64,000 nucleotides of DNA from Frigoribacterium endophyticum. GTDB taxonomy: Bacteria > Actinomycetota > Actinomycetes > Actinomycetales > Microbacteriaceae. The notes beneath the pieces are model-generated. The model saw only the letters and a program-made list of their open reading frames with translations. It was not told where the DNA came from and made no database searches. The translations under genes and the position numbers were made by a program. Of the stretch, positions 1-64,000 are shown in pieces; positions within the stretch are counted from its first letter, which is position 1; every line of letters begins with the position of its first letter. The stretch covers positions 1,054,001-1,118,000 of the forward strand of contig NZ_JAAOYV010000001.1 in the NCBI RefSeq assembly GCF_011759585.1, read 5' to 3'.

Positions 1-121
1 AGGAGTTGATCGGCTCGATGATGTCGGCGTTGGGCACGACGTTCTCGCCGCGGGCGGCGCCGAGCGAGAGGATGCGCGTGTACGCCGCACCGGTGGTCTG
101 GTTCATCTGGGGGGTGGTCAT
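1..121 (-). CDS. fabH: 3-oxoacyl-ACP synthase III, N-terminal fragment
   Basis: This is the first 40 codons of a gene that continues beyond the left edge. The translation begins MTTPQMNQTTGAAYTRILSL and goes on through ARGENVVPNADIIEPINS. The segment before the N-D-x-I motif is the usual start of actinobacterial FabH, the condensing enzyme that initiates fatty-acid synthesis from acetyl-CoA and malonyl-ACP. The ATG lies inside the fabD stop (ATGA overlap), so translation is probably coupled to fabD. The catalytic Cys-His-Asn residues are outside the window, so the call rests on the N-terminus and on the fabD-fabH order. Confidence 0.85.
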   Translation of the reverse strand, partial: MTTPQMNQTTGAAYTRILSLGAARGENVVPNADIIEPINS

Positions 122-1038
122 GCTGCTCCCTCGAGGAGGTCGACGGCGGCCTGGAGGTCGTCGGGGGTCTTGACGGCGACGCTGGGGACGCCGCGGAGGG
201 CGCGCTTGGCGAGCCCGGTCAGGGCGCCGGCCGGCGCGAGCTCGACGATGCCGGTCACGCCCTCCGCCGCGAACGACTCCATCGTGGCGTCCCAGCGGAC
301 GGGCGAGGCCACCTGACCCACGAGCAGCTCGACGAAGCGGGGGCCCGAAGTGACGACGGTGCCGTCGTGGTTGGTCCAGAGGCGGAGCGTCGGGTCGGCG
401 GGCGTCACCGAGGAGGCGGCGGTGCGGAGGGCCTCGACGGCCGGCTCCATGAAGCGCGTGTGGAACGCGCCGGCCACCTGCAGCGGGACGACCCGGGCCC
501 TGGCGGGGGGCTGCTCGGCGAGGGCCGCGAGGCCGGCCAGCTCACCCGCGACGACGATCTGTCCGCCGCCGTTGTAGTTGGCGGGCGACAGGCCCAGCTC
601 GGCGAGGCGGGCAGTGAGCTCGTCGGCGTCCCCGCCGAGCACGGCGCTCATGCCGGTCTCGACCTGGGCCGCGGCGGCGGCCATGGCGCGCCCGCGCTCG
701 GCGACGAGGCGGACGGCCTCCTCGTCGGTGAGGACGCCGCTGACCGCTGCTGCGGTGAACTCGCCCACGGAGTGGCCGGCGACGCCGCCGACCCGGCCGC
801 GGTCGACGCGGGCGAAGAGGGCGTGCGCCGTCAGCAGGCCGGCGGCGACGATGAGCGGCTGCGCCACCGCGGTGTCGCGGATGGTGTCGGCGTCGGAGGT
901 CGTGCCGTGCGCGACCAGGTCGAGGCCGGAGGCCGTGCTCAGCGTCTCGAGGAGGCCGCGGCTCTCCGGGTCGGCGAGCCAGGGGGCGAGGAAGCCGGGG
1001 GACTGGGAGCCCTGCCCGGGCGCTACGACAACGATCAC
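118..1038 (-). CDS. fabD: malonyl-CoA:ACP transacylase
   Basis: FabD moves malonyl groups from CoA to acyl carrier protein in cytosolic type II fatty-acid synthesis. The translation has the N-terminal GQGSQ motif, the nucleophile elbow GHSVGE (Ser near residue 90) and the catalytic His in AFHTRFM (near residue 195). The frame stays open upstream to 1137, but a GTG at 1038 gives the normal FabD start (VIVVVAPGQGSQ) and a 306-residue protein of typical length. The added 33 residues look like noncoding read-through. It lies 102 bp after fasR and overlaps fabH by 4 bp. Confidence 0.95.
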   Translation of the reverse strand: MIVVVAPGQGSQSPGFLAPWLADPESRGLLETLSTASGLDLVAHGTTSDADTIRDTAVAQPLIVAAGLLTAHALFARVDRGRVGGVAGHSVGEFTAAAVSGVLTDEEAVRLVAERGRAMAAAAAQVETGMSAVLGGDADELTARLAELGLSPANYNGGGQIVVAGELAGLAALAEQPPARARVVPLQVAGAFHTRFMEPAVEALRTAASSVTPADPTLRLWTNHDGTVVTSGPRFVELLVGQVASPVRWDATMESFAAEGVTGIVELAPAGALTGLAKRALRGVPSVAVKTPDDLQAAVDLLEGAA

Positions 1039-1140
1039 TGCTCCATCATGCCCTCGACACCGTGGGCCGTGGTGTAGCAACTCGACCAAAGATCGCGACG
1101 AGCCTTGTCGATCTCCACGAGGCGCCGCCTCCGGCACGCG

Positions 1141-2382
1141 TCAGCGGCGACGCGTGACCGGGGCGTCGTGGTCGGCGATCGAGCCGAGGATGAGCGCGCT
1201 CTGGAGGATGAGGGCCTCCCGGGCGCCGGTGGCGTCCCAGCCGATGACGTCGGAGACGCGCTTGAGGCGGTAGCGCACGGTGTTCGGGTGCACGAAGAGC
1301 TCGCGGGCCGTCGCCTCGAGCGAGCGCCCGTTGTCGAGGTAGCACCAGAGGGTGGTCAGGAGCTCGGTGGAGTGGTTCTTGAGCGGCTTGTAGACGCGGT
1401 TGACGAGGGTCGACCGGGCGACGGGGTCGCCGGCGAGGGCCCGCTCGGGCAGGAGGTCGTCGGCCAGGACAGGGCGGGGTGCGGCACGCCACGACCGCGC
1501 CACGGCGAAGCCGGCGAGGGCTGCCTTGGCGCTCTTGGACGCATCGACGAGGCTCAGCACCTCGTGGCCGAGGACGAGGTGCCCGTCGCCGAACCCGGGC
1601 TCGAGAGCCGAGGCGATCTCCGTGAACGACGTGCGGCGGTCGGGGGCGGCCGTCTCGCCGTCCGTGTCGGAGACGACCTGCTCGGCGCGGCCGATGACGA
1701 GGACGAGCCTGCTGCCCTGCACGCCGATGAGCACGTCGGCCTCGAGGTGCCGGGCCGTGCGCCGGAGCATGTCGACGTCGAGCATCCGCGGGGCGGTGCC
1801 GACGAGGACGGAGACCTCGCCGTGCCCGTGCCAGCCGAGCGCGGCGATGCGGCTCGGCAGCTCGTCGTCGTACTCGCCGCTGAGGATGGAGTCGACGACG
1901 AGGGCCTCGAGACGGGCGTCCCAGAGGCCGCGTGCCTCCGCGGCCCGCGCGTAGACGTCGGCGGAGGCGAACGCGATCTCACGCGAGTAGAGCAGGATCG
2001 CCTCGCGGAGGGAGTCGTCGCCGTCCTTGACCCGCTCCTCGACGACCTCGACCGTCACGCGGATCAGCTGCAGGGTCTGCTGCAGGCTGACGCTCCGGAG
2101 CAGCTCGCGCGGAGCTGCCCCGAAGACGTCGGCGGCGATCCAGGGCGTCGACTGGGGGTTGTCGAACCAGCTGATGAACGACGTGATGCCGGCCTGGGCG
2201 ACGAGCCCCACAGCGGAGCGCCGCCCGGGCGGCATGTCGCCGTACCAGGGCAGGGTCTCCTCCAGGCGTTTGATCGTCGCCGTCGACAGCTCGCCCGAGA
2301 CCGTCCGCAGCCACGCGAGCGTGCGCTCCTTCGTGGCGGCGGACGGTTCCATGGGCGAGTGCGACACCCGCTCAGCGCTCAC
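1141..2382 (-). CDS. fasR: PucR-type transcriptional activator of fatty-acid synthesis
   Basis: A 413-residue regulator with a PucR/CdaR-type C-terminal helix-turn-helix. The region around residues 345-395 contains LEATARELFVHPNTVRYRLK, the typical HTH_30 signature, and the middle part resembles the GGDEF-like region of this family. In Streptomyces the homologue next to fabD-fabH is FasR, which activates the fab operon; the same position here supports the same role. The GTG start lies 7 bp after the aceE stop with GGGAG overlapping that stop. An ATG 10 codons in (2352) is an alternative start. Confidence 0.88.
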   Translation of the reverse strand: MSAERVSHSPMEPSAATKERTLAWLRTVSGELSTATIKRLEETLPWYGDMPPGRRSAVGLVAQAGITSFISWFDNPQSTPWIAADVFGAAPRELLRSVSLQQTLQLIRVTVEVVEERVKDGDDSLREAILLYSREIAFASADVYARAAEARGLWDARLEALVVDSILSGEYDDELPSRIAALGWHGHGEVSVLVGTAPRMLDVDMLRRTARHLEADVLIGVQGSRLVLVIGRAEQVVSDTDGETAAPDRRTSFTEIASALEPGFGDGHLVLGHEVLSLVDASKSAKAALAGFAVARSWRAAPRPVLADDLLPERALAGDPVARSTLVNRVYKPLKNHSTELLTTLWCYLDNGRSLEATARELFVHPNTVRYRLKRVSDVIGWDATGAREALILQSALILGSIADHDAPVTRRR

Positions 2383-2389
2383 GTCGCGG

Positions 2390-5134
2390 TCAGCTCTCCC
2401 CGCCGGCGCTGCCGCTGGTGCCGGCCGTCACGTCGTGCAGCCGGTAGCGGTCGATCGCCTGCTGGACGACGCTCGGGTCGACCTCGCCGCGGCGGGCCAG
2501 GGCCTGCAGCGTGCGGACGACCATCGACGGGCCGTCGATCTTGAAGAACCGACGGGCCGCGGCGCGCGTGTCGGAGAAGCCGAAGCCGTCGGCACCGAGC
2601 GTCAGGTAGTCGCCGGGCACGAACTCGCGGATCTGGTCGGGCACGGCGGCCATGAAGTCGCTGGTGGCGATGAACGGGCCCTCGCTGCCCCGGAGCTTCT
2701 CCGTGACGTAGGGGGTGCGCTGCTCGGCGCCGGGGTTGAGGAAGTTGTGCTCCTCGGCGGCGAGGCCCTCGCGGCGCAGCTCGTTCCAGGAGGTGACGCT
2801 CCAGACGTCGGCCGCGACGTTCCAGTCGTCGGCCAGCAGCTGCTGCGCCTCCAGGGCCCACGGCACGCCCACGCCGGACGCGAGCAGCTGGGCGCGCGGG
2901 CCCAGGTTGTCGGCGCCCTTGAGCTTGTAGATGCCGTGCAGCAGCCCGTCGACGTCGAGGTCGTCGGGCTCGGCGGGCTGGGCCATCGGCTCGTTGTAGA
3001 CGGTGATGTAGTACATGACGTTCGGGTCGGAGTGGGCCGGCGAGCCGTCCTCCGTCGTGCCGTACATGCGGTCCATGCCCGCCTTGACGATGTGGCCGAG
3101 CTCGTAGCCGAACGCGGGGTCGTACGAGACGACGGCCGGGTTCGTCGAGGCGAGCAGGAGCGAGTGGCCGTCCGCGTGCTGCAGGCCCTCGCCGGTCAGC
3201 GTCGTGCGGCCCGCGGTGGCGCCGATGATGAAGCCGCGTGCCATCTGGTCACCGGCGGCCCACATGGCGTCGCCGGTGCGCTGGAACCCGAACATCGAGT
3301 AGAAGACGTAGACCGGGATGAGCGGCTCGCCCTGGGTCGAGTACGAGGTACCGACGGCCGTGAAGGCCGCGAAGGCGCCGGCCTCGTTGATGCCGACGTG
3401 CAGCAGCTGTCCCTGGGGGCTCTCCTTGTAGGCGAGGAGGAGTTCACGGTCGACCGACGTGTAGTGCTGGCCGTTCGGGTTGTAGATCTTGGACGTCGGG
3501 AAGTAGGCGTCCATGCCGAAGGTGCGCGCTTCGTCCGGGATGATCGGGACGATGCGGTGGCCGAAGTCGGGTGAGCGCAGGAGGTCCTTCAGGAGGCGCG
3601 CGAAGGCCATCGTCGTGGCGACCTCCTGCTTGCCGGAGCCCTTCTTGACGACGTCGTACGACTTCTGCTCGGGCACGGCGACCTGCGTGTACTTCGAGCG
3701 GCGCTCGGGCACGTAGCCGCCGAGCGCGCGACGGCGCTCGTGGAGGTACTGGATCGCCTCGTCGCCGTCACCGGGGTGGTAGTACGGCGGCTGGTAGGGG
3801 TTCTCGTCGAGCTGCGCGTCGGAGACCGGGATGCGCATCTCGTCACGGAACTGCTTGAGGTTGTCGAGCGTCAGCTTCTTCATCTGGTGGGTCGCGTTGC
3901 GCCCCTCGAACGACGGGCCGAGGCCGTAGCCCTTGACCGTCTTCGCCAGGATGACGGTCGGCTGGCCCTTGTGCTCGGAGGCCGCCTTGAACGCCGCGTA
4001 GACCTTGCGGTAGTCGTGGCCGCCGCGCTTGAGGTTCCAGACCTGGTCGTCGGTGAAGTCCTTGATGAGCTCCAGGGCGCGGGGGTCGCGGCCGAAGAAG
4101 TTCTCCCGGACGTAGGCGCCGCTCTCGGCTTTGTACGTCTGGAAGTCGCCGTCGGGCGTCGTGTTCATGAGGTTGAGCAGGGCGCCCTCGGTGTCGCGGG
4201 CGAGCAGGTCGTCCCACTCGCGGCCCCAGACGACCTTGATGACGTTCCAGCCGGCACCGCGGAAGAAGCTCTCGAGCTCCTGGATGATCTTGCCGTTGCC
4301 GCGGACGGGGCCGTCGAGGCGCTGCAGGTTGCAGTTGATGACGAAGTTGAGGTTGTCGAGCCCCTCGTTCGCGGCGACCTGGAGCTGGCCGCGGCTCTCG
4401 ACCTCGTCCATCTCGCCGTCGCCGAGGAAGGCCCAGACCTGCTGGTCGGAGGCGTCCTTGACGCCGCGGTTCGTGAGGTACTTGGCGACCTGGGCCTGGT
4501 AGATCGCGTTAATCGGGCCGAGGCCCATCGACACGGTCGGGAACTGCCAGAACGACGGCATGAGGCGGGGGTGCGGGTAGGAGCTGAGGCCGCCGGTGTG
4601 GTGCGACTTCTCTTGACGGAAGCCGTCGAGCTGCTCAGTGCCGAGGCGCCCCTCGAGGTAGGCGCGGGCGTACATGCCGGGGGAGGCGTGGCCCTGGAAG
4701 AAGATCTGGTCGCCGCCGCCGGGGGCGTCCTGACCGCGGAAGAAGTGGTTGTAGCCGACCTCGTACAGCGCGGCGGAGGAGGCGTAGGTGGAGATGTGGC
4801 CGCCGACGGAGATGCCGGGGCGCTGGGCACGGTGCACGGTGACGGCGGCGTTCCAGCGGATCCAGCGACGGTACCGGCGCTCGAGGTCTTCATCGCCGGG
4901 GAACTCGGGCTCGTCCTCCGGGGCGATCGTGTTGACGTAGTCCGTCTTCGGGACCATCGGGACCCCGAGGTGCAGCTCGCTCGACCGCGTCAGCAGGCTC
5001 TTCATGATCTCGCGCGCGCGCTCGTGGCCCTGCGTCGCGACGAGGGAGTCGAGCGACTCCCGCCACTCGGCGGTCTCTTCCGGATCGCGATCGGCCTTGT
5101 CGACCGTGTACGGATCCTGGTCGTTTACCGTCAC
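2390..5134 (-). CDS. aceE: pyruvate dehydrogenase E1 component, homodimeric
   Basis: A 914-residue thiamine-diphosphate enzyme that decarboxylates pyruvate and feeds the dihydrolipoyl acyltransferase of the PDH complex. The diphosphate-binding motif runs from GDGE (residues 238-241) to NCN (267-269), and the length fits the single-chain AceE of Actinobacteria and gamma-proteobacteria. The GTG start ([17 protein letters not shown]) is preceded by AGAGGTCAAGG. It heads the leftward group aceE-fasR-fabD-fabH, so acetyl-CoA production and fatty-acid initiation may be co-regulated. No E2 or E3 gene is in the window. Confidence 0.97.
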
Positions 5135-5328
5135 CCTTGACCTCTATCACTCGTGGTTGACATCAGCTGCCACCCGTCTCGGGCAGGCAGACGCCAGGGC
5201 TGACACGGCCGGGTAACGGCAGTCGTCGGCGTCTGACTGGTCGAGTCTAGTTGCCTCCGCCGACGGAGGCTCGGCAGCCGCTGGGAGGCGTCGGGAGCCG
5301 GCCGTCGGCACGCCGCGGGCGAACGGCC

Positions 5329-5356
5329 TTGCGGCCGCGCGCCTCCGGCGTAGTAT
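5329..5356 (+). promoter_or_regulatory. candidate promoter of the peroxiredoxin gene
   Basis: Within the 273-bp divergent gap between aceE and the peroxiredoxin, TTGCGG (5329-5334) and TAGTAT (5351-5356) are 16 bp apart and lead into the rightward gene. The rest of the gap holds an 18-bp hairpin-forming sequence (5253-5270, arms GCCTCC/GGAGGC) and a possible leftward -10 (TAGACT at 5244-5249 on the minus strand) for aceE. All are inferred from sequence resemblance only. Confidence 0.35.
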
Positions 5357-5407
5357 CGACGATCGTGTCATCGCCGGCCGACCGTGCCGACGAGGGAGGA
5401 ACGCGCA

Positions 5408-5881
5408 ATGGCTCTGGAGAACGATATCCAGGCACCTGACTTCGACCTGCCGAACCAGTTCGGCGAGCACGTCCGGCTCTCGGACTTCCGGGGCGTCAAG
5501 CCCGTGGCGCTGGTCTTCTTCCCGCTTGCCTTCTCGAGCACCTGCACCGCCGAGCTGTGCACGCTGCGCGACAACCTGTCGATGTTCCAGGACCACCGCG
5601 TCGAGCTGATCGGCATCTCCGTCGACTCGAAGGCGACGCTGCGGGCGTTCGCCGAGGACGAGGGCTACGACTTCACGATGCTCGCCGACTTCTGGCCCCA
5701 CGGCGAGGTCTCGAAGGAGTACGGCGTGTTCCTCGACCACAAGGGCTTCGCGACGCGCGCCACCTTCCTCATCGACGTCGACGGCGTGATCCGCGAGCAC
5801 TTCGTCACCGAGCCCGGCCAGGCCCGCTCGATCGACGACTACCGCACGGCCCTCGACGCGCTGGTGCCCGTCCCCGCCTGA
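5408..5881 (+). CDS. AhpE-like peroxiredoxin
   Basis: A 157-residue thioredoxin-fold peroxidase that reduces hydroperoxides in the cytosol. The motif FFPLAFSSTCTAELC places the peroxidatic Cys at residue 46 with a second Cys at 51, the AhpE/Bcp-like layout. PNQFGE near the start and FLIDVDGVIREH near the end also fit AhpE. The ATG at 5408 has GGAGG eight bases upstream; an upstream start at 5384 is in frame but has no ribosome site. It is monocistronic and ends about 60 bp before tRNA-Val. Mycobacterial AhpE is the best-known relative, but the reductant used here cannot be read from the sequence. Confidence 0.9.
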   Translation: MALENDIQAPDFDLPNQFGEHVRLSDFRGVKPVALVFFPLAFSSTCTAELCTLRDNLSMFQDHRVELIGISVDSKATLRAFAEDEGYDFTMLADFWPHGEVSKEYGVFLDHKGFATRATFLIDVDGVIREHFVTEPGQARSIDDYRTALDALVPVPA

Positions 5882-5940
5882 CGCGACGGGCCCCGGCCTC
5901 GGCCGCGGTAGCATCGTCCCGCCGCGCACCCGCGGTGCAG

Positions 5941-6013
5941 GGGCCTTTAGCTCAGTTGGTAGAGCGCCACGTTTACACCGTGGATGTCGTCGGTTCGAGC
6001 CCGGCAGGGCCCA
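5941..6013 (+). tRNA. tRNA-Val (anticodon TAC)
   Basis: A full cloverleaf can be drawn by hand. The acceptor arms GGGCCTT/AGGGCCC pair with one G-T, the D stem is GCTC/GAGC, the anticodon stem CCACG/CGTGG carries loop TTTACAC (anticodon TAC, valine), and the T stem is GTCGG/CCGGC with loop TTCGAGC. No CCA is encoded. A TAGCAT at 5909-5914 could be the -10 box. The 3' part is the integration target of the neighbouring island. Confidence 0.97.
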
Positions 6014-6014
6014 C
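5964..6014 (+). repeat. left attachment-site copy (attL) in tRNA-Val
   Basis: These 51 bases run from the base before the anticodon stem to just past the discriminator base and are identical to 25079-25129. The bases on either side differ (A versus C before, T versus C after), which sets the repeat limits. The intact tRNA gene is preserved on this side. Confidence 0.92.
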
Positions 6015-6085
6015 TCTAGAAATTGCCGGTCAGAAGCCAGTCTTTGCGAAAGCAATGCCTTTTATACCGTTCGACAAGTATTCTC

Positions 6086-6105
6086 GTGTCGGTGTGGTGT
6101 TGGTG
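6086..6105 (+). repeat. 20-bp direct repeat near the left island end
   Basis: GTGTCGGTGTGGTGTTGGTG lies 72 bp inside the left tRNA end and recurs perfectly, same strand, at 24962-24981 near the right end. Being inside the island close to both attachment sites, it could be an integrase arm-binding site or the trace of a nested insertion. The rest of the gap 6014-6201 holds no gene that can be supported. Confidence 0.8.
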
Positions 6106-6201
6106 CTGGACGATCCACTGTCCTACGTCGTGGACGCCAATCGCATCTTGCTTGGGAGGACCCTCGCTCAGATCGTGGGTCTGGCTCCGGGGTTCCGCTG
6201 G

Positions 6202-7488
6202 TCAGTTCGGCTGAATGAGCTGCGGGCCGTGTCCTGGAGAGACAGAGCTCTGCAAGACCAGCGCTGCTGCTCCGATCGCGGCTGAGTCTCTCGGGTTGGT
6301 GGCCAACTCGACTCGGACGTCGTGCGACTGCCGAGCGAAGGCGCTCTCCATGAGACGTTCTCGGACGGCCCGGGCGTACACGGAACCCGCGACCGCGATG
6401 CTCGGACCGGAGAGCACGAGCCGGTCGACGTCGAGGACGTTGACGAACGACACGACGGCGGCGGCGAGATAGCGCGCGGACGTGGCGATCAAGCTCTCGG
6501 CGACAGGGTGCCCGCCCACAGCGGCGCGAGCCAGACGGTCGAAGTCTTGGGCAACGGTGTGATCCTCGAAGGCGAGTCCGAGGCCGGTCAAGCGTCCTGA
6601 CTGCTCACGGGCTTGGAGCAGGACGGCGGCGGGCGCCGCATAACGTTCCACGCATCCTCGGTTGCCGCAGAAGCATGGCTCGCCGTCGAGGTCGACCGAC
6701 GTGTGCCCGAGCTCGCCGGCGTTCGAGCTCGCACCGCGGTACAAGGCCCCGTCGATGATGATGCCGGCGCCGAGGCCCGTGCCCATGTAGATGCCGGCGA
6801 AGGTCTCGGTGCGGGGGACACGACGCGTCCAGAACTCGCCCACGGCCGCGGCCGCGGCGTCGTTGTCGATCAGGACGGGGACGTCGAGGCGTTCCGAGAG
6901 CCTGTCGCGGAGCGAGAAGCCCTCCCACCTGCGGAGCGTCGGCGAGCGGAGGATGGCACCGTGGTCGGCCGACAGCGGGCCGGGTGCGACCACGGCGACA
7001 CCAGCGATCGACGCCCGCGAGATGCCAGCGGCGTCGACGAAGGCGTCGAACTGCGCCACGAGGCGCTCGGTCACCTCGTCCGGCGAGTCGAGCGACGCAC
7101 CGTCCACGAGCTGCCGAGCAACGATCCCCCCTCCCGCACCCGTCGCCACGAAGGTCATCGACTCGAAACCGAGCTGGACGCCCACCGCGTAGAGGGCCCC
7201 AGGATTGATCTCGATGAGGGTCCGAGGCTTGCCGCCGCCCGAGGCCACCCGACCGCTTTCTCGCACGATGCCCTCGACGAGCAGCTTGCGGACGATGTTG
7301 GAGATGCTGGGCTGGGTCAGGCCGGTCGTCTCGGTCAGCTCGACCCTGCTGATGGGGCCGGACGAGCGGATGACATCGACGACGAGTGCCCTGCTGCCCG
7401 GCCCGGACGCGGAGGACTCGGGTCTGGCCACGTCGTCCTCCGCACCTCGGGCGAGCCCTGGTGTGGTGCTGGCCCGCGTCGGTGACAC
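6202..7488 (-). CDS. ROK-family transcriptional repressor
   Basis: A ROK regulator with a winged-helix domain (SRVELTETTGLTQPSISNIV, about residues 35-54 from this start) followed by a sugar-kinase-like fold that keeps the zinc motif CFCGNRGC and the GELGHTS segment. Such proteins repress sugar operons until a sugar or sugar phosphate binds. It is divergent from the LacI-like gene and the mannan operon, so beta-mannan or mannose control is likely. Three GTG starts are possible (7512, 7500, 7488). The last was chosen to limit overlap with the divergent promoter; it gives 428 residues. Confidence 0.85.
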   Translation of the reverse strand: MSPTRASTTPGLARGAEDDVARPESSASGPGSRALVVDVIRSSGPISRVELTETTGLTQPSISNIVRKLLVEGIVRESGRVASGGGKPRTLIEINPGALYAVGVQLGFESMTFVATGAGGGIVARQLVDGASLDSPDEVTERLVAQFDAFVDAAGISRASIAGVAVVAPGPLSADHGAILRSPTLRRWEGFSLRDRLSERLDVPVLIDNDAAAAAVGEFWTRRVPRTETFAGIYMGTGLGAGIIIDGALYRGASSNAGELGHTSVDLDGEPCFCGNRGCVERYAAPAAVLLQAREQSGRLTGLGLAFEDHTVAQDFDRLARAAVGGHPVAESLIATSARYLAAAVVSFVNVLDVDRLVLSGPSIAVAGSVYARAVRERLMESAFARQSHDVRVELATNPRDSAAIGAAALVLQSSVSPGHGPQLIQPN

Positions 7489-7545
7489 GATAGCGGTCAC
7501 GAGAGAGCGCACGGCACCATGATCGGGGCCGAGGAGGACGAAGCG

Positions 7546-8460
7546 ATGAGAGACGCGACCCTGGACGAGAGCGACAGTCCGTCGCGCCTCCCGCGGCCGA
7601 TCGGCCTGACCCTGGTGCGTCCCAGCGAGATCTACGGGGCCGAGCCGTACTTCCACGAGCTCACCGCCGGCCTCGACCGTGTCGTGCGGCCGCGGGGGCA
7701 TGCGGTCTTGCTCAGGGTCCTTCCTGACCGCGAGGCTGAACTCGACCTGTGCCGCCGGTGGTCGGCCGGGGGCGTCGTGGATGCCGTGGTGCTCGTCGAC
7801 CTGAGCGTGGACGACCCGCGCGTGTCCATGGTCGCCGAGCTCGACCTGCCTGCGATCTCGGTGTCATCACCCGCCATCTCGAGTGGGCTCCCGGCCGTCT
7901 GGACGAACGACGACGTCGCCGTCGAAGAGGCGGTGAATGCGCTGGCCTTGCTGGGCCACGTCCGTCTCGCCCACGTCAGCGGACCGCTGCGCCTCGCCCA
8001 CTCCGTCGCGCGCCGGGACACCTTCGTGTCGGTCTGCGACGATCGGGGGCTGATCGCGGCGACGGTGACGGGCGACTACTCGTTCGAGTCGGGCGAGCGA
8101 GCCCTCTCGGCACTACTCGACACCCAGGTCGACTCTGACGACCAAATCATCGAAAGCGCCCCGGCTGTTGTGACCGCAGTGGTCTTCGACAACGACCTCA
8201 TGGCGCTCGGCGGACTTGCAGAGGCACGACGCCGCGGTCTCAGCGTGCCCGGTGACCTCTCGCTCGTCGCATGGGACGACTCGGCCCAGTGCCAGCTCTC
8301 CGAGCCGCCGCTCTCCGCCCTCAGCCACGACGTCCAGCGCATCGGCGAGATGGTGGGCGAGACGGTCTTGGCCGTGCTCGACGGTCAGAGACCACCCACG
8401 CTCGAGGCACCGCCCATCGTCTTCGTGCCCCGGGCGACGACTGGCCCGCCCTCCCACTGA
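7546..8460 (+). CDS. LacI/GalR-type sugar-binding protein lacking the DNA-binding domain
   Basis: 304 residues that align in style with the effector-binding half of LacI regulators: IGLTLVRP near residue 18, AVVFDNDLMALGGLAEARRRG and VPGDLSLVAWDD late in the protein. The N-terminal helix-turn-helix and hinge expected before this domain are absent. There is no room for them upstream because the divergent ROK gene starts 58 bp away. The start ATG has GAGGAGG about nine bases upstream; an earlier ATG (7519) adds only nine residues. It could modulate the ROK repressor or be a degraded regulator. No signal peptide is seen, so it should act in the cytosol. Confidence 0.75.
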   Translation: MRDATLDESDSPSRLPRPIGLTLVRPSEIYGAEPYFHELTAGLDRVVRPRGHAVLLRVLPDREAELDLCRRWSAGGVVDAVVLVDLSVDDPRVSMVAELDLPAISVSSPAISSGLPAVWTNDDVAVEEAVNALALLGHVRLAHVSGPLRLAHSVARRDTFVSVCDDRGLIAATVTGDYSFESGERALSALLDTQVDSDDQIIESAPAVVTAVVFDNDLMALGGLAEARRRGLSVPGDLSLVAWDDSAQCQLSEPPLSALSHDVQRIGEMVGETVLAVLDGQRPPTLEAPPIVFVPRATTGPPSH

Positions 8461-8510
8461 CGCTCCGAGTGCGGCGCCACTCCGTCCCTCTCGCCCTCAT
8501 CCTCCGATCC

Positions 8511-8545
8511 ATTGTGCATAAATTAATAATCAAAGTCTTGACAGG
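8511..8545 (+). promoter_or_regulatory. AT-rich control segment before the mannan transport operon
   Basis: In the 199-bp gap before the binding-protein gene, this stretch is strikingly AT-rich for the genome (ATAAATTAATAATC at 8518-8531) and is followed by a perfect TTGACA at 8538-8543. The first part resembles the AT-rich sites that ROK repressors bind, and the second a sigma-70 -35 box, though no good -10 follows at normal spacing. Assignment to the ROK repressor is inference. Confidence 0.45.
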
Positions 8546-8659
8546 GCGCGACGCCGCGGGTGAAGCTGAGGCACCCGACCAGCTCGCACCCGCCGAGACC
8601 TGCCGGACAGAACGGCCGAGGCACCCCGCCGGCACCCACGAACGAAGGAGTTCGCACAC

Positions 8660-9955
8660 ATGAAGAAGACAGCACTCATGGGCATGGCGATGGTCTCGCT
8701 CACCGCGATCAGCCTGACCGGCTGCTCGTCCGCGTCCAACGACGACGGCGATCCCTCGGGCGAGATCACCGTGCTCACCAACCGCACCGACCTCGTCGAC
8801 ACCACCTTCGCCGACTACGCGAAGACGTTCGAGGACAAGTACCCGGGCACGAGCGTGAAGTTCGAGGCGCTGACCGACTACGAGGGCGACGTCAAGATCC
8901 GCCTGAACTCGAAGGACTACGGGGACGCGCTGCTCATCCCCAGCTCGAACGTCACGAAGGACCAGTACGCGAGCTTCTTCGAGCCCCTCGGCACGGTCGA
9001 CGAGATGAGCGAGAAGTACCGCTTCGTCGACGCCGGTGCCTACGACGGCCAGTCCTACGGCATCTCGACCTTCGGGTCAGCCATGGGCATGGTCGTCAAC
9101 AAGAAGGTCTGGGCCGCTGCCGGGATCACCGAGGCTCCGACCACACAGGAGGAGTACCTTACCGACCTCCAGGCGATCCGCGACTCGACAGACGCCGACC
9201 CTTACTACACGAACTACGCCGATGGCTGGCCCCTCGCTGCCATCGAGAACAACCTCGGGGCCACGCAGGGCCCGGACGTGCGCATGGAGATGGCCGCGGA
9301 CGACGCTCCGTGGACCGAGGGCACCGACCAGTACAAGATCGATGACCTGCTGTACCAGACAGTCGAGGCCGGCCTCAGCGAGGCCGACCCGACCACCACC
9401 AACTGGGAGGAGTCCAAGAACCTCCTCGCCCAGGGCAAGATCGGATCGATGGTGCTCGGCTCCTGGGCCGTCAGCCAGATGCAGGACGCCGCCGAGGCCG
9501 CTGGCGCATCGCGCGACGACATCGGCTTCTGGCCGATGCCGTGGCAGGTCGACGGGCAGTTCACCTCGGTGACCGCCAGCGACAAGGTCCTCGGTGTCAG
9601 CAAGAACAGCGACAACAAGGCGACCGCGAAGGCATGGGTCGACTGGTTCTCGAACGAGTCCGGCTACGCCGAGAGCCAGGGAGCCATCAGCCCCGTCAAG
9701 AGCGACCCCGAGCCCGACACCCTCGCCGACTTCTCCGCCCTCGACGTGCAGTACCTCGAACTGGCTCCCGACCCGGTCGGCAAGGAGGCACTTCTTACGG
9801 ACATCGCCAACGAGGCCGAGATCGACATCTTCGGCAACAGCTACAAGCAGAAGCTCATCGACACAGCCCGCGGCGCAGCCGACGGCGACGAGCAGTCGTT
9901 CTTCTCCGACCTCAACGACCGCTGGGCCGCAGCACAGGAGAAGGTCTCCGAATGA
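8660..9955 (+). CDS. CUT1 ABC transporter sugar-binding lipoprotein (mannan locus)
   Basis: A 431-residue family 1 extracellular solute-binding protein. The N-terminus is a lipoprotein signal ending in the lipobox LTGC (Cys near 22), so it is tethered to the outer face of the membrane. GAAGGAG precedes the ATG. It is followed with 4-bp overlaps by two permeases and then a beta-mannosidase, which suggests manno-oligosaccharides as ligands. That specificity is inferred from neighbours, not from binding residues. The operon has no ATPase, as is normal in Actinobacteria that share a MsiK-type ATPase. Confidence 0.9.
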   Translation: MKKTALMGMAMVSLTAISLTGCSSASNDDGDPSGEITVLTNRTDLVDTTFADYAKTFEDKYPGTSVKFEALTDYEGDVKIRLNSKDYGDALLIPSSNVTKDQYASFFEPLGTVDEMSEKYRFVDAGAYDGQSYGISTFGSAMGMVVNKKVWAAAGITEAPTTQEEYLTDLQAIRDSTDADPYYTNYADGWPLAAIENNLGATQGPDVRMEMAADDAPWTEGTDQYKIDDLLYQTVEAGLSEADPTTTNWEESKNLLAQGKIGSMVLGSWAVSQMQDAAEAAGASRDDIGFWPMPWQVDGQFTSVTASDKVLGVSKNSDNKATAKAWVDWFSNESGYAESQGAISPVKSDPEPDTLADFSALDVQYLELAPDPVGKEALLTDIANEAEIDIFGNSYKQKLIDTARGAADGDEQSFFSDLNDRWAAAQEKVSE

Positions 9956-10920
9956 CCCAGCTCGCCTCGCCTCCCGAGGTCGCGGCGACCGTCACCGACA
10001 AGGGCCAGCGCCGGGGCAAGCGCCCCGGCGCCGGCTCGGCCGGGCGCGTGGGCCGACGCGGCCTCCGCATCGCCCCGTGGCTCTTCCTGGCCGTGCCGCT
10101 GGCGTTCCTCATCGTCCTGACCTACGTGCCCGTCGCGAACCTCCTCTGGTACAGCGTCACCGACTGGGACGGCCTGTCGCCGGTCAAGGAGTTCGTCGGC
10201 CCCGAGAACTTCGTCGACATCTTCACCCGGCCCGAGATCTTCCAGGTCTTCTTCGTCAGCCTCTTCTACCTGGCCGGCGCCATCGCCCAGCTCGTCCTGG
10301 CCCTGTACTTCGCGACCCTCCTCAGCTTCAAGACCCGCTTCTCGAACCTGTTCAAGGGGATCATCTTCTTCCCGTACCTCATCAACGGGGTCGCGATCGG
10401 GCTCGTCTTCCTCTACTTCTTCCGCCCCGGCGGCACCCTCGACGCCCTCGCCGCCCTGGTCGGCGTCGAGAACACCCCGCAGTGGCTCGGCGACCCCGGC
10501 GTCGTCAACACCTCGCTAGCCGCGACGAGCGTCTGGCGCTACATGGGCCTGAACTTCGTGCTCTTCTTGGGCGCGATCCAGTCGGTGCCGTCCGAGCAGT
10601 ACGAGGCGGCCGACCTCGACGGCGCGACGTCCTGGCACAAGTTCCTCTACATCATCGTGCCCAGCATCCGACGCATCCTCGGCCTGTCGTTCATCCTCGC
10701 GATCGCCGGTGCCCTCTCGGCGTTCGAGATGCCGTACATCATGACCGGAGGCGCCAACGGGTCGGAGACGTTCGTCATCCAGACCGTCGACACCGCGTTC
10801 CGCTTCTCAAAAGTCGGCCTCGCCTCCGCCATGGCCGTCGTCCTGCTCATCATCGTGCTCGTCATCACAGCGGTGCAGCGGCTGCTGTTCCCGGACGAGA
10901 AAAAGGAGGACGCCTCGTGA
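9952..10920 (+). CDS. CUT1 ABC sugar permease, MalF type (mannan locus)
   Basis: 322 residues with a basic cytosolic N-terminus of about 35 residues followed by six predicted membrane segments. The EAA loop that docks the ATPase is visible as EAADLDGATSWHKF followed by PSIRRILG. The start ATG overlaps the stop of the binding protein (ATGA), indicating translational coupling. With the next permease it would form the heterodimeric channel for manno-oligosaccharides. Confidence 0.92.
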   Translation: MTQLASPPEVAATVTDKGQRRGKRPGAGSAGRVGRRGLRIAPWLFLAVPLAFLIVLTYVPVANLLWYSVTDWDGLSPVKEFVGPENFVDIFTRPEIFQVFFVSLFYLAGAIAQLVLALYFATLLSFKTRFSNLFKGIIFFPYLINGVAIGLVFLYFFRPGGTLDALAALVGVENTPQWLGDPGVVNTSLAATSVWRYMGLNFVLFLGAIQSVPSEQYEAADLDGATSWHKFLYIIVPSIRRILGLSFILAIAGALSAFEMPYIMTGGANGSETFVIQTVDTAFRFSKVGLASAMAVVLLIIVLVITAVQRLLFPDEKKEDAS

Positions 10921-11774
10921 CCAGCACCGCGTCGCTCACCCGCTCGCGCGCGCTCGCCCGCACCGGGACGATCGTCAAGTACGTCAGCCTCGTGCTCGCG
11001 TGCCTCGCGGCCCTCGTCCCGCTCGTCACCATCGTCATGCTCGCCTTCAAGACGGACGACGAGTACCGGACCACGGCCCCGCTCAGCCCGCCCGGCAACT
11101 GGCTCAACCTCGACAACTTCGTCACCGCCTTCACCCAGGGCGGCATGCTGATGGGCTTCGTCAACACGGGGATCATCCTCGTCGTCTCCGTCGTCGGGAC
11201 CATCCTGATCGGCACGATGGCCGCCTACGCCATCGACCGGTTCCGGTTCCGCGGCCGGAAGCTCGTGCTCGGAGGGTTCCTGCTCGCGACCCTCGTGCCG
11301 TCGGTCACGACGCAGGTCGCGACCTTCCAGGTCATCAGCGCCCTCGACCTCTTCAACACCCGCGGCGCGGCGATCCTCATCTTCATGGGAACCGACATCG
11401 TCGCGATCTACATCTTCCTGCAGTTCATGCAGTCGATCCCCGTCTCGCTCGACGAGGCGGCGATGCTCGACGGCGCGAGCCGCTTCACCGTCTACTGGCG
11501 GATCGTCCTGCCGCTGCTCAAGCCGGCCATCGCGACGGTGGTCATCATCAAGGGCATCGCGGTCTACAACGAGTTCTACATCCCCTTCCTCTACATGCCC
11601 TCGCAGGACCTCGGCGTCATCTCGACCTCCCTGTTCCGCTTCATGGGCCCCTTCGGCGCGCAGTGGGAGGTCATCGCGGCAGGCACGCTGCTCGTGATCA
11701 TCCCCACCCTCATCGCCTTCCTCTTCCTCCAGCGATACATCTACAACGGCCTCACGGCAGGAGCCACCAAGTGA
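10917..11774 (+). CDS. CUT1 ABC sugar permease, MalG type (mannan locus)
   Basis: 285 residues, six predicted membrane helices, EAA motif EAAMLDGASRFTVYWRIVLP. The GTG start overlaps the previous stop (GTGA) and the stop overlaps the next GTG start, so the three transport genes and the mannosidase form one tightly coupled transcript. Second half of the importer. Confidence 0.92.
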   Translation: MTSTASLTRSRALARTGTIVKYVSLVLACLAALVPLVTIVMLAFKTDDEYRTTAPLSPPGNWLNLDNFVTAFTQGGMLMGFVNTGIILVVSVVGTILIGTMAAYAIDRFRFRGRKLVLGGFLLATLVPSVTTQVATFQVISALDLFNTRGAAILIFMGTDIVAIYIFLQFMQSIPVSLDEAAMLDGASRFTVYWRIVLPLLKPAIATVVIIKGIAVYNEFYIPFLYMPSQDLGVISTSLFRFMGPFGAQWEVIAAGTLLVIIPTLIAFLFLQRYIYNGLTAGATK

Positions 11775-14269
11775 CCACCACCTTCCCCACCACCGCGACC
11801 GAGACTCGCCGCCCGCTCCACGACGGCTGGTCCGTCCGCTCGACCCGCGGCCCGGTGCCCGCCGACATCGCCTCGGCGACCGTCCCCGCCACGGTGCCCG
11901 GCCTCGTGCACACCGACCTGCTCACCGCCGGCCTCATCCCCGACCCCTACCTCGACCGCAACGAGCAGAAGGTCACCTGGATCGGCGCGAGCGACTGGCA
12001 GTACCGCACCACGTTCTCGTGGAGCCCCGACGGCCACGACCGTCACGACCTCGTGTTCGAGGGCCTCGACACCGTCGCCACGGTCACCCTCAACGGCACC
12101 GAGCTGGCACGCACCGTCAACCAGCACCGCACCTACCGCCTCCCGGCCGACGGGGTGCTCGTCGACGGAGACAACGACCTCGTCGTCGACTTCGCCTCGC
12201 CCGTCGCCTACGCCGACCAGGCCAGCCTCGACATCGGTTACCGGCCGCACACCTACTCCCACCCCTTCAACGCCATCCGCAAGGCGGCCTGCAACTTCGG
12301 TTGGGACTGGGGCCTCGACGCGGCCTCCTCGGGCATCTTCAAACCCGTCACCCTGCACTCCTGGTCGGGCGCCCGCGTCGAGAGCGTCCGCCCCGTCGTG
12401 ACGACCGACGGAGGCGCGGGCCACGTCCGCGCCCACGTCACGATCGAGAGGGCGGCCGGCTCCGACGCCGCGCTGACAGTCTCCGGCCTCGTGGCGAGCC
12501 CCGACGGAGCCGAGGCCGCGACGGCCAGCGTCGACGTCGCCCCGGGCGCGACCGAGGCCGTCGTCGACCTCGACGTCGACGACGTCGCGCTCTGGTGGCC
12601 TCGCGGCCACGGCGACGCCGTCCTCTACGGCCTCGCCGTCGACCTCGTCGTCGACGACCAGCCCGCAGCCGCCTGGTCGAGCCGCATCGGATTCCGCACG
12701 GTCGTCGTCGAGCTCGAGCCCGACTCCGAGGGCACCAGCTTCCGCGTCGTGGTCAACGGCCAGCCGGTGTGGACGAGGGGCGCGAACTGGATCCCCGACG
12801 ACGCCTTCGTCACGCGTGTCACCCGCGACCGCGTCGCCGCCCGCCTCGACCAGGCCGAGTTCGCGAACATGAACCTGCTGCGCGTCTGGGGCGGCGGCTA
12901 CTACGAGTCCGATGACTTCTACGAGCTGTGCGACGAACGCGGCATCATGACCTGGCAGGACTTCCTCTTCGCCTGCGCTTCCTACGCCGAGGAGGAGCCG
13001 CTCCGCAGCGAGGTCGAGGCCGAGGTCCGAGACAACGTGACGCGCCTCATGTCCCACCCGAGCCTGGTGCTCTGGAACGGCAACAACGAAAATATCTGGG
13101 GCTTCGAGGAGTGGGGCTGGGAGAAGCGCCTCCAGGGTCGCACCTGGGGCCTGGGCTACTACCTCGACCTGCTGCCACGCCTCGTCGCCGAACTCGACCC
13201 CGAGCGGTCCTACACGCCGGGCAGTCCCTGGTCGGGCGACCCCGAACGGCCGGCGAACGAGATCGAGCACGGCTCGGTGCACCTCTGGGAGCTGTGGAAC
13301 CGCGTCGACTACCCGCACTACCGCGACACCGTGCCCCGTTTCGTCGCCGAGTTCGGCTGGCAGGGCCCCGCGACCTGGTCCACGATCCAGCAGTCGATCT
13401 CCGACTCGCCCCTGACGCCCGAGTCGCCCGGCATGATCTGGCACCAGAAGGCGACCGACGGCAACGACAAGCTGACCGACGGCCTCGTCGCGCACCTCCC
13501 GCTGCCTGACGACACCGAGGACTGGCACTGGGCGATGTCGCTGAACCAGGCCCACGCGGTCGCCTTCGCCATCGAGCACTGGCGGTCGTGGAGCCCCACC
13601 ACGATGGGGTCGATCGTCTGGCAGCTGAACGACTGCTGGCCCGTCACCTCGTGGGCCGCCGTCGACGGCTACGGACGCGCCAAGCCGCTGCTCTACGCCC
13701 TCAAGCACGTCTACGCCGACCGCCTCGTCACGATCCAGCCGCGCGGCGACGACCTCGTCGCCGCCGTCTCGAACGACTCGCCCGAGGCGTGGGAGGCGCA
13801 GGTCGTCCTCCAGAGGCTCTCCTACGAGGGCGAGGTGCTCGCCTCCGCGACGGTCGACCTGGCGCTCGACGCCCGCACCACCACCACGGTCGCGATCCCC
13901 GCCGAGGTCGCCGCCTTCGGCGATCCCGCCCGCGAGCTGATCGTCGCCACGGTCGGTGCCGAGCGGGGGCTGTGGTTCCCGGTCGAACAGCGTGACTCGG
14001 CCCTGACCGCCGCCGACCTGACGACGGTCGTGACCGCGGTCGACGGCGGCTACGACGTCGTGGTGACCAGCGCCTCCTTGGCTCGCGACGTGACGCTGCT
14101 CGTCGACAAGGTCGACGTGCACGCCGTCGTCGACGACATGATGGTCACCCTGCTGCCCGGGGAGTCCGTGACGTTCCGCGTGAGCAGCGATGCCGACCTC
14201 ACCCCCGAGCAGCTGACCTCGGCGAGCGTGCTCCGCACGTCGAACCAGCTCGTCGTCGACTGGGCCTGA
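11771..14269 (+). CDS. beta-mannosidase, GH2 family
   Basis: An 832-residue exo-glycosidase that releases mannose from the non-reducing ends of imported manno-oligosaccharides. The N-terminal jelly-roll region has VPGLVHTDLLTAGLIPDPYL and WIGASDWQY, characteristic of GH2 beta-mannosidases rather than beta-galactosidases. The acid/base Glu is in WNGNNE (about residue 440) and the nucleophile Glu in AEFGWQG (about 527). No signal peptide is present, so it works in the cytosol on what the adjoining transporter brings in. The GTG start overlaps the permease stop. Confidence 0.94.
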   Translation: MTTTFPTTATETRRPLHDGWSVRSTRGPVPADIASATVPATVPGLVHTDLLTAGLIPDPYLDRNEQKVTWIGASDWQYRTTFSWSPDGHDRHDLVFEGLDTVATVTLNGTELARTVNQHRTYRLPADGVLVDGDNDLVVDFASPVAYADQASLDIGYRPHTYSHPFNAIRKAACNFGWDWGLDAASSGIFKPVTLHSWSGARVESVRPVVTTDGGAGHVRAHVTIERAAGSDAALTVSGLVASPDGAEAATASVDVAPGATEAVVDLDVDDVALWWPRGHGDAVLYGLAVDLVVDDQPAAAWSSRIGFRTVVVELEPDSEGTSFRVVVNGQPVWTRGANWIPDDAFVTRVTRDRVAARLDQAEFANMNLLRVWGGGYYESDDFYELCDERGIMTWQDFLFACASYAEEEPLRSEVEAEVRDNVTRLMSHPSLVLWNGNNENIWGFEEWGWEKRLQGRTWGLGYYLDLLPRLVAELDPERSYTPGSPWSGDPERPANEIEHGSVHLWELWNRVDYPHYRDTVPRFVAEFGWQGPATWSTIQQSISDSPLTPESPGMIWHQKATDGNDKLTDGLVAHLPLPDDTEDWHWAMSLNQAHAVAFAIEHWRSWSPTTMGSIVWQLNDCWPVTSWAAVDGYGRAKPLLYALKHVYADRLVTIQPRGDDLVAAVSNDSPEAWEAQVVLQRLSYEGEVLASATVDLALDARTTTTVAIPAEVAAFGDPARELIVATVGAERGLWFPVEQRDSALTAADLTTVVTAVDGGYDVVVTSASLARDVTLLVDKVDVHAVVDDMMVTLLPGESVTFRVSSDADLTPEQLTSASVLRTSNQLVVDWA

Positions 14270-14271
14270 CG

Positions 14272-15240
14272 ATGTCAAGGATCGCCCTGGCCGTCGACCT
14301 GGGCGGCACCAAGGTCGAGGCTGCCCTCGTCGACGACGACGGCCGGATCGTCGGGGGCAGCCGGGTGCGCGCAGCCACGGGCGCGGCGGCCTCGCGGGCA
14401 GAGCTGCGGGGTGCCGTCGGCACCGTGGTCGACGGTGCCCTGGCCGCCCTCCCGGCCGGCGGCGAGCTGGTGGGTGCTGGCATCGGGTCGGCCGGCCCCG
14501 TCGACCTCGTCGCGGGCACGGTGAGCCCGAAGAACCTGCCCGTGCTCGCCGGGTTCGACCTGCGCCGAGAAGTCGAGGTCCGCCTCCAGGCCCTGCCGGT
14601 CCGGCTGCGCCTGGACGGCACTTGCATCGCTCTCGCCGAGCACTGGCTCGGAGCGACGGCTGGGCTCGCGGACACGATGTCCATGGTGGTCTCGACCGGG
14701 GTCGGCGGCGGGCTGATCGTCGGCGGTGCCCTGGTGTCGGGCAGGACGGGGAACGCCGGACACATCGGCCAGATCCACGTCGCCGGCTTCGGAGGGGAAG
14801 CAGGCGAGGCCGACTCGACCACGCTCGAGGCCGTCGCGTCCGGGACGAACGCCGTGCGCTGGGCCCGGAGCCACGGCTGGTCCGGGACCTCGGGGGAGGA
14901 CCTCGCCCTGTCGTGCGCCGACGGGGAGCCGACCGCCCTGGCGGCCGTCCACCGATCCGCAGCAGCCGTCGGCCAGGCGATCGCCAGCACGACCACGCTG
15001 CTCGACCTGGACGCCGTCGCCATCGGCGGTGGCTTCGCGGGGGTCGTGCCCGATTACGTCGACCTGGTGCGCCACGGGGCCCGTCGAGCCACCGTGCTCG
15101 CCTACGCCACCGAGGTGCTCATCGTCCCGGCAGCCCTCGGATTCGCCGCTCCCTTGCTGGGAGCCGCCGCACTCGTCCACCGCCCCGACATGGTCGACCC
15201 GAACCGGGTCGACACACGGCGGCTGGTCAGCACGACCTGA
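14272..15240 (+). CDS. ROK-family sugar kinase, probably for mannose
   Basis: 322 residues with the phosphate-binding motif DLGGTKVEAALV at the N-terminus, GNAGHIGQ around 160 and the late GGGFAG. The Asp in LDGTCIALAEHW sits where ROK kinases keep their catalytic base. The Cys-rich zinc motif of most ROK proteins is missing: the matching stretch reads GFGGEAGEADSTTLE, with no Cys. It begins two bases after the mannosidase stop. Because the mannosidase yields mannose, mannokinase is the most economical role, giving mannose-6-phosphate; glucokinase or fructokinase activity is possible. Confidence 0.85.
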   Translation: MSRIALAVDLGGTKVEAALVDDDGRIVGGSRVRAATGAAASRAELRGAVGTVVDGALAALPAGGELVGAGIGSAGPVDLVAGTVSPKNLPVLAGFDLRREVEVRLQALPVRLRLDGTCIALAEHWLGATAGLADTMSMVVSTGVGGGLIVGGALVSGRTGNAGHIGQIHVAGFGGEAGEADSTTLEAVASGTNAVRWARSHGWSGTSGEDLALSCADGEPTALAAVHRSAAAVGQAIASTTTLLDLDAVAIGGGFAGVVPDYVDLVRHGARRATVLAYATEVLIVPAALGFAAPLLGAAALVHRPDMVDPNRVDTRRLVSTT

Positions 15241-15300
15241 CACCAGGCCGCCCGACCGGGGCGCCCTGATCACCGCACAGCCGAAGGAGCCTGAGCACCC

Positions 15301-18201
15301 ATGACGACACCGACCGCCACCAGCGTCCCCAGCCACGACCATCCGTCCCGCACGACCCCGAGACCGACACGGAGGCGGTCGATCCGAGTGTGCGCCGTGG
15401 TCGCCACGGGCGTCCTGCTCGGCTCGCTCGCACCCCTGACGCCACACCAGGCGGAGGCCGCGTCCGCCGTGCCGCGCGCGGAGTGGACGACCCAGAACAC
15501 CGAGTTCGTCACCCGGGACGCGTCACGCCTCCAGCTCAGGGGAGAGACCTTCCGGGCCAGCGGGGCCAACATCTACTGGCTCGGCCTCGACGAGAACGTC
15601 GGAGGGGTCGACTACCCCACCTTCTTCCGCATCAAGGACACCCTCGACTCGGCCCACCGTGCCGGCATCACCGTCGTCCGCTCGCACATGGGCACCTCGA
15701 CGGCCCAGGACGACGCGAACACGCTCGCGCTGATGCCGAGCCTGGGCGAGTACGACGACGACGCCTTCGCCACGATCGACTTCGCCGTCGCCTACGCCGG
15801 GTCGCTCGGCATCCGGCTGATCTTGCCGCTCACCGACGAGTGGGAGTACTACCACGGCGGCCACCGCGACTTCACGACGCCCCTGGGCCTCGAGTCCGCC
15901 GACTTCTACACCGATCCGCGGGCCATCGACGCCTACCAGGACTACGTCGACCACGTCGTCGGGCGCACCAACGCGCTGACCGGCGTCCCCTACGCCGAGG
16001 ACCCGACCATCATGGCCTGGGAGCTCGGCAACGAGCTCGAGGGCATGACCCTCCCGTGGATCGACGAACAGGTCGCCCACGTCAAACAACAAGCCCCGTC
16101 GCAGCTCGTCGCCGCCGGCCGACGGTTCGACATCGACCCCGACACCCTCGCCGCGGCCGCGCTCGACATCGTCGACGTCCACTACTACCCTCCGACGGCC
16201 GCCCGCGTCTCAGCCGATGCCGCGACCGTCACCGCCGCCGGGAAGGTCTACATCGCCGGCGAGTACGCCTCGACGGCGGCGACGCCCGCGCTGTTGAGCC
16301 CGCTCGCCCAGGACCCAGCTGTCTCCGGGATGTTCGCCTGGTCGCTGTTCGGCCACGACGACCGCGCCGGCCTCGTGCCCCACGACGACGGGTTCACCTT
16401 CCACCTGCCCGGAGGGACGCCGTCCGAAGAGTCTCGGGCCGAGGCGATCCGCCAGTACGCCCGCGACATCGGCGTCGTGCTGCCCGCCCTGCCTCTCGAG
16501 GCCCCGCTCGTGACGAGCGTGCAGCGAGCCCAGGGCATCTCGACCATCACCTGGCGCGGGACCGCCGGCGCAGCCGGATACGTCGTCGAGCGACAGGTCA
16601 CCGACCAGCCGTGGACGACCGTCACCGAGGAGGCGCTGGGCGCGTCAGCCGGGACCGTCACCGACATCGAGTCCCCGGCCGGCGCCTCCTACCGGGTCCG
16701 GGCGCTCGACGGTACGGGGACGACCGGACCCGCGTCCGACGTCGTCCGCCCGGACGGCGGCGACGTGCTCGTCGATCCCGTGCAGGACTGGCGCCTCTCG
16801 TCCGCACACGACGGCGTGACGGTCGCGGCCGACCCCGACGGAGGGTCCGTGATCGCAACGGACGGCACGTCCGGTTCGGTGGCCTGGCAGCGTGTCGGGC
16901 TCACCCGTGCCGAGTTCCAGGTCGACGAGCCGGCCGCCGCCCGCGTCGAGACGAGCGCGGACGGCAGCACCTGGGTGCCCGCCGCCACGGTCGTCACCGA
17001 CGAGGGCTCGATCGTCGCCGACGGCCTCGCCGGTGACCACGTCCGCGTCGTGCTGACCGGGGACGCGCACCTCACGCGCGCCACCCTGCGGTCCGCGGCC
17101 ATGGACCCCACCAGAGCGCCCGGGGCGTTCTTGCTGCAGGCGCCCCTCGACGAGACGACGGGCACCACCTCGACGCCGGACTTCGCCTGGACGGCCGCGG
17201 CGGACGCCGCCTACTACCGCTTCGCGCTGAGGGACCCCAAAGGCACGATCGTGGCCTCGGCCGGCGGTCTGACCGGCACGTCGTACCGGCCCGACGTCAC
17301 GCTCGAGCCCGGCACGACCTACCGCTGGTCGGTCGAGGCCGTGAACGGTGTCGGCACCACGACGTCGGTACCCACGACGGCGTCCTTCTCCACCCGTCCC
17401 CTCCCGACGGAGGCGCTCGTGGTGGAGGACTTCGAGGAGTACGCCGACGAGGCCGCCCTCACCAGCACCTACGTGCGCAACACGGGGGGCGGAGCTGTCA
17501 CGCCCACCCTCGGTGAGAACCCGTCCACGGGCTCGCAGGCGGGACAGTTCGCCTACGACCTCGCGGGCCCCGGCTACGCGGGCGTCGTCCGCACCCTCGC
17601 CGAGCCGCAGGACTGGTGGGGCTACACCGGCCTCTCGCTCTCGCTGCGCGCCCCCGCCGGGGACGACGTGACCGTACAGATCGTGGCCGGAGGGTCGTAC
17701 TTCGAGACCACCCTCGCGGTCGAGGGGGAGGGCTGGCAGCAGATCGACGTGCCCTTCGGCGCGTTCGCGCCGCCCGCCTGGGCAGGCGACGCCGTCCTCG
17801 ACCCGTCGAGCGTGACCCAGCTCGCCTTCTACCTCGGCGGCGACGGGGCGGGCGAGCTGCTCGTGGACGACGTCGTCACGACGGTCGACCCTGCCGCGGT
17901 CGTGCCTGTCGACCCGGGCACGCCGGGCACGCCCGGAGCGCCCGGTGGGGATGCCGGACCGGGCGCAGGTCCGGGGTCCGGTGCAGGAGGCACGGTGCCC
18001 GTCAGCGGGACCGGGATCGTCCCGACCTCCGCGACCACCGCCTCCACGGGTCTCGCCTTCACAGGCTCGGCCTCGACCACGGCGCTCGCCCTGGCCGCCC
18101 TGGTATCGGTCATCGCCGGTGCCGTCGCACTCCGAGCCGCACGACGACGTCGGCTCACAACGACGACCACCTCGGTGGTCGAGCGAGGAGAAGCATCATG
18201 A
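15301..18201 (+). CDS. cell-wall-anchored endo-beta-1,4-mannanase, GH5 family
   Basis: 966 residues built as follows: long signal peptide (cleavage probably after QAEA near 53); GH5-type catalytic domain with acid/base Glu in WELGNELEG (about 245) and nucleophile Glu in VYIAGEYAS (about 321); two fibronectin-like regions (roughly 395-480 and 615-705); a carbohydrate-binding-like jelly roll (about 708-860, starting VVEDFEEYADE); a Gly/Pro-rich linker; and a C-terminal sorting signal LAFTG, hydrophobic helix and RRRR. LAxTG is the class E sortase motif, so the enzyme should be covalently attached to the wall. AAGGAG precedes the ATG. It overlaps the next gene by 4 bp. Confidence 0.9.
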   Translation: MTTPTATSVPSHDHPSRTTPRPTRRRSIRVCAVVATGVLLGSLAPLTPHQAEAASAVPRAEWTTQNTEFVTRDASRLQLRGETFRASGANIYWLGLDENVGGVDYPTFFRIKDTLDSAHRAGITVVRSHMGTSTAQDDANTLALMPSLGEYDDDAFATIDFAVAYAGSLGIRLILPLTDEWEYYHGGHRDFTTPLGLESADFYTDPRAIDAYQDYVDHVVGRTNALTGVPYAEDPTIMAWELGNELEGMTLPWIDEQVAHVKQQAPSQLVAAGRRFDIDPDTLAAAALDIVDVHYYPPTAARVSADAATVTAAGKVYIAGEYASTAATPALLSPLAQDPAVSGMFAWSLFGHDDRAGLVPHDDGFTFHLPGGTPSEESRAEAIRQYARDIGVVLPALPLEAPLVTSVQRAQGISTITWRGTAGAAGYVVERQVTDQPWTTVTEEALGASAGTVTDIESPAGASYRVRALDGTGTTGPASDVVRPDGGDVLVDPVQDWRLSSAHDGVTVAADPDGGSVIATDGTSGSVAWQRVGLTRAEFQVDEPAAARVETSADGSTWVPAATVVTDEGSIVADGLAGDHVRVVLTGDAHLTRATLRSAAMDPTRAPGAFLLQAPLDETTGTTSTPDFAWTAAADAAYYRFALRDPKGTIVASAGGLTGTSYRPDVTLEPGTTYRWSVEAVNGVGTTTSVPTTASFSTRPLPTEALVVEDFEEYADEAALTSTYVRNTGGGAVTPTLGENPSTGSQAGQFAYDLAGPGYAGVVRTLAEPQDWWGYTGLSLSLRAPAGDDVTVQIVAGGSYFETTLAVEGEGWQQIDVPFGAFAPPAWAGDAVLDPSSVTQLAFYLGGDGAGELLVDDVVTTVDPAAVVPVDPGTPGTPGAPGGDAGPGAGPGSGAGGTVPVSGTGIVPTSATTASTGLAFTGSASTTALALAALVSVIAGAVALRAARRRRLTTTTTSVVERGEAS

Positions 18202-19208
18202 CCACACGTTCCAAGCGCACCGCCCTCGGGGCCAGCGTCGCGTTCCTCTTGGCAGGAGTCCTCGCCGTGGGCGCCCCAGCTGCGACCCCGGCCGAGGCGT
18301 TCAGCCCGGCATCCAAGGGCACCGTGCTGAACTACTTGGCCAGCATCAAAGGCCAGAAGACCATCAGTGGGCAGCACAACAAGGAACCCGCCGGGCAGCC
18401 GAGCCAATACACACAGCGCGTCAAGGACATCACCGGGGTCTACCCGGCGCTCTGGGGCGGGGACTTCCTCTTCGCCGCCTCCGACGTGGCGAACCGGCAG
18501 CGGGTCGTCGACCAGGCCAAGACGGAGTGGAAGAACGGGGCGCTCGTCTCGCTCACATGGCACGTCTGCCCACCGACGGTCGGCTCGTCGTGCTCCTGGA
18601 ACGACGTCAACGCGAACCTCACCGACGCGCAGTGGTCGCAGCTGACCACGAACGGGACGGCGCTGAACTCGGCGTGGAAGTCACGACTCGACGAGGTCGT
18701 CCCCTATCTGCAGCAGCTGAAGGACGCGGGCGTGCCCGCCGTCTTCCGCCCGCTGCACGAGATGAACGAACAGTGGGCCTGGTGGGGCGGACGTTCGGGC
18801 TCGGCCGGCTCCGCCAAGCTCTACCAGATCACCCGCGACTACCTCGCCGGCACGAAGGGCATGACGAACCTCATCTGGGCCTGGAACGTGCAGGACAACC
18901 CGGCCGGCGGACTGGCCGGCTACTACCCGGGCAGCTCGTACGTTGACGTCGTCACCCTGGACGCCTGGTACAAGACCTTCCCGAGTGCAGCCGAATACCA
19001 GACGATGCAATCGATCGCGGCAGGGAAGCCGATCGCCCTGGGCGAGGTCGGCAAGATGCCCACGTCGGCGCAGCTCGCCGCACAGCCGAACTGGACATGG
19101 TTCATGCACTGGTCGGAGCAGCTCGAGTCCGCGAACACACAACAGGCGATCAAGGACACCTACGCGAACCCCCGCGTCCTGCACCAGGGTGACATTGCCA
19201 TTCCCTAG
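18198..19208 (+). CDS. secreted endo-beta-1,4-mannanase, GH26 family
   Basis: 336 residues with a signal peptide (cleavage after PAEA near 35) and a single GH26 catalytic domain. The acid/base Glu is in RPLHEMNEQWAWW (about residue 188) and the nucleophile in ALGEVGK (about 283). KTISGQHN near the N-terminus is typical of the family. No sorting signal or binding module remains, so it should be released. The pair of wall-bound GH5 and free GH26 would cut mannan to oligosaccharides for the transporter upstream. The start overlaps the GH5 stop, and a strong terminator follows. Confidence 0.94.
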   Translation: MTTRSKRTALGASVAFLLAGVLAVGAPAATPAEAFSPASKGTVLNYLASIKGQKTISGQHNKEPAGQPSQYTQRVKDITGVYPALWGGDFLFAASDVANRQRVVDQAKTEWKNGALVSLTWHVCPPTVGSSCSWNDVNANLTDAQWSQLTTNGTALNSAWKSRLDEVVPYLQQLKDAGVPAVFRPLHEMNEQWAWWGGRSGSAGSAKLYQITRDYLAGTKGMTNLIWAWNVQDNPAGGLAGYYPGSSYVDVVTLDAWYKTFPSAAEYQTMQSIAAGKPIALGEVGKMPTSAQLAAQPNWTWFMHWSEQLESANTQQAIKDTYANPRVLHQGDIAIP

Positions 19209-19239
19209 CTCGAACCACGCCCGGCATCGGGCATGAGAA

Positions 19240-19270
19240 GGGCGTCGGCGCGCGATGCGCCGACGCCTTT
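19240..19270 (+). terminator. rho-independent terminator of the mannan operon
   Basis: An 11-bp perfect stem (GGCGTCGGCGC, 19241-19251, with 19257-19267), a 5-base loop and TTT, 32 bp after the GH26 stop. Confidence 0.85.
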
Positions 19271-19440
19271 CCTCTCCTGCGGCACTTGCGATGCGACTCG
19301 CCCCATGCGCCCCGGCTCCAAGTGCTTTGGCGAGTGTTCCGTGCGCCGGCGCGCTCAGCTGGAGACGCGGCAGAGTGCTCGAGGTCCGGGTCCGACCGTG
19401 CCGGCCCGGCACCGTGTCCCTCCTGCTGACTGACTCGCAA

Positions 19441-19590
19441 GCTACGGCACCGGGGCCGCCGACAGCAGCTGTTGGCGCTGACGACTTCGCCCTGACAGGT
19501 GCGTCGTTGGCCCGGGTTCTCGCGTTGGCTCTGATGCTCCTGGCCATCGGGGCGGCTCTCGTCGTCCGCCATCGCCGCTCAGCCGCCTAG
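19441..19590 (+). pseudogene. orphan cell-wall sorting signal, remnant of an anchored protein
   Basis: The frame reads a Pro/Ala linker, then DDFALTGAS, a hydrophobic helix (LARVLALALMLLAIGAALVV) and RHRRSAA before the stop. This is a complete C-terminal sorting signal of the LAxTG type, but nothing recognisable precedes it. The only upstream starts lie in or near the terminator of the GH26 gene. It probably represents the tail of a lost anchored enzyme or of an ancestral anchored GH26. The extent given covers the recognisable part only. Confidence 0.6.
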
Positions 19591-19898
19591 AAAGGATGCC
19601 GGCGGTCTTGCCCGACCACGAACAGCTGGCTCCCGTCCGGCTGCCGGCTGTGCAGCGTTCGGCCAAGGTCGCATCTCAGTGAGCCGTGTCTCACCGTCGG
19701 CGCCGACGCGGCCATACGTCTTCGACACGCGACCGGTCTGGGCCAGTTCGAGGCTGTAGAACTCGTTCGAGTTCGCCTTCGTGTCGTCGTCATGCCTATC
19801 CCATGAGCGGCATGAGGTCGTCAGCTTCCGTAGATGGCGGCGCGGCGAAACGGTGTTGAACAGGTCTCAGCGACTCGTTGTGGATAGCATCGCGACTC
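19591..19898. other. intergenic stretch, no supported gene
   Basis: Between the sorting-signal remnant and the SHOCT gene, short frames exist on both strands but none has a ribosome site, a family motif or convincing codon use. It marks the passage from the mannan locus to the AT-richer right part of the island. Confidence 0.5.
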
Positions 19899-20957
19899 GT
19901 GACCACTTCGATCGATGACCTGGCGCCCCAGGATGAGTTCAAGTCGGGCGCGGAGACCATGCGCCTGACTGACGACGGTCTGGTGATGCACTTTACGGGC
20001 ATGCTCACGCAGACCGTCCGCAAGAAGGCCTCTCCCTACGAGGTGCCTTTCGAGTCAATCGAGACCATCGACTACACGCCGTCGTCGAACTGGAAGCCCG
20101 GGTTCATCACCTGGCAGCTCGTGGGGGACGACAACCCGCAGCCAAAGCCGGAGTACAACGTCAACGCGTTCATCATCCAAAACAGCGCCCGTGGGCCGAA
20201 GGCCGAGGAGTTGCAGGCTGAGTGGCTAGGGCTGGCCAATCGGCTGGTGGCCCAGGTCGCGGAGGCTCGCGACGTCGACCCGAGTCTGGTCATGAGCCCC
20301 CGTTTCGGCAGAACAGCAACGGCGGCGGAAGTCGCGAGCGACAAGCTCGTCGTCAAGACGACGAAGGTCGAGGCGAAGGCCGTTGTCGTCGAAGAGAAGA
20401 AGGCTGAGAAGGCGCGCATCGCTGCCCTCACCGGCGCGAGTCAGTTCACCTTCTTCGAGATGTTCGGCACCTTGCACGTCTTTTCCAACGAGGTGTGGAA
20501 GGGCAAGCCTCACGGCCCTGGATCGGTTGGAGGTTCCCTGGCCGGTGCGATCGCCGAAGTGAGTACAGAGGGCCACCTCCAGCAGCGCCTGACGCTGACG
20601 CGCATGTTCGTGCTCGGCCCCATCGCGCTAGCCGCACCGAAGCAGACCGGAAACCAGAAGTTCGTCTTGCACATCTCCGGCGAGGACTACGACATCCAGT
20701 ACATCCCGTCCGGGAAGACGCCGAGTTACAACCAGCTGGCCAAGGCCGCCCAGTTCATCAACAATCAGTCGCGGAAGCTCAAGCCGATGCTGACCGAAGA
20801 GCCGTCGGTGGCGCCGACGGTCCTAGTCTCCTCGACGCCACGAAAAGCGGAGGCGACCCTGGCTGAGCAGCTCCGTCAGCTGGCAGCGCTTCGCGACGAC
20901 GGGATACTCACCGAGGACGAGTTCACGGCCAAGAAGACGCAGCTGCTGGGGCTGTAA
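19899..20957 (+). CDS. hypothetical protein with C-terminal SHOCT domain
   Basis: 352 residues. The N-terminal 100 residues resemble DUF4429/PH-like domains (DGLVMHFTGMLTQTV, VPFESIETIDYTP), the middle holds a Lys/Glu/Ala-rich stretch and a second beta-rich region, and the end (AEQLRQLAALRDDGILTEDEFTAKKTQLLG) is a SHOCT domain, a short helical pair common in proteins from mobile elements and membrane-associated oligomers. GTG at 19899 was preferred over an upstream TTG; neither has a strong ribosome site. No signal peptide or membrane segment is seen. Function unknown. Confidence 0.75.
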   Translation: MTTSIDDLAPQDEFKSGAETMRLTDDGLVMHFTGMLTQTVRKKASPYEVPFESIETIDYTPSSNWKPGFITWQLVGDDNPQPKPEYNVNAFIIQNSARGPKAEELQAEWLGLANRLVAQVAEARDVDPSLVMSPRFGRTATAAEVASDKLVVKTTKVEAKAVVVEEKKAEKARIAALTGASQFTFFEMFGTLHVFSNEVWKGKPHGPGSVGGSLAGAIAEVSTEGHLQQRLTLTRMFVLGPIALAAPKQTGNQKFVLHISGEDYDIQYIPSGKTPSYNQLAKAAQFINNQSRKLKPMLTEEPSVAPTVLVSSTPRKAEATLAEQLRQLAALRDDGILTEDEFTAKKTQLLGL

Positions 20958-20967
20958 ACGGCCCCGT

Positions 20968-21351
20968 TCACGCAGCCAGCCCGTGCGCGTCACGGTCGCG
21001 CGACAGCGCAGGCAGCGCCTTCGGCAGGATGGCCTCGGACACGGCCTCGTCCATGGACGCCTCGAGGGGCTGCTTGAAGCGGCCGAGCAGCTGACGGAGG
21101 GTTCCGTTCGGCAGGAGCTCAGCGTTGGCGATGAGCTCGGAGCCTCGGTAGACGCCGAGGGGGTAGGAGCGGTGGTCGACGGCGACGGCACCGTACGAGA
21201 GACGGTCGACCAGCGCGTCCATGGCTTCCCCGACCTCGCCACCCCGGAGCGGCTCTTGCGTTCGACGAGGTCATGGGTTTCGATGAGGATGTGGCTGCCC
21301 ATGAACAGGCGTCGTTCCACGAAGTGGGTCGTCGAGGGCGGGGGTGGTCAT
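20968..21351 (-). pseudogene. frameshifted small hypothetical gene after the CoiA-like gene
   Basis: An ATG two bases after the CoiA-like stop opens MTTPALDD, which runs into a stop after 26 codons. The next frame reads HFVERRLFMGSHILIETHDL then RKSRSGVARSG, and the original frame resumes with EAMDALVDRLSYGAVAVDHR to the stop at 20968. Removing one C from the CCC run (complement of 21326-21328) and adding one G to the GGGG run (complement of 21228-21231) restores one 127-residue reading frame. These are two compensating homopolymer indels: real decay or sequencing error. If the upstream part is ignored, an 84-residue ORF (20968-21222) remains. Function unknown. Confidence 0.6.
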
Positions 21352-21353
21352 GG

Positions 21354-22385
21354 TCACGTGTCTGCTCCAAGGTCGGTGGGCGCTTCGCGTAGTTCATGCG
21401 CGGCAGCGCCACCGTGACCGCCGTGCTGCGCCACCTCGCCGTCACCGTAACCAAGGTCCTCCGCGACCGCCCTGGCCCTGGTCGCTTGCGAGTAGGACGC
21501 ATCGAGGTACGTCCGGAAGTTGTGCGCCACAGCCAGGGGTGGCAGCTGTCCCCAGCCCCAGCGTGCAGGGTCGGCAGCGCTGGCGGAGTTGCGTGCAGCT
21601 ATTCGCTGGCGCCTTGCCTCAGCATCTGCTTCCTTCTTGGTTTTTCGGGCGGCCTCAGCAGCGTCAAGTTTCGCCATGAGGGCCTCTTGCTGGGCTGCCT
21701 CAGCAGCAGCGCGTGCCTCCTCCTCTGCAATCCACAGCTCCCAGGCGTGCTTTGTGCGTGGCCTGTCGAGCCGGTTGCGAAGGGCTGCATCGACCCAGTC
21801 GGCCATGAGGACGTAGCGGGTCGCAATCAGGTCGGTGGCGACCTTCTCATCGCCGCGCTCCAGGTGGTAGATCGGCACGTACCCAGCTTCGAGCGCTACG
21901 TCGGCGTTCCTTGTCAGCCAGAGCGAGCGCGTGTTCGGCACAACGGTCCGAAGGTCCTGCCGGCGCCGATACTCCTCCGCGCCTTGGGACGAGACTTGCA
22001 CCTCGAAGACGACCCGCTGCCCGGTGTTGGGGTGAACTGCGAGCACGTCCGGTATGTGGTCGGGGCGGTCCTTGCCGCTCTTGCCGGCCTCAGCCTCGGC
22101 GTCCCAGCCGAGGCGCCGGGACTCGAAGACGAGCGTGTCTTTCAGCGCCAAGTGAGACTCGGACTCGCCAGCCCACCGGCAAGTGGCCTTCTCCTTCGCG
22201 AAGTGAGCGAAGTGGTAGCGGAGGCGTCCTCCTACCGACTTCGACCTGATGAACACGCGGTGCTCGCAGAACGGATGGACGAGGGTTCTAGACTCCTCAG
22301 CCTTGGACCGGACCTGGTCGACGTTGTGCCGACTGATCTGGGCACGGTCGATGCGTTCGCCGTCCCAGTAAGCGTGCAGGCTCAT
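21354..22385 (-). CDS. CoiA-like competence/nuclease family protein
   Basis: 343 residues. The N-terminal part has the CoiA pattern of HFAH followed by a Cys and ESESHLALKDTL; the nuclease-like core is PDHIPDVLAV then VVFEVQVSSQ (Asp and Glu-x-Gln of the restriction-like fold, about residues 110-130). The C-terminal third is a long Ala/Glu/Arg-rich helix, probably coiled coil. CoiA aids DNA processing in competent Firmicutes; in Actinobacteria such genes often sit in islands and their role is unproven. GGGGAGG precedes the ATG by four bases. The following decayed gene starts two bases after its stop. Confidence 0.75.
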   Translation of the reverse strand: MSLHAYWDGERIDRAQISRHNVDQVRSKAEESRTLVHPFCEHRVFIRSKSVGGRLRYHFAHFAKEKATCRWAGESESHLALKDTLVFESRRLGWDAEAEAGKSGKDRPDHIPDVLAVHPNTGQRVVFEVQVSSQGAEEYRRRQDLRTVVPNTRSLWLTRNADVALEAGYVPIYHLERGDEKVATDLIATRYVLMADWVDAALRNRLDRPRTKHAWELWIAEEEARAAAEAAQQEALMAKLDAAEAARKTKKEADAEARRQRIAARNSASAADPARWGWGQLPPLAVAHNFRTYLDASYSQATRARAVAEDLGYGDGEVAQHGGHGGAAAHELREAPTDLGADT

Positions 22386-22406
22386 CTGCCCTCCCCAGGC
22401 GGGAGC

Positions 22407-22553
22407 CTAGGTCGGGCCACCGACACTCGGGCAGCCCCTCAGGAGGGGCCAGAACATGACGGCGCCGACGACGATCGGCAAAACCGTCGCGCCGACAAGC
22501 GTGGCCGCGAGGGAAACAGTCATCCGGCGGCGGGTCTTCGTGGACAGCATCAT
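22407..22553 (-). CDS. small membrane protein, 48 residues
   Basis: A short reading frame starting MMLSTKTRRRMTVSLAATLV with a basic N-terminus, one membrane helix and a short tail (FWPLLRGCPSVGGPT). GGAGG sits five bases before the ATG, the best ribosome site in this part of the island. It lies just upstream of the CoiA-like gene on the same strand, so it may be the first gene of that transcript. Its start resembles the protein at 23490-23591. Function unknown. Confidence 0.6.
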   Translation of the reverse strand: MMLSTKTRRRMTVSLAATLVGATVLPIVVGAVMFWPLLRGCPSVGGPT

Positions 22554-22720
22554 CGTGGCCTCCTGGTGGTGCGTTGATGCCAGGAGGCATGTGGCGCGGT
22601 CGGGCGCTCACGGCATGCCGGTCGACCGAAACGTGACGCGAGCAGGTGAGCGAGCCGACAGTAGTGGCAGTCGGTGCCGGAGGCGGAATCGCTACTTGAC
22701 GGTTTGGACGGGCTCGGTGG

Positions 22721-23437
22721 TCAGCTTCCGAGCTGACGACGGATGGGGGCCGGTGCCGGAGGCTGCCGAGGTGTGAAGACTCGCGCCAACTCCGCTGTCG
22801 TCTCCTCGGTGAGGAGGGCGGGATTCACCTCGAGCAGGCGCCGGATACGGGCTACGAACTCACCCGGCGTCATCTGGGTGGCGGCGCTTCCTTCCGGCAG
22901 GGCCGTGTCGTCGACGATGCGGGCGTTCGTGAGGATCCGCCGCTGCTCGTCGGCGAAGGAGCCAGCAGCAGCCATCGCGTGGAAGCGCTGCTCCCACTCC
23001 TGCCCGCTCATGCTGAGTTCGGGGTCCGTCACCGCCAGTTCAACGCCCTCAGTGGAGACCACGAACGTCGCAAGCCGCGGTGGTCGACCGTCGGCGCCGA
23101 CGGCCTTCTTCGTCCGGCGAGGCGACGACATGCGCTTCCAGATGGCACGGGCGGACGGAAGAGCTCGCTCGTGCCAGAACCGCGCGATGATCGGCAGTGA
23201 GGCGACGATGCCGGCGAGCATCAGCTCCGCCATCAAGGCGATCGCTTCGAGTTCTTCCTTCGTGAGTTCCGGCGACTGAGGTGCCTGCGAGTAGCTAGGC
23301 GTGTCCTCGACGTACTCCCAGTCAGCGTGGTCGACGAGGTTGCCGTCCGCGTCGAAGAGGTGCCCCTTGAAGGCGCCGTCGACGCGTCGTGAGGAGCCGA
23401 GGTGAAGTCCCTCAGGGACGATGGGGACGAAGGGCAT
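22721..23437 (-). CDS. hypothetical protein, 238 residues
   Basis: No family recognised. The N-terminus MPFVPIVPEGLHLGSSRRVD suggests a short beta region, followed by an acidic stretch and a hydrophobic helix near 66-85 (EAIALMAELMLAGIVASLPI) that could be a membrane segment. Then comes a basic patch (SSPRRTKK) and a mostly helical C-terminal half with WEQRFHAMAAAGSF. No ribosome site is visible, but TAGTGT about seven bases before the ATG could be a -10 of a leaderless transcript. Codon use is less GC-biased than outside the island. Confidence 0.6.
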   Translation of the reverse strand: MPFVPIVPEGLHLGSSRRVDGAFKGHLFDADGNLVDHADWEYVEDTPSYSQAPQSPELTKEELEAIALMAELMLAGIVASLPIIARFWHERALPSARAIWKRMSSPRRTKKAVGADGRPPRLATFVVSTEGVELAVTDPELSMSGQEWEQRFHAMAAAGSFADEQRRILTNARIVDDTALPEGSAATQMTPGEFVARIRRLLEVNPALLTEETTAELARVFTPRQPPAPAPIRRQLGS

Positions 23438-23489
23438 GCTGCGACACTACTGGCCGCGAGCAGTCCTCACGAAGTCGGGGGTGGCGGGC

Positions 23490-23591
23490 CTAGTAGACCG
23501 CGTCGAGCACGAGGCCACCGACGAGGCCGGCCAGGCCAAGGACGGCGCCGGTGACGGTGAGGCGCTTCCGGGTGCGGGGAGTCATCATCAT
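23490..23591 (-). CDS. tiny membrane protein, 33 residues
   Basis: The frame reads MMMTPRTRKRLTVTGAVLGL followed by AGLVGGLVLDAVY: basic N-terminus and one membrane helix. The first 14 residues parallel the protein at 22407-22553 (MM, Thr/Ser, TR-K/R-R, TV), suggesting paralogues. The ribosome site is weak (GGGAC), and the remaining gap on either side (23438-23489, 23592-23772) holds nothing else that can be supported. Function unknown. Confidence 0.45.
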   Translation of the reverse strand: MMMTPRTRKRLTVTGAVLGLAGLVGGLVLDAVY

Positions 23592-23772
23592 GCGAGTCCC
23601 ATGCGCGGCAGCCGCCGAAGTGGTCAGACGCCGAGTCGGTGCCGGACGCTGATCGAGTTGGCGTGGACGGTTGCCGGGCGGGGCACCTCGCCGAGGACTC
23701 GGTGGAAGAGGCTGACACCGCTCGATGACCGGAAGAGCTCTGCGCGGCGCTCGGCGGGTGACGCGCTGAGCG

Positions 23773-24078
23773 GTGTGGTCTCGCCGAGGTGTCCTCGAGC
23801 GTGACAACCGCACTTGCGCCTACTGCGTAAGCAGCCGCTTCGGCACGACGCTAGACCACATCATGCCCGAGAGCCGGCTCACGCGAGTCGAGGCGGACAC
23901 GTGGCTCAACACCATCGCCGCCTGCCTCAGGTGCAACGGCATCAAGGCCCACCGCACCCCGGAGGAGGCCGGCATACCGCTGCTCTTCCATCCACGGGAA
24001 ATCACCGCGAGGGACACACTCCTCGTGGCCGTCACCGCTACCGGCGCCGACGTCGTCGCCCTGGGCCTCGTCGCCTAG
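23773..24078 (+). CDS. HNH endonuclease-family protein, N-terminally short
   Basis: 101 residues with the full HNH core: RRGVLERDNRTCAYC, LDHIMPESR and NTIAACLRCNGIKAHRTPEE, giving two CxxC zinc knuckles around the His-Asn-His metal site. Homologues usually carry 60-70 more N-terminal residues; here an in-frame TGA sits just before the GTG start. It is therefore either a short variant or a truncated gene. No ribosome site is obvious. Neighbours on the right are a GIY-YIG protein and the island end. Confidence 0.7.
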   Translation: MWSRRGVLERDNRTCAYCVSSRFGTTLDHIMPESRLTRVEADTWLNTIAACLRCNGIKAHRTPEEAGIPLLFHPREITARDTLLVAVTATGADVVALGLVA

Positions 24079-24109
24079 GAGCGGCCTTCGGTCGCTCTAG
24101 GCTCACGTC

Positions 24110-24646
24110 ATGGAGTGGACACGCGCAGGGCTGACGGCGGCAGGCTTCCACGGCTTCGTGCCCTTCGCGGACCTGCCGGCGTCGCCCGTCCCGCCTGGCG
24201 CCGGCACCTACGTCGTCGTCCGACCTGACGCGGGACCGCCTGTCTTCCTCGAGGCGAATGCCGGCCGTGCGGTGCCCGGCCGCCGGCACACCGAACCTGT
24301 CACGACCCTCGAAGCGGCATGGGTCACTGGCGCTGAGGTCATGTACATCGGCAAGGCCGACCTCGGCTCGAAGGGCGACCGAGGCATCGCCAAGCGGCTC
24401 GATGAGTACCGGCTCCACGGTGCAGACCTCGGCGGCAGCCACAACGGTGGCCGCTACCTGTGGCAGCTCCGAGACAGCGCCGCCCTGCTCGTGGCCTGGC
24501 AAGAGAGCGCCGACGCCCGCGCCACCGAGACAGAGATGCTCGACCACTTCATCGACCAGTTCGGCAAGCTCCCCTTCGCCAACCTCACGAACGGCCGCGG
24601 ATCCCGGCACAGCCGCAGCCGTCCGCCTCGCGTAGGAGAGGCGTGA
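24110..24646 (+). CDS. GIY-YIG nuclease-family protein
   Basis: 178 residues. The GIY-like strand is GTYVVVRP (about 33-40), the YIG strand is VMYIGKADLG (about 77-86), followed by Arg in AKRLDEYR, Glu in TETEMLDHF and Asn in FANLTNG, the usual order of catalytic residues. GGRYLWQLRDSAALLVAWQE before the Glu is shared by small free-standing GIY-YIG proteins. It starts 31 bp after the HNH gene on the same strand, so the two may be co-transcribed. Cellular role unknown. Confidence 0.72.
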   Translation: MEWTRAGLTAAGFHGFVPFADLPASPVPPGAGTYVVVRPDAGPPVFLEANAGRAVPGRRHTEPVTTLEAAWVTGAEVMYIGKADLGSKGDRGIAKRLDEYRLHGADLGGSHNGGRYLWQLRDSAALLVAWQESADARATETEMLDHFIDQFGKLPFANLTNGRGSRHSRSRPPRVGEA

Positions 24647-25078
24647 ACACGCGACAGGTGATGGACAGCCCTTCGGTCGGGGGATATGGCGCGTGACTCA
24701 TCGTGGCTGGCCTGGGTGGGCCGTCTACATGTGTCATCGGTGGGCCGCCCCAGGGGAACCCGTTCGCAGATCGCCGTGGTCCACCAACTTCGACGGACCC
24801 TGTCACCAGTTAGCCCCTGCGAGAAGTCGTGACGATGAACACGAACAGAATGACAGTCGACGACGCAAGTGTCGCCAACTCGCTCACGACCGCGCTCTTA
24901 CTTGGTCTTGCTGAGACCGAGGACATGCACGGGCCCAGTCTCCGTGCACAGTTCCAGCTTTGTGTCGGTGTGGTGTTGGTGACGGGCTGCGCAACACTGC
25001 TTTCCCTTGCACGCAGTTGCGCTCCTGGCCCCAGAAAACCGGCAGTTCTGCGCAACTAGCGGCAAGAACAAATGCTCC
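24647..25078. other. right end of the island, no firm gene
   Basis: 432 bp before the right attachment site. An ORF at 24838-25059 (73 residues, MNTNRMTVDDASVANSLTTA...) has no ribosome site or family and is doubtful. The region holds the second copy of the 20-bp repeat (24962-24981) and three copies of GCGCAAC: 24989-24995, inverted at 25016-25022, and 25050-25056. These may be recombinase or excisionase binding sites rather than coding sequence. Confidence 0.5.
24962..24981 (+). repeat. 20-bp direct repeat near the right island end
   Basis: Second perfect copy of the sequence at 6086-6105, same orientation, 97 bp before the right attachment copy. Confidence 0.8.
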
Positions 25079-25129
25079 GCGCCACGTTTACACCGTGGAT
25101 GTCGTCGGTTCGAGCCCGGCAGGGCCCAC
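25079..25129 (+). repeat. right attachment-site copy (attR), partial tRNA-Val
   Basis: A 51-bp perfect duplicate of the tRNA-Val 3' part, including the anticodon arm, T arm and acceptor 3' strand. The sequence upstream does not supply an acceptor 5' strand or D arm, so it is not a functional tRNA. Confidence 0.92.
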
Positions 25130-25130
25130 C

Positions 25131-25144
25131 GTCAGGTACCTGAC
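25131..25144. promoter_or_regulatory. perfect 14-bp palindrome at the island junction
   Basis: GTCAGGTACCTGAC begins one base after the right attachment repeat. It has no loop, so it suits a dimeric DNA-binding protein rather than a terminator. In an empty chromosome it would lie directly behind tRNA-Val. The remaining 25145-25325 holds no supported gene. Confidence 0.35.
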
Positions 25145-25325
25145 CGGATCGACGAGGGCGTACCGCGTCACGGTCGCCACCGAGCTAGGTGCTGTCGTGC
25201 ACGCCCTCACCGCTCGCTCCTCCGGGCTGATCCACGCGTCTGCTCGCGTGGAGCTTCGCCTCGCTCGCCAGCTGTCAGGTCGACGCGGCACGATGGCCGT
25301 GGATCGACGACCAGGGGGCTGAGCG

Positions 25326-25880
25326 ATGACGCAGGACGATGACGGAAGAGCCCGTCCGACCGATCGGGGCGTGACCGCTCGCCCCGTCGCCGCCCGTGCC
25401 GTGGCGTTCGCCGTGCCGTCACGGTGGTCGGGTCGGGCCGTCCGCAGGGTCCGCCACGATGCGTTGTGGCCGGACGGCCGGGTCGAGTACGACGTCAGCC
25501 TCGTCGGCGCGATGTACCGCGGAGCGCCGGCCGACTACTCGGCCGTCGCCCACGCCGTCGCCGACCGCAGCCCCGAGCTAGGGGCAGGCCCGTGGATCGA
25601 CCACTGGGCACTCGAGGTCGACGGCCCGGGCCTGCCGGCGGGCCGAGCGGTCGACGCGACCGAGGGCGCTCGACGGGAGTTCAGGCCGCTGCCGATCACG
25701 CCCCGGCGATCGCACCCTCGCCGGTGGCGCATCGTGGTCGGATCCCTCCTCGTCGCGGCGGGGACCACCGGCTTGGCCGTCGGAGGAGCCGTGGGGCCCG
25801 CGGGGTTCCTCTCGTTCCTGCCGACCGTCTCCGGGCTGGCTCTGCTCGGGAGTCTCGTCGGGCGGCACCCTCGCCGGTAG
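25326..25880 (+). CDS. hypothetical protein with two C-terminal membrane helices
   Basis: 184 residues. No family recognised. The first 120 residues look soluble (RHDALWPDGRVEYDVSLVGA and further polar sequence); residues 135-178 hold two hydrophobic segments (IVVGSLLVAAGTTGLAVGGA and FLSFLPTVSGLALLGSLVG), then HPRR at the end. This is the first chromosomal gene to the right of the island, with codon use typical of the backbone. No clear ribosome site. Confidence 0.6.
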   Translation: MTQDDDGRARPTDRGVTARPVAARAVAFAVPSRWSGRAVRRVRHDALWPDGRVEYDVSLVGAMYRGAPADYSAVAHAVADRSPELGAGPWIDHWALEVDGPGLPAGRAVDATEGARREFRPLPITPRRSHPRRWRIVVGSLLVAAGTTGLAVGGAVGPAGFLSFLPTVSGLALLGSLVGRHPRR

Positions 25881-25907
25881 GGCGACGGCCGCGGTGCGGG
25901 GGAGGTG

Positions 25908-26084
25908 TCAGGCCGGGACGCCCGGGAGCGCCAGCAGCGCCACCGCCAGCGCGGCCGCCACCGTGCCCAGCACGACGATGACGATGCCCGGGGCCGGGCT
26001 GCCGCCGCCCCGCCGGGCGACGATCAGGGCGCCTCCGACGACGCCGACGAGACCGAGGACGAGGAGGGTGACGGCGAACAGCAT
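25908..26084 (-). CDS. small membrane protein, 58 residues
   Basis: The frame MLFAVTLLVLGLVGVVGGAL, then VARRGGGSPAP, then IVIVVLGTVAAALAVALLA is two membrane helices joined by a basic Gly/Pro turn. GAAGG lies seven bases before the ATG. It is convergent with the gene on its left. Function unknown. Confidence 0.6.
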   Translation of the reverse strand: MLFAVTLLVLGLVGVVGGALIVARRGGGSPAPGIVIVVLGTVAAALAVALLALPGVPA

Positions 26085-26193
26085 GGGGAGGCCTTCAGGT
26101 CGGAGGAGTCAGGGGGCGAGCGACGAGGTGCGCGACACGGCACCAGCCGGGTCTCGGCGTGCGGTGCCCGAGCCCCGAGCCTAGGGTCGAGCG

Positions 26194-26520
26194 ATGATCG
26201 TCGTCGCGGTGACCCGCTTCCTGGCCGGTGCCTTCCTCACCAACGCCGTCCCGCACGGAACGGCGGCGCTCCGTGGGCGGGAGTTCCCCAGCCCGTTCGC
26301 GACGCCCCCGGGGGTGGGCCCTTCGTCTCCCCGCGAGAACGCCGCGTGGTCGCTGACGAACCTCGTGGTCGGCGCGGCCCTCCTCCTCGCCGTCCGTCGG
26401 CGCCCCGGGACGCCCGCGTGGGCGGCCGTCGGCGCCACGCTCATGGGCGGCTTCCTCGGCTGGTGGTTCGCGCCCGCACGACGGGAGGCGCGCCTCCTCG
26501 CAGTCCCGCTCGGACGGTGA
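26194..26520 (+). CDS. small membrane protein, 108 residues
   Basis: Three hydrophobic segments can be seen: FLAGAFLTNAVPHG near the start, SLTNLVVGAALLLAV in the middle and AVGATLMGGFLGWWFAP near the end. The HG after TNAVP, and the NLVVG and GWW features, are common in small uncharacterised actinobacterial membrane proteins. Start ATG chosen as first in frame; the upstream GGGTCGAG is a weak ribosome site. No function assigned. Confidence 0.65.
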   Translation: MIVVAVTRFLAGAFLTNAVPHGTAALRGREFPSPFATPPGVGPSSPRENAAWSLTNLVVGAALLLAVRRRPGTPAWAAVGATLMGGFLGWWFAPARREARLLAVPLGR

Positions 26521-26554
26521 GCGGGTCCGGGCCCGGAGCGGCACCCGGAGCGCC

Positions 26555-27577
26555 TCAGCCCGAGGCGCCCGTCACGGTGCTGGCCCGCACGACGAGCTCG
26601 GGGGCGAAGACGACGCGCCGTGGCTCGCGCGTCGGGTCGTCGATCTCCTCCTGCAGGATCTCCATCGCCGTCTGGCCGATCAGCCCGCTGGGCTGACGCA
26701 CCGACGTCAGGGGCACGACGGCGGCCCGGGCGAAGTCGATGTCGTCGTAGCCCACGAGGGCGACGTCGTCGGGCACCCGCAGGTCGCCGAGCATCACCAG
26801 CGACTGGAGCACGCCCATCGCCACGAGGTCGTTCGCCGCGAAGACGCCGTCCGGCCGCTCGGCCGCCGGCCGGGCCATGAGGGCCGCCGCCGCCGCTCGG
26901 CCGTGCTCGACGGTGAGGCCCGGGACCTCGACCACCTCGAGGGTGACGTCCGGGCCCGCGGCTCGCACCCCCTCCCGGGCCCCTGCGACGCGGTCGGCGA
27001 CCTGCTGCAGGTCGAGGGGGCCGCCGACGACCACGAGGCGGCGACGGCCGATCGAGACGAGGTGCTCGACGGCGAGCTGGCCGCCGCGCACGTCGTCGAC
27101 GGAGACGGAGGAGAAGTCGGTGAGGTCGGCCCGCCGGTCGACGAGCACGGCCGGCGTGCCCCGGCGACGGAGACGGGCCAGCCTCGCGGTGACGTCGCCG
27201 ACGGGGGAGATGAGGATGCCGAGCACCCGGTGCTGCTCGAAGAGGTCGAGGTAGTGGGCCTCGCGCTCGACCTGCTGGTCGCTGTTGCCGAGCAGGACGA
27301 CGCGGCCCGCGCGCTCCGCCGCGGTCTCGGCGCCCCGGGCCACGTCGGAGAAGAACGGGTTCGCCCCGTCGAGGATGACGAGGCCGACGGCCCGGCTCGC
27401 CCCCGCCCGCAGCTGTCGCGCCGCGTCGTTGCGCACGAAGCCGAGCTCGTCGATGGCGGTGTGCACCCGCTCGACGGTGGCGGGGCTGACCTTGTCGGGG
27501 TGGTTCAGCACGTTGCTGACGGTGCCGACCGACACGCCCGCGGTGGTCGCGACGTCGCGGATGCTGACCGACTCCAC
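26555..27577 (-). CDS. LacI-family repressor of the rhamnose regulon
   Basis: 340 residues with an N-terminal helix-turn-helix (SIRDVATTAGVSVGTVSNVL, residues 4-23) and a periplasmic-binding-protein-like effector domain. It is divergent from the rhamnose transport operon, and the shared gap contains an operator half-palindrome pair (TTGAAACGATTCAT) matched by a second copy before the catabolic genes. Rhamnose or a derivative as inducer is inferred from context. GTG at 27577 was chosen because GGAGGGGG lies five bases upstream; longer frames upstream are read-through. Confidence 0.9.
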   Translation of the reverse strand: MESVSIRDVATTAGVSVGTVSNVLNHPDKVSPATVERVHTAIDELGFVRNDAARQLRAGASRAVGLVILDGANPFFSDVARGAETAAERAGRVVLLGNSDQQVEREAHYLDLFEQHRVLGILISPVGDVTARLARLRRRGTPAVLVDRRADLTDFSSVSVDDVRGGQLAVEHLVSIGRRRLVVVGGPLDLQQVADRVAGAREGVRAAGPDVTLEVVEVPGLTVEHGRAAAAALMARPAAERPDGVFAANDLVAMGVLQSLVMLGDLRVPDDVALVGYDDIDFARAAVVPLTSVRQPSGLIGQTAMEILQEEIDDPTREPRRVVFAPELVVRASTVTGASG

Positions 27578-27766
27578 CGGGGCCCCCTCCGTCGTCGGCG
27601 CCCGGGCAGGCGACGGTCGACGTCCGTCCGCCGACGCTGACGAGTGTAGGCCGACGGGTGGCTCCGGGCGGGGCGGGCCGCGCCTCCCGCGTGGCGACGA
27701 CGCGGCCCGCGGCACGCCGTGCTTGACGTCGGACCCGCTCGCCCCTACTCTCGTCCCCACGAGCTG

Positions 27767-27780
27767 TTGAAACGATTCAT
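27767..27780. promoter_or_regulatory. operator before the rhamnose transport operon
   Basis: TTGAAACGATTCAT, a LacI-type palindrome (TGAA-N4-TTCA), 22 bp before the ATPase start. A near-identical copy lies at 34335-34348. Confidence 0.75.
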
Positions 27781-27802
27781 TTCTCGATGAGGAGAACGAT
27801 CG

Positions 27803-29416
27803 ATGACGATCGACCCCCTGGCCTCCGGCTACTCGCCGACGGCCCCCGTCCTGGAGCTGCGGCACGCCCGCAAGTCCTTCGGAGCGGTCGTGGCCCTCGC
27901 CAGCGGCAGCGTGCAGCTGCGGGCCGGCGAGATCAACGCGCTCGTCGGCGAGAACGGCGCCGGCAAGTCCACGATGGTGAAGATCCTCGCCGGAGTGCAC
28001 CAGCCCGACTCCGGCGAGTTCCTCTTCGACGGCCACCCGATCGTCTTCCGCACGCCGGCGGAGAGCAAGGCGGCGGGCGTCAGCGTCATCTACCAGGAGC
28101 CCACGCTCTTCCCCGACCTGACCGTCGCCGAGAACATCTTCGTCGGCCGTCAGCCCACCTCGCGCCTCGGTTTCATCGACCGCGGCAAGATGCGGGCCGA
28201 CGCCCGGGCCCTGTTCGAGCGCCTCGGCGTCCCCATCGACCCCGACCGCGTCGCCGAGGGCCTCTCGATCGCCGACCAGCAGATCATCGAGATCGCCAAG
28301 GCGATCTCGCTCGACGCCAAGGTGCTGATCATGGACGAGCCGACGGCGGCGCTCAGCGGCGTCGAGGTCGATCGCCTCTTCGGCGTCGCCCGGGCCCTCC
28401 GCGACCGCGGCAGCGCCATCATGTTCATCTCGCACCGCTTCGACGAGGTCTTCGGCCTCAGCGACCGCATCACGGTCATGCGCGACGGAGCCTTCATCTC
28501 CGAGCACGCCACCGGGGACGTCACGACGGCCGAGGTCGTCCGCGCGATGGTCGGCCGCGACGTCGACCAGCTGTTCCCCAAGCAGGAGGCGCGGATCGGC
28601 GAGCCCGTCGTGACCGTCCGGGGGCTGACGCGGCAGGGCGTCTTCCACGACGTCTCGTTCGAGGTGCGGGCCGGCGAGATCGTCGGCCTGGCGGGGCTCG
28701 TCGGGGCGGGCCGGACGGAGGTCGCCCGCGCCCTGTTCGGCATCGACCGCTACGACGCCGGCAGCGTCACCGTGAACGGGAAGCCCCTCGCGCGGCGGAG
28801 CCCGCTGGCCGCCATCACGGCCGGCATCGGCTTCGTGCCCGAGGACCGCCGCAGGCAGGGCCTCGTGATGGACATGTCGGTGAGCCGCAACACCACGCTC
28901 ACCCTGCGCAGGACGCTGAGCCGGGCCGGCCTGGTGAGCGCGCGCCGCGAGCGCGACGCGGCGGCAGAGTGGTCGCGGCGCCTGCAGGTCAAGACCGGCA
29001 GCCAGGAGCTCCCCGTCTCGACCCTGTCGGGCGGCAACCAGCAGAAGGTCGTGCTGGCGAAGTGGCTGGCGACCGACCCGACCTTCCTGATCGTGGACGA
29101 GCCGACCCGTGGCATCGACGTCGGCACCAAGAGCGAGGTGCACCGACTGATCAGCGACCTGGCGGGCCGCGGCATCGCCGTGCTGATGATCTCGTCCGAG
29201 CTGCCCGAGGTGCTCGGCATGGCCGACCGGGTGCTCGTCATGCACGAGGGTCGTCTGACCGCGACCCTCGACCGCGCCGAGGCCACGGCGGAGCGCGTGA
29301 TGCACGCCGCGACCGGGTCGGGCTCGGCTGACCCGACCGCGACCGGGGCGCCCGCCGAGCCCGCGCCTCCGGCCCCGTCCCCGTCCATGCCCCCGACCGC
29401 AGAGGCCACCCGATGA
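27803..29416 (+). CDS. CUT2 ABC transporter ATPase, rhamnose
   Basis: 537 residues with two fused ATPase domains, the RbsA-type layout. Domain 1 has Walker [10 protein letters not shown] (49-57) and Walker [12 protein letters not shown]. Domain 2 has a degenerate Walker A ([12 protein letters not shown]), signature LSGGNQQKV and Walker [13 protein letters not shown]. The last 35 residues are a Pro/Ala tail. GAGGAG precedes the ATG. It heads the transport operon and overlaps the next permease by 4 bp. Specificity for L-rhamnose is inferred from the downstream catabolic genes. Confidence 0.92.
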
Positions 29417-30444
29417 CCACGTCCCACGCCCTCGCCCCCGCCGCCACGTCAGGGCGCAGCCCCCTCGCCTCGGTGCTCCGTCAGCGCGAGGTGCCGGTCG
29501 CCTCGGCCCTCGTCGTGCTGGTGATCGTCACGACGATCGCCAACCCGCTCTTCGTCTCGGCACAGGGCGTCAAGGACCTCATGCTCAACGCGACGATCAC
29601 GGTCATCATGGCCGTCGGCCTCGGCGCGGTGATCATCACGAACAACATCGACCTCTCGGTGGGCTCGATCCTGGGCCTCGTCGCGTTCGCGACGGGGACC
29701 GTGTTCGCCGCTGCACCGGAGATCCCGATCGTCGTCGTCTTCCTCCTCGGCCTCGCGATCGGCGCGGTGCTCGGCGCGGTCAACGGGTTCCTGGTCACGG
29801 TGGCCCGGGTGCCGTCGCTCGTCATCACGCTGGGCATGCTCTACATCTACCGCGGCCTCAACAACGCGTGGGCCGGCGGCCAGCAGTACTTCGCGGGGGA
29901 CCGCCCCGCCGCCTTCGGCCGCCTGTCGGTCGACACGGTGCTCGGCGTCCCGATCATCACGGTCATCGCCGTGGTCGTGGTCGTGCTGGTCGCGGTCTTC
30001 CTCGCCCGCACTCGGCCCGGTCGCGACCTGTACGCCATCGGCTCCGACGAGCAGGCGGCACGCCTCTTCGGCATCCCGGTGAGCCGGCGCGTCGTGACGG
30101 CTTTCGTGCTCAACGGCACCCTGACGGGCCTGGCGGGCGTGCTCTACGCCAGCCGGTTCAACTCGGTCGGCGCGACGACGGGCACCGGGCTCGAGCTCGA
30201 CATCGTGGCCGCGGCCGTCGTCGGCGGCATCGCGATCTTCGGCGGCTCCGGCAGCGTCGTCGGCGCGGCCATCGGTGCCGTGCTGCTGACCACCATCACG
30301 AGCAGCCTCACCGCCCTCGGCGTCGACAAGTTCTGGCAGCAGGCCATCGTCGGCGTCCTCATCCTGACCGCCATCCTCGTCGAGCGGATCGCCTCGATCC
30401 GCAAGGCCCGACGACTGCGCACGAGCGAGGCCACCAATGCCTGA
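29413..30444 (+). CDS. CUT2 ABC sugar permease 1 (rhamnose)
   Basis: 343 residues, RbsC-like, with about eight to ten membrane segments. The family signature [13 protein letters not shown] is near residue 78 and [19 protein letters not shown] near 270. Start overlaps the ATPase stop (ATGA). It pairs with the next permease to form the membrane channel. Confidence 0.92.
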
Positions 30445-31534
30445 CCAGACCGTCACCCGCGCCCCCCAGGCCCCCGCCTCCCCGTCGGGCGGCGCCGCCC
30501 GCGACCCCGGGCAGCGCGCAGAACGGGCGCTGCGCCGCCGTCGCCTCCTCACCGGTCGGGGAGCGATCATGGTCTGGGCGCTGCTCGCGACCCTGCTCGT
30601 CTGCGCCCTGACGGTGCCGCGCTTCGCCAGCGTCCAGACCACCGGGTTCCTGCTGCTCGACGCGATCCCGATCCTCATGATCGCCATGCCGATGGCGCTG
30701 GTCGTCATCACCGGCGAGATCGACCTCTCGGTCGCGAGCACCGCGGGCCTCACGAGCGCCACCATGGGCGTGCTCTGGGCCGCCGGCTGGGGCATCCCCG
30801 AGATCTTCGTCGTCTGCGTGCTGATCGGCGTCGTCTGCGGCGCGCTCAACGGCGCGCTCGTGACGACGGTCGGGCTGCCGAGCCTCGCGGTCACGATCGG
30901 CACCCTGGCGCTCTACCGCGGTCTCGCGCTCGTCGTCATCGGTGACGACGCGGTCGCGAACTTCCCTCCCGGCCTCACGTCGTTCTTCACCTCGAAGATC
31001 GGCGGCACGGGAGTCCCGACGGTGATGGTCGGCGTCGTCGTCGTCATCCTCTTCTTCGGGGTCCTCCTGCACTTCAGCTCGTTCGGCCGGGCCCTGCCCG
31101 CCATCGGCTTCAGCAAGGAGGCCGCGAGCTTCGTCGGCGTGCACGTCGGCCGCGCCAAGTTCTGGATGTTCGTCGCCACCGGAGTCGTCTCGGCCCTGGT
31201 CGGCATCTACTGGACGCTCCGCTACTCGAGCGCCCGCAGCGACAACGCGACCGGCATCGAGCTGGCCGTCATCGCCGCCGTGCTGCTCGGCGGCGTCTCG
31301 ATCTTCGGCGGCCGGGGCTCGATCCCCGGCGTCGTCGCCGGCGTGCTGATCATCTCGAGCATCAGCTACGCGCTGCGGCTCGGCGGCATCAGCGACGTCG
31401 TGCTCAACGTCGTCACCGGGCTGCTGCTCGTCGGCAGCGTGGTCACCCCGAGCCTGATCGCGGTCGTCCGCGAGAGGGCCCGGGCGAGGCGGGCCGCGAG
31501 GGCCGTCCTCGAGGGCTCCGCCGAGCACGCCTGA
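30437..31534 (+). CDS. CUT2 ABC sugar permease 2 (rhamnose)
   Basis: 365 residues, second RbsC-like permease: GEIDLSVASTAGLTSA near 93 and GGVSIFGGRGSIPGVVAG near 285. A 40-residue Arg/Pro-rich cytosolic N-terminus precedes the first helix. It overlaps permease 1 by 8 bp. Two different permeases plus one double ATPase is the arrangement of rhizobial rhamnose transporters. Confidence 0.92.
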   Translation: MPDQTVTRAPQAPASPSGGAARDPGQRAERALRRRRLLTGRGAIMVWALLATLLVCALTVPRFASVQTTGFLLLDAIPILMIAMPMALVVITGEIDLSVASTAGLTSATMGVLWAAGWGIPEIFVVCVLIGVVCGALNGALVTTVGLPSLAVTIGTLALYRGLALVVIGDDAVANFPPGLTSFFTSKIGGTGVPTVMVGVVVVILFFGVLLHFSSFGRALPAIGFSKEAASFVGVHVGRAKFWMFVATGVVSALVGIYWTLRYSSARSDNATGIELAVIAAVLLGGVSIFGGRGSIPGVVAGVLIISSISYALRLGGISDVVLNVVTGLLLVGSVVTPSLIAVVRERARARRAARAVLEGSAEHA

Positions 31535-31605
31535 CCTTCCTCGATCCCACCCGCCCCCCTCGCTCCACCCCGGCACCACCCCACCCCACAGCAAAGGACA
31601 GAACG

Positions 31606-32673
31606 ATGGAGTTCCCCACCTTCCCCCGCGGCCGCGCCCTCCGGCGAGGCCTGGCCGCCGCCGCGGCCGTCGCCGCCGTCTCGCTCGTCGCCTCCGGCTG
31701 CGCCCTGACGGCCGGCGGCGACGACGCCGGCTCGGGCTCCGGCTCGGGCGGCGGCTCGTCGTCGATCGCCTTCGTGCCGAAGCAGCTGAACAACCCGTAC
31801 ACCGACGTCGTCCTCGGCGGCGGCGAGGCCGCGTCGAAGGACATCGGCTACGACTACAGCGTGGTCGGCCCGCTCGAGGCGAGCGCCTCGTCGCAGGTCA
31901 CCTTCCTCAACACGCTCACCCAGCAGGGCACGAACGTCATCGTCATCGCCGCGAACGACCCCGACGCGGTCGGGCCCGCCCTGAAGGAGGCGCGCGACGG
32001 CGGAGCGAAGATCGTCGCGTTCGACTCCGACACGAACCCCGACTACCGCGACGTGTTCGTCAGCCAGGTCGAGGCGAAGGACGTCGCCCTCATCCAGATC
32101 CGCCAGATGAGCGAGCAGATCGGCGGGGAGGGCGACATCGCCATCCTGTCGGCCACGGCGAACGCCACGAACCAGAACGAGTGGATCAAGTACATCCAGG
32201 AGGAGGTCGAGACGAACCCGGACTACGCGGGCATCTCGATCGTCTCCACCGTCTACGGCGACGACGACGACGCGAAGTCCTTCCAGGAGGCCCAGGGCCT
32301 GCTGCAGGCGAACCCCGACCTCAAGGGCATCATCTCGCCCACCACGGTCGGCATCGCGGCCACCGCCCGCTACCTCTCGACCTCGGAGTACAAGGGCAAG
32401 GTCGCGCTCACCGGGCTCGGCCTGCCCAACGAGATGCGCGAGTTCGTCAAGGACGGCACCGTGACGGCCTTCGCCCTCTGGGACCCGGCGCAGCTGGGCG
32501 AGGTCGCGGCCTACGCCGGCCAGGCGCTGGTCGACGGCACGATCACGGGCGCCGAGGGCGACACGTTCACCGCCGGCGACCTCGGTGAGCGCACCGTCGG
32601 TGCCGACGGGATCATCATCGTCGGCCCGCCGACCGAGTTCGACGCCGACAACATCGACGACTACGACTTCTAG
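31606..32673 (+). CDS. rhamnose-binding lipoprotein of the ABC importer
   Basis: 355 residues. Signal peptide with lipobox VASGC (Cys near 29), a Gly/Ser linker, then a type I periplasmic-binding fold beginning IAFVPKQLNNPY, as in the RhaS binding proteins. AAAGGA precedes the ATG. It is the last transport gene and is followed at once by a strong stem-loop. Confidence 0.9.
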   Translation: MEFPTFPRGRALRRGLAAAAAVAAVSLVASGCALTAGGDDAGSGSGSGGGSSSIAFVPKQLNNPYTDVVLGGGEAASKDIGYDYSVVGPLEASASSQVTFLNTLTQQGTNVIVIAANDPDAVGPALKEARDGGAKIVAFDSDTNPDYRDVFVSQVEAKDVALIQIRQMSEQIGGEGDIAILSATANATNQNEWIKYIQEEVETNPDYAGISIVSTVYGDDDDAKSFQEAQGLLQANPDLKGIISPTTVGIAATARYLSTSEYKGKVALTGLGLPNEMREFVKDGTVTAFALWDPAQLGEVAAYAGQALVDGTITGAEGDTFTAGDLGERTVGADGIIIVGPPTEFDADNIDDYDF

Positions 32674-32682
32674 TCGTCGTCC

Positions 32683-32720
32683 GTGACGGAGGCGGCGGCC
32701 CGGCCGGCCGCCTCCGTCAC
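32683..32720 (+). terminator. stem-loop after the binding-protein gene
   Basis: A 14-bp perfect stem (GTGACGGAGGCGGC paired with 32707-32720) and a 10-base loop, 9 bp after the stop, with no T run. More likely a 3' stabilising or partial-termination element than a full terminator, because the next gene is on the same strand with no obvious promoter. Confidence 0.6.
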
Positions 32721-32793
32721 CGCCCCGCGGCTCTCCCGTGCCGCCCCTGCCCGCCCCCTGCCCGCCCTCATCCCTCGCGACGGAGCGACCCCC

Positions 32794-34293
32794 ATGAGCG
32801 CCACGCCCCCACCGGCCACCGACCTGCTGCCCCCGATCCGCCGTCGCCGTACCCGCGTCGGGCTGGTGGCGGGCGGGCTCGGCACCTACTGGCCGCAGTT
32901 CCCCGGCCTGCTGCCCCAGCTGCAGGAGTCCACCCGCTACGTCGTCGACCGCTTCGGCGGGCTCGACGCTGAGGTCGTCGACACGGGCTTCATCTCGGAC
33001 GCGAGGGAGGCGCGCGTCGCGGCCGAGACGCTGCGCACGGCGGACTGCGACCTGGTCGTGGTCTTCCTCACGACGTACCTGACCTCGTCGATGGTGCTGC
33101 CGATCGCGCAGCGGGCAGGCGTGCCCGTGCTCGTCATCGACCTCCAGCCCAGCGAGGCCATGGACCACGCGACCTTCGACACCGGGCTGTGGCTCGCGTA
33201 CTGCGGCCAGTGCCCGGTGCCCGAGGTGGCGAACGTCTTCCGGCGAGCCGGGGTCGAGTTCCGGTCGGTGACCGGTCACCTCCGCAGCGAGCGGGCCTGG
33301 GCCCGCATCGAGCGGTGGGTGCACGCGGCCGGGGTCCGCGCCCGGCTGAGGGAGGCGCGGCACGGCCTGATGGGGCACCTGTACCCGGGCATGCTCGACG
33401 TGTCGACCGACCTCACCCTCGTCTCGACGCACTTCGGCTCGCACGTCGAGGTGCTCGAGCTCGACGACCTCCGGGTGCGGGTCGACGACGTGACCGACGC
33501 GCAGGTGCGGGACCGCTCGGCGCTCGCCCGCCGGGTCTTCGACGTCCACCCGTCGGTCGACGAGGACGACCTCGACTGGGGAGCGCGCGTCTCCGTCGCC
33601 CTCGACCGCCTCGTCGACGACTTCGACCTCGACTCGCTGGCCTACTACCACCGCGGGCTCGACGGCGAGCTGCACGAGCGGATCGGCGCCGGCATGATCC
33701 TCGGCGCCTCGTTGCTCAACGCCCGCGGCCTGCCGGCCGTGGGGGAGTACGAGCTCCGGACCTCGGTCGCGATGCTGGCGGCGCAGTCGCTCGGCGTCGG
33801 GGGCTCGTTCACGGAGATCCAGGCGATCCACTTCGGGGACGGCGTCGTCGAGATGGGCCACGACGGGCCGGGGCACCTGGCGCTGTCGTCGGCGAGGCCC
33901 GTGCTGCGCGGCCTCGGCGTGTTCCACGGCAAGCGCGGGCACGGCGTCAGCGTCGAGTTCGACGTGCAGCCGGGCCCGGTGACGACCTTCGGCCTCGGGC
34001 AGGACCGCGACGGCGGCCTCTCGTTCGTGACGAGCGAGGGGGCCGTCGTGCCCGGGCCGCACCTGTCGATCGGCAACACGACCTCCCGTGTCGACTTCGG
34101 GGGAGACCCCGGCGAGTGGGTCGACGCGTGGTCCCGGACGGGCATCGGCCACCACTGGGGTCTCTGCACCGGGCACGTGGCCCGCGACGTCGCCGCCTCC
34201 GCCTCCCTCCTCGGCATCGAGCACCGCCACGTCTCGGCGCCGTTCGACGACGCCGACGGCTTTGCCCGGAGCATCGGCCGCTCGACGCCCTGA
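32794..34293 (+). CDS. L-arabinose/L-fucose isomerase-family protein
   Basis: 499 residues with the two-domain fold of AraA/FucI-type isomerases: VGLVAGGLGTYWPQFPGLLP at the N-terminus, YLTSSMVLPIAQRAGVPVLV in the first domain, and IHFGDGVVEMGHDGPGHLAL, holding probable metal-binding residues, near 350. A true rhamnose isomerase is encoded 540 bp downstream, so this protein probably converts another deoxy- or pentose sugar taken up by the same importer, or has lost activity. GGAG lies eight bases before the ATG; an earlier GTG falls inside the stem-loop and was rejected. Confidence 0.75.
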   Translation: MSATPPPATDLLPPIRRRRTRVGLVAGGLGTYWPQFPGLLPQLQESTRYVVDRFGGLDAEVVDTGFISDAREARVAAETLRTADCDLVVVFLTTYLTSSMVLPIAQRAGVPVLVIDLQPSEAMDHATFDTGLWLAYCGQCPVPEVANVFRRAGVEFRSVTGHLRSERAWARIERWVHAAGVRARLREARHGLMGHLYPGMLDVSTDLTLVSTHFGSHVEVLELDDLRVRVDDVTDAQVRDRSALARRVFDVHPSVDEDDLDWGARVSVALDRLVDDFDLDSLAYYHRGLDGELHERIGAGMILGASLLNARGLPAVGEYELRTSVAMLAAQSLGVGGSFTEIQAIHFGDGVVEMGHDGPGHLALSSARPVLRGLGVFHGKRGHGVSVEFDVQPGPVTTFGLGQDRDGGLSFVTSEGAVVPGPHLSIGNTTSRVDFGGDPGEWVDAWSRTGIGHHWGLCTGHVARDVAASASLLGIEHRHVSAPFDDADGFARSIGRSTP

Positions 34294-34334
34294 CCTGCTC
34301 GACACCGCGTGCCCCCCGGGATACGCTCAGTCCA

Positions 34335-34348
34335 TTGAAACGATTCAA
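34335..34348. promoter_or_regulatory. second rhamnose operator, internal promoter
   Basis: TTGAAACGATTCAA, a perfect-ended palindrome identical over 13 of 14 bases to the site at 27767-27780, lying 21 bp before the mutarotase start. It implies a separately controlled promoter for the catabolic genes. Confidence 0.75.
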
Positions 34349-34369
34349 CGACGAACCGGAGATCTCCTG

Positions 34370-34840
34370 ATGACCGCCGACGAGCACGAGCGCTACGCGT
34401 TCCGGCTGCAGGTCGCCCCCGACCGACTCCACGACTACGCCCGGCGCCACGCCGCGGTCTGGCCCGAGATGCTGCAGGCCCTCCACGACAGCGGCTGGCA
34501 CGGCTACTCGCTCTTCGCCGCCCCCGACGGCCTGCTCGTCGGCTACGTGGAGGCCGAGTCGCTGGTCGCCGCCCAGGCAGCGATGGCCGAGACCGAGGTC
34601 AACGCGCGCTGGCAGGCCTCGATGGCCGAGTTCTTCACCTCGCTCGACGGCACCCCGCCCGACGAGGGCCTCGAGCTGCTGACGCAGGTCTTCAACCTCG
34701 AACGACAGCTCGGCCTGCCCGGCGGCGGCCGCCCCACGGCCGCCGACGCGAGCCCCGGGCCACGCGTCGCCCCCCTCACCCCCACGACCCCGGCGTCGAC
34801 GACGACGACCGGAACGACGACCACGGAAGAGACCTCATGA
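34370..34840 (+). CDS. rhaM: L-rhamnose mutarotase with extended tail
   Basis: 156 residues. The first 105 match the small ferredoxin-like mutarotase that interconverts alpha and beta L-rhamnopyranose: YAFRLQVAPDRLHDYARRHA, VWPEMLQALHDSGWHGYSLF and RWQASMAEFF. The remaining 45 residues are a low-complexity Ala/Pro/Thr tail absent from typical RhaM, presumably disordered. The stop overlaps the rhaI start (ATGA). Confidence 0.9.
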   Translation: MTADEHERYAFRLQVAPDRLHDYARRHAAVWPEMLQALHDSGWHGYSLFAAPDGLLVGYVEAESLVAAQAAMAETEVNARWQASMAEFFTSLDGTPPDEGLELLTQVFNLERQLGLPGGGRPTAADASPGPRVAPLTPTTPASTTTTGTTTTEETS

Positions 34841-36000
34841 CCACCTTCGAGTCCATCGTCCCCGTGCTCGAGCGGCAGGCCATCGAGCTGCCCAGCTGGG
34901 CGTTCGGCAACTCCGGCACCCGGTTCAAGGTGTTCGGCACGCCGGGCACGCCCCGCACGCCCGAGGAGAAGATCGCCGACGCCGCCACGGTGCACCGCGT
35001 GACGGGCCTGGCCCCGAGCGTCGCCCTGCACATCCCGTGGGACGAGGTCGACGACTTCGGCGCCCTCCGCTCGTTCGCCGCCGAGCAGGGCGTCGCGCTC
35101 GGCACCGTCAACTCGAACACGTTCCAGGACGAGGCCTACAAGTTCGGCAGCCTGGCCCACAGCGACGCGGCCGTCCGCCGCAGGGCCGTCGACCACCACC
35201 TGCGCTGCCTCGAGATCATGCACGAGACCGGGTCGCGCGACCTCAAGATCTGGCTCGCGGACGGCACCAACTACCCCGGGCAGGACTCGCTCCGCCAGCG
35301 CCAGGACCACCTCGCCGAGTCGCTCGCCGAGATCTACGCCGGCCTCGGCGACGAGCAGCGCCTCGTGCTCGAGTACAAGTTCTTCGAGCCGGCGTTCTAC
35401 CACACCGACGTCCCCGACTGGGGAACGAGCTACGCGCAGGTGACCGCCCTCGGCGACCGTGCGCTGACCTGCCTCGACACCGGCCACCACGCCCCGGGCA
35501 CGAACATCGAGTTCATCGTCATGCAGCTGCTGCGGCTCGGCAAGCTCGGCTCGTTCGACTTCAACTCGCGCTTCTACGCCGACGACGACCTGATCGTCGG
35601 GGCTGCCGACCCGTTCCAGCTGTTCCGCATCCTGTTCGAGGTCGCCGACGGCGGCGGGCTCGACGAGGGCTCGCCCGTGCAGTTCATGCTCGACCAGTGC
35701 CACAACGTCGAGGACAAGATCCCCGGCCAGATCCGCAGCGTGCTGAACGTGCAGGAGATGACGGCGCGCGCCCTGCTCGTCGACCGTCCGGCGCTCGACG
35801 CGGCCCGCGCCTCCCACGACGTCCTCGGCGCGCACGCCGTGCTGATGGACGCCTTCTACACCGACGTCCGCCCGGCCCTGGCCGACTGGCGCGAGGGCCG
35901 CGGCCTGCCCCGCGACCCGATGGCGGCGTACCTCACGAGCGGCACGCCCGAGCGACTGGCCGCCGAGCGCGTGGGCGGCACGCAGCTCAGCTGGACCTGA
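34837..36000 (+). CDS. rhaI: L-rhamnose isomerase
   Basis: 387 residues of the RhaI type found in Actinobacteria and Pseudomonas, converting L-rhamnose to L-rhamnulose in a metal-dependent TIM barrel. EYKFFEPAFYHTDVPDWG (about 170-190) and LDTGHHAPGTNIEFIV carry the expected Glu, Asp and His metal ligands; DFNSRFYADDDL supplies another. It is coupled to rhaM by a 4-bp overlap and followed by the aldolase fusion. Confidence 0.93.
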   Translation: MTTFESIVPVLERQAIELPSWAFGNSGTRFKVFGTPGTPRTPEEKIADAATVHRVTGLAPSVALHIPWDEVDDFGALRSFAAEQGVALGTVNSNTFQDEAYKFGSLAHSDAAVRRRAVDHHLRCLEIMHETGSRDLKIWLADGTNYPGQDSLRQRQDHLAESLAEIYAGLGDEQRLVLEYKFFEPAFYHTDVPDWGTSYAQVTALGDRALTCLDTGHHAPGTNIEFIVMQLLRLGKLGSFDFNSRFYADDDLIVGAADPFQLFRILFEVADGGGLDEGSPVQFMLDQCHNVEDKIPGQIRSVLNVQEMTARALLVDRPALDAARASHDVLGAHAVLMDAFYTDVRPALADWREGRGLPRDPMAAYLTSGTPERLAAERVGGTQLSWT

Positions 36001-36072
36001 CGCGCGCCTCCCGACCTGCGCCTCCCGCGCCTCCTCGACCCGCCCCTCCTCACCTCGAACGGACCCCACCTC

Positions 36073-38118
36073 GTGACCAGCACCACGCCCACCCCCGCCG
36101 CCGACCTCGTCGCGCGCAGCAACCGCCTCGGCGCCGACCCGGCGAACACGAACTACGCCGGCGGCAACACCTCGGCCAAGGGCGCCGCGACCGACCCCGC
36201 GACGGGCGAGCCGGTCGAGCTGCTCTGGGTCAAGGGCAGCGGGGGAGACCTCGGCACCCTCACGGAGGACGGCCTCGCGGTGCTGCGGCTCGACCGGCTG
36301 CGCGGCCTGGCGGGCGTCTACCGCGGCGTCGAGCACGAGGACGAGATGGTCGCGGCGTTCGACTACGCCCTGCACGGCAAGGGCGGGGCCGCGCCGTCGA
36401 TCGACACGGCCATGCACGGCCTCGTCGACGCGGCGCACGTCGACCACCTGCACCCCGACGCGGGGATCGCGATCGCCACGGCGGCGGACGGCGAGCGGCT
36501 GACGGCCGAGATCTTCGGCGGCGCGGTCGTCTGGGTGCCGTGGCGCCGGCCGGGCTGGCAGCTCGGCCTCGACATCGCGGCGATCAAGGCGGAGCACCCG
36601 GAGGCGCGGGGCACCGTCCTGGGCGGGCACGGCATCACCGCGTGGGGCGACACCAGCGAGGAGGCGGAGGCCGCCTCGCGCTGGATCATCGAGACCGCAC
36701 AGGCCTGGCTCGACGAGCACTCGCGGCCCGAGCCGTTCGGGGCCCCGCTCGCCGGGTACGCGGCCCTGCCCGCCGAGGAACGCCGCGCGAAGGCCGCGGC
36801 CCTCGCGCCCGTCATCCGTGGCATCGCCTCCCACGACCGGCCGCAGGTCGGCGCGTTCACCGACAGTGACGTCGTGCTCGACTTCCTCGCGAGCACCGAG
36901 CACCCGCGGCTCGCGGCGCTCGGCACGAGCTGCCCCGACCACTTCCTCCGCACGAAGGTGCGGCCGCTGGTGCTCGACCTGCCGGCCGACGCGACCGTCG
37001 AGGAGTCGATCGCGCGCCTCCGCGAGCTGCACGAGCAGTACCGCCTCGACTACCAGGCGTACTACGACCGGCACGCGACGCCCGACAGCCCGGCGATCCG
37101 CGGGGCCGACCCGCTGATCGTGCTCGTGCCGGGCGTCGGCATGTTCTCGTACGGGGCCGACGCCCAGACGGCGCGCGTCGCCGGCGAGTTCTACGTGAAC
37201 GCGATCGCCGTGATGCGCGGCGCCGAGGGCGTCTCGAGCTACGCGCCGATCGACGAGGCCGAGAAGTTCCGGATCGAGTACTGGGCCCTCGAGGAGGCCA
37301 AGCTGCAGCGGCGGCCTGCGCCGAAGCGGCTCGCCACGCGGATCGCCCTCGTCACGGGTGCCGCCTCGGGCATCGGCAAGGCCATCGCCACGCGCCTCGC
37401 CGCCGAGGGCGCGTGCGTCGTGGTCGCCGACCTCGACCTCGCCAAGGCGCAGGCCGCGGCGGCCGAGATCGGCGGCCCGGACGTGGCGCGCGGCGTGGCG
37501 GCCGACGTCAGCGACGAGGCGGCGGTGAAGGCCGCGATCGGCGAGGTGCTGCTCGCGTTCGGCGGGCTCGACCTCGTCGTGAACAACGCCGGGCTGAGCC
37601 TCTCGAAGTCGCTGTTCGACACCACCGAGGCCGACTGGGACCTGCAGCACGACGTGATGGCCAAGGGCTCGTTCCTCGTCGCGAAGAACGCGGCGCGCGT
37701 GCTCGTCGACCAGGGCCTCGGCGGCGACATCGTCTACATCTCGTCGAAGAACTCGGTCTTCGCCGGCCCGAACAACATCGCCTACAGCGCGACGAAGGCC
37801 GACCAGGCCCACCAGGTCAGGCTGCTCGCGGCGGAGCTCGGCGAGCACGGCATCCGCGTGAACGGCATCAACCCCGACGGCGTCGTGCGCGGGTCGGGCA
37901 TCTTCGCCAGCGGGTGGGGAGCCAACCGCGCCGCGACCTACGGCGTCGACGAGAAGGACCTCGGGGCGTTCTACGCGCAGCGCACGATCCTCAAGCGCGA
38001 GGTCGTGCCCGAGAACGTCGCCGCGGCCGTCGCCGCCCTCTGCACGAGCGACTTCTCGCACACCACCGGGCTGCACGTGCCGGTCGACGCGGGCGTCGCC
38101 GCCGCCTTCCTCCGGTGA
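36073..38118 (+). CDS. rhamnulose-1-phosphate aldolase / lactaldehyde dehydrogenase fusion
   Basis: 681 residues (RhaEW/RhaD type). Residues 1-410 form a class II aldolase domain with NYAGGNTSAKG and the metal-binding AHVDHLHPD; residues 418-680 are a short-chain dehydrogenase with TGAASGIGKA and the catalytic YSATKADQ. The aldolase splits rhamnulose-1-phosphate into DHAP and L-lactaldehyde, and the dehydrogenase oxidises the latter to L-lactate. GTG start, with a weak upstream ribosome site. It ends 7 bp before the kinase. Confidence 0.93.
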   Translation: MTSTTPTPAADLVARSNRLGADPANTNYAGGNTSAKGAATDPATGEPVELLWVKGSGGDLGTLTEDGLAVLRLDRLRGLAGVYRGVEHEDEMVAAFDYALHGKGGAAPSIDTAMHGLVDAAHVDHLHPDAGIAIATAADGERLTAEIFGGAVVWVPWRRPGWQLGLDIAAIKAEHPEARGTVLGGHGITAWGDTSEEAEAASRWIIETAQAWLDEHSRPEPFGAPLAGYAALPAEERRAKAAALAPVIRGIASHDRPQVGAFTDSDVVLDFLASTEHPRLAALGTSCPDHFLRTKVRPLVLDLPADATVEESIARLRELHEQYRLDYQAYYDRHATPDSPAIRGADPLIVLVPGVGMFSYGADAQTARVAGEFYVNAIAVMRGAEGVSSYAPIDEAEKFRIEYWALEEAKLQRRPAPKRLATRIALVTGAASGIGKAIATRLAAEGACVVVADLDLAKAQAAAAEIGGPDVARGVAADVSDEAAVKAAIGEVLLAFGGLDLVVNNAGLSLSKSLFDTTEADWDLQHDVMAKGSFLVAKNAARVLVDQGLGGDIVYISSKNSVFAGPNNIAYSATKADQAHQVRLLAAELGEHGIRVNGINPDGVVRGSGIFASGWGANRAATYGVDEKDLGAFYAQRTILKREVVPENVAAAVAALCTSDFSHTTGLHVPVDAGVAAAFLR

Positions 38119-38125
38119 CCCGGCG

Positions 38126-39643
38126 ATGAGCACCGTGCCCGCGACCGGCGGAGCCGTCGCCGCGGTCGACCTGGGGGCGACGAGCGGCCGGGTCGTCATC
38201 GGCCGGGTCGACCGCGACGGGGTGCGCCTGCAGCACGTCGCACGCTTCGCGAACGAGCCCGTCGCGGTGCCCGAGGGGGAGCCCGGGGGAGTCGCGGGCC
38301 GGGTCGGCCTGCACTGGGACGCCCTCGGGCTCTGGCGGTCGGTCACCGCGGGGCTGACGCAGGCCCTCCGCGACGAGCCCGCCGTCGCGTCGATCGGGGT
38401 CGACTCCTGGGCCGTGGACTACGGGCTGCTGCGCGACGGACGCCTCCTCGGCTCGCCGTACCACTACCGCGACGAGCGGTCGGCGGCCGGGGTCGAGGCC
38501 GTGCACGCCGTCGTGCCGCCGGAGGAGCTCTTCGCGCGGACGGGCCTCCAGCACCTGCCCTTCAACACCGTCTTCCAGCTCGCCGCCGACCGTGCGACGG
38601 GAGTCCTCGCGCCCGCCGACCGCGCCCTGCTCGTGCCCGACCTCTTCTCGTGGTGGCTCACCGCCACGGCGGCCACCGAGCGCACCAACGCCTCGACGAC
38701 CGGCCTGCTGTCGCCCGCGACGGGGGAGTGGGACGCCGAGCTCGTCCGGCGGCTCGGCCTCGACCTCGGCCTGTTCGCGCCGCTCGTCGACCCGGGGACG
38801 TCGCTCGGCCCGCTGCGGCCGTCGGTCGCCGCCGCGGTCGGCGCTCCGCCCTCGCTCGGGGTCACGGCGGTCGGTTCGCACGACACCGCGTCGGCCGTCG
38901 TCGCCGTCCCGATGACGGGCGACGACGCCGCCTACGTGTCGAGCGGCACGTGGTCCCTCGTCGGCCTCGAGCTGCCGTCTCCGCTGCTCGGCGACGACGT
39001 CCGGGCGGCGGGGTTCACGAACGAGGGCGGCGTCGACGGCCGCGTGCGGTTCCTCAAGAACGTCTCCGGCCTGTGGCTGCTCAGCGAGTCGATGCGCGCC
39101 TGGAGCCGCTCGGGCACCTCGGCCGCCGAGCGCAGCAGCGACCTGGCGGCCCTCCTGGGCGAGGCGGGCGCGGTGACGCGGCCGGTCTCAGTCTTCGACG
39201 CGACCGACGAGCGGTTCACCCCGCCGGGCGACATGCCCGCGCGCATCGAGGCGTGGTGCACCGAGCACGACGTCGAGCCCCCCCGTGGCCGCGCCGAGAC
39301 GGTGCGCAGCATCCTCGAGTCCCTCGCGGCCGCCTACGCGGCGACCCTCCGCGACGCCGAGCGGCTCTCGGGCCGCACCGTCCGCACGGTCCACGTCGTC
39401 GGGGGCGGCTCGCAGAACGAGCTGCTCTGCCAGCTCACGGCCGACCGCACCGGCTGCACGGTGCTGGCCGGGCCGGTCGAGGCGACCGCCCTCGGCAACG
39501 TGCTCGTCCAGGCCAGGGCGGCCGGGCTCGTCGACCGCAGGTCGTCGCTCGAGTCGCTGCGCGCCCTCGTCGCCGCGTCGCACGCCCCGGTGGCCTACCG
39601 ACCGCGGACGTCGTCGTCCACGGCCCCCGCCCGCGCCTCCTGA
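38126..39643 (+). CDS. rhaB: rhamnulokinase
   Basis: 505 residues, FGGY kinase family. The ATP-binding motif [15 protein letters not shown] opens the protein; [15 protein letters not shown] and the late [20 protein letters not shown] are typical of rhamnulokinase. It phosphorylates L-rhamnulose at C1, providing the substrate of the aldolase encoded just upstream. Confidence 0.94.
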
Positions 39644-39675
39644 CCTCCCCACCCCGACCCGGAAGGACCAACCCC

Positions 39676-40914
39676 ATGGTCGACCGTCGCATCCCGAAGT
39701 TCCACGACCTCGCGCCGCTGATGCAGTTCAAGAAGCCCACCTTCGACCTCAAGGCGAAGCGCCTGCGCGAGGCGCTCACCATCGAGGACCTGCGGAGGAT
39801 CGCCAAGCGGCGGACCCCCACCGCGGCCTTCGACTACACCGACGGCTCGGCGGAGGCGGAGATCTCGCTGCGCCGTGCCCGCCAGGCCTTCCGGGACGTG
39901 CAGTTCAACCCGGCGATCCTGCACGACGTCGCCACCGTCGACACGGGCTGGGACGTGCTCGGGAAGCGGGTCGAGCAGCCGTTCGGCATCGCCCCGACCG
40001 GCTTCACCCGCATGATGCAGACCGAGGGGGAGAAGGCGGGAGCCGCCGCGGCGGCGGCGGCGGGCATCCCGTTCAGCCTGTCGACGATGGGCACGGCGTC
40101 GGTGGAGGACGTCGCGGAGGCGGCACCCGGCGGCCGGAACTGGTTCCAGCTGTACATGTGGAAGGACCGCGACCGGTCGATGGCCCTCGTCGACCGTGCG
40201 GCCGCGGCGGGCTTCGACACCCTGCTGGTGACGGTGGACGTGCCGGTCGCCGGTGCGCGCCTCCGCGACTCCCGGAACGGGATGACCATCCCGCCGTCGC
40301 TGACGCCCCGCACGATCGTCGACGCGCTGCCCCGCCCGTGGTGGTGGATCGACTTCCTCACCACCGAGCCCCTGGCGTTCGCGTCGCTCGACCGCTGGTC
40401 GGGCACGGTCGCCGAGCTGCTCAACACCATGTTCGACCCCACGGTGACCTACGACGACCTCGCCTGGATCAAGTCGCAGTGGCCGGGCAAGCTGGTGGTC
40501 AAGGGCGTGCAGACCATCGAGGACGCGCGGCGCGTGACGGACCTCGGCGTCGACGCCCTCATCCTCTCCAACCACGGCGGACGGCAGCTCGACCGCGCAC
40601 CGATCCCGTTCCACCTGCTGCCCGACGTCGTGAAGGAGGTCGGCGCCGACATCGAGGTGCACCTCGACACGGGCATCATGTCGGGGGCCGACATCGTCGC
40701 GGCGGTCGCGCTCGGGGCGCGCTTCACGCTGATCGGCCGCGCCTACCTGTACGGCCTCATGGCCGGCGGGCGCGAAGGGGTCGACCGGGCGATCGAGATC
40801 CTCTCGGTCGAGATCGCGCGCACGATGCGCCTCCTCGGCGTGAACTCGCTCGAGGAGCTGGAGCCGCGCCACGTCACGCAGCTCGAGCGGCTCGTGCCCC
40901 GCGCGCGCAGCTGA
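39676..40914 (+). CDS. lldD: FMN-dependent L-lactate dehydrogenase
   Basis: 412 residues of the alpha-hydroxy-acid oxidase family. [15 protein letters not shown], the FMN-contacting [11 protein letters not shown] and the active-site SNHGGRQLD are all present. It oxidises L-lactate to pyruvate with electron transfer to the respiratory chain. Placement after rhaB makes sense because the aldolase/dehydrogenase yields L-lactate. The nearby GGAAGG serves as ribosome site. Confidence 0.92.
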
Positions 40915-40967
40915 CGAACCGGGGCGGCGGCTGTGGAGTGGCGGCCGCCGCACGCCGGCCCCCGGCC

Positions 40968-40987
40968 CCGGGCCCCTGCGGGCCCGG
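40968..40987. terminator. convergent stem-loop between lldD and the LacI gene
   Basis: CCGGGCCC and GGGCCCGG separated by CTGC, directly abutting the LacI stop. It could terminate both converging genes, though no T run follows. Confidence 0.6.
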
Positions 40988-42007
40988 TCAGGCGCTGTCG
41001 CGCCACACGATGTCGGTCGGCAGCAGGACGCCCACGGCGCGGTCGGTGCCCCCGAGCTGGTCGAGCACCTGCTGGGCGGCTCGGCGGCCGAGGTCCTCCG
41101 CCGGCTGCCGCACGGTGGAGAGCGCCGGCGTGCAGCGCAGCGCCCACGAGCTGTCGTCGAAGCCGACGATGCCGACCTGCCCCGGCACGTCGACGCCCCG
41201 CCGGTGCAGCACGTCGAGGGCCCCTGCCGCGACGGCGTCCGACGCGGCGAAGACGCCGTCGACCGTGGGGTCGCGTCGCAGCAGCTCCGTCATGCCGTCG
41301 ACGCCGGCGGTGTAGCTGTAGAACGGGTTGCGGACGACGAGGTCGGGGTCGAAGAGGTCGCCGAGGGCGGCCCGGAAGCCCGCGAGGCGGTCCTGGCCCG
41401 AGTCGCGGTCGAGGCCGGAGGCGAGCATGCCGACCCGGCGCCGACCGGTGCCGAGCAGGCGACGCACGATCGCCTCGGCCGCCGCGGCGTTGTCGATGCC
41501 GATGTAGGGGATGTCGGGGGCGTCGAGCGGGTGGCCGACGAACGAGGCGGGGAGGCGCAGCTCGGCGACCGCCTGCGAGATCGGGTCGCCGGTGCGGGCC
41601 GACAGGATGATCGCGCCGTCGACGAAGCCGCCCCGGAGGTACTCGACCACGCGGTCGCTGTCGCGGCGGGAGTCGATCATCAGCGTGACGAGCTGGTGGT
41701 CGGCCTGCGAGAGCACCGCGTTCGTGCCGATCAGGATGTTGCCGATGTTGGGGTCGTCGAGCACCACCGAGTGCGGCTCGTGCACGATCAGCGCGACGGC
41801 CCGCGACCGCTGCGTGACGAGGTTGCGCGCGGCCGCGTTGCGGACGTAGCCGACCTTCGCCACGGCGGCCTCCACGGCCTCCCGGGCCTGCGCCGACACG
41901 TAGGGCTCGTCGTTGAGCACCCTCGAGACGGTGCCTCGCGAGATGCCCGCCTCGGCGGCGACGTCGTGGATCGTGGCCCGGCGCCGGGGTGCTGGCTGAC
42001 CAGGCAT
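40988..42007 (-). CDS. LacI-family repressor of the galactoside locus
   Basis: 339 residues. Helix-turn-helix TIHDVAAEAGISRGTVSRVL near residues 11-30, then the effector-binding domain with late VGIVGFDDSSWALRCTPALS. Divergent from the GH42 gene across a gap with three operator-like palindromes, so it likely represses the beta-galactosidase operon and itself. ATG at 42007 has AAGG at proper spacing; a GTG three codons earlier does not. Confidence 0.9.
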   Translation of the reverse strand: MPGQPAPRRRATIHDVAAEAGISRGTVSRVLNDEPYVSAQAREAVEAAVAKVGYVRNAAARNLVTQRSRAVALIVHEPHSVVLDDPNIGNILIGTNAVLSQADHQLVTLMIDSRRDSDRVVEYLRGGFVDGAIILSARTGDPISQAVAELRLPASFVGHPLDAPDIPYIGIDNAAAAEAIVRRLLGTGRRRVGMLASGLDRDSGQDRLAGFRAALGDLFDPDLVVRNPFYSYTAGVDGMTELLRRDPTVDGVFAASDAVAAGALDVLHRRGVDVPGQVGIVGFDDSSWALRCTPALSTVRQPAEDLGRRAAQQVLDQLGGTDRAVGVLLPTDIVWRDSA

Positions 42008-42064
42008 GGGAGTCACCTTAGCCGACCCTGGACGGCCGGGCGCGGAGCCTCGGCGCCTGCCGTG

Positions 42065-42178
42065 TTGACAAACCCGGACGTCTGGGTTTTACTCTGTGAA
42101 CGTTCCCAGAAAAATGCTCGGAGGCTTTCGCCGACGGTGTGTGGGAACGATCACAGACACTGTGTGTGAACCTTCACA
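42065..42178 (+). promoter_or_regulatory. promoter with three LacI-type operators before GH42
   Basis: TTGACA (42065-42070), 17 bp, then TTTACT (42088-42093). Three related palindromes follow: TGTGAACGTTCCCA (42095-42108, over the likely transcription start), TGGGAACGATCACA (42142-42155) and TGTGAACCTTCACA (42165-42178). Centres are 47 and 23 bp apart. Confidence 0.8.
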
Positions 42179-42238
42179 GACGAAGGGCTCCGGCCTGGCG
42201 TCGGCGGGGGACAACCCGACGACGAAGCCGAGGCCCCC

Positions 42239-44281
42239 GTGCTGACCCAGACCCTCCCGCAGCGCACCGCGCTCGACCTCGGGCTCGACGGCCTCGTCTT
42301 CGGCTGTGACTACAACCCCGAGCAGTGGACGCACGAGACCTGGGTCGAGGACGTGGCGCTGATGCGCGAGGCCGGCGTCAACCTGGTGGCGATCAACATC
42401 TTCGGCTGGTCGCACGTCGAGCCCGAGCCCGGGCGCTTCCGCTTCGACGACCTCGACACGGTCATCGAGCTGCTGCACGAGGCCGGCATCGGCGTGAACC
42501 TCGGCACCGGCACCTCGTCCCCGCCGCCGTGGCTCACCACGCGCCACCCCGAGGTGCTGCCCGTCGCGGCCGACGGCACGACGCGCTGGCCGGGCGGCCG
42601 CCAGGCGTACTGCCCCAGCTCGCCGGTCTTCCGCGAGCGCGCCCTCGAGCTCGTGCGGGCGACCGCCGAGCGCTACGGTTCGCACCCGGCCGTGAAGCTC
42701 TGGCACGTCTCGAACGAGCTCGGCTGCCACAACGCCCTGTGCTACTGCGACGAGTCGGCCCTAGCCTTCCGGGCCTGGCTGGAGGCGCGCCACGGCACCG
42801 TGGACGCGCTGAACGCCGCGTGGGGCACGGCCTTCTGGAGCCAGCGCTACTCGTCGTTCACCGAGGTGCTGCCCCCGCGGTCGACGCTGTCGTTCGTCAA
42901 CCCGGCCCAGACCATCGACTTCCACCGCTTCAGCTCCGACGCGCTGCTGGAGCACTACCGGGCCGAGGCCGAGGTCATCCGGCTCGCCAGCGCGGTGCCG
43001 ATCACGACCAACTTCATGGTGGCCGCGCACATCAGGAACCAGGACTACTGGACCTGGGCGGGCGACATGGCCGTCATCGCCAACGACCACTACCTCGACC
43101 ACCGCCTCGAGCGCCCCGAGGTCGAGCTCTCGTTCGCCGCCGACACCACCCGGGGCCTCGCCGGCGGTGCGCCGTGGATCCTGATGGAGCACTCGACGGG
43201 AGCCGTCAACTGGCAGCCCCGCAACCTCACGAAGGCGCCGGGTGAGATGCTCCGGAACACCGCCTCCCACGTGGCCCGCGGCGCCGACGGCATCTGCTTC
43301 TTCCAGTGGCGCGCCTCCGTCAAGGGCACCGAGAAGTTCCACTCGGCGCTGCTGCCGCACGCCGGCACGTCGTCGCGCACCTGGCGGGACTCCGTCGAGC
43401 TCGGCGCCCTCGCCGGCCGGCTCGGCGAGCTGCGGGGCTCGCGGGTCGTCGCCGACGTCGCCCTCGTCTTCAGCTGGGAGAACTGGTGGGCGGCCGACCT
43501 CGAGGCGCACCCCACGGCCGACTTCTCGTACATCGAGCAGGTCCACCGCCTCTACGGCGCCCTCTGGGAGCTCGGCGTCACCGTCGACGTGGTCGCGCCC
43601 GGCGCCTCCCTCGACGGCTACGCGCTCGTCGTGGTGCCGAGCCTCTACCTCGTCCGCGACGAGCACGCGGCCGTGGTCGACGAGTTCGTCGCGGCCGGCG
43701 GCTCGGCCCTCGTCACCTTCTTCAGCGGCGTCGTCGACGAGACCGACGCGGTCCGCGTCGGCGGCTACCCCGGGGCGTTCCGCGACCTGCTGGGCGTGCG
43801 GGTCGACGAGTTCTCCCCGCTGCCGGTCGGCGGCCGGGTCGAGATCTCGGGCGGACCCGTCGGCGCCACCGGGTCGCTCTGGTCGGAGCCCGTGGAGCTC
43901 GTCGGCGCCGAGGCCGTCCTGGGCTACGCCTCCGGCACGCTCGCCGGTCGCCCGGCCGTGACGCGGAACGTCCACGGCCGAGGCCTCGGCTGGTACGTCT
44001 CCACCGAGCTCGACGCCGCCACGCTCCGCCACGTCGTGGCCCGCGCCGTCGACGAGGCCGGGGTCGCCCCCCGCAGCGAGGTCGCCGGCCGCGCCGGGGT
44101 CGAGGTCGTCCGCCGCGTCGGCGACCAGCGCGAGTGGGTCTTCGTCCTCAACCACTCCGACGACGTCGTCGTCCACGAGTTCTCCGGCTACGACCTGGTC
44201 TCCGAGCAGCACGTCTCGGGGCCCGTCGAGCTCGCCGCGGGCGGCTCGCACATCATCCGCCAGGACAGGAAGGCATCATGA
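42239..44281 (+). CDS. beta-galactosidase, GH42 family
   Basis: 680 residues. The N-terminal TIM barrel starts FGCDYNPEQW, the acid/base Glu is in HVSNELGCHN (about 160), and the nucleophile Glu is in LMEHSTGAVNWQ (about 317). The C-terminal part is the trimerisation and beta domains. CHNALCYCDE could bind structural zinc as in other GH42 enzymes. No signal peptide, so it cleaves galactosides in the cytosol after import by the adjoining transporter. The GTG start was taken as the first in frame; the stop overlaps the permease start. Confidence 0.94.
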   Translation: MLTQTLPQRTALDLGLDGLVFGCDYNPEQWTHETWVEDVALMREAGVNLVAINIFGWSHVEPEPGRFRFDDLDTVIELLHEAGIGVNLGTGTSSPPPWLTTRHPEVLPVAADGTTRWPGGRQAYCPSSPVFRERALELVRATAERYGSHPAVKLWHVSNELGCHNALCYCDESALAFRAWLEARHGTVDALNAAWGTAFWSQRYSSFTEVLPPRSTLSFVNPAQTIDFHRFSSDALLEHYRAEAEVIRLASAVPITTNFMVAAHIRNQDYWTWAGDMAVIANDHYLDHRLERPEVELSFAADTTRGLAGGAPWILMEHSTGAVNWQPRNLTKAPGEMLRNTASHVARGADGICFFQWRASVKGTEKFHSALLPHAGTSSRTWRDSVELGALAGRLGELRGSRVVADVALVFSWENWWAADLEAHPTADFSYIEQVHRLYGALWELGVTVDVVAPGASLDGYALVVVPSLYLVRDEHAAVVDEFVAAGGSALVTFFSGVVDETDAVRVGGYPGAFRDLLGVRVDEFSPLPVGGRVEISGGPVGATGSLWSEPVELVGAEAVLGYASGTLAGRPAVTRNVHGRGLGWYVSTELDAATLRHVVARAVDEAGVAPRSEVAGRAGVEVVRRVGDQREWVFVLNHSDDVVVHEFSGYDLVSEQHVSGPVELAAGGSHIIRQDRKAS

Positions 44282-45222
44282 CCGTCACCTCCGCCCGCTC
44301 GCGAGGTCGCCGCGCGACCGACGAGGCCCCGCGACCCGAGGCCCCCGGCCGCAGGAGGGGCTTCCGCTACCGCAAGGCGATCGCGATCTTCGTCCTCCCC
44401 TTCGGCGTGCTCTTCGCGGCCTTCTACCTCACGCCCATCCTCTACGCGGTCTGGCAGTCGCTCCAGAAGATCGAGCGCGAGGGCACCTTCGGCGCCCCGA
44501 CCCAGGTCTTCGGCGGCCTGGCGCAGTACGCGCTGGTGTTCCAGAACGGCGAGTTCTGGTCGTCCATCCTCCGGGTGCTGCTCTTCGGCGTCGTCCAGGT
44601 GCCGGTCATGCTGTTCCTGGCCCTGCTGTTCGCCCTGCTCCTCGACTCGCCCCTCCTCCGCGGCAAGCGCTTCTTCCGGCTGGCCTTCTTCGCCCCCTAC
44701 GCCGTCCCCGGCGTCATCGCGGCCATCATGTGGGGCTACCTCTACTCGCCGAGCCTCTCGCCGTTCTCCGCGGTGACCTCGAGCGTGGGCCTGCTCGACG
44801 GCGGCACGGTGCTGTGGGCCATCGCCAACGTCGTCACCTGGGTCTTCGTCGGCTACAACATGCTGATCATCTACTCGTCGCTGCTCGCCATCCCGACCGA
44901 GATCTACGAGGCCGCGCGCCTCGACGGTGCCTCGCAGTGGCGCATCGCGGTCGCCATCAAGATCCCGCTCGTCATCCCCGCGATCGTGCTCACCGCGGTG
45001 TTCTCGGTCATCGGCACCCTGCAGCTGCTCACCGAGCCGCTGGTCTTCCGCCAGTTCACGTCGACGATCTCGTCGACCTTCACGCCGAACATGCTCGTCT
45101 ACTCGACGTCGTCGGTGCCCAACTTCAACCTCGCCGCCGCGTTCAGCGTCGTCCTCGCCGTGGCGACGTTCATCCTCTCGATCGGCTTCCTCCGGTTGAC
45201 CCAGCGGAAGGCCGACCAGTGA
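44278..45222 (+). CDS. CUT1 ABC sugar permease, MalF type (galactoside locus)
   Basis: 314 residues, six predicted helices after a 30-residue basic N-terminus. EAA motif: EAARLDGASQWRIAVAIKIP. ATGA overlap with the galactosidase gene and GTGA overlap with the next permease. Probably imports galacto-oligosaccharides. Confidence 0.92.
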   Translation: MTVTSARSRGRRATDEAPRPEAPGRRRGFRYRKAIAIFVLPFGVLFAAFYLTPILYAVWQSLQKIEREGTFGAPTQVFGGLAQYALVFQNGEFWSSILRVLLFGVVQVPVMLFLALLFALLLDSPLLRGKRFFRLAFFAPYAVPGVIAAIMWGYLYSPSLSPFSAVTSSVGLLDGGTVLWAIANVVTWVFVGYNMLIIYSSLLAIPTEIYEAARLDGASQWRIAVAIKIPLVIPAIVLTAVFSVIGTLQLLTEPLVFRQFTSTISSTFTPNMLVYSTSSVPNFNLAAAFSVVLAVATFILSIGFLRLTQRKADQ

Positions 45223-46145
45223 CCGTCGACGCACCCACCCGTCCCGCCCAGTCGTTCGACGACGCCAGCGCCCCGGCGCCGAAGCGCGGCCGCGGACCCC
45301 GCGAGAGCGTCATGTCGCGCTCCGCCGCGATGATCATCATGGGCGCCTTCACGCTCTACTTCCTCATCCCGATCTTCTGGCTGTTCGTCTCGTCGACCAA
45401 GACGCTCGACAACTTCAATAGCGGGCCGGCGCTCTGGTTCTCGGCGACGTCGCTGCAGGACTTCGTCGGCAACATCGGGCAGCTCTTCACCTACAACGAC
45501 GGCATCTTCCCGCGGTGGATGCTGAACAGCATCGTGTACGCCACGGTCGCCGGAGGCCTCGGCACGATCCTCTCGGCCATGTGCGGCTACGCCCTGGCGA
45601 AGTACCGCTTCCGCGGTCGGGAGGCGCTGTTCAACGTCTTCCTCGGCGGCGTCCTGGTGCCCGCGACGGCGCTCGCGCTCCCGCTCTTCCTGATCTTCAG
45701 CCAGGTGCAGCTGACCGACACCTTCTGGGCGGTCTTCCTGCCGAGCATCGTCAGCCCGTTCGGCGTCTACCTGAGCCGGATCTACGCGGCGTCGAGCGTG
45801 CCCGACGAGATCATCGAGGCCGCGCGCATCGACGGCTCCAGCGAGCTCCGCACCTTCTTCACCGTCGCGATCCGCCTCATGTCGCCCGCCCTGGTGACGG
45901 TGTTCCTCTTCCAGTTCGTCGCGATCTGGAACAACTTCTTCCTGCCCCTCGTGATGCTGCGGTCGCAGGAGCTCTTCCCCGTGACCCTCGGCCTCTACAC
46001 CTGGAACTCCAACGTGAGCCAGTACCCCGAGCTCCGCACCCTGGTGCTCGTGGGGGCGTTCGTCTCGATCATCCCGCTCCTGGTCGCCTTCCTCAGCCTG
46101 CAGCGCTTCTGGCGCAGCGGCCTGGGCTCCGGCGGGCTCAAGTGA
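45219..46145 (+). CDS. CUT1 ABC sugar permease, MalG type (galactoside locus)
   Basis: 308 residues, six predicted helices, EAA motif EAARIDGSSELRTFFTVAIR. GTG start inside the preceding stop. Partner of the permease just upstream; again no ATPase is encoded nearby. Confidence 0.92.
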   Translation: MTVDAPTRPAQSFDDASAPAPKRGRGPRESVMSRSAAMIIMGAFTLYFLIPIFWLFVSSTKTLDNFNSGPALWFSATSLQDFVGNIGQLFTYNDGIFPRWMLNSIVYATVAGGLGTILSAMCGYALAKYRFRGREALFNVFLGGVLVPATALALPLFLIFSQVQLTDTFWAVFLPSIVSPFGVYLSRIYAASSVPDEIIEAARIDGSSELRTFFTVAIRLMSPALVTVFLFQFVAIWNNFFLPLVMLRSQELFPVTLGLYTWNSNVSQYPELRTLVLVGAFVSIIPLLVAFLSLQRFWRSGLGSGGLK

Positions 46146-46220
46146 GCCGGCCCGGCCCGCTCGACCCGCACCGCGCCTCCCCGACTTCCCTTCCCCACGG
46201 CAACAGCGTCGTTCCCACCC

Positions 46221-46241
46221 GTGACCGGGCACCCCGGTCAC
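46221..46241 (+). other. intercistronic hairpin before the binding-protein gene
   Basis: GTGACCGGG and CCCGGTCAC around a 3-base loop in the 116-bp gap between permease and binding protein. It may raise binding-protein output by protecting or separating the mRNA. Confidence 0.55.
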
Positions 46242-46261
46242 GCACCTCGATAGGAATCAGC

Positions 46262-47590
46262 ATGAACAGATCCCGCGTCCTCACGATCGCGGCCGCCGCC
46301 GTGGTCTCGACCATCGCCCTCGCCGGCTGCAGCTCCGGCAGCGGCTCGGACAGCGCCTCCGGCGACTCGGCCTCGTGCGAGGCCTCCGCGGGCGAGGTCA
46401 CCCTGAACTTCACGACCTGGGTGCCCAACATGGACAAGGTCGTCGCGCTCTGGAACGAGGAGAACCCCGACATCCAGGTCAAGGTCTCCATCGTGCCGAA
46501 CGGCAACAGCGGCACCTACCAGAACTTCTTCAACCAGCTCAAGGCCGACAACGCGCCCGACATCGGTCAGGTCGAGTACGACACGCTCCCCGCCTTCCGC
46601 GTGCAGGACGGCCTCGCGAACATCGCCTCGTGCGACGGCGTCTCCGACGCCGAGGCCGACTTCTCCGACGGCCTGTGGAACCAGGTCACCTTCGGCGAGG
46701 ACGACTCCGTCTACGCGATCCCGCAGGACTCCGGGCCCATGGCGCTGTACTACCGCAAGGACCTCTTCGAGCAGGCCGGCCTCGACGTGCCCACCACGTG
46801 GGAGCAGTACGCCGAGGACGCCGTGACGATCAAGGAGATGGGCGGCAGCATCACCAACTTCGCCAAGGGCGACGTCAACCAGTTCGCCGGGCTCGTCTCG
46901 CAGGCCGGCGGCCAGTGGTTCGACACGAGCGACGGCACCTGGAGCGTCGACATGACCGACGAGGCCTCCACCAAGGTCGCCGACTACTGGCAGGACCTCA
47001 TCTCGAAGGGGCTGGTCAGCACGCTGCCGAGCTTCACCGACGAGTGGAACAACGCCTACAACACCGACCAGGACTGGACGTGGGTCTCGGCCGTCTGGGG
47101 CGCCAACACCATCTCGAGCGGCGCGCCCGACACGTCGGGCAAGTGGGCCGTCGCGCCCATGCCGCAGTGGGAGGAGGGCGAGAGCGCCTCGGCCGCCTGG
47201 GGCGGATCGTCGAACGTCGTCTTCAAGGGCAGCGAGCACCCCGCCGAGGCGTCGAAGTTCCTGATCTGGCTGAACACCTCCACGGAGGCGCTGGACGCCC
47301 TCAACAAGGAGGCCAACCTGTACCCGGCCTCGACCACCGGTGCCGACCTGCCTGCCCTGACCGCCGGCGTCGAGTTCTACGGCGACCAGCCCATCTACGA
47401 GGACTTCGCGAAGGCCGCCGAGAACATCCAGCCCTTCACCTGGGGCCCCACGATGACGCAGACCTACAGCGACATCTCGGACGGCTTCGGCACCGCGGCC
47501 TCCGGTGACGGCACCCTGCTCGACGCGCTGAAGGACGGCCAGGAGAAGACGATCGCCGCCCTCGAGGCGCAGTCGATCGCGGTCAAGTAG
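46262..47590 (+). CDS. CUT1 ABC transporter sugar-binding lipoprotein (galactoside locus)
   Basis: 442 residues, family 1 solute-binding protein. Signal peptide with lipobox LAGC (Cys near 22), a Ser/Gly linker, then LNFTTWVPNMDKVVALWNEE at the start of the mature domain. It is last in the operon, separated from the permeases by 116 bp with a hairpin and followed by a strong terminator. Ligand inferred from the GH42 gene. Confidence 0.91.
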   Translation: MNRSRVLTIAAAAVVSTIALAGCSSGSGSDSASGDSASCEASAGEVTLNFTTWVPNMDKVVALWNEENPDIQVKVSIVPNGNSGTYQNFFNQLKADNAPDIGQVEYDTLPAFRVQDGLANIASCDGVSDAEADFSDGLWNQVTFGEDDSVYAIPQDSGPMALYYRKDLFEQAGLDVPTTWEQYAEDAVTIKEMGGSITNFAKGDVNQFAGLVSQAGGQWFDTSDGTWSVDMTDEASTKVADYWQDLISKGLVSTLPSFTDEWNNAYNTDQDWTWVSAVWGANTISSGAPDTSGKWAVAPMPQWEEGESASAAWGGSSNVVFKGSEHPAEASKFLIWLNTSTEALDALNKEANLYPASTTGADLPALTAGVEFYGDQPIYEDFAKAAENIQPFTWGPTMTQTYSDISDGFGTAASGDGTLLDALKDGQEKTIAALEAQSIAVK

Positions 47591-47630
47591 CGGCGCAGCA
47601 CCGCAGCACAGCAGCACCGCACCACGCACG

Positions 47631-47672
47631 ACGACGCCCGTGCCGGAGGACCTCCTCCGGCACGGGCGTCGT
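47631..47672. terminator. bidirectional terminator, 20-bp perfect stem
   Basis: Bases 47631-47650 and 47653-47672 are exact reverse complements with a 2-base centre (effectively a 4-base loop after opening one pair). It separates the convergent binding-protein gene and the alcohol dehydrogenase gene. Confidence 0.85.
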
Positions 47673-47700
47673 CGTCGTCGCGGGTCGCCCCGCGCGGGCC

Positions 47701-48747
47701 TCAGGCCATGGTCGCCGTGTCGATGACGAAGCGGTAGCGCACGTCGGACGCCAGGACGCGCTCGTAGGCCTCGTTGATCTGGTCGGCGCTGATCAGCTCC
47801 GTCTCGGGCAGGATGCCGTGCTCGGCGCAGAAGTCGAGCATCTCCTGCGTCTCGCGGATGCCGCCGATGGCCGAGCCGGCCCAGCTGCGACGCGCGGGGA
47901 TGAGCGCGAACGCCGGCACCTCGAGGGGCTCCGAGGGGGCGCCCACGTTGACGAGCGTCCCGTCGACCCTCAGGAGGCTGAGGTACGCGCCCATGTCGAT
48001 CTTCGCCGACACGGTGTTGACGATCAGGTCGAACGAGTTCGCCAGGTCGGTGAAGGTCTGCTCGTCGCTGGTCGCGTAGTGCGCCTTCGCGCCGAACCGG
48101 AGCGAGTCCTCCTCCTTCGAGGTCGTCTGCGAGAGCACGGTGACCTCGGCGCCGAGCGCCGCGGCGATCTTGACGCCCATGTGGCCGAGGCCGCCCATGC
48201 CCACGATGGCGACCTTGGTGCCCTCGGTCACGCCCCAGTGGTGCAGCGGCGAGTAGAGGGTGATGCCGGCGCAGAGCAGCGGCGCGACCTTGTCGTAGTC
48301 GAGCGACTCCGGCACGCGGAGGATGAAGTCCTCGGTGACGACGACGGCCTGCGAGTAGCCGCCCTGCGTGATCGTGCCGTCAGCGGGGTCGACGCCGGTG
48401 TACGTGCCGACGTTGCCCTTCGCGCAGTACTGCTCGTCGCCGCGCAGGCAGTACTCGCACTCGCCGCACGAGTTCACCATGCAGCCGACGCCGACGCGGT
48501 CGCCGACCTGGTGCTTCGTCACCTCCGAGCCGACCTCGGAGACGGTCCCGACGATCTCGTGGCCGACGACCTGCGGGTACTGGATCTCGCCCCACTCGCC
48601 GCGGACGGTGTGGATGTCACTGTGGCAGATGCCGGCGTAGGCGATCTCGATCATGACGTCCTTCGGGCCGACGTCGCGGCGCTCGATGGTCGTCTTCACG
48701 AGGGGCTCGGTGGCCGACGGGGCGGCGTAGGCGGTGACGGTGCGCAT
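47701..48747 (-). CDS. zinc-dependent NAD(P) alcohol dehydrogenase, YahK/CAD type
   Basis: 348 residues. Catalytic zinc site GICHSDIHT and GHEIVG; structural zinc cysteines in [15 protein letters not shown]; Rossmann motif [12 protein letters not shown] near 185; the [14 protein letters not shown] segment is typical of YahK-like aldehyde reductases. Likely NADPH-dependent reduction of aldehydes. GGAG precedes the ATG by seven bases; the frame extends 25 codons further but without a ribosome site. Monocistronic. Confidence 0.92.
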
Positions 48748-48909
48748 GGGGGTGCTCCAAGGGTGGTGGTGAGGGGGAGGCGCGGAGCCCGACACGAGGT
48801 CGCTCCGGTCGCCTCCCACCACGCTACGCGCGGCACCTCCGTGGAGGCAGGCCCCGTCAGTGCCCCCTCCGCACCCCCTCCGCGCCCGCTCCCGGCGGGA
48901 GGCGCGTCG

Positions 48910-49923
48910 TCAGCCGTGCCAGGCGGAGACGAGCACCTTGCCGCTGGCCGAGGAGTCCTTCGCGACCTCGAAGGCGCGGACGGCCTCGGCGGCCGGCAGC
49001 CGGTGGGTGACGACCGCCTCCAGCGACGGGTCGTCGGTGAGCAGGCGCACGGCCTCGTCGATCTCGTCGTCGAAGCGGAACACCCCGACGACCGTGAGCT
49101 CCTTCGAGATGGCCGGTGCGAGGTTCACGGGTCGGGGCTGGTCGGGCACCATGCCGATCTGCGCGACGACGCCCCGACGACGCGCCGCGACGAACGCGGC
49201 GCTGATCGCGGGGGAGGCGCCCGAGCACTCGAGCACGACGTCGAAGGCCTCGGCGGGCACCTCGTCGACGCCGAGGCGCAGGACGACGTCGGCCCCGACC
49301 GCCGTGGCCCGGGCGAGGGGCTCGGGCAGGAGGTCGACCACGGTCACGTGGGCGGCTCCGCGGGCCCGGGCGGCCGCGGCGGCGAGCAGGCCGATCGGCC
49401 CGGCTCCCGACACGAGCACGCGCGCCCCGGTGACGTCGCCCGCCCGGCCGACGCCGTGGAGGGCGACGGCGAGGGGCTCGGCGAGGGCGGCCCGGTCGAG
49501 GGGCAGGCCCTCGGGCAGCACCCGCACCATGGCGGCGTCGACGACGAGGTGCTCGCTGAGGGCCCCCTGCGTGTGCGGCCGGGTCGACGCGCTGCCGAGG
49601 TAGGAGCCGCCGGGCCAGAGGTGCGGGGCGTCCTCGACGCCGGGCGACGGCGTGCCCCGGCGGGCCGGGTGGACCGTCACGGGGGTGCCGGGCGCGAGTC
49701 GGCCGCTGGGGTCGAGGTCGACGCGACCCGAGAGCTCGTGCCCGGGGGTCAGGGGCTCCTCGACGACGAAGGCCCCGTTGGCGCCCTCGAAGTAGTAGTG
49801 CAGGTCGGAGCCGCAGATGCCGACCCACTCGACGCGGACGCGCACCTCGCCCTCCGTGGGCTCGGGCAGGGGGACGTCGCGCTCGGCCAGGCTGAGGGCT
49901 CCGTCGATCTGGATGGTCTTCAT
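48910..49923 (-). CDS. idnD: L-idonate 5-dehydrogenase-like enzyme
   Basis: 337 residues, medium-chain dehydrogenase. GICGSDLHYYFEG and GHELSG match IdnD; the nucleotide-binding motif is SGAGPIGLLAAA and the late VVGVFRFDDEIDEAVRLL is also IdnD-like. The structural zinc loop is altered: where IdnD has four cysteines, this protein reads HPARRGTPSPGVEDAP with none. It would oxidise L-idonate to 5-keto-D-gluconate, handing on to idnO directly upstream. The 19-bp spacing from idnO supports one operon. Confidence 0.8.
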   Translation of the reverse strand: MKTIQIDGALSLAERDVPLPEPTEGEVRVRVEWVGICGSDLHYYFEGANGAFVVEEPLTPGHELSGRVDLDPSGRLAPGTPVTVHPARRGTPSPGVEDAPHLWPGGSYLGSASTRPHTQGALSEHLVVDAAMVRVLPEGLPLDRAALAEPLAVALHGVGRAGDVTGARVLVSGAGPIGLLAAAAARARGAAHVTVVDLLPEPLARATAVGADVVLRLGVDEVPAEAFDVVLECSGASPAISAAFVAARRRGVVAQIGMVPDQPRPVNLAPAISKELTVVGVFRFDDEIDEAVRLLTDDPSLEAVVTHRLPAAEAVRAFEVAKDSSASGKVLVSAWHG

Positions 49924-49942
49924 GGTCGTGTCCTCTACTGCT

Positions 49943-50710
49943 CTAGACGACGCTCGTCATGCCGCCGTCGACGAAGATGTTCTGCCCCGAGACGAAGTCG
50001 CTCGCCGCCGAGGCGAGGTAGACGAGGGTGCCCTGCAGCTCCTCCACCCGGCCCCAGCGCTGGGCGGGGGTGCGCTGCCGCAGCCAGGCGTCGAAGGTCT
50101 CGTCCTGCCAGAGGTCGGTGTTCATCTCGGTCGCGAAGTAGCCGGGCGACAGGGTGTTGACCTGCACGTTGTGCCGGGCGAGATCGGCGGCCATGCCGCG
50201 GCTCAGCTGGGCGACGCCGGCCTTGGTGGCCGAGTAGGGCGCGATCGTCTGCCGCGCGAGCATCGACTGCACGCTCGCGATGTTGACGATCTTGCCCGAG
50301 CCCCGCTCGACCATCCCGGGGGCCACGAAGCGCGAGACGTAGAACACGCTCGAGAGGTTCGTCCTCACCACCGCGTCCCAGTCCTCGACCGGGAACTCGG
50401 TGAAGGGCGCCCGACGCTGCACGCCGGCGTTGTTCACCAGGACGTCGGGCACGCCGTGCTCCGCCACGAGGTCCGCGACGGCGGACTCGACGGCCGCGGC
50501 GTCGGTGACGTCGAAGAGCGTCGCGGCGGGGCGGCGGCCGGTCGTGCGCTCGATCTCGTCGCGCGTCTCCTCCAGGGCCGCGGCGTCGCGACCGTGCACG
50601 ACGACCCGGGCCCCCGCCTCCGCCAGGGCCGTCGCCAGGGTGCGGCCGAGGCCGCGGGAGGAGCCGGTCACGAGGGCGAGCCGGTCGGTCAGGTCGAACA
50701 GGTCGTTCAC
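49943..50710 (-). CDS. idnO: gluconate 5-dehydrogenase
   Basis: 255 residues, short-chain dehydrogenase. Cofactor motif TGSSRGLGRT, NNAGVQRR, catalytic Ser in IASVQSML and YSATKAGV, and the C-terminal VSGQNIFVDGGMTSVV. It interconverts 5-ketogluconate and D-gluconate. Located between the permease and idnD as in idonate operons. No gluconate kinase is in the window, so the product must be phosphorylated by an enzyme encoded elsewhere. Confidence 0.88.
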   Translation of the reverse strand: MNDLFDLTDRLALVTGSSRGLGRTLATALAEAGARVVVHGRDAAALEETRDEIERTTGRRPAATLFDVTDAAAVESAVADLVAEHGVPDVLVNNAGVQRRAPFTEFPVEDWDAVVRTNLSSVFYVSRFVAPGMVERGSGKIVNIASVQSMLARQTIAPYSATKAGVAQLSRGMAADLARHNVQVNTLSPGYFATEMNTDLWQDETFDAWLRQRTPAQRWGRVEELQGTLVYLASAASDFVSGQNIFVDGGMTSVV

Positions 50711-50789
50711 GATGTTCCTCTCGAGGGGCCCTGCCGGCGGACGCCGGGAAGGGCGGGGAAGGGCGGGGCCGTGCCGGGGCGGGGGAGGG

Positions 50790-52181
50790 CTAGAGCAGCG
50801 CGCCCACGCCGAAGACCAGGAGGGCGGCGGCGAAGCCGAGCACCGACTCCACGGCCTGCTGCACGGTCCAGACGCGGAGCGTCGTCTTGACGTCCATGCC
50901 CATGAGGCGGCCGACGAGCCAGAAGCCCGAGTCGTTGACGTGACCGGCGAAGACCGAGCCCGCGGCGGTGGCGAGCACGACGGCGGCGAGCTGGACGGGG
51001 TTGAGGTCGGCCAGGGCGACGGCGGGGGCGATCAGGCCGGCGGCCGTCACGAGGGCGACGGTGGCCGAGCCCTGGGCGAGGCGCAGGATGGCGGCGATCA
51101 GCCAGGCGGCCACGATGACGGGCAGGCCGAGGTCGCCGAGGACGTCGGCGAGGGCGTCGCCGATGCCCGAGGCGCGGAGCACGCCGCCGAACATGCCGCC
51201 GGCGCCCGTGATGAGCACGACGGAGCAGATCGGGCCGAGGGCGCTCTCGAGCACCTTCTCGAGGGCGCTGCCGCTCACGCCGCGGGCACGGCCGAGGACG
51301 ACGGCGGCGACGAGCACCGAGATGAGCAGCGCGATCCCGCTGGTGCCGACGAGCACGAGGGCCTGGACCCAGGTGGCGTCGCCGTCGACGACGCCGACCG
51401 ACGAGAGGGAGGTGAGGCCGGTGTTGAGGAGGATCAGCACGAGCGGCACGGCGAGGACGGCGATGACCGTGCTGGCCTTCGGCGGGTTGCCGGCCTGCAC
51501 GTCGTCCTTCTCCTCGCCGAAGAGCGAGAGCACGGGGAGGGGGATGCGCGCGTTGACGTACTTGGCCCACAGGTAGCCCGAGACGTACCAGAGCGGGAAG
51601 ACGATGACGAGGCCGGCGAGCAGGACGATGCCGAGGTCGGCGCCGAGCAGCTCGGTCGCCGAGACGGGGCCCGGGTGCGGGGGCAGGAAGACGTGCATGA
51701 CCGAGAAGGCGGCGGCGGCGCTGATGCCGTAGAGCAGCATCGACTTGCCGCCCATGCGGCGGGCCACGGCGAAGACGATCGGCAGCATGACGATCAGGCC
51801 GGCGTCGAAGAAGATCGGGAAGCCCATGATGAGCGAGGCGAGGCCGAGCGCGAACGGCGCCCGCTTCTCGCCGAAGACGTCGACCATCCGGTCGGCGAGC
51901 ACCCGTGCGCCGCCCGACGACTCGACGAGGCGGCCGAGCATCGCGCCGAGGCCGACCAGCAGGGCGACGGAGCCGAGCGTGGTGCCGAAGCTCGTCACGA
52001 GCAGCTCGGCGATGGCGCCGGTCGGGACGCCGGCGACGAGCGCCGTCAGCGCCGCGACGATGACGAGGGTCAGGAAGGCGTGCAGCTTGAACTTGATGAC
52101 CAGCAGCAGGATGAGCGCGATGGCCCCCGCCGCGATGGCGAGGAGCGGCCCCGCCTCCAGAGTCTGTGTCCAGTCGTCCAT
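50790..52181 (-). CDS. gntP: gluconate/idonate permease, GntP family
   Basis: 463 residues with about twelve membrane helices. GIGAL-type features are replaced by LVGLGAMLGRLVESSGGARV, followed by GFPIFFDAGLIVMLPIVF and FLPPHPGPVSA, the hallmark GntP segments. Proton-driven uptake of gluconate or idonate. GAGAAGATC precedes the ATG. First gene of the idn operon, 79 bp before idnO. Confidence 0.92.
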   Translation of the reverse strand: MDDWTQTLEAGPLLAIAAGAIALILLLVIKFKLHAFLTLVIVAALTALVAGVPTGAIAELLVTSFGTTLGSVALLVGLGAMLGRLVESSGGARVLADRMVDVFGEKRAPFALGLASLIMGFPIFFDAGLIVMLPIVFAVARRMGGKSMLLYGISAAAAFSVMHVFLPPHPGPVSATELLGADLGIVLLAGLVIVFPLWYVSGYLWAKYVNARIPLPVLSLFGEEKDDVQAGNPPKASTVIAVLAVPLVLILLNTGLTSLSSVGVVDGDATWVQALVLVGTSGIALLISVLVAAVVLGRARGVSGSALEKVLESALGPICSVVLITGAGGMFGGVLRASGIGDALADVLGDLGLPVIVAAWLIAAILRLAQGSATVALVTAAGLIAPAVALADLNPVQLAAVVLATAAGSVFAGHVNDSGFWLVGRLMGMDVKTTLRVWTVQQAVESVLGFAAALLVFGVGALL

Positions 52182-52271
52182 GTCGATCTTCTCCGTTGAA
52201 TTCGTCGGGCGAGGTGCGCCGTCCCACGCCGGAGCCCGGTGCGGGCCCTGCGTCCGGGTCAGGGTGCCATG

Positions 52272-52286
52272 AAAAGTAGGACTTTT
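52272..52286. promoter_or_regulatory. candidate GntR-type operator of the idn operon
   Basis: AAAAGTAGGACTTTT, a palindrome with the GT-N3-AC core used by FadR-subfamily GntR regulators, about 90 bp before the permease start and the only AT-rich element in the gap. No GntR gene is nearby. Confidence 0.55.
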
Positions 52287-52344
52287 GCAAACGGACTGAC
52301 CCGGACACGGCGGCGGGCACGACGCACCCTCGCCTCGACGAGCG

Positions 52345-53382
52345 TCAGAGCGGGCGCGACTCGCGCAGGATCTGGGCGAGCTCGGTCATGTGCTCGGCCT
52401 GCGAGCGGTAGTCGAGGGCGGCGCCCGACCAGCCGTCGTGCACCTGCCCCGCGGCGAGGGCGGGGTGCGACGCGAAGGTGGGCTGCGCCTCCAGGTCCGC
52501 GGTCTGGAAGCCCTCGTTGTTGACCAGCAGCACGTCGCCGGTCATCATCTGGCTCGCGTTCTCCCAGCTGAAGATGTCCCAGTAGTAGTACCCGTCCGGG
52601 TGGAGGTCCGTGTACCGGACGCCGAGGCTGCGGTACAGCTCGGTCTCGGGCTCATCGGCGGGCTTCGTCACGTAGACGCCGTCGGCGTCGGCGTACATCG
52701 CGGTCACCTCGACGTCGCTCTCGTCGGCCGCCGCCGTGAGGTCGGCCGCGGCGGCGTCGAACTCGGTCTTCGCGTCGGCGATCGTCGCGTCGTCCACGCC
52801 GAGCGCCGAGGCGAGCCGGTTGACGCTGTCGATGACGTCGAGGCCCGAGCCGCCGACCTCGATCGCGACGACCGGGGCGATCTTCTCGAGCTGGGCCTGC
52901 TGCTCGGCGTCGGCGAAGCCGTAGTACGGCGCCTCGAGGTCGAGGGTGCCCTCGCGGTCGGTGGGGTAGATTCCCGTCACGATCAGGTCGGGGGCGGCCT
53001 CGGCGAGGGCCTCGAGGTCGATCTCGCCGTAGGAGTTCCCGACGATCGCGGTGTCGTCGAGGTCGGCGCCCTCGAGGCGCGCGTCGCTCGCGACGTCGTA
53101 GCGGCCGAACAGGGCCACCGGCTCGACGCCGTAGCTCATCAGGCCGATCGCGTAGTCGGTGAAGCTCGCGACGCGCTCGGGGCGGTGGTCGAGCTCGACC
53201 GTCGTGCCGGTGTCGTCGGTGAAGCTCCAGGCGCCGGTGTCGACGCCGTCGGCGGCGGGGGAGTCGCCCCCCGCGTCGGTCGAGCAGCCGGAGAGCACGA
53301 GTGCGAGGGCCGCGACGGGCGCGAGGAGGCGGAAGGGGCGGAGGGGGCGGAGGGGGCGGCGCACGGCCGTCGAGATGGTCAC
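52345..53382 (-). CDS. iron-siderophore binding lipoprotein
   Basis: 345 residues. Signal peptide with lipobox LSGC (Cys near 33), then the siderophore-binding fold with RPERVASFTDYAIGLMSYGV and DLIVTGIY. GTG at 53382 was chosen because the sequence just before it holds the iron box; the longer frame covers that box. Last gene of the importer, but with its own iron-box promoter. The cognate siderophore cannot be told from sequence. Confidence 0.9.
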   Translation of the reverse strand: MTISTAVRRPLRPLRPFRLLAPVAALALVLSGCSTDAGGDSPAADGVDTGAWSFTDDTGTTVELDHRPERVASFTDYAIGLMSYGVEPVALFGRYDVASDARLEGADLDDTAIVGNSYGEIDLEALAEAAPDLIVTGIYPTDREGTLDLEAPYYGFADAEQQAQLEKIAPVVAIEVGGSGLDVIDSVNRLASALGVDDATIADAKTEFDAAAADLTAAADESDVEVTAMYADADGVYVTKPADEPETELYRSLGVRYTDLHPDGYYYWDIFSWENASQMMTGDVLLVNNEGFQTADLEAQPTFASHPALAAGQVHDGWSGAALDYRSQAEHMTELAQILRESRPL

Positions 53383-53388
53383 GAAGAG

Positions 53389-53407
53389 TAAGGGTAGCCT
53401 ACCCTTA
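53389..53407. promoter_or_regulatory. DtxR/IdeR-type iron box 1
   Basis: TAAGGGTAGCCTACCCTTA is a perfect 19-bp palindrome of the DtxR class, 6 bp before the binding-protein start and overlapping the stop codon of the ATPase gene. Confidence 0.85.
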
Positions 53408-54310
53408 CCTAGGGGCGCCACCGGCGTCCGCGATGCCGGGCTCGCCGGCGGGATCCACGGCGGGGTGCAGGTCGGGGTCGCGCGGCACCACGAGCGGAGC
53501 ACCGCTCGTCGGGTCGGTCAGCACCACGGCGTCGAGGTCGAACGCCTCCCGCAGCAGCTCCGGCGTCAGGACCTCCCACGGCGTCCCGTCGGCCAGCACC
53601 CGCCCGGCGCCCACGACCACGAGCCGGTCGGAGTACCGGGCGGCGAGGGTGAGGTCGTGCAGCACCATCACCACCGTGGTGCCGCGCCGCCGGTTGATCG
53701 ACCGCACCAACCGCAGGATCTCGAGCTGGTGGGCCAGGTCGAGGAAGGTGGTCGGCTCGTCGAGCAGGAGCACGTCGGCCTGCTGCGCGAGGACGAGCGC
53801 GAGCCACGCGCGCTGCAGCTGCCCGCCGGAGAGCGACCCGACGTCGCGCCCCGCGAGGTCGCGGAGCCCCGTCGCGTCGAGGGCGTCGTCGATCGCCGCC
53901 GCGTCGGCGGGCGTCCACGGGCGCAGCAGGCTCTGGTGCGGGTGTCGACCGCGCGACACGAGGTCGCGGACGGTCGTCGCCGACGGGGTGAGGGGCTTCT
54001 GCGGCAGGACCGCCAGCCGTCGCGCCACGGCCTTGCCGGGCAGCGAGCGGAGGGGCTGGCCGTCGAGCTCGACCGCGCCCGCGACCGGCGCCAGCAGCCT
54101 GCCGAGCGCGCTCAGCACCGTCGACTTCCCGCTGCCGTTCGCGCCGATCAGGGTCGTGACGGTGCCGCGCTCGATCGACAGGTCGAGCCCGTCGACGACG
54201 ATCCGCCGGTCGTAGCCGAGCGTCACCCCCCGGGCGCGGAGCGCGGGGCCGGGGGAGTCGCGGGCGGGGGAGGCAGGGGAGGCGGGGGAGTCGCGGGTGG
54301 GGTCGGTCAT
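53405..54310 (-). CDS. iron-siderophore ABC transporter ATPase
   Basis: 301 residues, FepC/FecE type. Walker A GANGSGKST (about 52-60), signature LSGGQLQRA, Walker B VLLLDEPTTFLD, switch His in MVLHDLTLAARY. A repetitive Asp/Ser/Pro N-terminus of about 25 residues precedes the domain. ATG overlaps the permease stop. The stop lies inside the iron box of the next gene. Confidence 0.93.
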   Translation of the reverse strand: MTDPTRDSPASPASPARDSPGPALRARGVTLGYDRRIVVDGLDLSIERGTVTTLIGANGSGKSTVLSALGRLLAPVAGAVELDGQPLRSLPGKAVARRLAVLPQKPLTPSATTVRDLVSRGRHPHQSLLRPWTPADAAAIDDALDATGLRDLAGRDVGSLSGGQLQRAWLALVLAQQADVLLLDEPTTFLDLAHQLEILRLVRSINRRRGTTVVMVLHDLTLAARYSDRLVVVGAGRVLADGTPWEVLTPELLREAFDLDAVVLTDPTSGAPLVVPRDPDLHPAVDPAGEPGIADAGGAPR

Positions 54311-55455
54311 GCGGGTCGGTCCTCTCGACGGTGGCGGACGAGCAGCCAGATCAGGTACGGGGCGCCGACCACGGCGGTGACGATGCCCACGGGCACCTCG
54401 CCGGGCAGCAGCGTCCGGGTGGCGAGGTCGGCGGCGACGACGACGAGCGCCCCGAACGTCGCCGAGGCGGCGAGGGGCGGGCGGCCCGTGCCGGCGACGC
54501 GCCGGGCGAGCTGCGGCGCGACGAACGCGACGAACTCGAGCGGCCCCCCGGCCGACACCGCGGCGGCGGTCAGCAGCACGGCGCAGGCGAGCACGACGAG
54601 CCGGTGGCGCTGCACGGCGACGCCGAGCCCCCGCGACAGGTCGTCGCCCAGCTGGCTGACGTCGAGCGCCCTCGTCTGCGTCGCCGCCAGCGGGGCGACG
54701 ACGGCGAACGCCACCAGGGCGGGCCAGACGCTCGCCCACGAGATGCCCGAGACGCTGCCCACGAGCCACTGGCTGGCCGCCGCGGCGTCGGTGATCCGGG
54801 CGCGGGCGACGAGCCAGCTCGTGAGCCCGCCGAGGGCGGCGGTCGCCCCGATGCCGACGAGCACGAGCCGGTAGCCGTCGACGCCGCCCCGCCACGACAG
54901 CGCGTACACCGCCACGGCGGCCACGAGGGCCCCGACGACCGCGGCCGCCGGGACGCCGACGCTGAGCAGCCCTCCCGTCACGGAGTACCCGCCGCCGGCC
55001 AGCACGATCGCCGCGACGGCGCCGAGGCCGGCGCCCGAGGTGACGCCGAGGATGTCGGGGGTCGCCAACGGGTTGCGCGCGAAGGTCTGCGTGAGGGCGC
55101 CGGCCAGGCCGAGGCACGCCCCGACCACGAGCGCCCCGGCGACCCGGGGCAGGCGCAGGTCGAGCACGATGAGCTCCTGGGCGGGCGTGCCGCCTCCGGC
55201 GAGGGTGCGGACGACGTCGGCGACCCCGAGCGACGACGACCCCGAGGCGAGCCCCACCAGGGCGAGGGCGACGACGACCAGCAGCGAGCCCGCCGTCGCG
55301 GCGGCCGCGCGGGGCCCGCCGACGGCACGAGGCCGTGCCGGTGGCCGAGGCCCGGCTCCGGCCTCGGTCCCGGCCGCGACCCGGTCGGCGGGCGCCGGCG
55401 GCGTGGTCGCGGGGCCGCCCGCGCCGGCGGGCGCGCGGGCGTCGAGCCGGCTCAC
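54307..55455 (-). CDS. iron-siderophore ABC permease 2, FecCD family
   Basis: 382 residues. A 50-residue Ala/Pro/Arg N-terminus precedes about nine helices. Family segments: LRLPRVAGALVVGACLGLAG, QTFARNPLATPDILGVTSGA and GPLEFVAFVAPQLARRV. GTG start overlaps the stop of permease 1 by 4 bp; the stop overlaps the ATPase start. Confidence 0.92.
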   Translation of the reverse strand: MSRLDARAPAGAGGPATTPPAPADRVAAGTEAGAGPRPPARPRAVGGPRAAAATAGSLLVVVALALVGLASGSSSLGVADVVRTLAGGGTPAQELIVLDLRLPRVAGALVVGACLGLAGALTQTFARNPLATPDILGVTSGAGLGAVAAIVLAGGGYSVTGGLLSVGVPAAAVVGALVAAVAVYALSWRGGVDGYRLVLVGIGATAALGGLTSWLVARARITDAAAASQWLVGSVSGISWASVWPALVAFAVVAPLAATQTRALDVSQLGDDLSRGLGVAVQRHRLVVLACAVLLTAAAVSAGGPLEFVAFVAPQLARRVAGTGRPPLAASATFGALVVVAADLATRTLLPGEVPVGIVTAVVGAPYLIWLLVRHRREDRPA

Positions 55456-56486
55456 GGCGCGGCCGCCGTCCCGCGGCGGACGATCGCGACGAAGGCCGCC
55501 CCGCCGAGCACCGTGAGCACCACCCCGACCGAGAGCTCGGACGTCCCGCCGACCAGCCGGCCGACGACGTCGCAGGCGAGCAGGACGACCGCGCCGACGA
55601 GCGCCGAGGCCGGCAGCAGCCGGGCGTGCCCGCCCCCGACCAGCGCCCGGGCCAGGTGCGGGGCCGTGAGCCCGACGAAGCCGATCGGCCCGCTGACGGC
55701 GACCGCGGCGGCCGTCAGCAGGGTGATGGCCCCGAGCCCGACGAGCCGCGCCCGGAGGAGGCTCTCGCCGAGGCCCCGGGCGAGCTCGGCGCCGAGGGCG
55801 AGCGTGTCGAGCGACCGGGCGTTGACCGCCGCCAGGGCCGCGCCGGCGAGGGCGAGGGCGACGGCGGGCCCCGCCCCGTCGAGCGAGCGACCGGAGAGCG
55901 ACCCGACGACCCAGATGCGGTACGCGGCGAGCGTCGTCTCGTCGGAGAGGACGAGGAACGACGTCAGCGCCACGAGGAGGGCCGAGACCGCCGACCCCGC
56001 GACCGCGAGCGGCACGGGGCTCGCGAGCCCCCGCCCGAGGGCGGCGACCGAGAAGACGACGACGCTCGCGACGACGGCGCCGACGAGCGCGAGCCAGAGC
56101 GTCGCGACGACCGAGCTCGTGCCGAGCACGTACACGCCGACGACGACGGCGAGGCTCGCCCCGGCCGAGACGCCGAAGAGCCCGGGGTCGGCCAGGGGGT
56201 TGCGCGTCTGGCCCTGCATCACGGCGCCCGCGAGGCCGAGGGAGGCGCCCACCAGCAGCCCGAGGACGGTCCGCGGCACGCGGGAGCCCCAGACCACGGC
56301 CCCGACGTCGCGGGCCGGGTCGAGGAGGGCGCCGACGACGGCGGCCGGCGAGAGGACGGCGCTGCCGAGGGCGAGGCTCGCCGCGACGACGACGACCAGG
56401 GCGGCGAGGAGGAGCACGCCCCGGGGAGCGGCCCGCCGGGCAGCACCGAGGCCGGAGGTGGAGAGGGGAGGAGCGGACGAGGTCAC
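55452..56486 (-). CDS. iron-siderophore ABC permease 1, FecCD family
   Basis: 344 residues, about nine helices. SRVPRTVLGLLVGASLGLAG, MQGQTRNPLADPGLFGVSAG and GPIGFVGLTAPHLARAL are the conserved blocks. The GTG start is only 4 bp from the iron box and lacks a ribosome site, so the mRNA may be leaderless. First gene of the importer operon, which is expected to be induced by iron limitation. Confidence 0.92.
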   Translation of the reverse strand: MTSSAPPLSTSGLGAARRAAPRGVLLLAALVVVVAASLALGSAVLSPAAVVGALLDPARDVGAVVWGSRVPRTVLGLLVGASLGLAGAVMQGQTRNPLADPGLFGVSAGASLAVVVGVYVLGTSSVVATLWLALVGAVVASVVVFSVAALGRGLASPVPLAVAGSAVSALLVALTSFLVLSDETTLAAYRIWVVGSLSGRSLDGAGPAVALALAGAALAAVNARSLDTLALGAELARGLGESLLRARLVGLGAITLLTAAAVAVSGPIGFVGLTAPHLARALVGGGHARLLPASALVGAVVLLACDVVGRLVGGTSELSVGVVLTVLGGAAFVAIVRRGTAAAP

Positions 56487-56490
56487 CAGG

Positions 56491-56509
56491 TGAGGTTAGC
56501 CTACCCTCA
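56491..56509. promoter_or_regulatory. DtxR/IdeR-type iron box 2
   Basis: TGAGGTTAGCCTACCCTCA, a near-perfect 19-bp palindrome of the same class, directly before permease 1 and just after the stop of the glycosyltransferase gene upstream. Confidence 0.82.
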
Positions 56510-56517
56510 CCACGAGG

Positions 56518-57366
56518 TCAGGCCGGCTGCCCCGTCGCCGCGGGCGTCGTCCGTGCCCAGCCCCCGCTCCGGCGCTCGATAGCCCCGGCCTCCTCGAAGG
56601 CGGCGAGCCACCCCTCCATGGGCCAGGTGCCCCAGCGCTCGGCGAACACCCGCCCGTTGCGGAGGATGTCGTCGAGGTGCTGCCAGGGCGGCGAGGAGGT
56701 CGGGTGCCACTGGTGGTAGGCGTGCGCGCCGCCCACCCAGACGAGCGGCACCTCCGCCGCGTGCGCCGCGAACGCGAAGTCGGTGTCCTCCCCGCCGTAG
56801 CCCTCGTACTCCGCCGAGAAGCCGCCGACGCGGGCCCAGGTGTCGACGTCGAGCGCGAACGAGAGCGACCAGAACAGCCGGTGGTCGCCGTCGCGCGCGA
56901 CGACGGTGCGGCCGGCGGGAGGCGCGGGCCGGGCCGCGTGCGGGCGCGTCAGCCCCGCGGGGTCACGGTCGAGCTCGGCGAGGCTCGCGCCCTCGGGCAG
57001 GTACGTGACGGGGCCGCAGAGCAGCGCGCCGGGGTGCCGGGCCGCCGCGGCCTCGTAGCCGGGGACGAGGTCGGGCCCGGGCACGCAGTCCGCGTCGAGG
57101 AACACGAGCAGGCTCGCCCCGAGCGCCCGGGCCGCCGCGGCGCCGCGGTTCCGGCCCTCGGCGAGCCGCAGGCCGTCCGGCCCCGGCGGGACGTGCACGA
57201 CGACGGCGTCCTCCAGCCCTGCGCCCTCCGGGGCCGGGGACTCGTCGAGCCACACGACGACGTGGGGCACCGGAGGCGACAGCCGGCCCAGGCGGACCCG
57301 CTGGGCCCGCAGGTGGCCGAGCCGCGCCTCCGAGCACAGCGTCACGGCGACCGTCAGCGCTGCCAC
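56518..57366 (-). CDS. family 2 glycosyltransferase
   Basis: 282 residues, GT-A fold. The nucleotide-binding region includes ASLLVFLDADCVPGP (DxD-like DAD near 86) and the acceptor region GYGGEDTDFAFAAH followed by HAYHQWHPTSSPPWQHL, typical of GT2 proteins with a galactosyltransferase-like C-terminal part. GTG at 57366 overlaps the preceding gene by 13 bp. Last gene of the leftward glycosyltransferase operon. Confidence 0.82.
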   Translation of the reverse strand: MAALTVAVTLCSEARLGHLRAQRVRLGRLSPPVPHVVVWLDESPAPEGAGLEDAVVVHVPPGPDGLRLAEGRNRGAAAARALGASLLVFLDADCVPGPDLVPGYEAAAARHPGALLCGPVTYLPEGASLAELDRDPAGLTRPHAARPAPPAGRTVVARDGDHRLFWSLSFALDVDTWARVGGFSAEYEGYGGEDTDFAFAAHAAEVPLVWVGGAHAYHQWHPTSSPPWQHLDDILRNGRVFAERWGTWPMEGWLAAFEEAGAIERRSGGWARTTPAATGQPA

Positions 57367-58412
57367 GAGGCCACCTCCGCGACGACGGCCGCGGCCCGGG
57401 CGGGCGCGCCCTCGACCTGCCAGGTCGACCAGTCGGGCGTCGTCGCCAGCGCCCGGTCGAGGAGGGCGGGCCACGCCTCGTCGGCTGGCCACCCGTCGAC
57501 GACGACGGCGAGGCCGCGGTCGGCCAGCAGGCGCGCCGTCGCGCCCTGCTCGTCGAACGGGCGGCCCTGCGGCACGACGACGGCGCGGGCGCCGGCGGCG
57601 GCGAGGTCGGCCACGCTGTTCTGGCCGGCCGCCGTCACGACGACGTCGGCCGTCGACAGGAGCTCCCAGGGGTCGTCCACCCACGCGCCCGCCTCGCCGC
57701 CCAGCAGGGTCCACGAGGCGCCGGGGGTGACCGCCGCGGCGCGCGCGACGTCGTCGGCGAGGCGACCCGCGCCTCCGTCGCCCCCTCCCGGCAGCACCAG
57801 CACGCGCGGGCCCGCCGGGGCCGCGGGGCGCACCGCGCGGGGTCGACCGGCGAAGCGCGAGACGCCCCCCACCGTCCGGACGCGGTCGGCGGCGACGTCG
57901 AGGGCGGGGGAGGCGTGGAGGCCCGGCGCCCAGGGCGCGAGGACCCGCTCGGCGGCGCGGAAGGCGAGGAGGTGGGGCTCGTCGGAGCGGTCGCCCGGCT
58001 GGGTGACGACGACGGGCGGCACGCCGAGGAGGCGCACGAGCAGCGCGACCTCGACCGAGACGTCGACGACGAACGCCGCCGGCCGGTGCTCGGCGACCCA
58101 GCCGGCGATCGCGGCCAGCCGCCCGGAGTGGCCGGGGTGGTGCAGCGGGGCCCAGTGGAGCAGGCCCCGCACCGTCGGGGAGGCGTCGCGGGGGTCGAGG
58201 TCGGCGCCGTCGCCCGAACGGGGCGCGACGGGGTCGTCGTCGCGCGGCAGGACCACCCACTCGGTGTCGGCGGAGAGGCCGGCGGGGGCGGGCAGGCTGC
58301 TGAACACGACGACCCGCGCGGCCAGGTGCGGGCGGACGGCCGTGAAGCGCGTGACGTGGCCGGCGCCGTGGTGGTGGACGTACCAGCCGACGAGCGGCGG
58401 TGCGTCGCTCAC
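57354..58412 (-). CDS. GT-B glycosyltransferase, MurG/GT28-like
   Basis: 352 residues. The N-terminus VGWYVHHHGAGHVTRFTAVR is the GHxxR sugar-acceptor loop of GT1/GT28-type enzymes; the C-terminal half has VLVLPGGGDGGAGRLADDVA and TADVVVTAAGQNSVADLAAA, as in MurG-like donors' sites. Probably adds a sugar to a lipid-linked or surface glycan. GTG start overlaps the stop of the double glycosyltransferase by 4 bp. Confidence 0.78.
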   Translation of the reverse strand: MSDAPPLVGWYVHHHGAGHVTRFTAVRPHLAARVVVFSSLPAPAGLSADTEWVVLPRDDDPVAPRSGDGADLDPRDASPTVRGLLHWAPLHHPGHSGRLAAIAGWVAEHRPAAFVVDVSVEVALLVRLLGVPPVVVTQPGDRSDEPHLLAFRAAERVLAPWAPGLHASPALDVAADRVRTVGGVSRFAGRPRAVRPAAPAGPRVLVLPGGGDGGAGRLADDVARAAAVTPGASWTLLGGEAGAWVDDPWELLSTADVVVTAAGQNSVADLAAAGARAVVVPQGRPFDEQGATARLLADRGLAVVVDGWPADEAWPALLDRALATTPDWSTWQVEGAPARAAAVVAEVASWQR

Positions 58413-60721
58413 GCGTCGGCCCGGGCGCCGGCGTCGGTCACGTCGAGGGAGTCGAGCGTGTCGACCGTGCCCGTGTCGACCGGGGAGGGCGACGACGTCG
58501 ACGAGACGCCTCGACGGGTCTCGACGAGCGACCGGTAGAGGCCCTCGAGCACGCCCGCGCGGTGCCGCAGCGACAGCCGGTCGACGGCGTCCTCGCGGAT
58601 GCGCGCCCGGAACCCGGGGGTGCTCTGCGACTGCGCGGCGAGCCCCTCCGCGACGTGGGCCAGCGCGTCGGCGTCGCCCATGGCGACGAGGCCCGCCCCG
58701 GCCGACGAGCCGACGACCTCCGAGACGCCGCCGGTGTCGAAGGCCGCCACCGGCGTCCCGACGGCGAGCGCCTCGGCGATGACGAGGCCGAACGGCTCCT
58801 CCCACACGGGCGTGACGAGCGCGCAGGCGCTGCGGCCGACGAGGTCGGCGAGGCTGCGCTGGTCGAGCTCGCCGACATAGCGGACCCGGTCGCCGAGGTG
58901 CGGCTCGACGGCCTCCTCGAACCAGGCTGCGTCGCCGACGCGGCCGGCGAGCACGAGGCACCGACCGGTCCGCCGGGCGGCCGCGATCGCCAGGTCGGCG
59001 CCCTTCTCGGGCACGAGCCGCCCCGACCAGACGAGGTCGTCGCCGCCCGGCCCGAGCGGCCACAGGTCGGTGTCGACGCCGTTCGGCAGCACGAGCGACT
59101 CGACGCCCGCCGCCCGCCACTCCCGCGCCGTGTGGTCGCTGACGGCGAGGAAGGCGCTGCGCGGCTCGGGCCCGCGGGCGTGGTGCTCGAGCAGGTCGGG
59201 CAGCGTCGGCGTGTGCAGCGTCGACACGACGGGCACGCCGAGTCGGCCCGCCCACGAGAGGGGCAGGCCGTGCAGGCTGTGGTTCTCGACGACGTCGAAC
59301 TGGTCGGCGTGCTCGGCGACCCAGGCCAGGGCCCGGTCGAGGGCGGGGAGCGCCCGCTCGAGGTAGCCGGCCGGGTACGTCGTGTCGGTCGCCTCGGCGG
59401 GGTCGTCCCACACCACGGGCGGCAGGGTGAACTCGGTCGGCCCGCCCTCCAGGAAGTCGCTGCCCTCGGGGGCGCAGAGCACGACGTGGTGGCCGCGGGC
59501 ACGGAGCGTCCGCACCTGGTTCCAGACCGACGACTCGAGCCCGCCGGCGTGCGGCTGGCGGATGGGGTACCGGAGCGGTGCGACGACGGCGATGCGGAGG
59601 GGCTCCCCGTCGCGGCCGGAGGCGTCGCCCGGCTCGGCGGCGTCCGCGCGGCCGCGCGGCTCCGGCGCGGAGGCGCCCGAGCGGTCGGCCACCGAGCGGA
59701 GCGCGGCGGCGTAGGCCTCGTCGTGCGTCGCGGCCACCGTGCGCCGCTGCACCCGGCGCACGAGGCGTCGGCGCGCGACGAGCTCGGCCCGGGCGGCGCT
59801 GCCGGGACGGCCTCCCCGGCCGTCGGTCAGGGTGCGGAGGGCCTCGGCGAGCGCGGCGGGGTCGCCGGCGTCGAACGCCGCGAAGGAGTCCGGGTGCTGC
59901 TCGGCCGCGTAGCCGACGCGGGGGCCGGCGACGGGGACGCCGAGGTCCCAGCAGAGCTCGACCCAGCCGGAGTGGGTGCCGTGCCGGTAGGGGAGCACGG
60001 CCACGTCGAGGTCCGCGAGCGACGCGGCGAGCTCGTCGTCGGAGAGGCGGGGGTGCACGTCGAGGACGGCGTGGGGGTCCGCCGCGACCAGCGCGGCCAC
60101 GCGGGCCCGCGCCTCCTCGTCCCGCACGCGCTCGTTGAGGTCGACGCGGACGACGACGTCGGTGCCGTCGCGGCGCAGCAGCTCGGCCGCGGCCAGGAGC
60201 GTCTCGACGGCGCGGACGGCGTCGATGTTCGGTCGCAGGTCGCGGAGCGCCGCGCCGACGACCAGCGCGTCGGACGCCCGGCCGGAGGGCGCCTCGGCGT
60301 CGAGGGGCAGCAGGTCGGGGTGCGCGACGACGACGGCCTCGCGCCCCCAGCGCCGGGCCACCTCGGCGGCGGCTCCGGGCGTGAGGGTCAGGACGACGTC
60401 CGCGGCGGGCACCAGGAGGTCGAGCTGGGCGGCGTGGTCGCCCTGGTCGACGAGCTGGGGGTTCTCGAGGTCGTGGACGGTGTAGACGAGCGGCTTGCCG
60501 ACCTCGCGCAGCGCGGCGACGACGCCCGCGAGGTGCTCGAGGGTGAACGACTCCGTGCCGAAGTGGACGTGCAGGAGGTCGAACTCGTCGGCGTGCGCCC
60601 GGACCCAGCCGGCGTCGACCATCACGGGGGGCCACCACTGGCCGGGGCCGGCGCCGGCCGGGGCCGGGTCGGCCAGGCGGACGACCGTGGCGGGGCGGTC
60701 CGCCGCGTCGAGCGCGCGCAC
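58409..60721 (-). CDS. tandem double GT4 glycosyltransferase
   Basis: 770 residues from the first conventional start. Two GT-B units: unit 1 (about 1-350; DLLHVHFGTESF, VVYTVHDLENPQ-like region, LPYRHGTHSGWVELCWDLGV) and unit 2 (about 380-740; PIRQPHAGGLESSVWNQV, LVWSGRLVPEKGADLAI, TPVWEEPFGLVIAEALAVGT with the EX7E motif). A Ser/Thr/Asp-rich tail follows. Coding clearly continues upstream of the GTG: in-frame LLRVASVPAAHPYVRALD is the normal N-terminus of unit 1, and AGGAGG (60807-60812) stands seven bases before an ATC codon at 60797-60799. No ATG, GTG or TTG is in frame there. Full length would be 796 residues. Confidence 0.82.
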   Translation of the reverse strand: MRALDAADRPATVVRLADPAPAGAGPGQWWPPVMVDAGWVRAHADEFDLLHVHFGTESFTLEHLAGVVAALREVGKPLVYTVHDLENPQLVDQGDHAAQLDLLVPAADVVLTLTPGAAAEVARRWGREAVVVAHPDLLPLDAEAPSGRASDALVVGAALRDLRPNIDAVRAVETLLAAAELLRRDGTDVVVRVDLNERVRDEEARARVAALVAADPHAVLDVHPRLSDDELAASLADLDVAVLPYRHGTHSGWVELCWDLGVPVAGPRVGYAAEQHPDSFAAFDAGDPAALAEALRTLTDGRGGRPGSAARAELVARRRLVRRVQRRTVAATHDEAYAAALRSVADRSGASAPEPRGRADAAEPGDASGRDGEPLRIAVVAPLRYPIRQPHAGGLESSVWNQVRTLRARGHHVVLCAPEGSDFLEGGPTEFTLPPVVWDDPAEATDTTYPAGYLERALPALDRALAWVAEHADQFDVVENHSLHGLPLSWAGRLGVPVVSTLHTPTLPDLLEHHARGPEPRSAFLAVSDHTAREWRAAGVESLVLPNGVDTDLWPLGPGGDDLVWSGRLVPEKGADLAIAAARRTGRCLVLAGRVGDAAWFEEAVEPHLGDRVRYVGELDQRSLADLVGRSACALVTPVWEEPFGLVIAEALAVGTPVAAFDTGGVSEVVGSSAGAGLVAMGDADALAHVAEGLAAQSQSTPGFRARIREDAVDRLSLRHRAGVLEGLYRSLVETRRGVSSTSSPSPVDTGTVDTLDSLDVTDAGARADA

Positions 60722-60799
60722 GTAGGGGTGGGCGGCGGGGACGGACGCGACCCGGAGCAGCGGCTGCGGGGGAGCGACCCGGTCGTTCAGGGGATCGAT

Positions 60800-61051
60800 G
60801 ATCGTGCCTCCTCGGCGTGTCGTCTGGGGCGGGGCGGACGAGTCCGCAGGACCCTGCTGACGTCCGGGGGGCCGGTCGGTGTCGAGGAGGGGGTGAGCCG
60901 ATGGGAGCGGCCTCCACGGACGCTAGTCCTCGGGAGGCTCTCAGGCCCTGTGTGCGTGTACCCCTCTGCTCGGCGCCGGGCGGGAGGGCCCCGGACCCGG
61001 CAAGCTGGGGCTGCCCGCCACGACCGTCGCCGGCAGGAAGGCGACCCCATC
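60800..61051. promoter_or_regulatory. divergent gap of the glycosyltransferase cluster
   Basis: About 250 bp separating the leftward and rightward operons. It contains the ribosome site for the double glycosyltransferase and presumably both promoters, but no -10/-35 pair convincing enough to mark was seen. Confidence 0.4.
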
Positions 61052-61987
61052 GTGACCACCACCCCCGTCGTCGACGGCCGCACGCGCCACTACGGCGACT
61101 TCTACGGGCTCAGCGAGCCCGAGGGCGACGGCGCCGTCGCCCTCGTCGTCGGCAACTGCCAGGCGGAGTCGCTCCGCATCGCCCTCGAGGGAGGCGGCCT
61201 GCGGACGGTGAGGACGCCCGCGGTCCACGAGCTGGTCGCCACGGACCTCCCGCACCTCGCCCGCTGGCTCGGCCGGGCGGAGCTGCTGGTCTCGCAGCCC
61301 GTCCGCGACGACTACCACGGCCTGCCCCTCGGGACGGCGCAGCTCGCGGCGGCGCTGCCGGCGCGGGCCCGCGTCGTGAGGGTGCCCGTCATCCGGTTCG
61401 CGGGCCTCTACCCGGCGCACGCGATCGTCCGGCCGCCGAGCGACGCGTCGCTGGTGCCGCCCGTGGTCGAGTACCACGACCTGCGGCTCGTCGTGCGGGC
61501 CGCGGCCCGGGGCGGCGCCGTCGACGCGCCCTCCCCGCTGCCCCCGCTCCGGCCCGAGTCCGTGCGGGCGGTCGCCGAGCTCTCCCGGGGCGAGCTGCGA
61601 CAGCGTGAGGAGGCCCACGACGCCGTCGTCGTCTCCGACCTCTTCGACCGCCCCTCCTTCGCGCAGATGCGCACGCTCAACCACCCCGGCAACCCGGTCT
61701 GGCGGTCGCTCGCCGAGCGGGTCCGTCGCCGGCTCGCCCTGCCCGAGCACGAGGTCGACCCGGGGCGCCCCCTGCTCGACAGCGTCCACGCGCCCCGGGA
61801 GGCCGTCGTCGTCGAGGCGTTCGGCCTCGACGAGGAGCCGACCGACCACTGGGTCGTCGGCGGTCGCCGCCTCGAGGCGGCCGAGGTCGAGGAGGCGCAC
61901 CTCGGCTGGTACGCCGACCACCCCGAGGTCGTGACGGCGGCGCTCGCCCGCCACGCCGACGCGCTGCGCCTGCTGGGCCTGTCGTGA
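61052..61987 (+). CDS. WcbI-domain polysaccharide biosynthesis protein
   Basis: 311 residues. VALVVGNCQAESLRIALEGG near residue 30 is the WcbI signature (GNCQ), followed by LVSQPVRDDYHGLPLGT and VRVPVIRFAGLYPAHA. WcbI proteins act in capsule or glycan formation, possibly as acyl- or phospho-transferases. The GTG at 61052 has AGGAAGG ten bases upstream. Stop overlaps the next gene (GTGA). First gene of the rightward operon. Confidence 0.75.
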   Translation: MTTTPVVDGRTRHYGDFYGLSEPEGDGAVALVVGNCQAESLRIALEGGGLRTVRTPAVHELVATDLPHLARWLGRAELLVSQPVRDDYHGLPLGTAQLAAALPARARVVRVPVIRFAGLYPAHAIVRPPSDASLVPPVVEYHDLRLVVRAAARGGAVDAPSPLPPLRPESVRAVAELSRGELRQREEAHDAVVVSDLFDRPSFAQMRTLNHPGNPVWRSLAERVRRRLALPEHEVDPGRPLLDSVHAPREAVVVEAFGLDEEPTDHWVVGGRRLEAAEVEEAHLGWYADHPEVVTAALARHADALRLLGLS

Positions 61988-63027
61988 GCGACTCTGCGCC
62001 GTCGGCGACCGACTCCACGGGCCTCCCGGCCCTCGTCGTCACCGACGACCGCCAGCACGGGGTCTCGAACTACGCACGGGGCGTCGCGGCGGCCGTGGCG
62101 GCCCTCGTCGGGCGGGACCTCGCGGTCGCGCCGGACGCGCTCACCGGGACCGCGCCTCCGGCCCGGTCCCACCTCCACTTCACCGACCGGCTCTGGGGCG
62201 GGTCGCCCGAGGAGGCGGCCGACCGCATCGAGGACCTCGCGCGCCGGACGTCGCTCACGGTCACCCTGCACGATCTCCCGCAGCCGTCCGACGGCGAGCG
62301 CAACCTCCCGCGGCGCGCCGAGTGCTACCGGCGCGTGGTCGAGGCGGCCGCGGGCGTCGTCTGCAACAGCCGGCACGAGGCGCTGCTGCTCGATGAGCAC
62401 GCCCTCGTGGGGGCGGGCGGCCGCGCGGCCGTCCTGCCCCTGGCCGTCGACCCCGTCGGGCCGGCGCCCGCGCCCGGGCAGCGCCCGCCGCCGGACGGGA
62501 CGGCGGCCGTCATCGGGTTCTTCTACCCCGGCAAGGGCCACGCCGAGCTCGTCGACGCCGTCGTCGAGCTGCGGGCCGCCGGGTCGGCCCTGCGGGTCGC
62601 GGCCCTGGGTCGCGCGTCGACGGGCCACGAGGCCGAGCTCGCCGAGCTCGTCGCCGGCGCCGCCTCCCGCGGAGCGTCGCTGGAGGTCACGGGCTACCTC
62701 GACGACGACGAGCTGCTCGAGCGCTGCCGCCGGGCCGCGGTGCCCGTCGCCGCCCACCGGCACGTCTCGGCCTCCGGATCGATCGCGACCTGGATCGCGG
62801 CCGGGCGGCGCCCCCTGGTGCCCGACACGAGGTACTCCCGCGAGATGGCCGAGCTGCGGCCGGGCACCCTGACCCTCGTCGACCCCGACGACCTCGTGAC
62901 GGCGCTGGCCGCGGCCCTCGCCGACCCCGCCTCGACCTGGCTCGGGCCCTCGGCCGTGACGGCGCCCGGCCTTGCCGACGTCGCGGCGGCCTCGGTGCGC
63001 TGGTGGGCAGACGAGGTGGCCTGGTGA
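61984..63027 (+). CDS. GT4-like glycosyltransferase
   Basis: 347 residues. LVVTDDRQHGVSNYARGVAA at the N-terminus, VTLHDLPQPSDGERNLPRRA in the first Rossmann domain, and AAVIGFFYPGKGHAELVDAV plus VAAHRHVSASGSIATWIAAG in the second. The donor-site pattern is weak compared with classic GT4 (EX7E not obvious), so the sugar is unknown. GTG start in the WcbI stop; stop overlaps the next GTG. Confidence 0.72.
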   Translation: MSDSAPSATDSTGLPALVVTDDRQHGVSNYARGVAAAVAALVGRDLAVAPDALTGTAPPARSHLHFTDRLWGGSPEEAADRIEDLARRTSLTVTLHDLPQPSDGERNLPRRAECYRRVVEAAAGVVCNSRHEALLLDEHALVGAGGRAAVLPLAVDPVGPAPAPGQRPPPDGTAAVIGFFYPGKGHAELVDAVVELRAAGSALRVAALGRASTGHEAELAELVAGAASRGASLEVTGYLDDDELLERCRRAAVPVAAHRHVSASGSIATWIAAGRRPLVPDTRYSREMAELRPGTLTLVDPDDLVTALAAALADPASTWLGPSAVTAPGLADVAAASVRWWADEVAW

Positions 63028-64000
63028 CGGCGCGGCCGCCGTGGGGGCGGGGCCTGCCCGGCAACCGCTGGGACCTGCTCGACGGCGAGCTGCCCGCGGA
63101 GCCGCCCCGCGTCAGCGTCGTCGTGCCCCACTACCGCCAGCAGGCCGAGCTCGACCGGACGCTCGCGGCCCTCGCCCGGCAGACGCACCCCGCCGATCGC
63201 CTCGAGGTCGTGGTCGTCGACGACGGGTCGCCCGAGGCGCCCGTCGTGCCGCCCGGCGTCGTGCTCGTGCGGCAACGCGACGAGGGCTTCCGGCTGGCCG
63301 CGGCGCGGAACCTCGGCGTGCGGACCGCCACCGGCGACGTGCTCGTCTTCCTCGACGCCGACACGGCGCCCGAGCCGGGCTACGTCGCCGCGGTGACCCG
63401 GCTGCCCGCCCTCTCGCCGGAGGTGGTGACCGTGGGTCGACGCCGGCACGCCGACTTCGCCGGGGTGCCGGTCGACGCGCCGGTCGAGGTCGCGGGGCCG
63501 GCCGCCGAGCTCCCGTCGCCTGCGTGGCTCGACGACGCCCACCGGGCCAGCCGCGACCTGCTCGACGCCGACGACCGGTCGTACCGCCACGTCATCGGGG
63601 CGGTCACGGCGTGCAGCCGGTGGCTCCTCGAGGAGGTCGGCGGCTGGGACGAGGGCTTCACCGAGTACGGGGGAGAGGACTGGGAGTGGGTCCACCGCGC
63701 CTGGCGGGGCGGGGCCGTGCTCGCGCACGTCCGCGACGCGGTCGCCTGGCACGACGGCCCGGACTGGGCCGGTCGCTCCGCCGACGCCGACGCCCGGCAG
63801 CGGCGTCAGAACGCCGAGACGATCACGCTGAGCAGGCTCGTGGCCGTGGCTGGCTCCCGCCCCCGGGCGCTGCGGGGCGACGGGCCGGTCGACGTCGTCG
63901 TGCGCCTCGGCCGCGCCCTGTCGCCGGGACGTGCCTTCCTCACGGCGGACTCCGTCCTGGCGGTGCTGCCGGAGGCGCGGCTCGTCGTCCCGGAGGAGGT
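63024..64000 (+). CDS. family 2 glycosyltransferase, C-terminus beyond the window
   Basis: 325 codons visible. RVSVVVPHYRQQAELDRTLA (about 33-52), VVVVDDGSPEAP, VLVFLDADTAPEPG (DAD) and YGGEDWEWVHRAWRGG (about 215-230) give a standard GT-A glycosyltransferase with a galactosyltransferase-like C-terminal block. It is read in frame to the last base, so the protein is longer than seen. Start GTG overlaps the previous stop by 4 bp. Confidence 0.82.
   Translation, partial: MTARPPWGRGLPGNRWDLLDGELPAEPPRVSVVVPHYRQQAELDRTLAALARQTHPADRLEVVVVDDGSPEAPVVPPGVVLVRQRDEGFRLAAARNLGVRTATGDVLVFLDADTAPEPGYVAAVTRLPALSPEVVTVGRRRHADFAGVPVDAPVEVAGPAAELPSPAWLDDAHRASRDLLDADDRSYRHVIGAVTACSRWLLEEVGGWDEGFTEYGGEDWEWVHRAWRGGAVLAHVRDAVAWHDGPDWAGRSADADARQRRQNAETITLSRLVAVAGSRPRALRGDGPVDVVVRLGRALSPGRAFLTADSVLAVLPEARLVVPEE

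What the first reader, a model, noticed from the sequence alone, without database searches (positions are those of the whole stretch)
5964..25129. Mannan-degradation island inserted in tRNA-Val with no visible integrase
The sequence shows 51-bp perfect direct repeats of tRNA-Val 19,115 bp apart. Everything needed for beta-mannan use (two mannanases, importer, mannosidase, kinase, regulators) lies between them. Islands of this type normally carry an integrase beside the tRNA, but the genes next to both ends are a ROK regulator and a region without firm genes. A whole carbohydrate niche appears to have been gained in one step.
Basis: partly seen in the sequence, partly recalled or inferred. Interest (0 to 1): 0.85.

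Follow-up and report, generated by a model that had tools for sequence, protein, structure and literature searches.

The report
Mannan genes in decayed megaplasmid remnant
A set of genes for eating plant mannan sits between the two leftover ends of a very large DNA element that apparently once inserted into a tRNA gene of this bacterium and has since lost nearly everything else, including the enzyme that inserted it.

Summary
In detail: a perfect 51-bp copy of the 3' part of tRNA-Val(TAC) lies 19,115 bp downstream, with no integrase between. The repeats look like true attachment-site ends: an identical 20-bp arm motif accompanies each (6086-6105, 24962-24981). Among 16 genus genomes (Frigoribacterium, by titles of three relatives) the motif occurs in three, twice each, always bounding an element at tRNA-Val. 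Two of those elements carry 78%-identical tyrosine integrases. One is 356 kb, has an empty site in a near-identical relative, and is related to free actinobacterial megaplasmids. The window's right part (19.7-25.1 kb) is a collinear patchwork of that element with large gaps and truncated genes. So the 'island without integrase' is most likely a decayed remnant with both att sites (CIME-like).

The mannan genes (6.2-19.4 kb) are a separate 13-kb module present in four other species: twice beside tRNA-Arg, once at tRNA-Val without a repeat, once just outside an integrase-bearing element. Its transport and GH2 genes are 92-96% identical to those species, whose chromosomes are 82-85% identical in a small sample. 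One-step acquisition with this insertion is unproven; how the module came to lie inside the att sites is open. Known kind, well resolved, with an unusual parent.

The parts
5941..6014 (+). tRNA-Val(TAC), intact; its 3' 51 nt (5964-6014) form the left copy of the core repeat (attL)
6015..6195 (+). left end of the element; arm motif GTGTCGGTGTGGTGTTGGTG at 6086-6105
   Evidence: same arrangement in the G007 and G005 left ends, but outside the motif and a short stretch next to the tRNA the similarity is low
6196..19361 (.). mannan-use module, a discrete 13-kb unit homologous in G007 (6200-19361), G002 (6195-19208), G001 (split over contigs) and, in part, G010
6202..7701 (-). ROK-family regulator with MarR-like HTH; the module's left edge is at its stop codon (start site uncertain)
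   Evidence: junctions
7519..8460 (+). LacI-type periplasmic-binding-like regulator domain (Peripla_BP_3); no HTH found by Pfam in this ORF
8660..9955 (+). extracellular solute-binding protein of the ABC importer
   Evidence: SBP_bac_1
9955..10920 (+). ABC permease (domain at residues 251-452 of ORF 9541-10920; start uncertain)
   Evidence: BPD_transp_1
10930..11774 (+). probable second ABC permease (inferred from position and reading frame; not scanned on its own)
   Evidence: inference; conserved 96-97% in G007, G010, G002, G001
11800..14269 (+). GH2 beta-mannosidase (start uncertain)
   Evidence: Glyco_hydro_2 domains, Ig_mannosidase
14272..15240 (+). ROK-family sugar kinase
15301..18201 (+). 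GH5-like glycoside hydrolase with CBM11
18240..19208 (+). GH26 mannanase (start uncertain)
19688..19785 (-). remnant of the mega-element: first codons of a 434-aa gene of G005 (2300727-2300824), rest missing
19899..20957 (+). SHOCT-domain protein, no counterpart found in the G005 element (origin unknown)
20968..21327 (-). remnant of a gene of 447 aa in G005 whose plasmid relatives are annotated as PcfJ-domain proteins; two fragments joined at 21199 with an internal deletion
21354..22385 (-). CoiA-like protein (343 aa; 52% identical to the G005 counterpart)
   Evidence: (E 0.051, below cut-off)
22721..23437 (-). 238-aa protein of unknown function, 99% identical in the G005 element
23773..24078 (+). 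HNH endonuclease; residues 9-80 match the G005 element (81%), starting near a deletion joint (23775-23800), so a cut 5' end is likely but not shown
24110..24646 (+). 178-aa protein, GIY-YIG-like by eye (no Pfam hit), 92% identical in the G005 element
24962..25078 (+). right end of the element; arm motif at 24962-24981
   Evidence: 94.6% identical to the G007 right end, repeat included
25079..25129 (+). right copy of the 51-bp core (displaced tRNA-Val 3' part, attR)

Best explanation
The 19.1-kb interval is the decayed remnant of a large tyrosine-integrase element of the integrated-megaplasmid kind that inserts at tRNA-Val(TAC). The element restored the tRNA on insertion and left a 51-bp copy at its far end. 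Illegitimate deletions then removed the integrase, the VirB4-like ATPase, replication genes and more than 95% of a G005-like parent, but both ends (core plus arm site) survived, so it now fits a CIME (cis-mobilizable element): probably immobile on its own and excisable only if a related integrase is supplied in trans or a relative integrates beside it. Inside it lies a separately mobile 13-kb mannan-use module (two mannanases, ABC importer, beta-mannosidase, ROK kinase, two regulators) that spreads between Frigoribacterium species independently of these ends. Shown: the repeats, the arms, the homologous integrase-bearing elements, the empty/filled pair in another species, the collinear patchwork with truncated genes, and the module's presence at different sites. 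Inferred: direction (deletion rather than insertion), present immobility, horizontal spread (from identities), and that the genes serve beta-mannan uptake and use. Unknown: whether the module rode in on the element or was brought inside it later.
For: Arm motif (up to one mismatch): 3 of 16 genus genomes, two sites each, all at the ends of tRNA-Val elements; reversed-pattern control 0 of 16. Left and right ends aligned in G000, G007 and G005. Integrases of G007 and G005 are 78% identical; none matches the window, and the third PF00589 protein of G000 is 25-27% identical to them, the other two being Xer-like (inferred: found in all 16 genomes). Filled/empty pair: the G004 flank after tRNA-Val is 98.1% identical over 9,485 bp to the G005 flank after its partial copy, 356 kb away from its tRNA. 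Seven window segments between 19,688 and 25,129 match G005 in order and on one strand at 80-95%, with truncated genes and two clean joints of about 0-2 bp overlap. The G007 40-kb element is likewise collinear with other parts of G005. The G005 element is megaplasmid-like: the eight best plasmid relatives of its VirB4-like ATPase and of its DnaE are the same eight plasmids of 375-608 kb, and it has 17 tRNAs plus a tmRNA. In other genera 4 of 6 arm-motif sites lie beside a tRNA-Val(TAC) gene or partial copy. Module transport/GH2 genes 92.4-95.6% against backbone 82.5-85.4%.
Against: No held genome shows the empty site of this island: alignments of 19362-26600 in the 15 relatives run at most a few bases past the core at tRNA-Val (for 14 of them). 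The left 180 bp match other left ends only in the arm and a short stretch next to the tRNA. The SHOCT gene and 19.36-19.69 kb have no counterpart found in G005. The mannan module is absent from the G005 element, so the parent is not exactly G005-like. Some size differences could be insertions in G005 rather than deletions here. The VirB4-like name rests on eye and plasmid relatives: no Pfam hit, relatives annotated only 'ATP-binding protein' where annotated, and all 17 plasmid records predicted non-mobilizable. Horizontal spread is less clear for G001, whose regulator genes are only 81.3% identical, about the backbone level. The arm motif also occurs at two family sites (G332, G292) with no tRNA-Val core within the 3-kb loci.
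Confidence: 0.84

Rival explanations
1. The mannan module was true cargo of the integrating mega-element: it entered this lineage on a ~300-kb element, which was then pruned to its ends plus the useful genes.
For: The module lies inside the arms. G005 also has ~63 kb of metabolic and iron-uptake genes (by-eye annotation) between its left arm and its integrase. Module and element segments both show high identity between species with about 84% backbone identity.
Against: In none of the 4 other carriers is the module inside such an element: G001, G002 and G010 have no arm motif and in G007 it lies outside the pair. The plasmid relatives of its GH26 seen (8 rows of 18 records) are not on the megaplasmids of this lineage.
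Confidence: 0.35
2. The module was brought to a resident decayed element by homologous or illegitimate recombination of chromosomal DNA, tRNA-Val being a shared hotspot; the repeats have nothing to do with its arrival.
For: G010 and G007 hold the module beside tRNA-Val outside any att-bounded element; regulator genes of G000 are closest to G007 (95.5%), then G010 (91.4%); module edges fall at gene ends.
Against: No homologous flank shared by G000 and G007/G010 was found to the right of the module.
Confidence: 0.45
3. A still mobile integrative element whose integrase sits elsewhere in the genome (trans-mobilised island).
For: Both att ends with arms are present.
Against: The own genome has only three PF00589 hits, two in groups found in all 16 genomes (Xer-like, inferred) and one 25-27% identical to the cognate integrases; serine recombinases were not searched. 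The VirB4-like ATPase is found in 1 of 16 genomes (G005) and not in this one.
Confidence: 0.08
4. The far repeat is an ancestral tRNA pseudogene or a chance or assembly artefact.
For: None beyond the fragment being partial.
Against: Perfect 51-bp identity, matched arms in three species, and the filled/empty pair in G005/G004.
Confidence: 0.02

Closest known systems
CIME (cis-mobilizable element; decayed ICE/IME with attL and attR)
   Same: Both att sites kept; integration genes lost, no transfer gene recognised. Definition read as a passage in PMC5704250.
   Different: The parent here looks like an integrated megaplasmid of about 300 kb or more rather than an ICE or IME; cis-mobilisation was not tested.
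Actinobacterial megaplasmids (pCPAA3 of Curtobacterium pusillum, plasmids of Arthrobacter, Pseudarthrobacter and Paenarthrobacter; more distantly pMP7017-type plasmids of Bifidobacterium)
   Same: The G005 parent-type element shares the VirB4-like ATPase (43-50% identity; 27-28% for Bifidobacterium) and DnaE (43-50%), and like pMP7017 has tRNAs and a tmRNA; pCPAA3 is reported to have a tmRNA and DNA polymerase III subunits (passages).
   Different: Chromosomally integrated at tRNA-Val with its own tyrosine integrase; the window copy keeps only a few genes.
Beta-mannan polysaccharide-utilisation loci of Actinobacteria (category recalled)
   Same: GH26 and GH5-like enzymes, GH2 beta-mannosidase, ABC importer, ROK kinase. 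GH5 and GH26 mannanases of Frigoribacterium are mentioned in passages of PMC12823222.
   Different: Here the module sits between integrative-element ends and occurs at two different tRNA loci across species.

Membership tests
CIME (cis-mobilizable element) | attL and attR retained | tested here: met
   51-bp core copies plus one arm motif at each end, as in integrase-bearing relatives; function of the sites not assayed
CIME (cis-mobilizable element) | integration genes lost | tested here: met
   No PF00589 in the window; cognate integrases do not match the window
CIME (cis-mobilizable element) | transfer genes lost | tested here: inconclusive
   VirB4-like ATPase of the parent type absent from this genome and no transfer family among the window ORFs scanned by Pfam, but its name is uncertain, some remnant proteins have no family, and other transfer genes were not searched one by one
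CIME (cis-mobilizable element) | derives by decay from an integrative element | tested here: met
   Collinear remnants with truncated genes against the G005 element; insertions in G005 not wholly excluded
CIME (cis-mobilizable element) | can be excised or mobilised by a related element | not testable with these tools
   Needs a laboratory excision assay
Autonomous ICE / genomic island with integrase | functional integrase within the element | tested here: not met
   (tyrosine type; serine type not searched)
Integrated megaplasmid lineage (parent type, G005) | replication, transfer and tRNA gene backbone of Micrococcales megaplasmids | tested here: inconclusive
   For the G005 parent-type element the two genes tested point to the same eight plasmids and a tRNA/tmRNA array is present; in the window only the PcfJ-like remnant has plasmid relatives restricted to Curtobacterium, 3 records
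Beta-mannan utilisation locus | endo-mannanase(s), beta-mannosidase, importer and kinase in one cluster | tested here: met
   substrate specificity not assayed

The most novel reading that the evidence does not exclude
A lineage of very large (about 300 kb or more) integrating megaplasmids targets tRNA-Val(TAC) across Microbacteriaceae, delivers or traps catabolic modules at the site, and repeatedly collapses by deletion to little more than its two att ends plus the selected genes. The window is a late stage of this cycle, with mannan use as the retained gain and both ends still ready for remobilisation.
Probability: 0.3. Interest if true: 0.68.

Novelty: new member of a known kind. Interest (0 to 1): 0.5.

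Why it matters
It replaces 'an island that moved without an integrase' by a traceable series at one tRNA: a 356-kb element with its integrase and an empty-site partner, a 40-kb relative that keeps the integrase, and this 19-kb remnant without it. It shows how niche genes can end up at a tRNA after the vehicle is gone, and it separates the history of the mannan module from that of the vehicle. The shared arm motif gives a simple sequence signature for finding further remnants: 4 of 6 hits outside the genus lay at tRNA-Val(TAC).

Tried and rejected
Rejected: an ancestral tRNA pseudogene or chance repeat. Rejected: a recognisable integrase in the gene-poor right part; the genes there are weakly CoiA-like, HNH and unknowns. 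Rejected: the idea that the genome's third integrase (C2:1136562) is cognate (25-27% identity). Not established: an empty site for this very island. The right flank was not found after tRNA-Val in the relatives (for all 15, query to 26,600; for 14 of them, query to 32,000), and in G009 genes resembling window 56.5-64 kb begin about 5.5 kb after the tRNA, so the whole 6-56 kb region looks variable. No tRNA-Arg repeat was found at the far end of the module in G002 (only a 37-bp, 86% match close by). The 124-bp right end was searched in 398 family genomes and found in 1 (this genome); G005 and G007 were not among the genus members listed for that sample. Plasmid searches with two window proteins did not tie them to this lineage: the 238-aa protein had no match, and the CoiA-like protein had 26 records with weak partial matches, mostly Aeromonas. 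Literature: 7 searches. Nothing listed describes this element, but most listed papers were seen only as search listings. PMC12823222 was read as passages and one section (that section on its ten genomic islands does not name mannanases), PMC5704250, PMC10832533 and PMC8929003 as passages.

Dropped before counting: matches under 28 nt or 78% identity (G000) and under 60 nt or 72% (G007), gene hits under 60% of gene length (so G010 kinase and GH26 and L083 GH5 are missing from the trees), pieces under 70 nt or at or below 70%. The module trees have weak support at several nodes, so only the identities are used. Gene calls in G005, G007, G336 and others come from a codon-usage script of mine, and names there are by eye unless a Pfam, PADLOC or BLAST call is cited. 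The backbone identity rests on only ~2.6 kb of alignment (Xer-like gene region plus peroxiredoxin).

Full report
OBSERVATION. The window holds tRNA-Val(TAC) at 5941-6014 and a perfect 51-bp copy of its 3' part at 25079-25129, 19,115 bp downstream. It is not chance: the longest exact match of the tRNA gene downstream is 51 nt, against a maximum of 16 in 200 Markov simulations. No PF00589 integrase lies in the window; the genome has three, elsewhere.

THE ENDS LOOK LIKE ATTACHMENT SITES. Three elements in three species end the same way. Next to the tRNA there is a short similar stretch, then a 20-bp arm motif starting about 71 nt inside the left end. On the right the same motif, in the same orientation, starts 117 nt before the partial tRNA copy. 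Searched with up to one mismatch, the motif occurs in 3 of 16 genus genomes, exactly twice in each, always at these ends; the reversed control pattern gave none in 16. In 398 family genomes it occurs in 6. Outside this genome that makes six sites in five genomes. Of these, 4 of 6 lie beside tRNA-Val(TAC) or a partial copy of it (G336, G287, G350 twice); the other two (G332, G292) have no such core within the 3-kb loci.

THE INTEGRASE. The G007 and G005 elements carry tyrosine integrases that are 78% identical to each other; that of another tRNA-Val element, G013, is 43-44% identical. Related integrases (E at or below 1e-60) occur in 14 of 398 family genomes. Of the 12 loci fetched, 5 have tRNA-Val(TAC) within the locus (one of the five is G013 of this genus); three have a tRNA-Met or tRNA-Ser, one has other tRNA-Val genes among four tRNAs, and three have none. 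The window genome has no such integrase.

THE PARENT. In G005 the tRNA and the partial copy are 356 kb apart. In G004, which is 100.0% identical to G005 (rounded) over the 2.6-kb backbone sample, the sequence right after tRNA-Val matches the G005 sequence right after its partial copy (98.1% over 9,485 bp): a filled/empty site pair. The 356-kb region encodes a VirB4-like ATPase (no Pfam hit; named by eye and from its plasmid relatives, which are annotated only as ATP-binding proteins where annotated, and predicted non-mobilizable), DnaE, ribonucleotide reductase, type I CRISPR-Cas proteins, a T2SSE-type ATPase and a UmuC-like polymerase, and 17 tRNAs with a tmRNA. The eight best plasmid relatives of the ATPase and of DnaE are the same eight Curtobacterium, Arthrobacter, Pseudarthrobacter and Paenarthrobacter plasmids of 375-608 kb. 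Papers on such plasmids report a tmRNA (PMC10832533, passage) and DNA polymerase III subunits on pCPAA3 (PMC8929003, passage).

THE WINDOW ISLAND IS A REMNANT. Window segments 19688-19785, 20968-21199, 21199-21327, 21327-21449, 21861-23775, 23800-24652 and 24962-25129 match G005 in order and on one strand at 80-95%, while the corresponding G005 gaps reach about 46 and 130 kb. Two clean joints (21199, 21327) overlap by about 0-2 bp. The PcfJ-like gene and a 434-aa gene are truncated here but open over their full length in G005, while a 238-aa protein is 99% identical. The G007 40-kb element is collinear with other parts of G005. The VirB4-like ATPase is found in 1 of 16 genomes, G005. The simplest account is deletion, though some of the differences may be insertions in G005.

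THE MANNAN MODULE HAS ITS OWN HISTORY. It spans about 6195-19361 and occurs in 5 of 16 genus genomes including this one; the other genomes give only weaker matches to parts of it. In G001 and G002 its left edge lies about 130 and 245 bp after tRNA-Arg(ACG). In G010 it follows tRNA-Val directly, with no repeat or arm motif and with the kinase and GH26 genes largely gone. In G007 it starts just beyond the right end of the 40-kb element. Over the solute-binding, permease and GH2 genes the identity to G000 is 95.2% (G007), 95.3% (G010), 95.6% (G002) and 92.4% (G001); over the two regulators it is 95.5, 91.4, 88.8 and 81.3%. The backbone sample gives 84.5, 84.0, 85.4 and 82.5%. So most of it has moved between species, less clearly so for the G001 regulators, and not always with this vehicle.

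HOW IT MOST LIKELY WORKS. A large element inserted at tRNA-Val by its integrase and restored the tRNA. Deletions removed the integrase and most of the element. The ends persist, so a related integrase could in principle still excise the interval (inferred, untested). The module supplies secreted mannanases, uptake, beta-mannosidase and kinase for beta-mannan (inferred from families). Whether it rode in on the element or arrived later is undecided.

VERDICT. By the definition read in PMC5704250 (passage) it is a CIME-type remnant, with loss of transfer genes only partly tested: a new member of a known kind, with an unusual parent.

Noticed in passing
G005:C1:2114483-2470929 (loci L044, L195-L209, L069, L077, L043): A 356-kb chromosomally integrated megaplasmid-like element with integrase, VirB4-like ATPase, DnaE, ribonucleotide reductase, type I CRISPR-Cas proteins, 17 tRNAs and a tmRNA.
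   Followed up: partly
G005 element, for example 2125791, 2141935, 2159133, 2165543, 2274167, 2388475: At least ten otherwise different proteins share an N-terminal motif like HPRxxxGTFTDKxQTAPExxL (seen by eye; two more), possibly a common sorting or transfer signal.
   Followed up: no
G350:C18 (locus L233) 4476-6666: A roughly 2-kb interval bounded by both arm motifs, tRNA-Val(TAC) and a diverged partial copy, in which my gene caller found only two genes, metabolic-looking by eye: a possible extreme remnant in another genus.
   Followed up: partly
G007:C1:388186-399634 (locus L046): The 40-kb G007 element carries QatA and QatC matches and type I restriction genes, plus a PDC-S53 candidate defence gene.
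   Followed up: partly
window 25130-56500: Further sugar-use and uptake genes (rhamnose-type, GH42-like, ABC importers; by eye) follow the island; in G009 genes resembling window 56.5-64 kb start about 5.5 kb after the tRNA, so this stretch may be a second variable region.
   Followed up: no
window 25896-26137: A stretch just right of the island matches, at 75-79%, places in several relatives and also one inside the G005 mega-element (2179584-2179821); meaning unknown.
   Followed up: no
window 19255-19590: Small ORF whose C-terminus looks like a cell-wall anchor tail (by eye), perhaps a fragment left at the module's right edge.
   Followed up: no
G010:C1:496218-505100 (loci L051, L068): The mannan module of G010 is decaying: kinase and GH26 genes are largely deleted.
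   Followed up: partly
window 5964-6014 and 25079-25129: Both repeat copies carry the two-base tRNA-Val variant shared with G002 and not with the other 13 relatives whose loci were compared (G014 was not); its meaning for the origin of the element is open.
   Followed up: no
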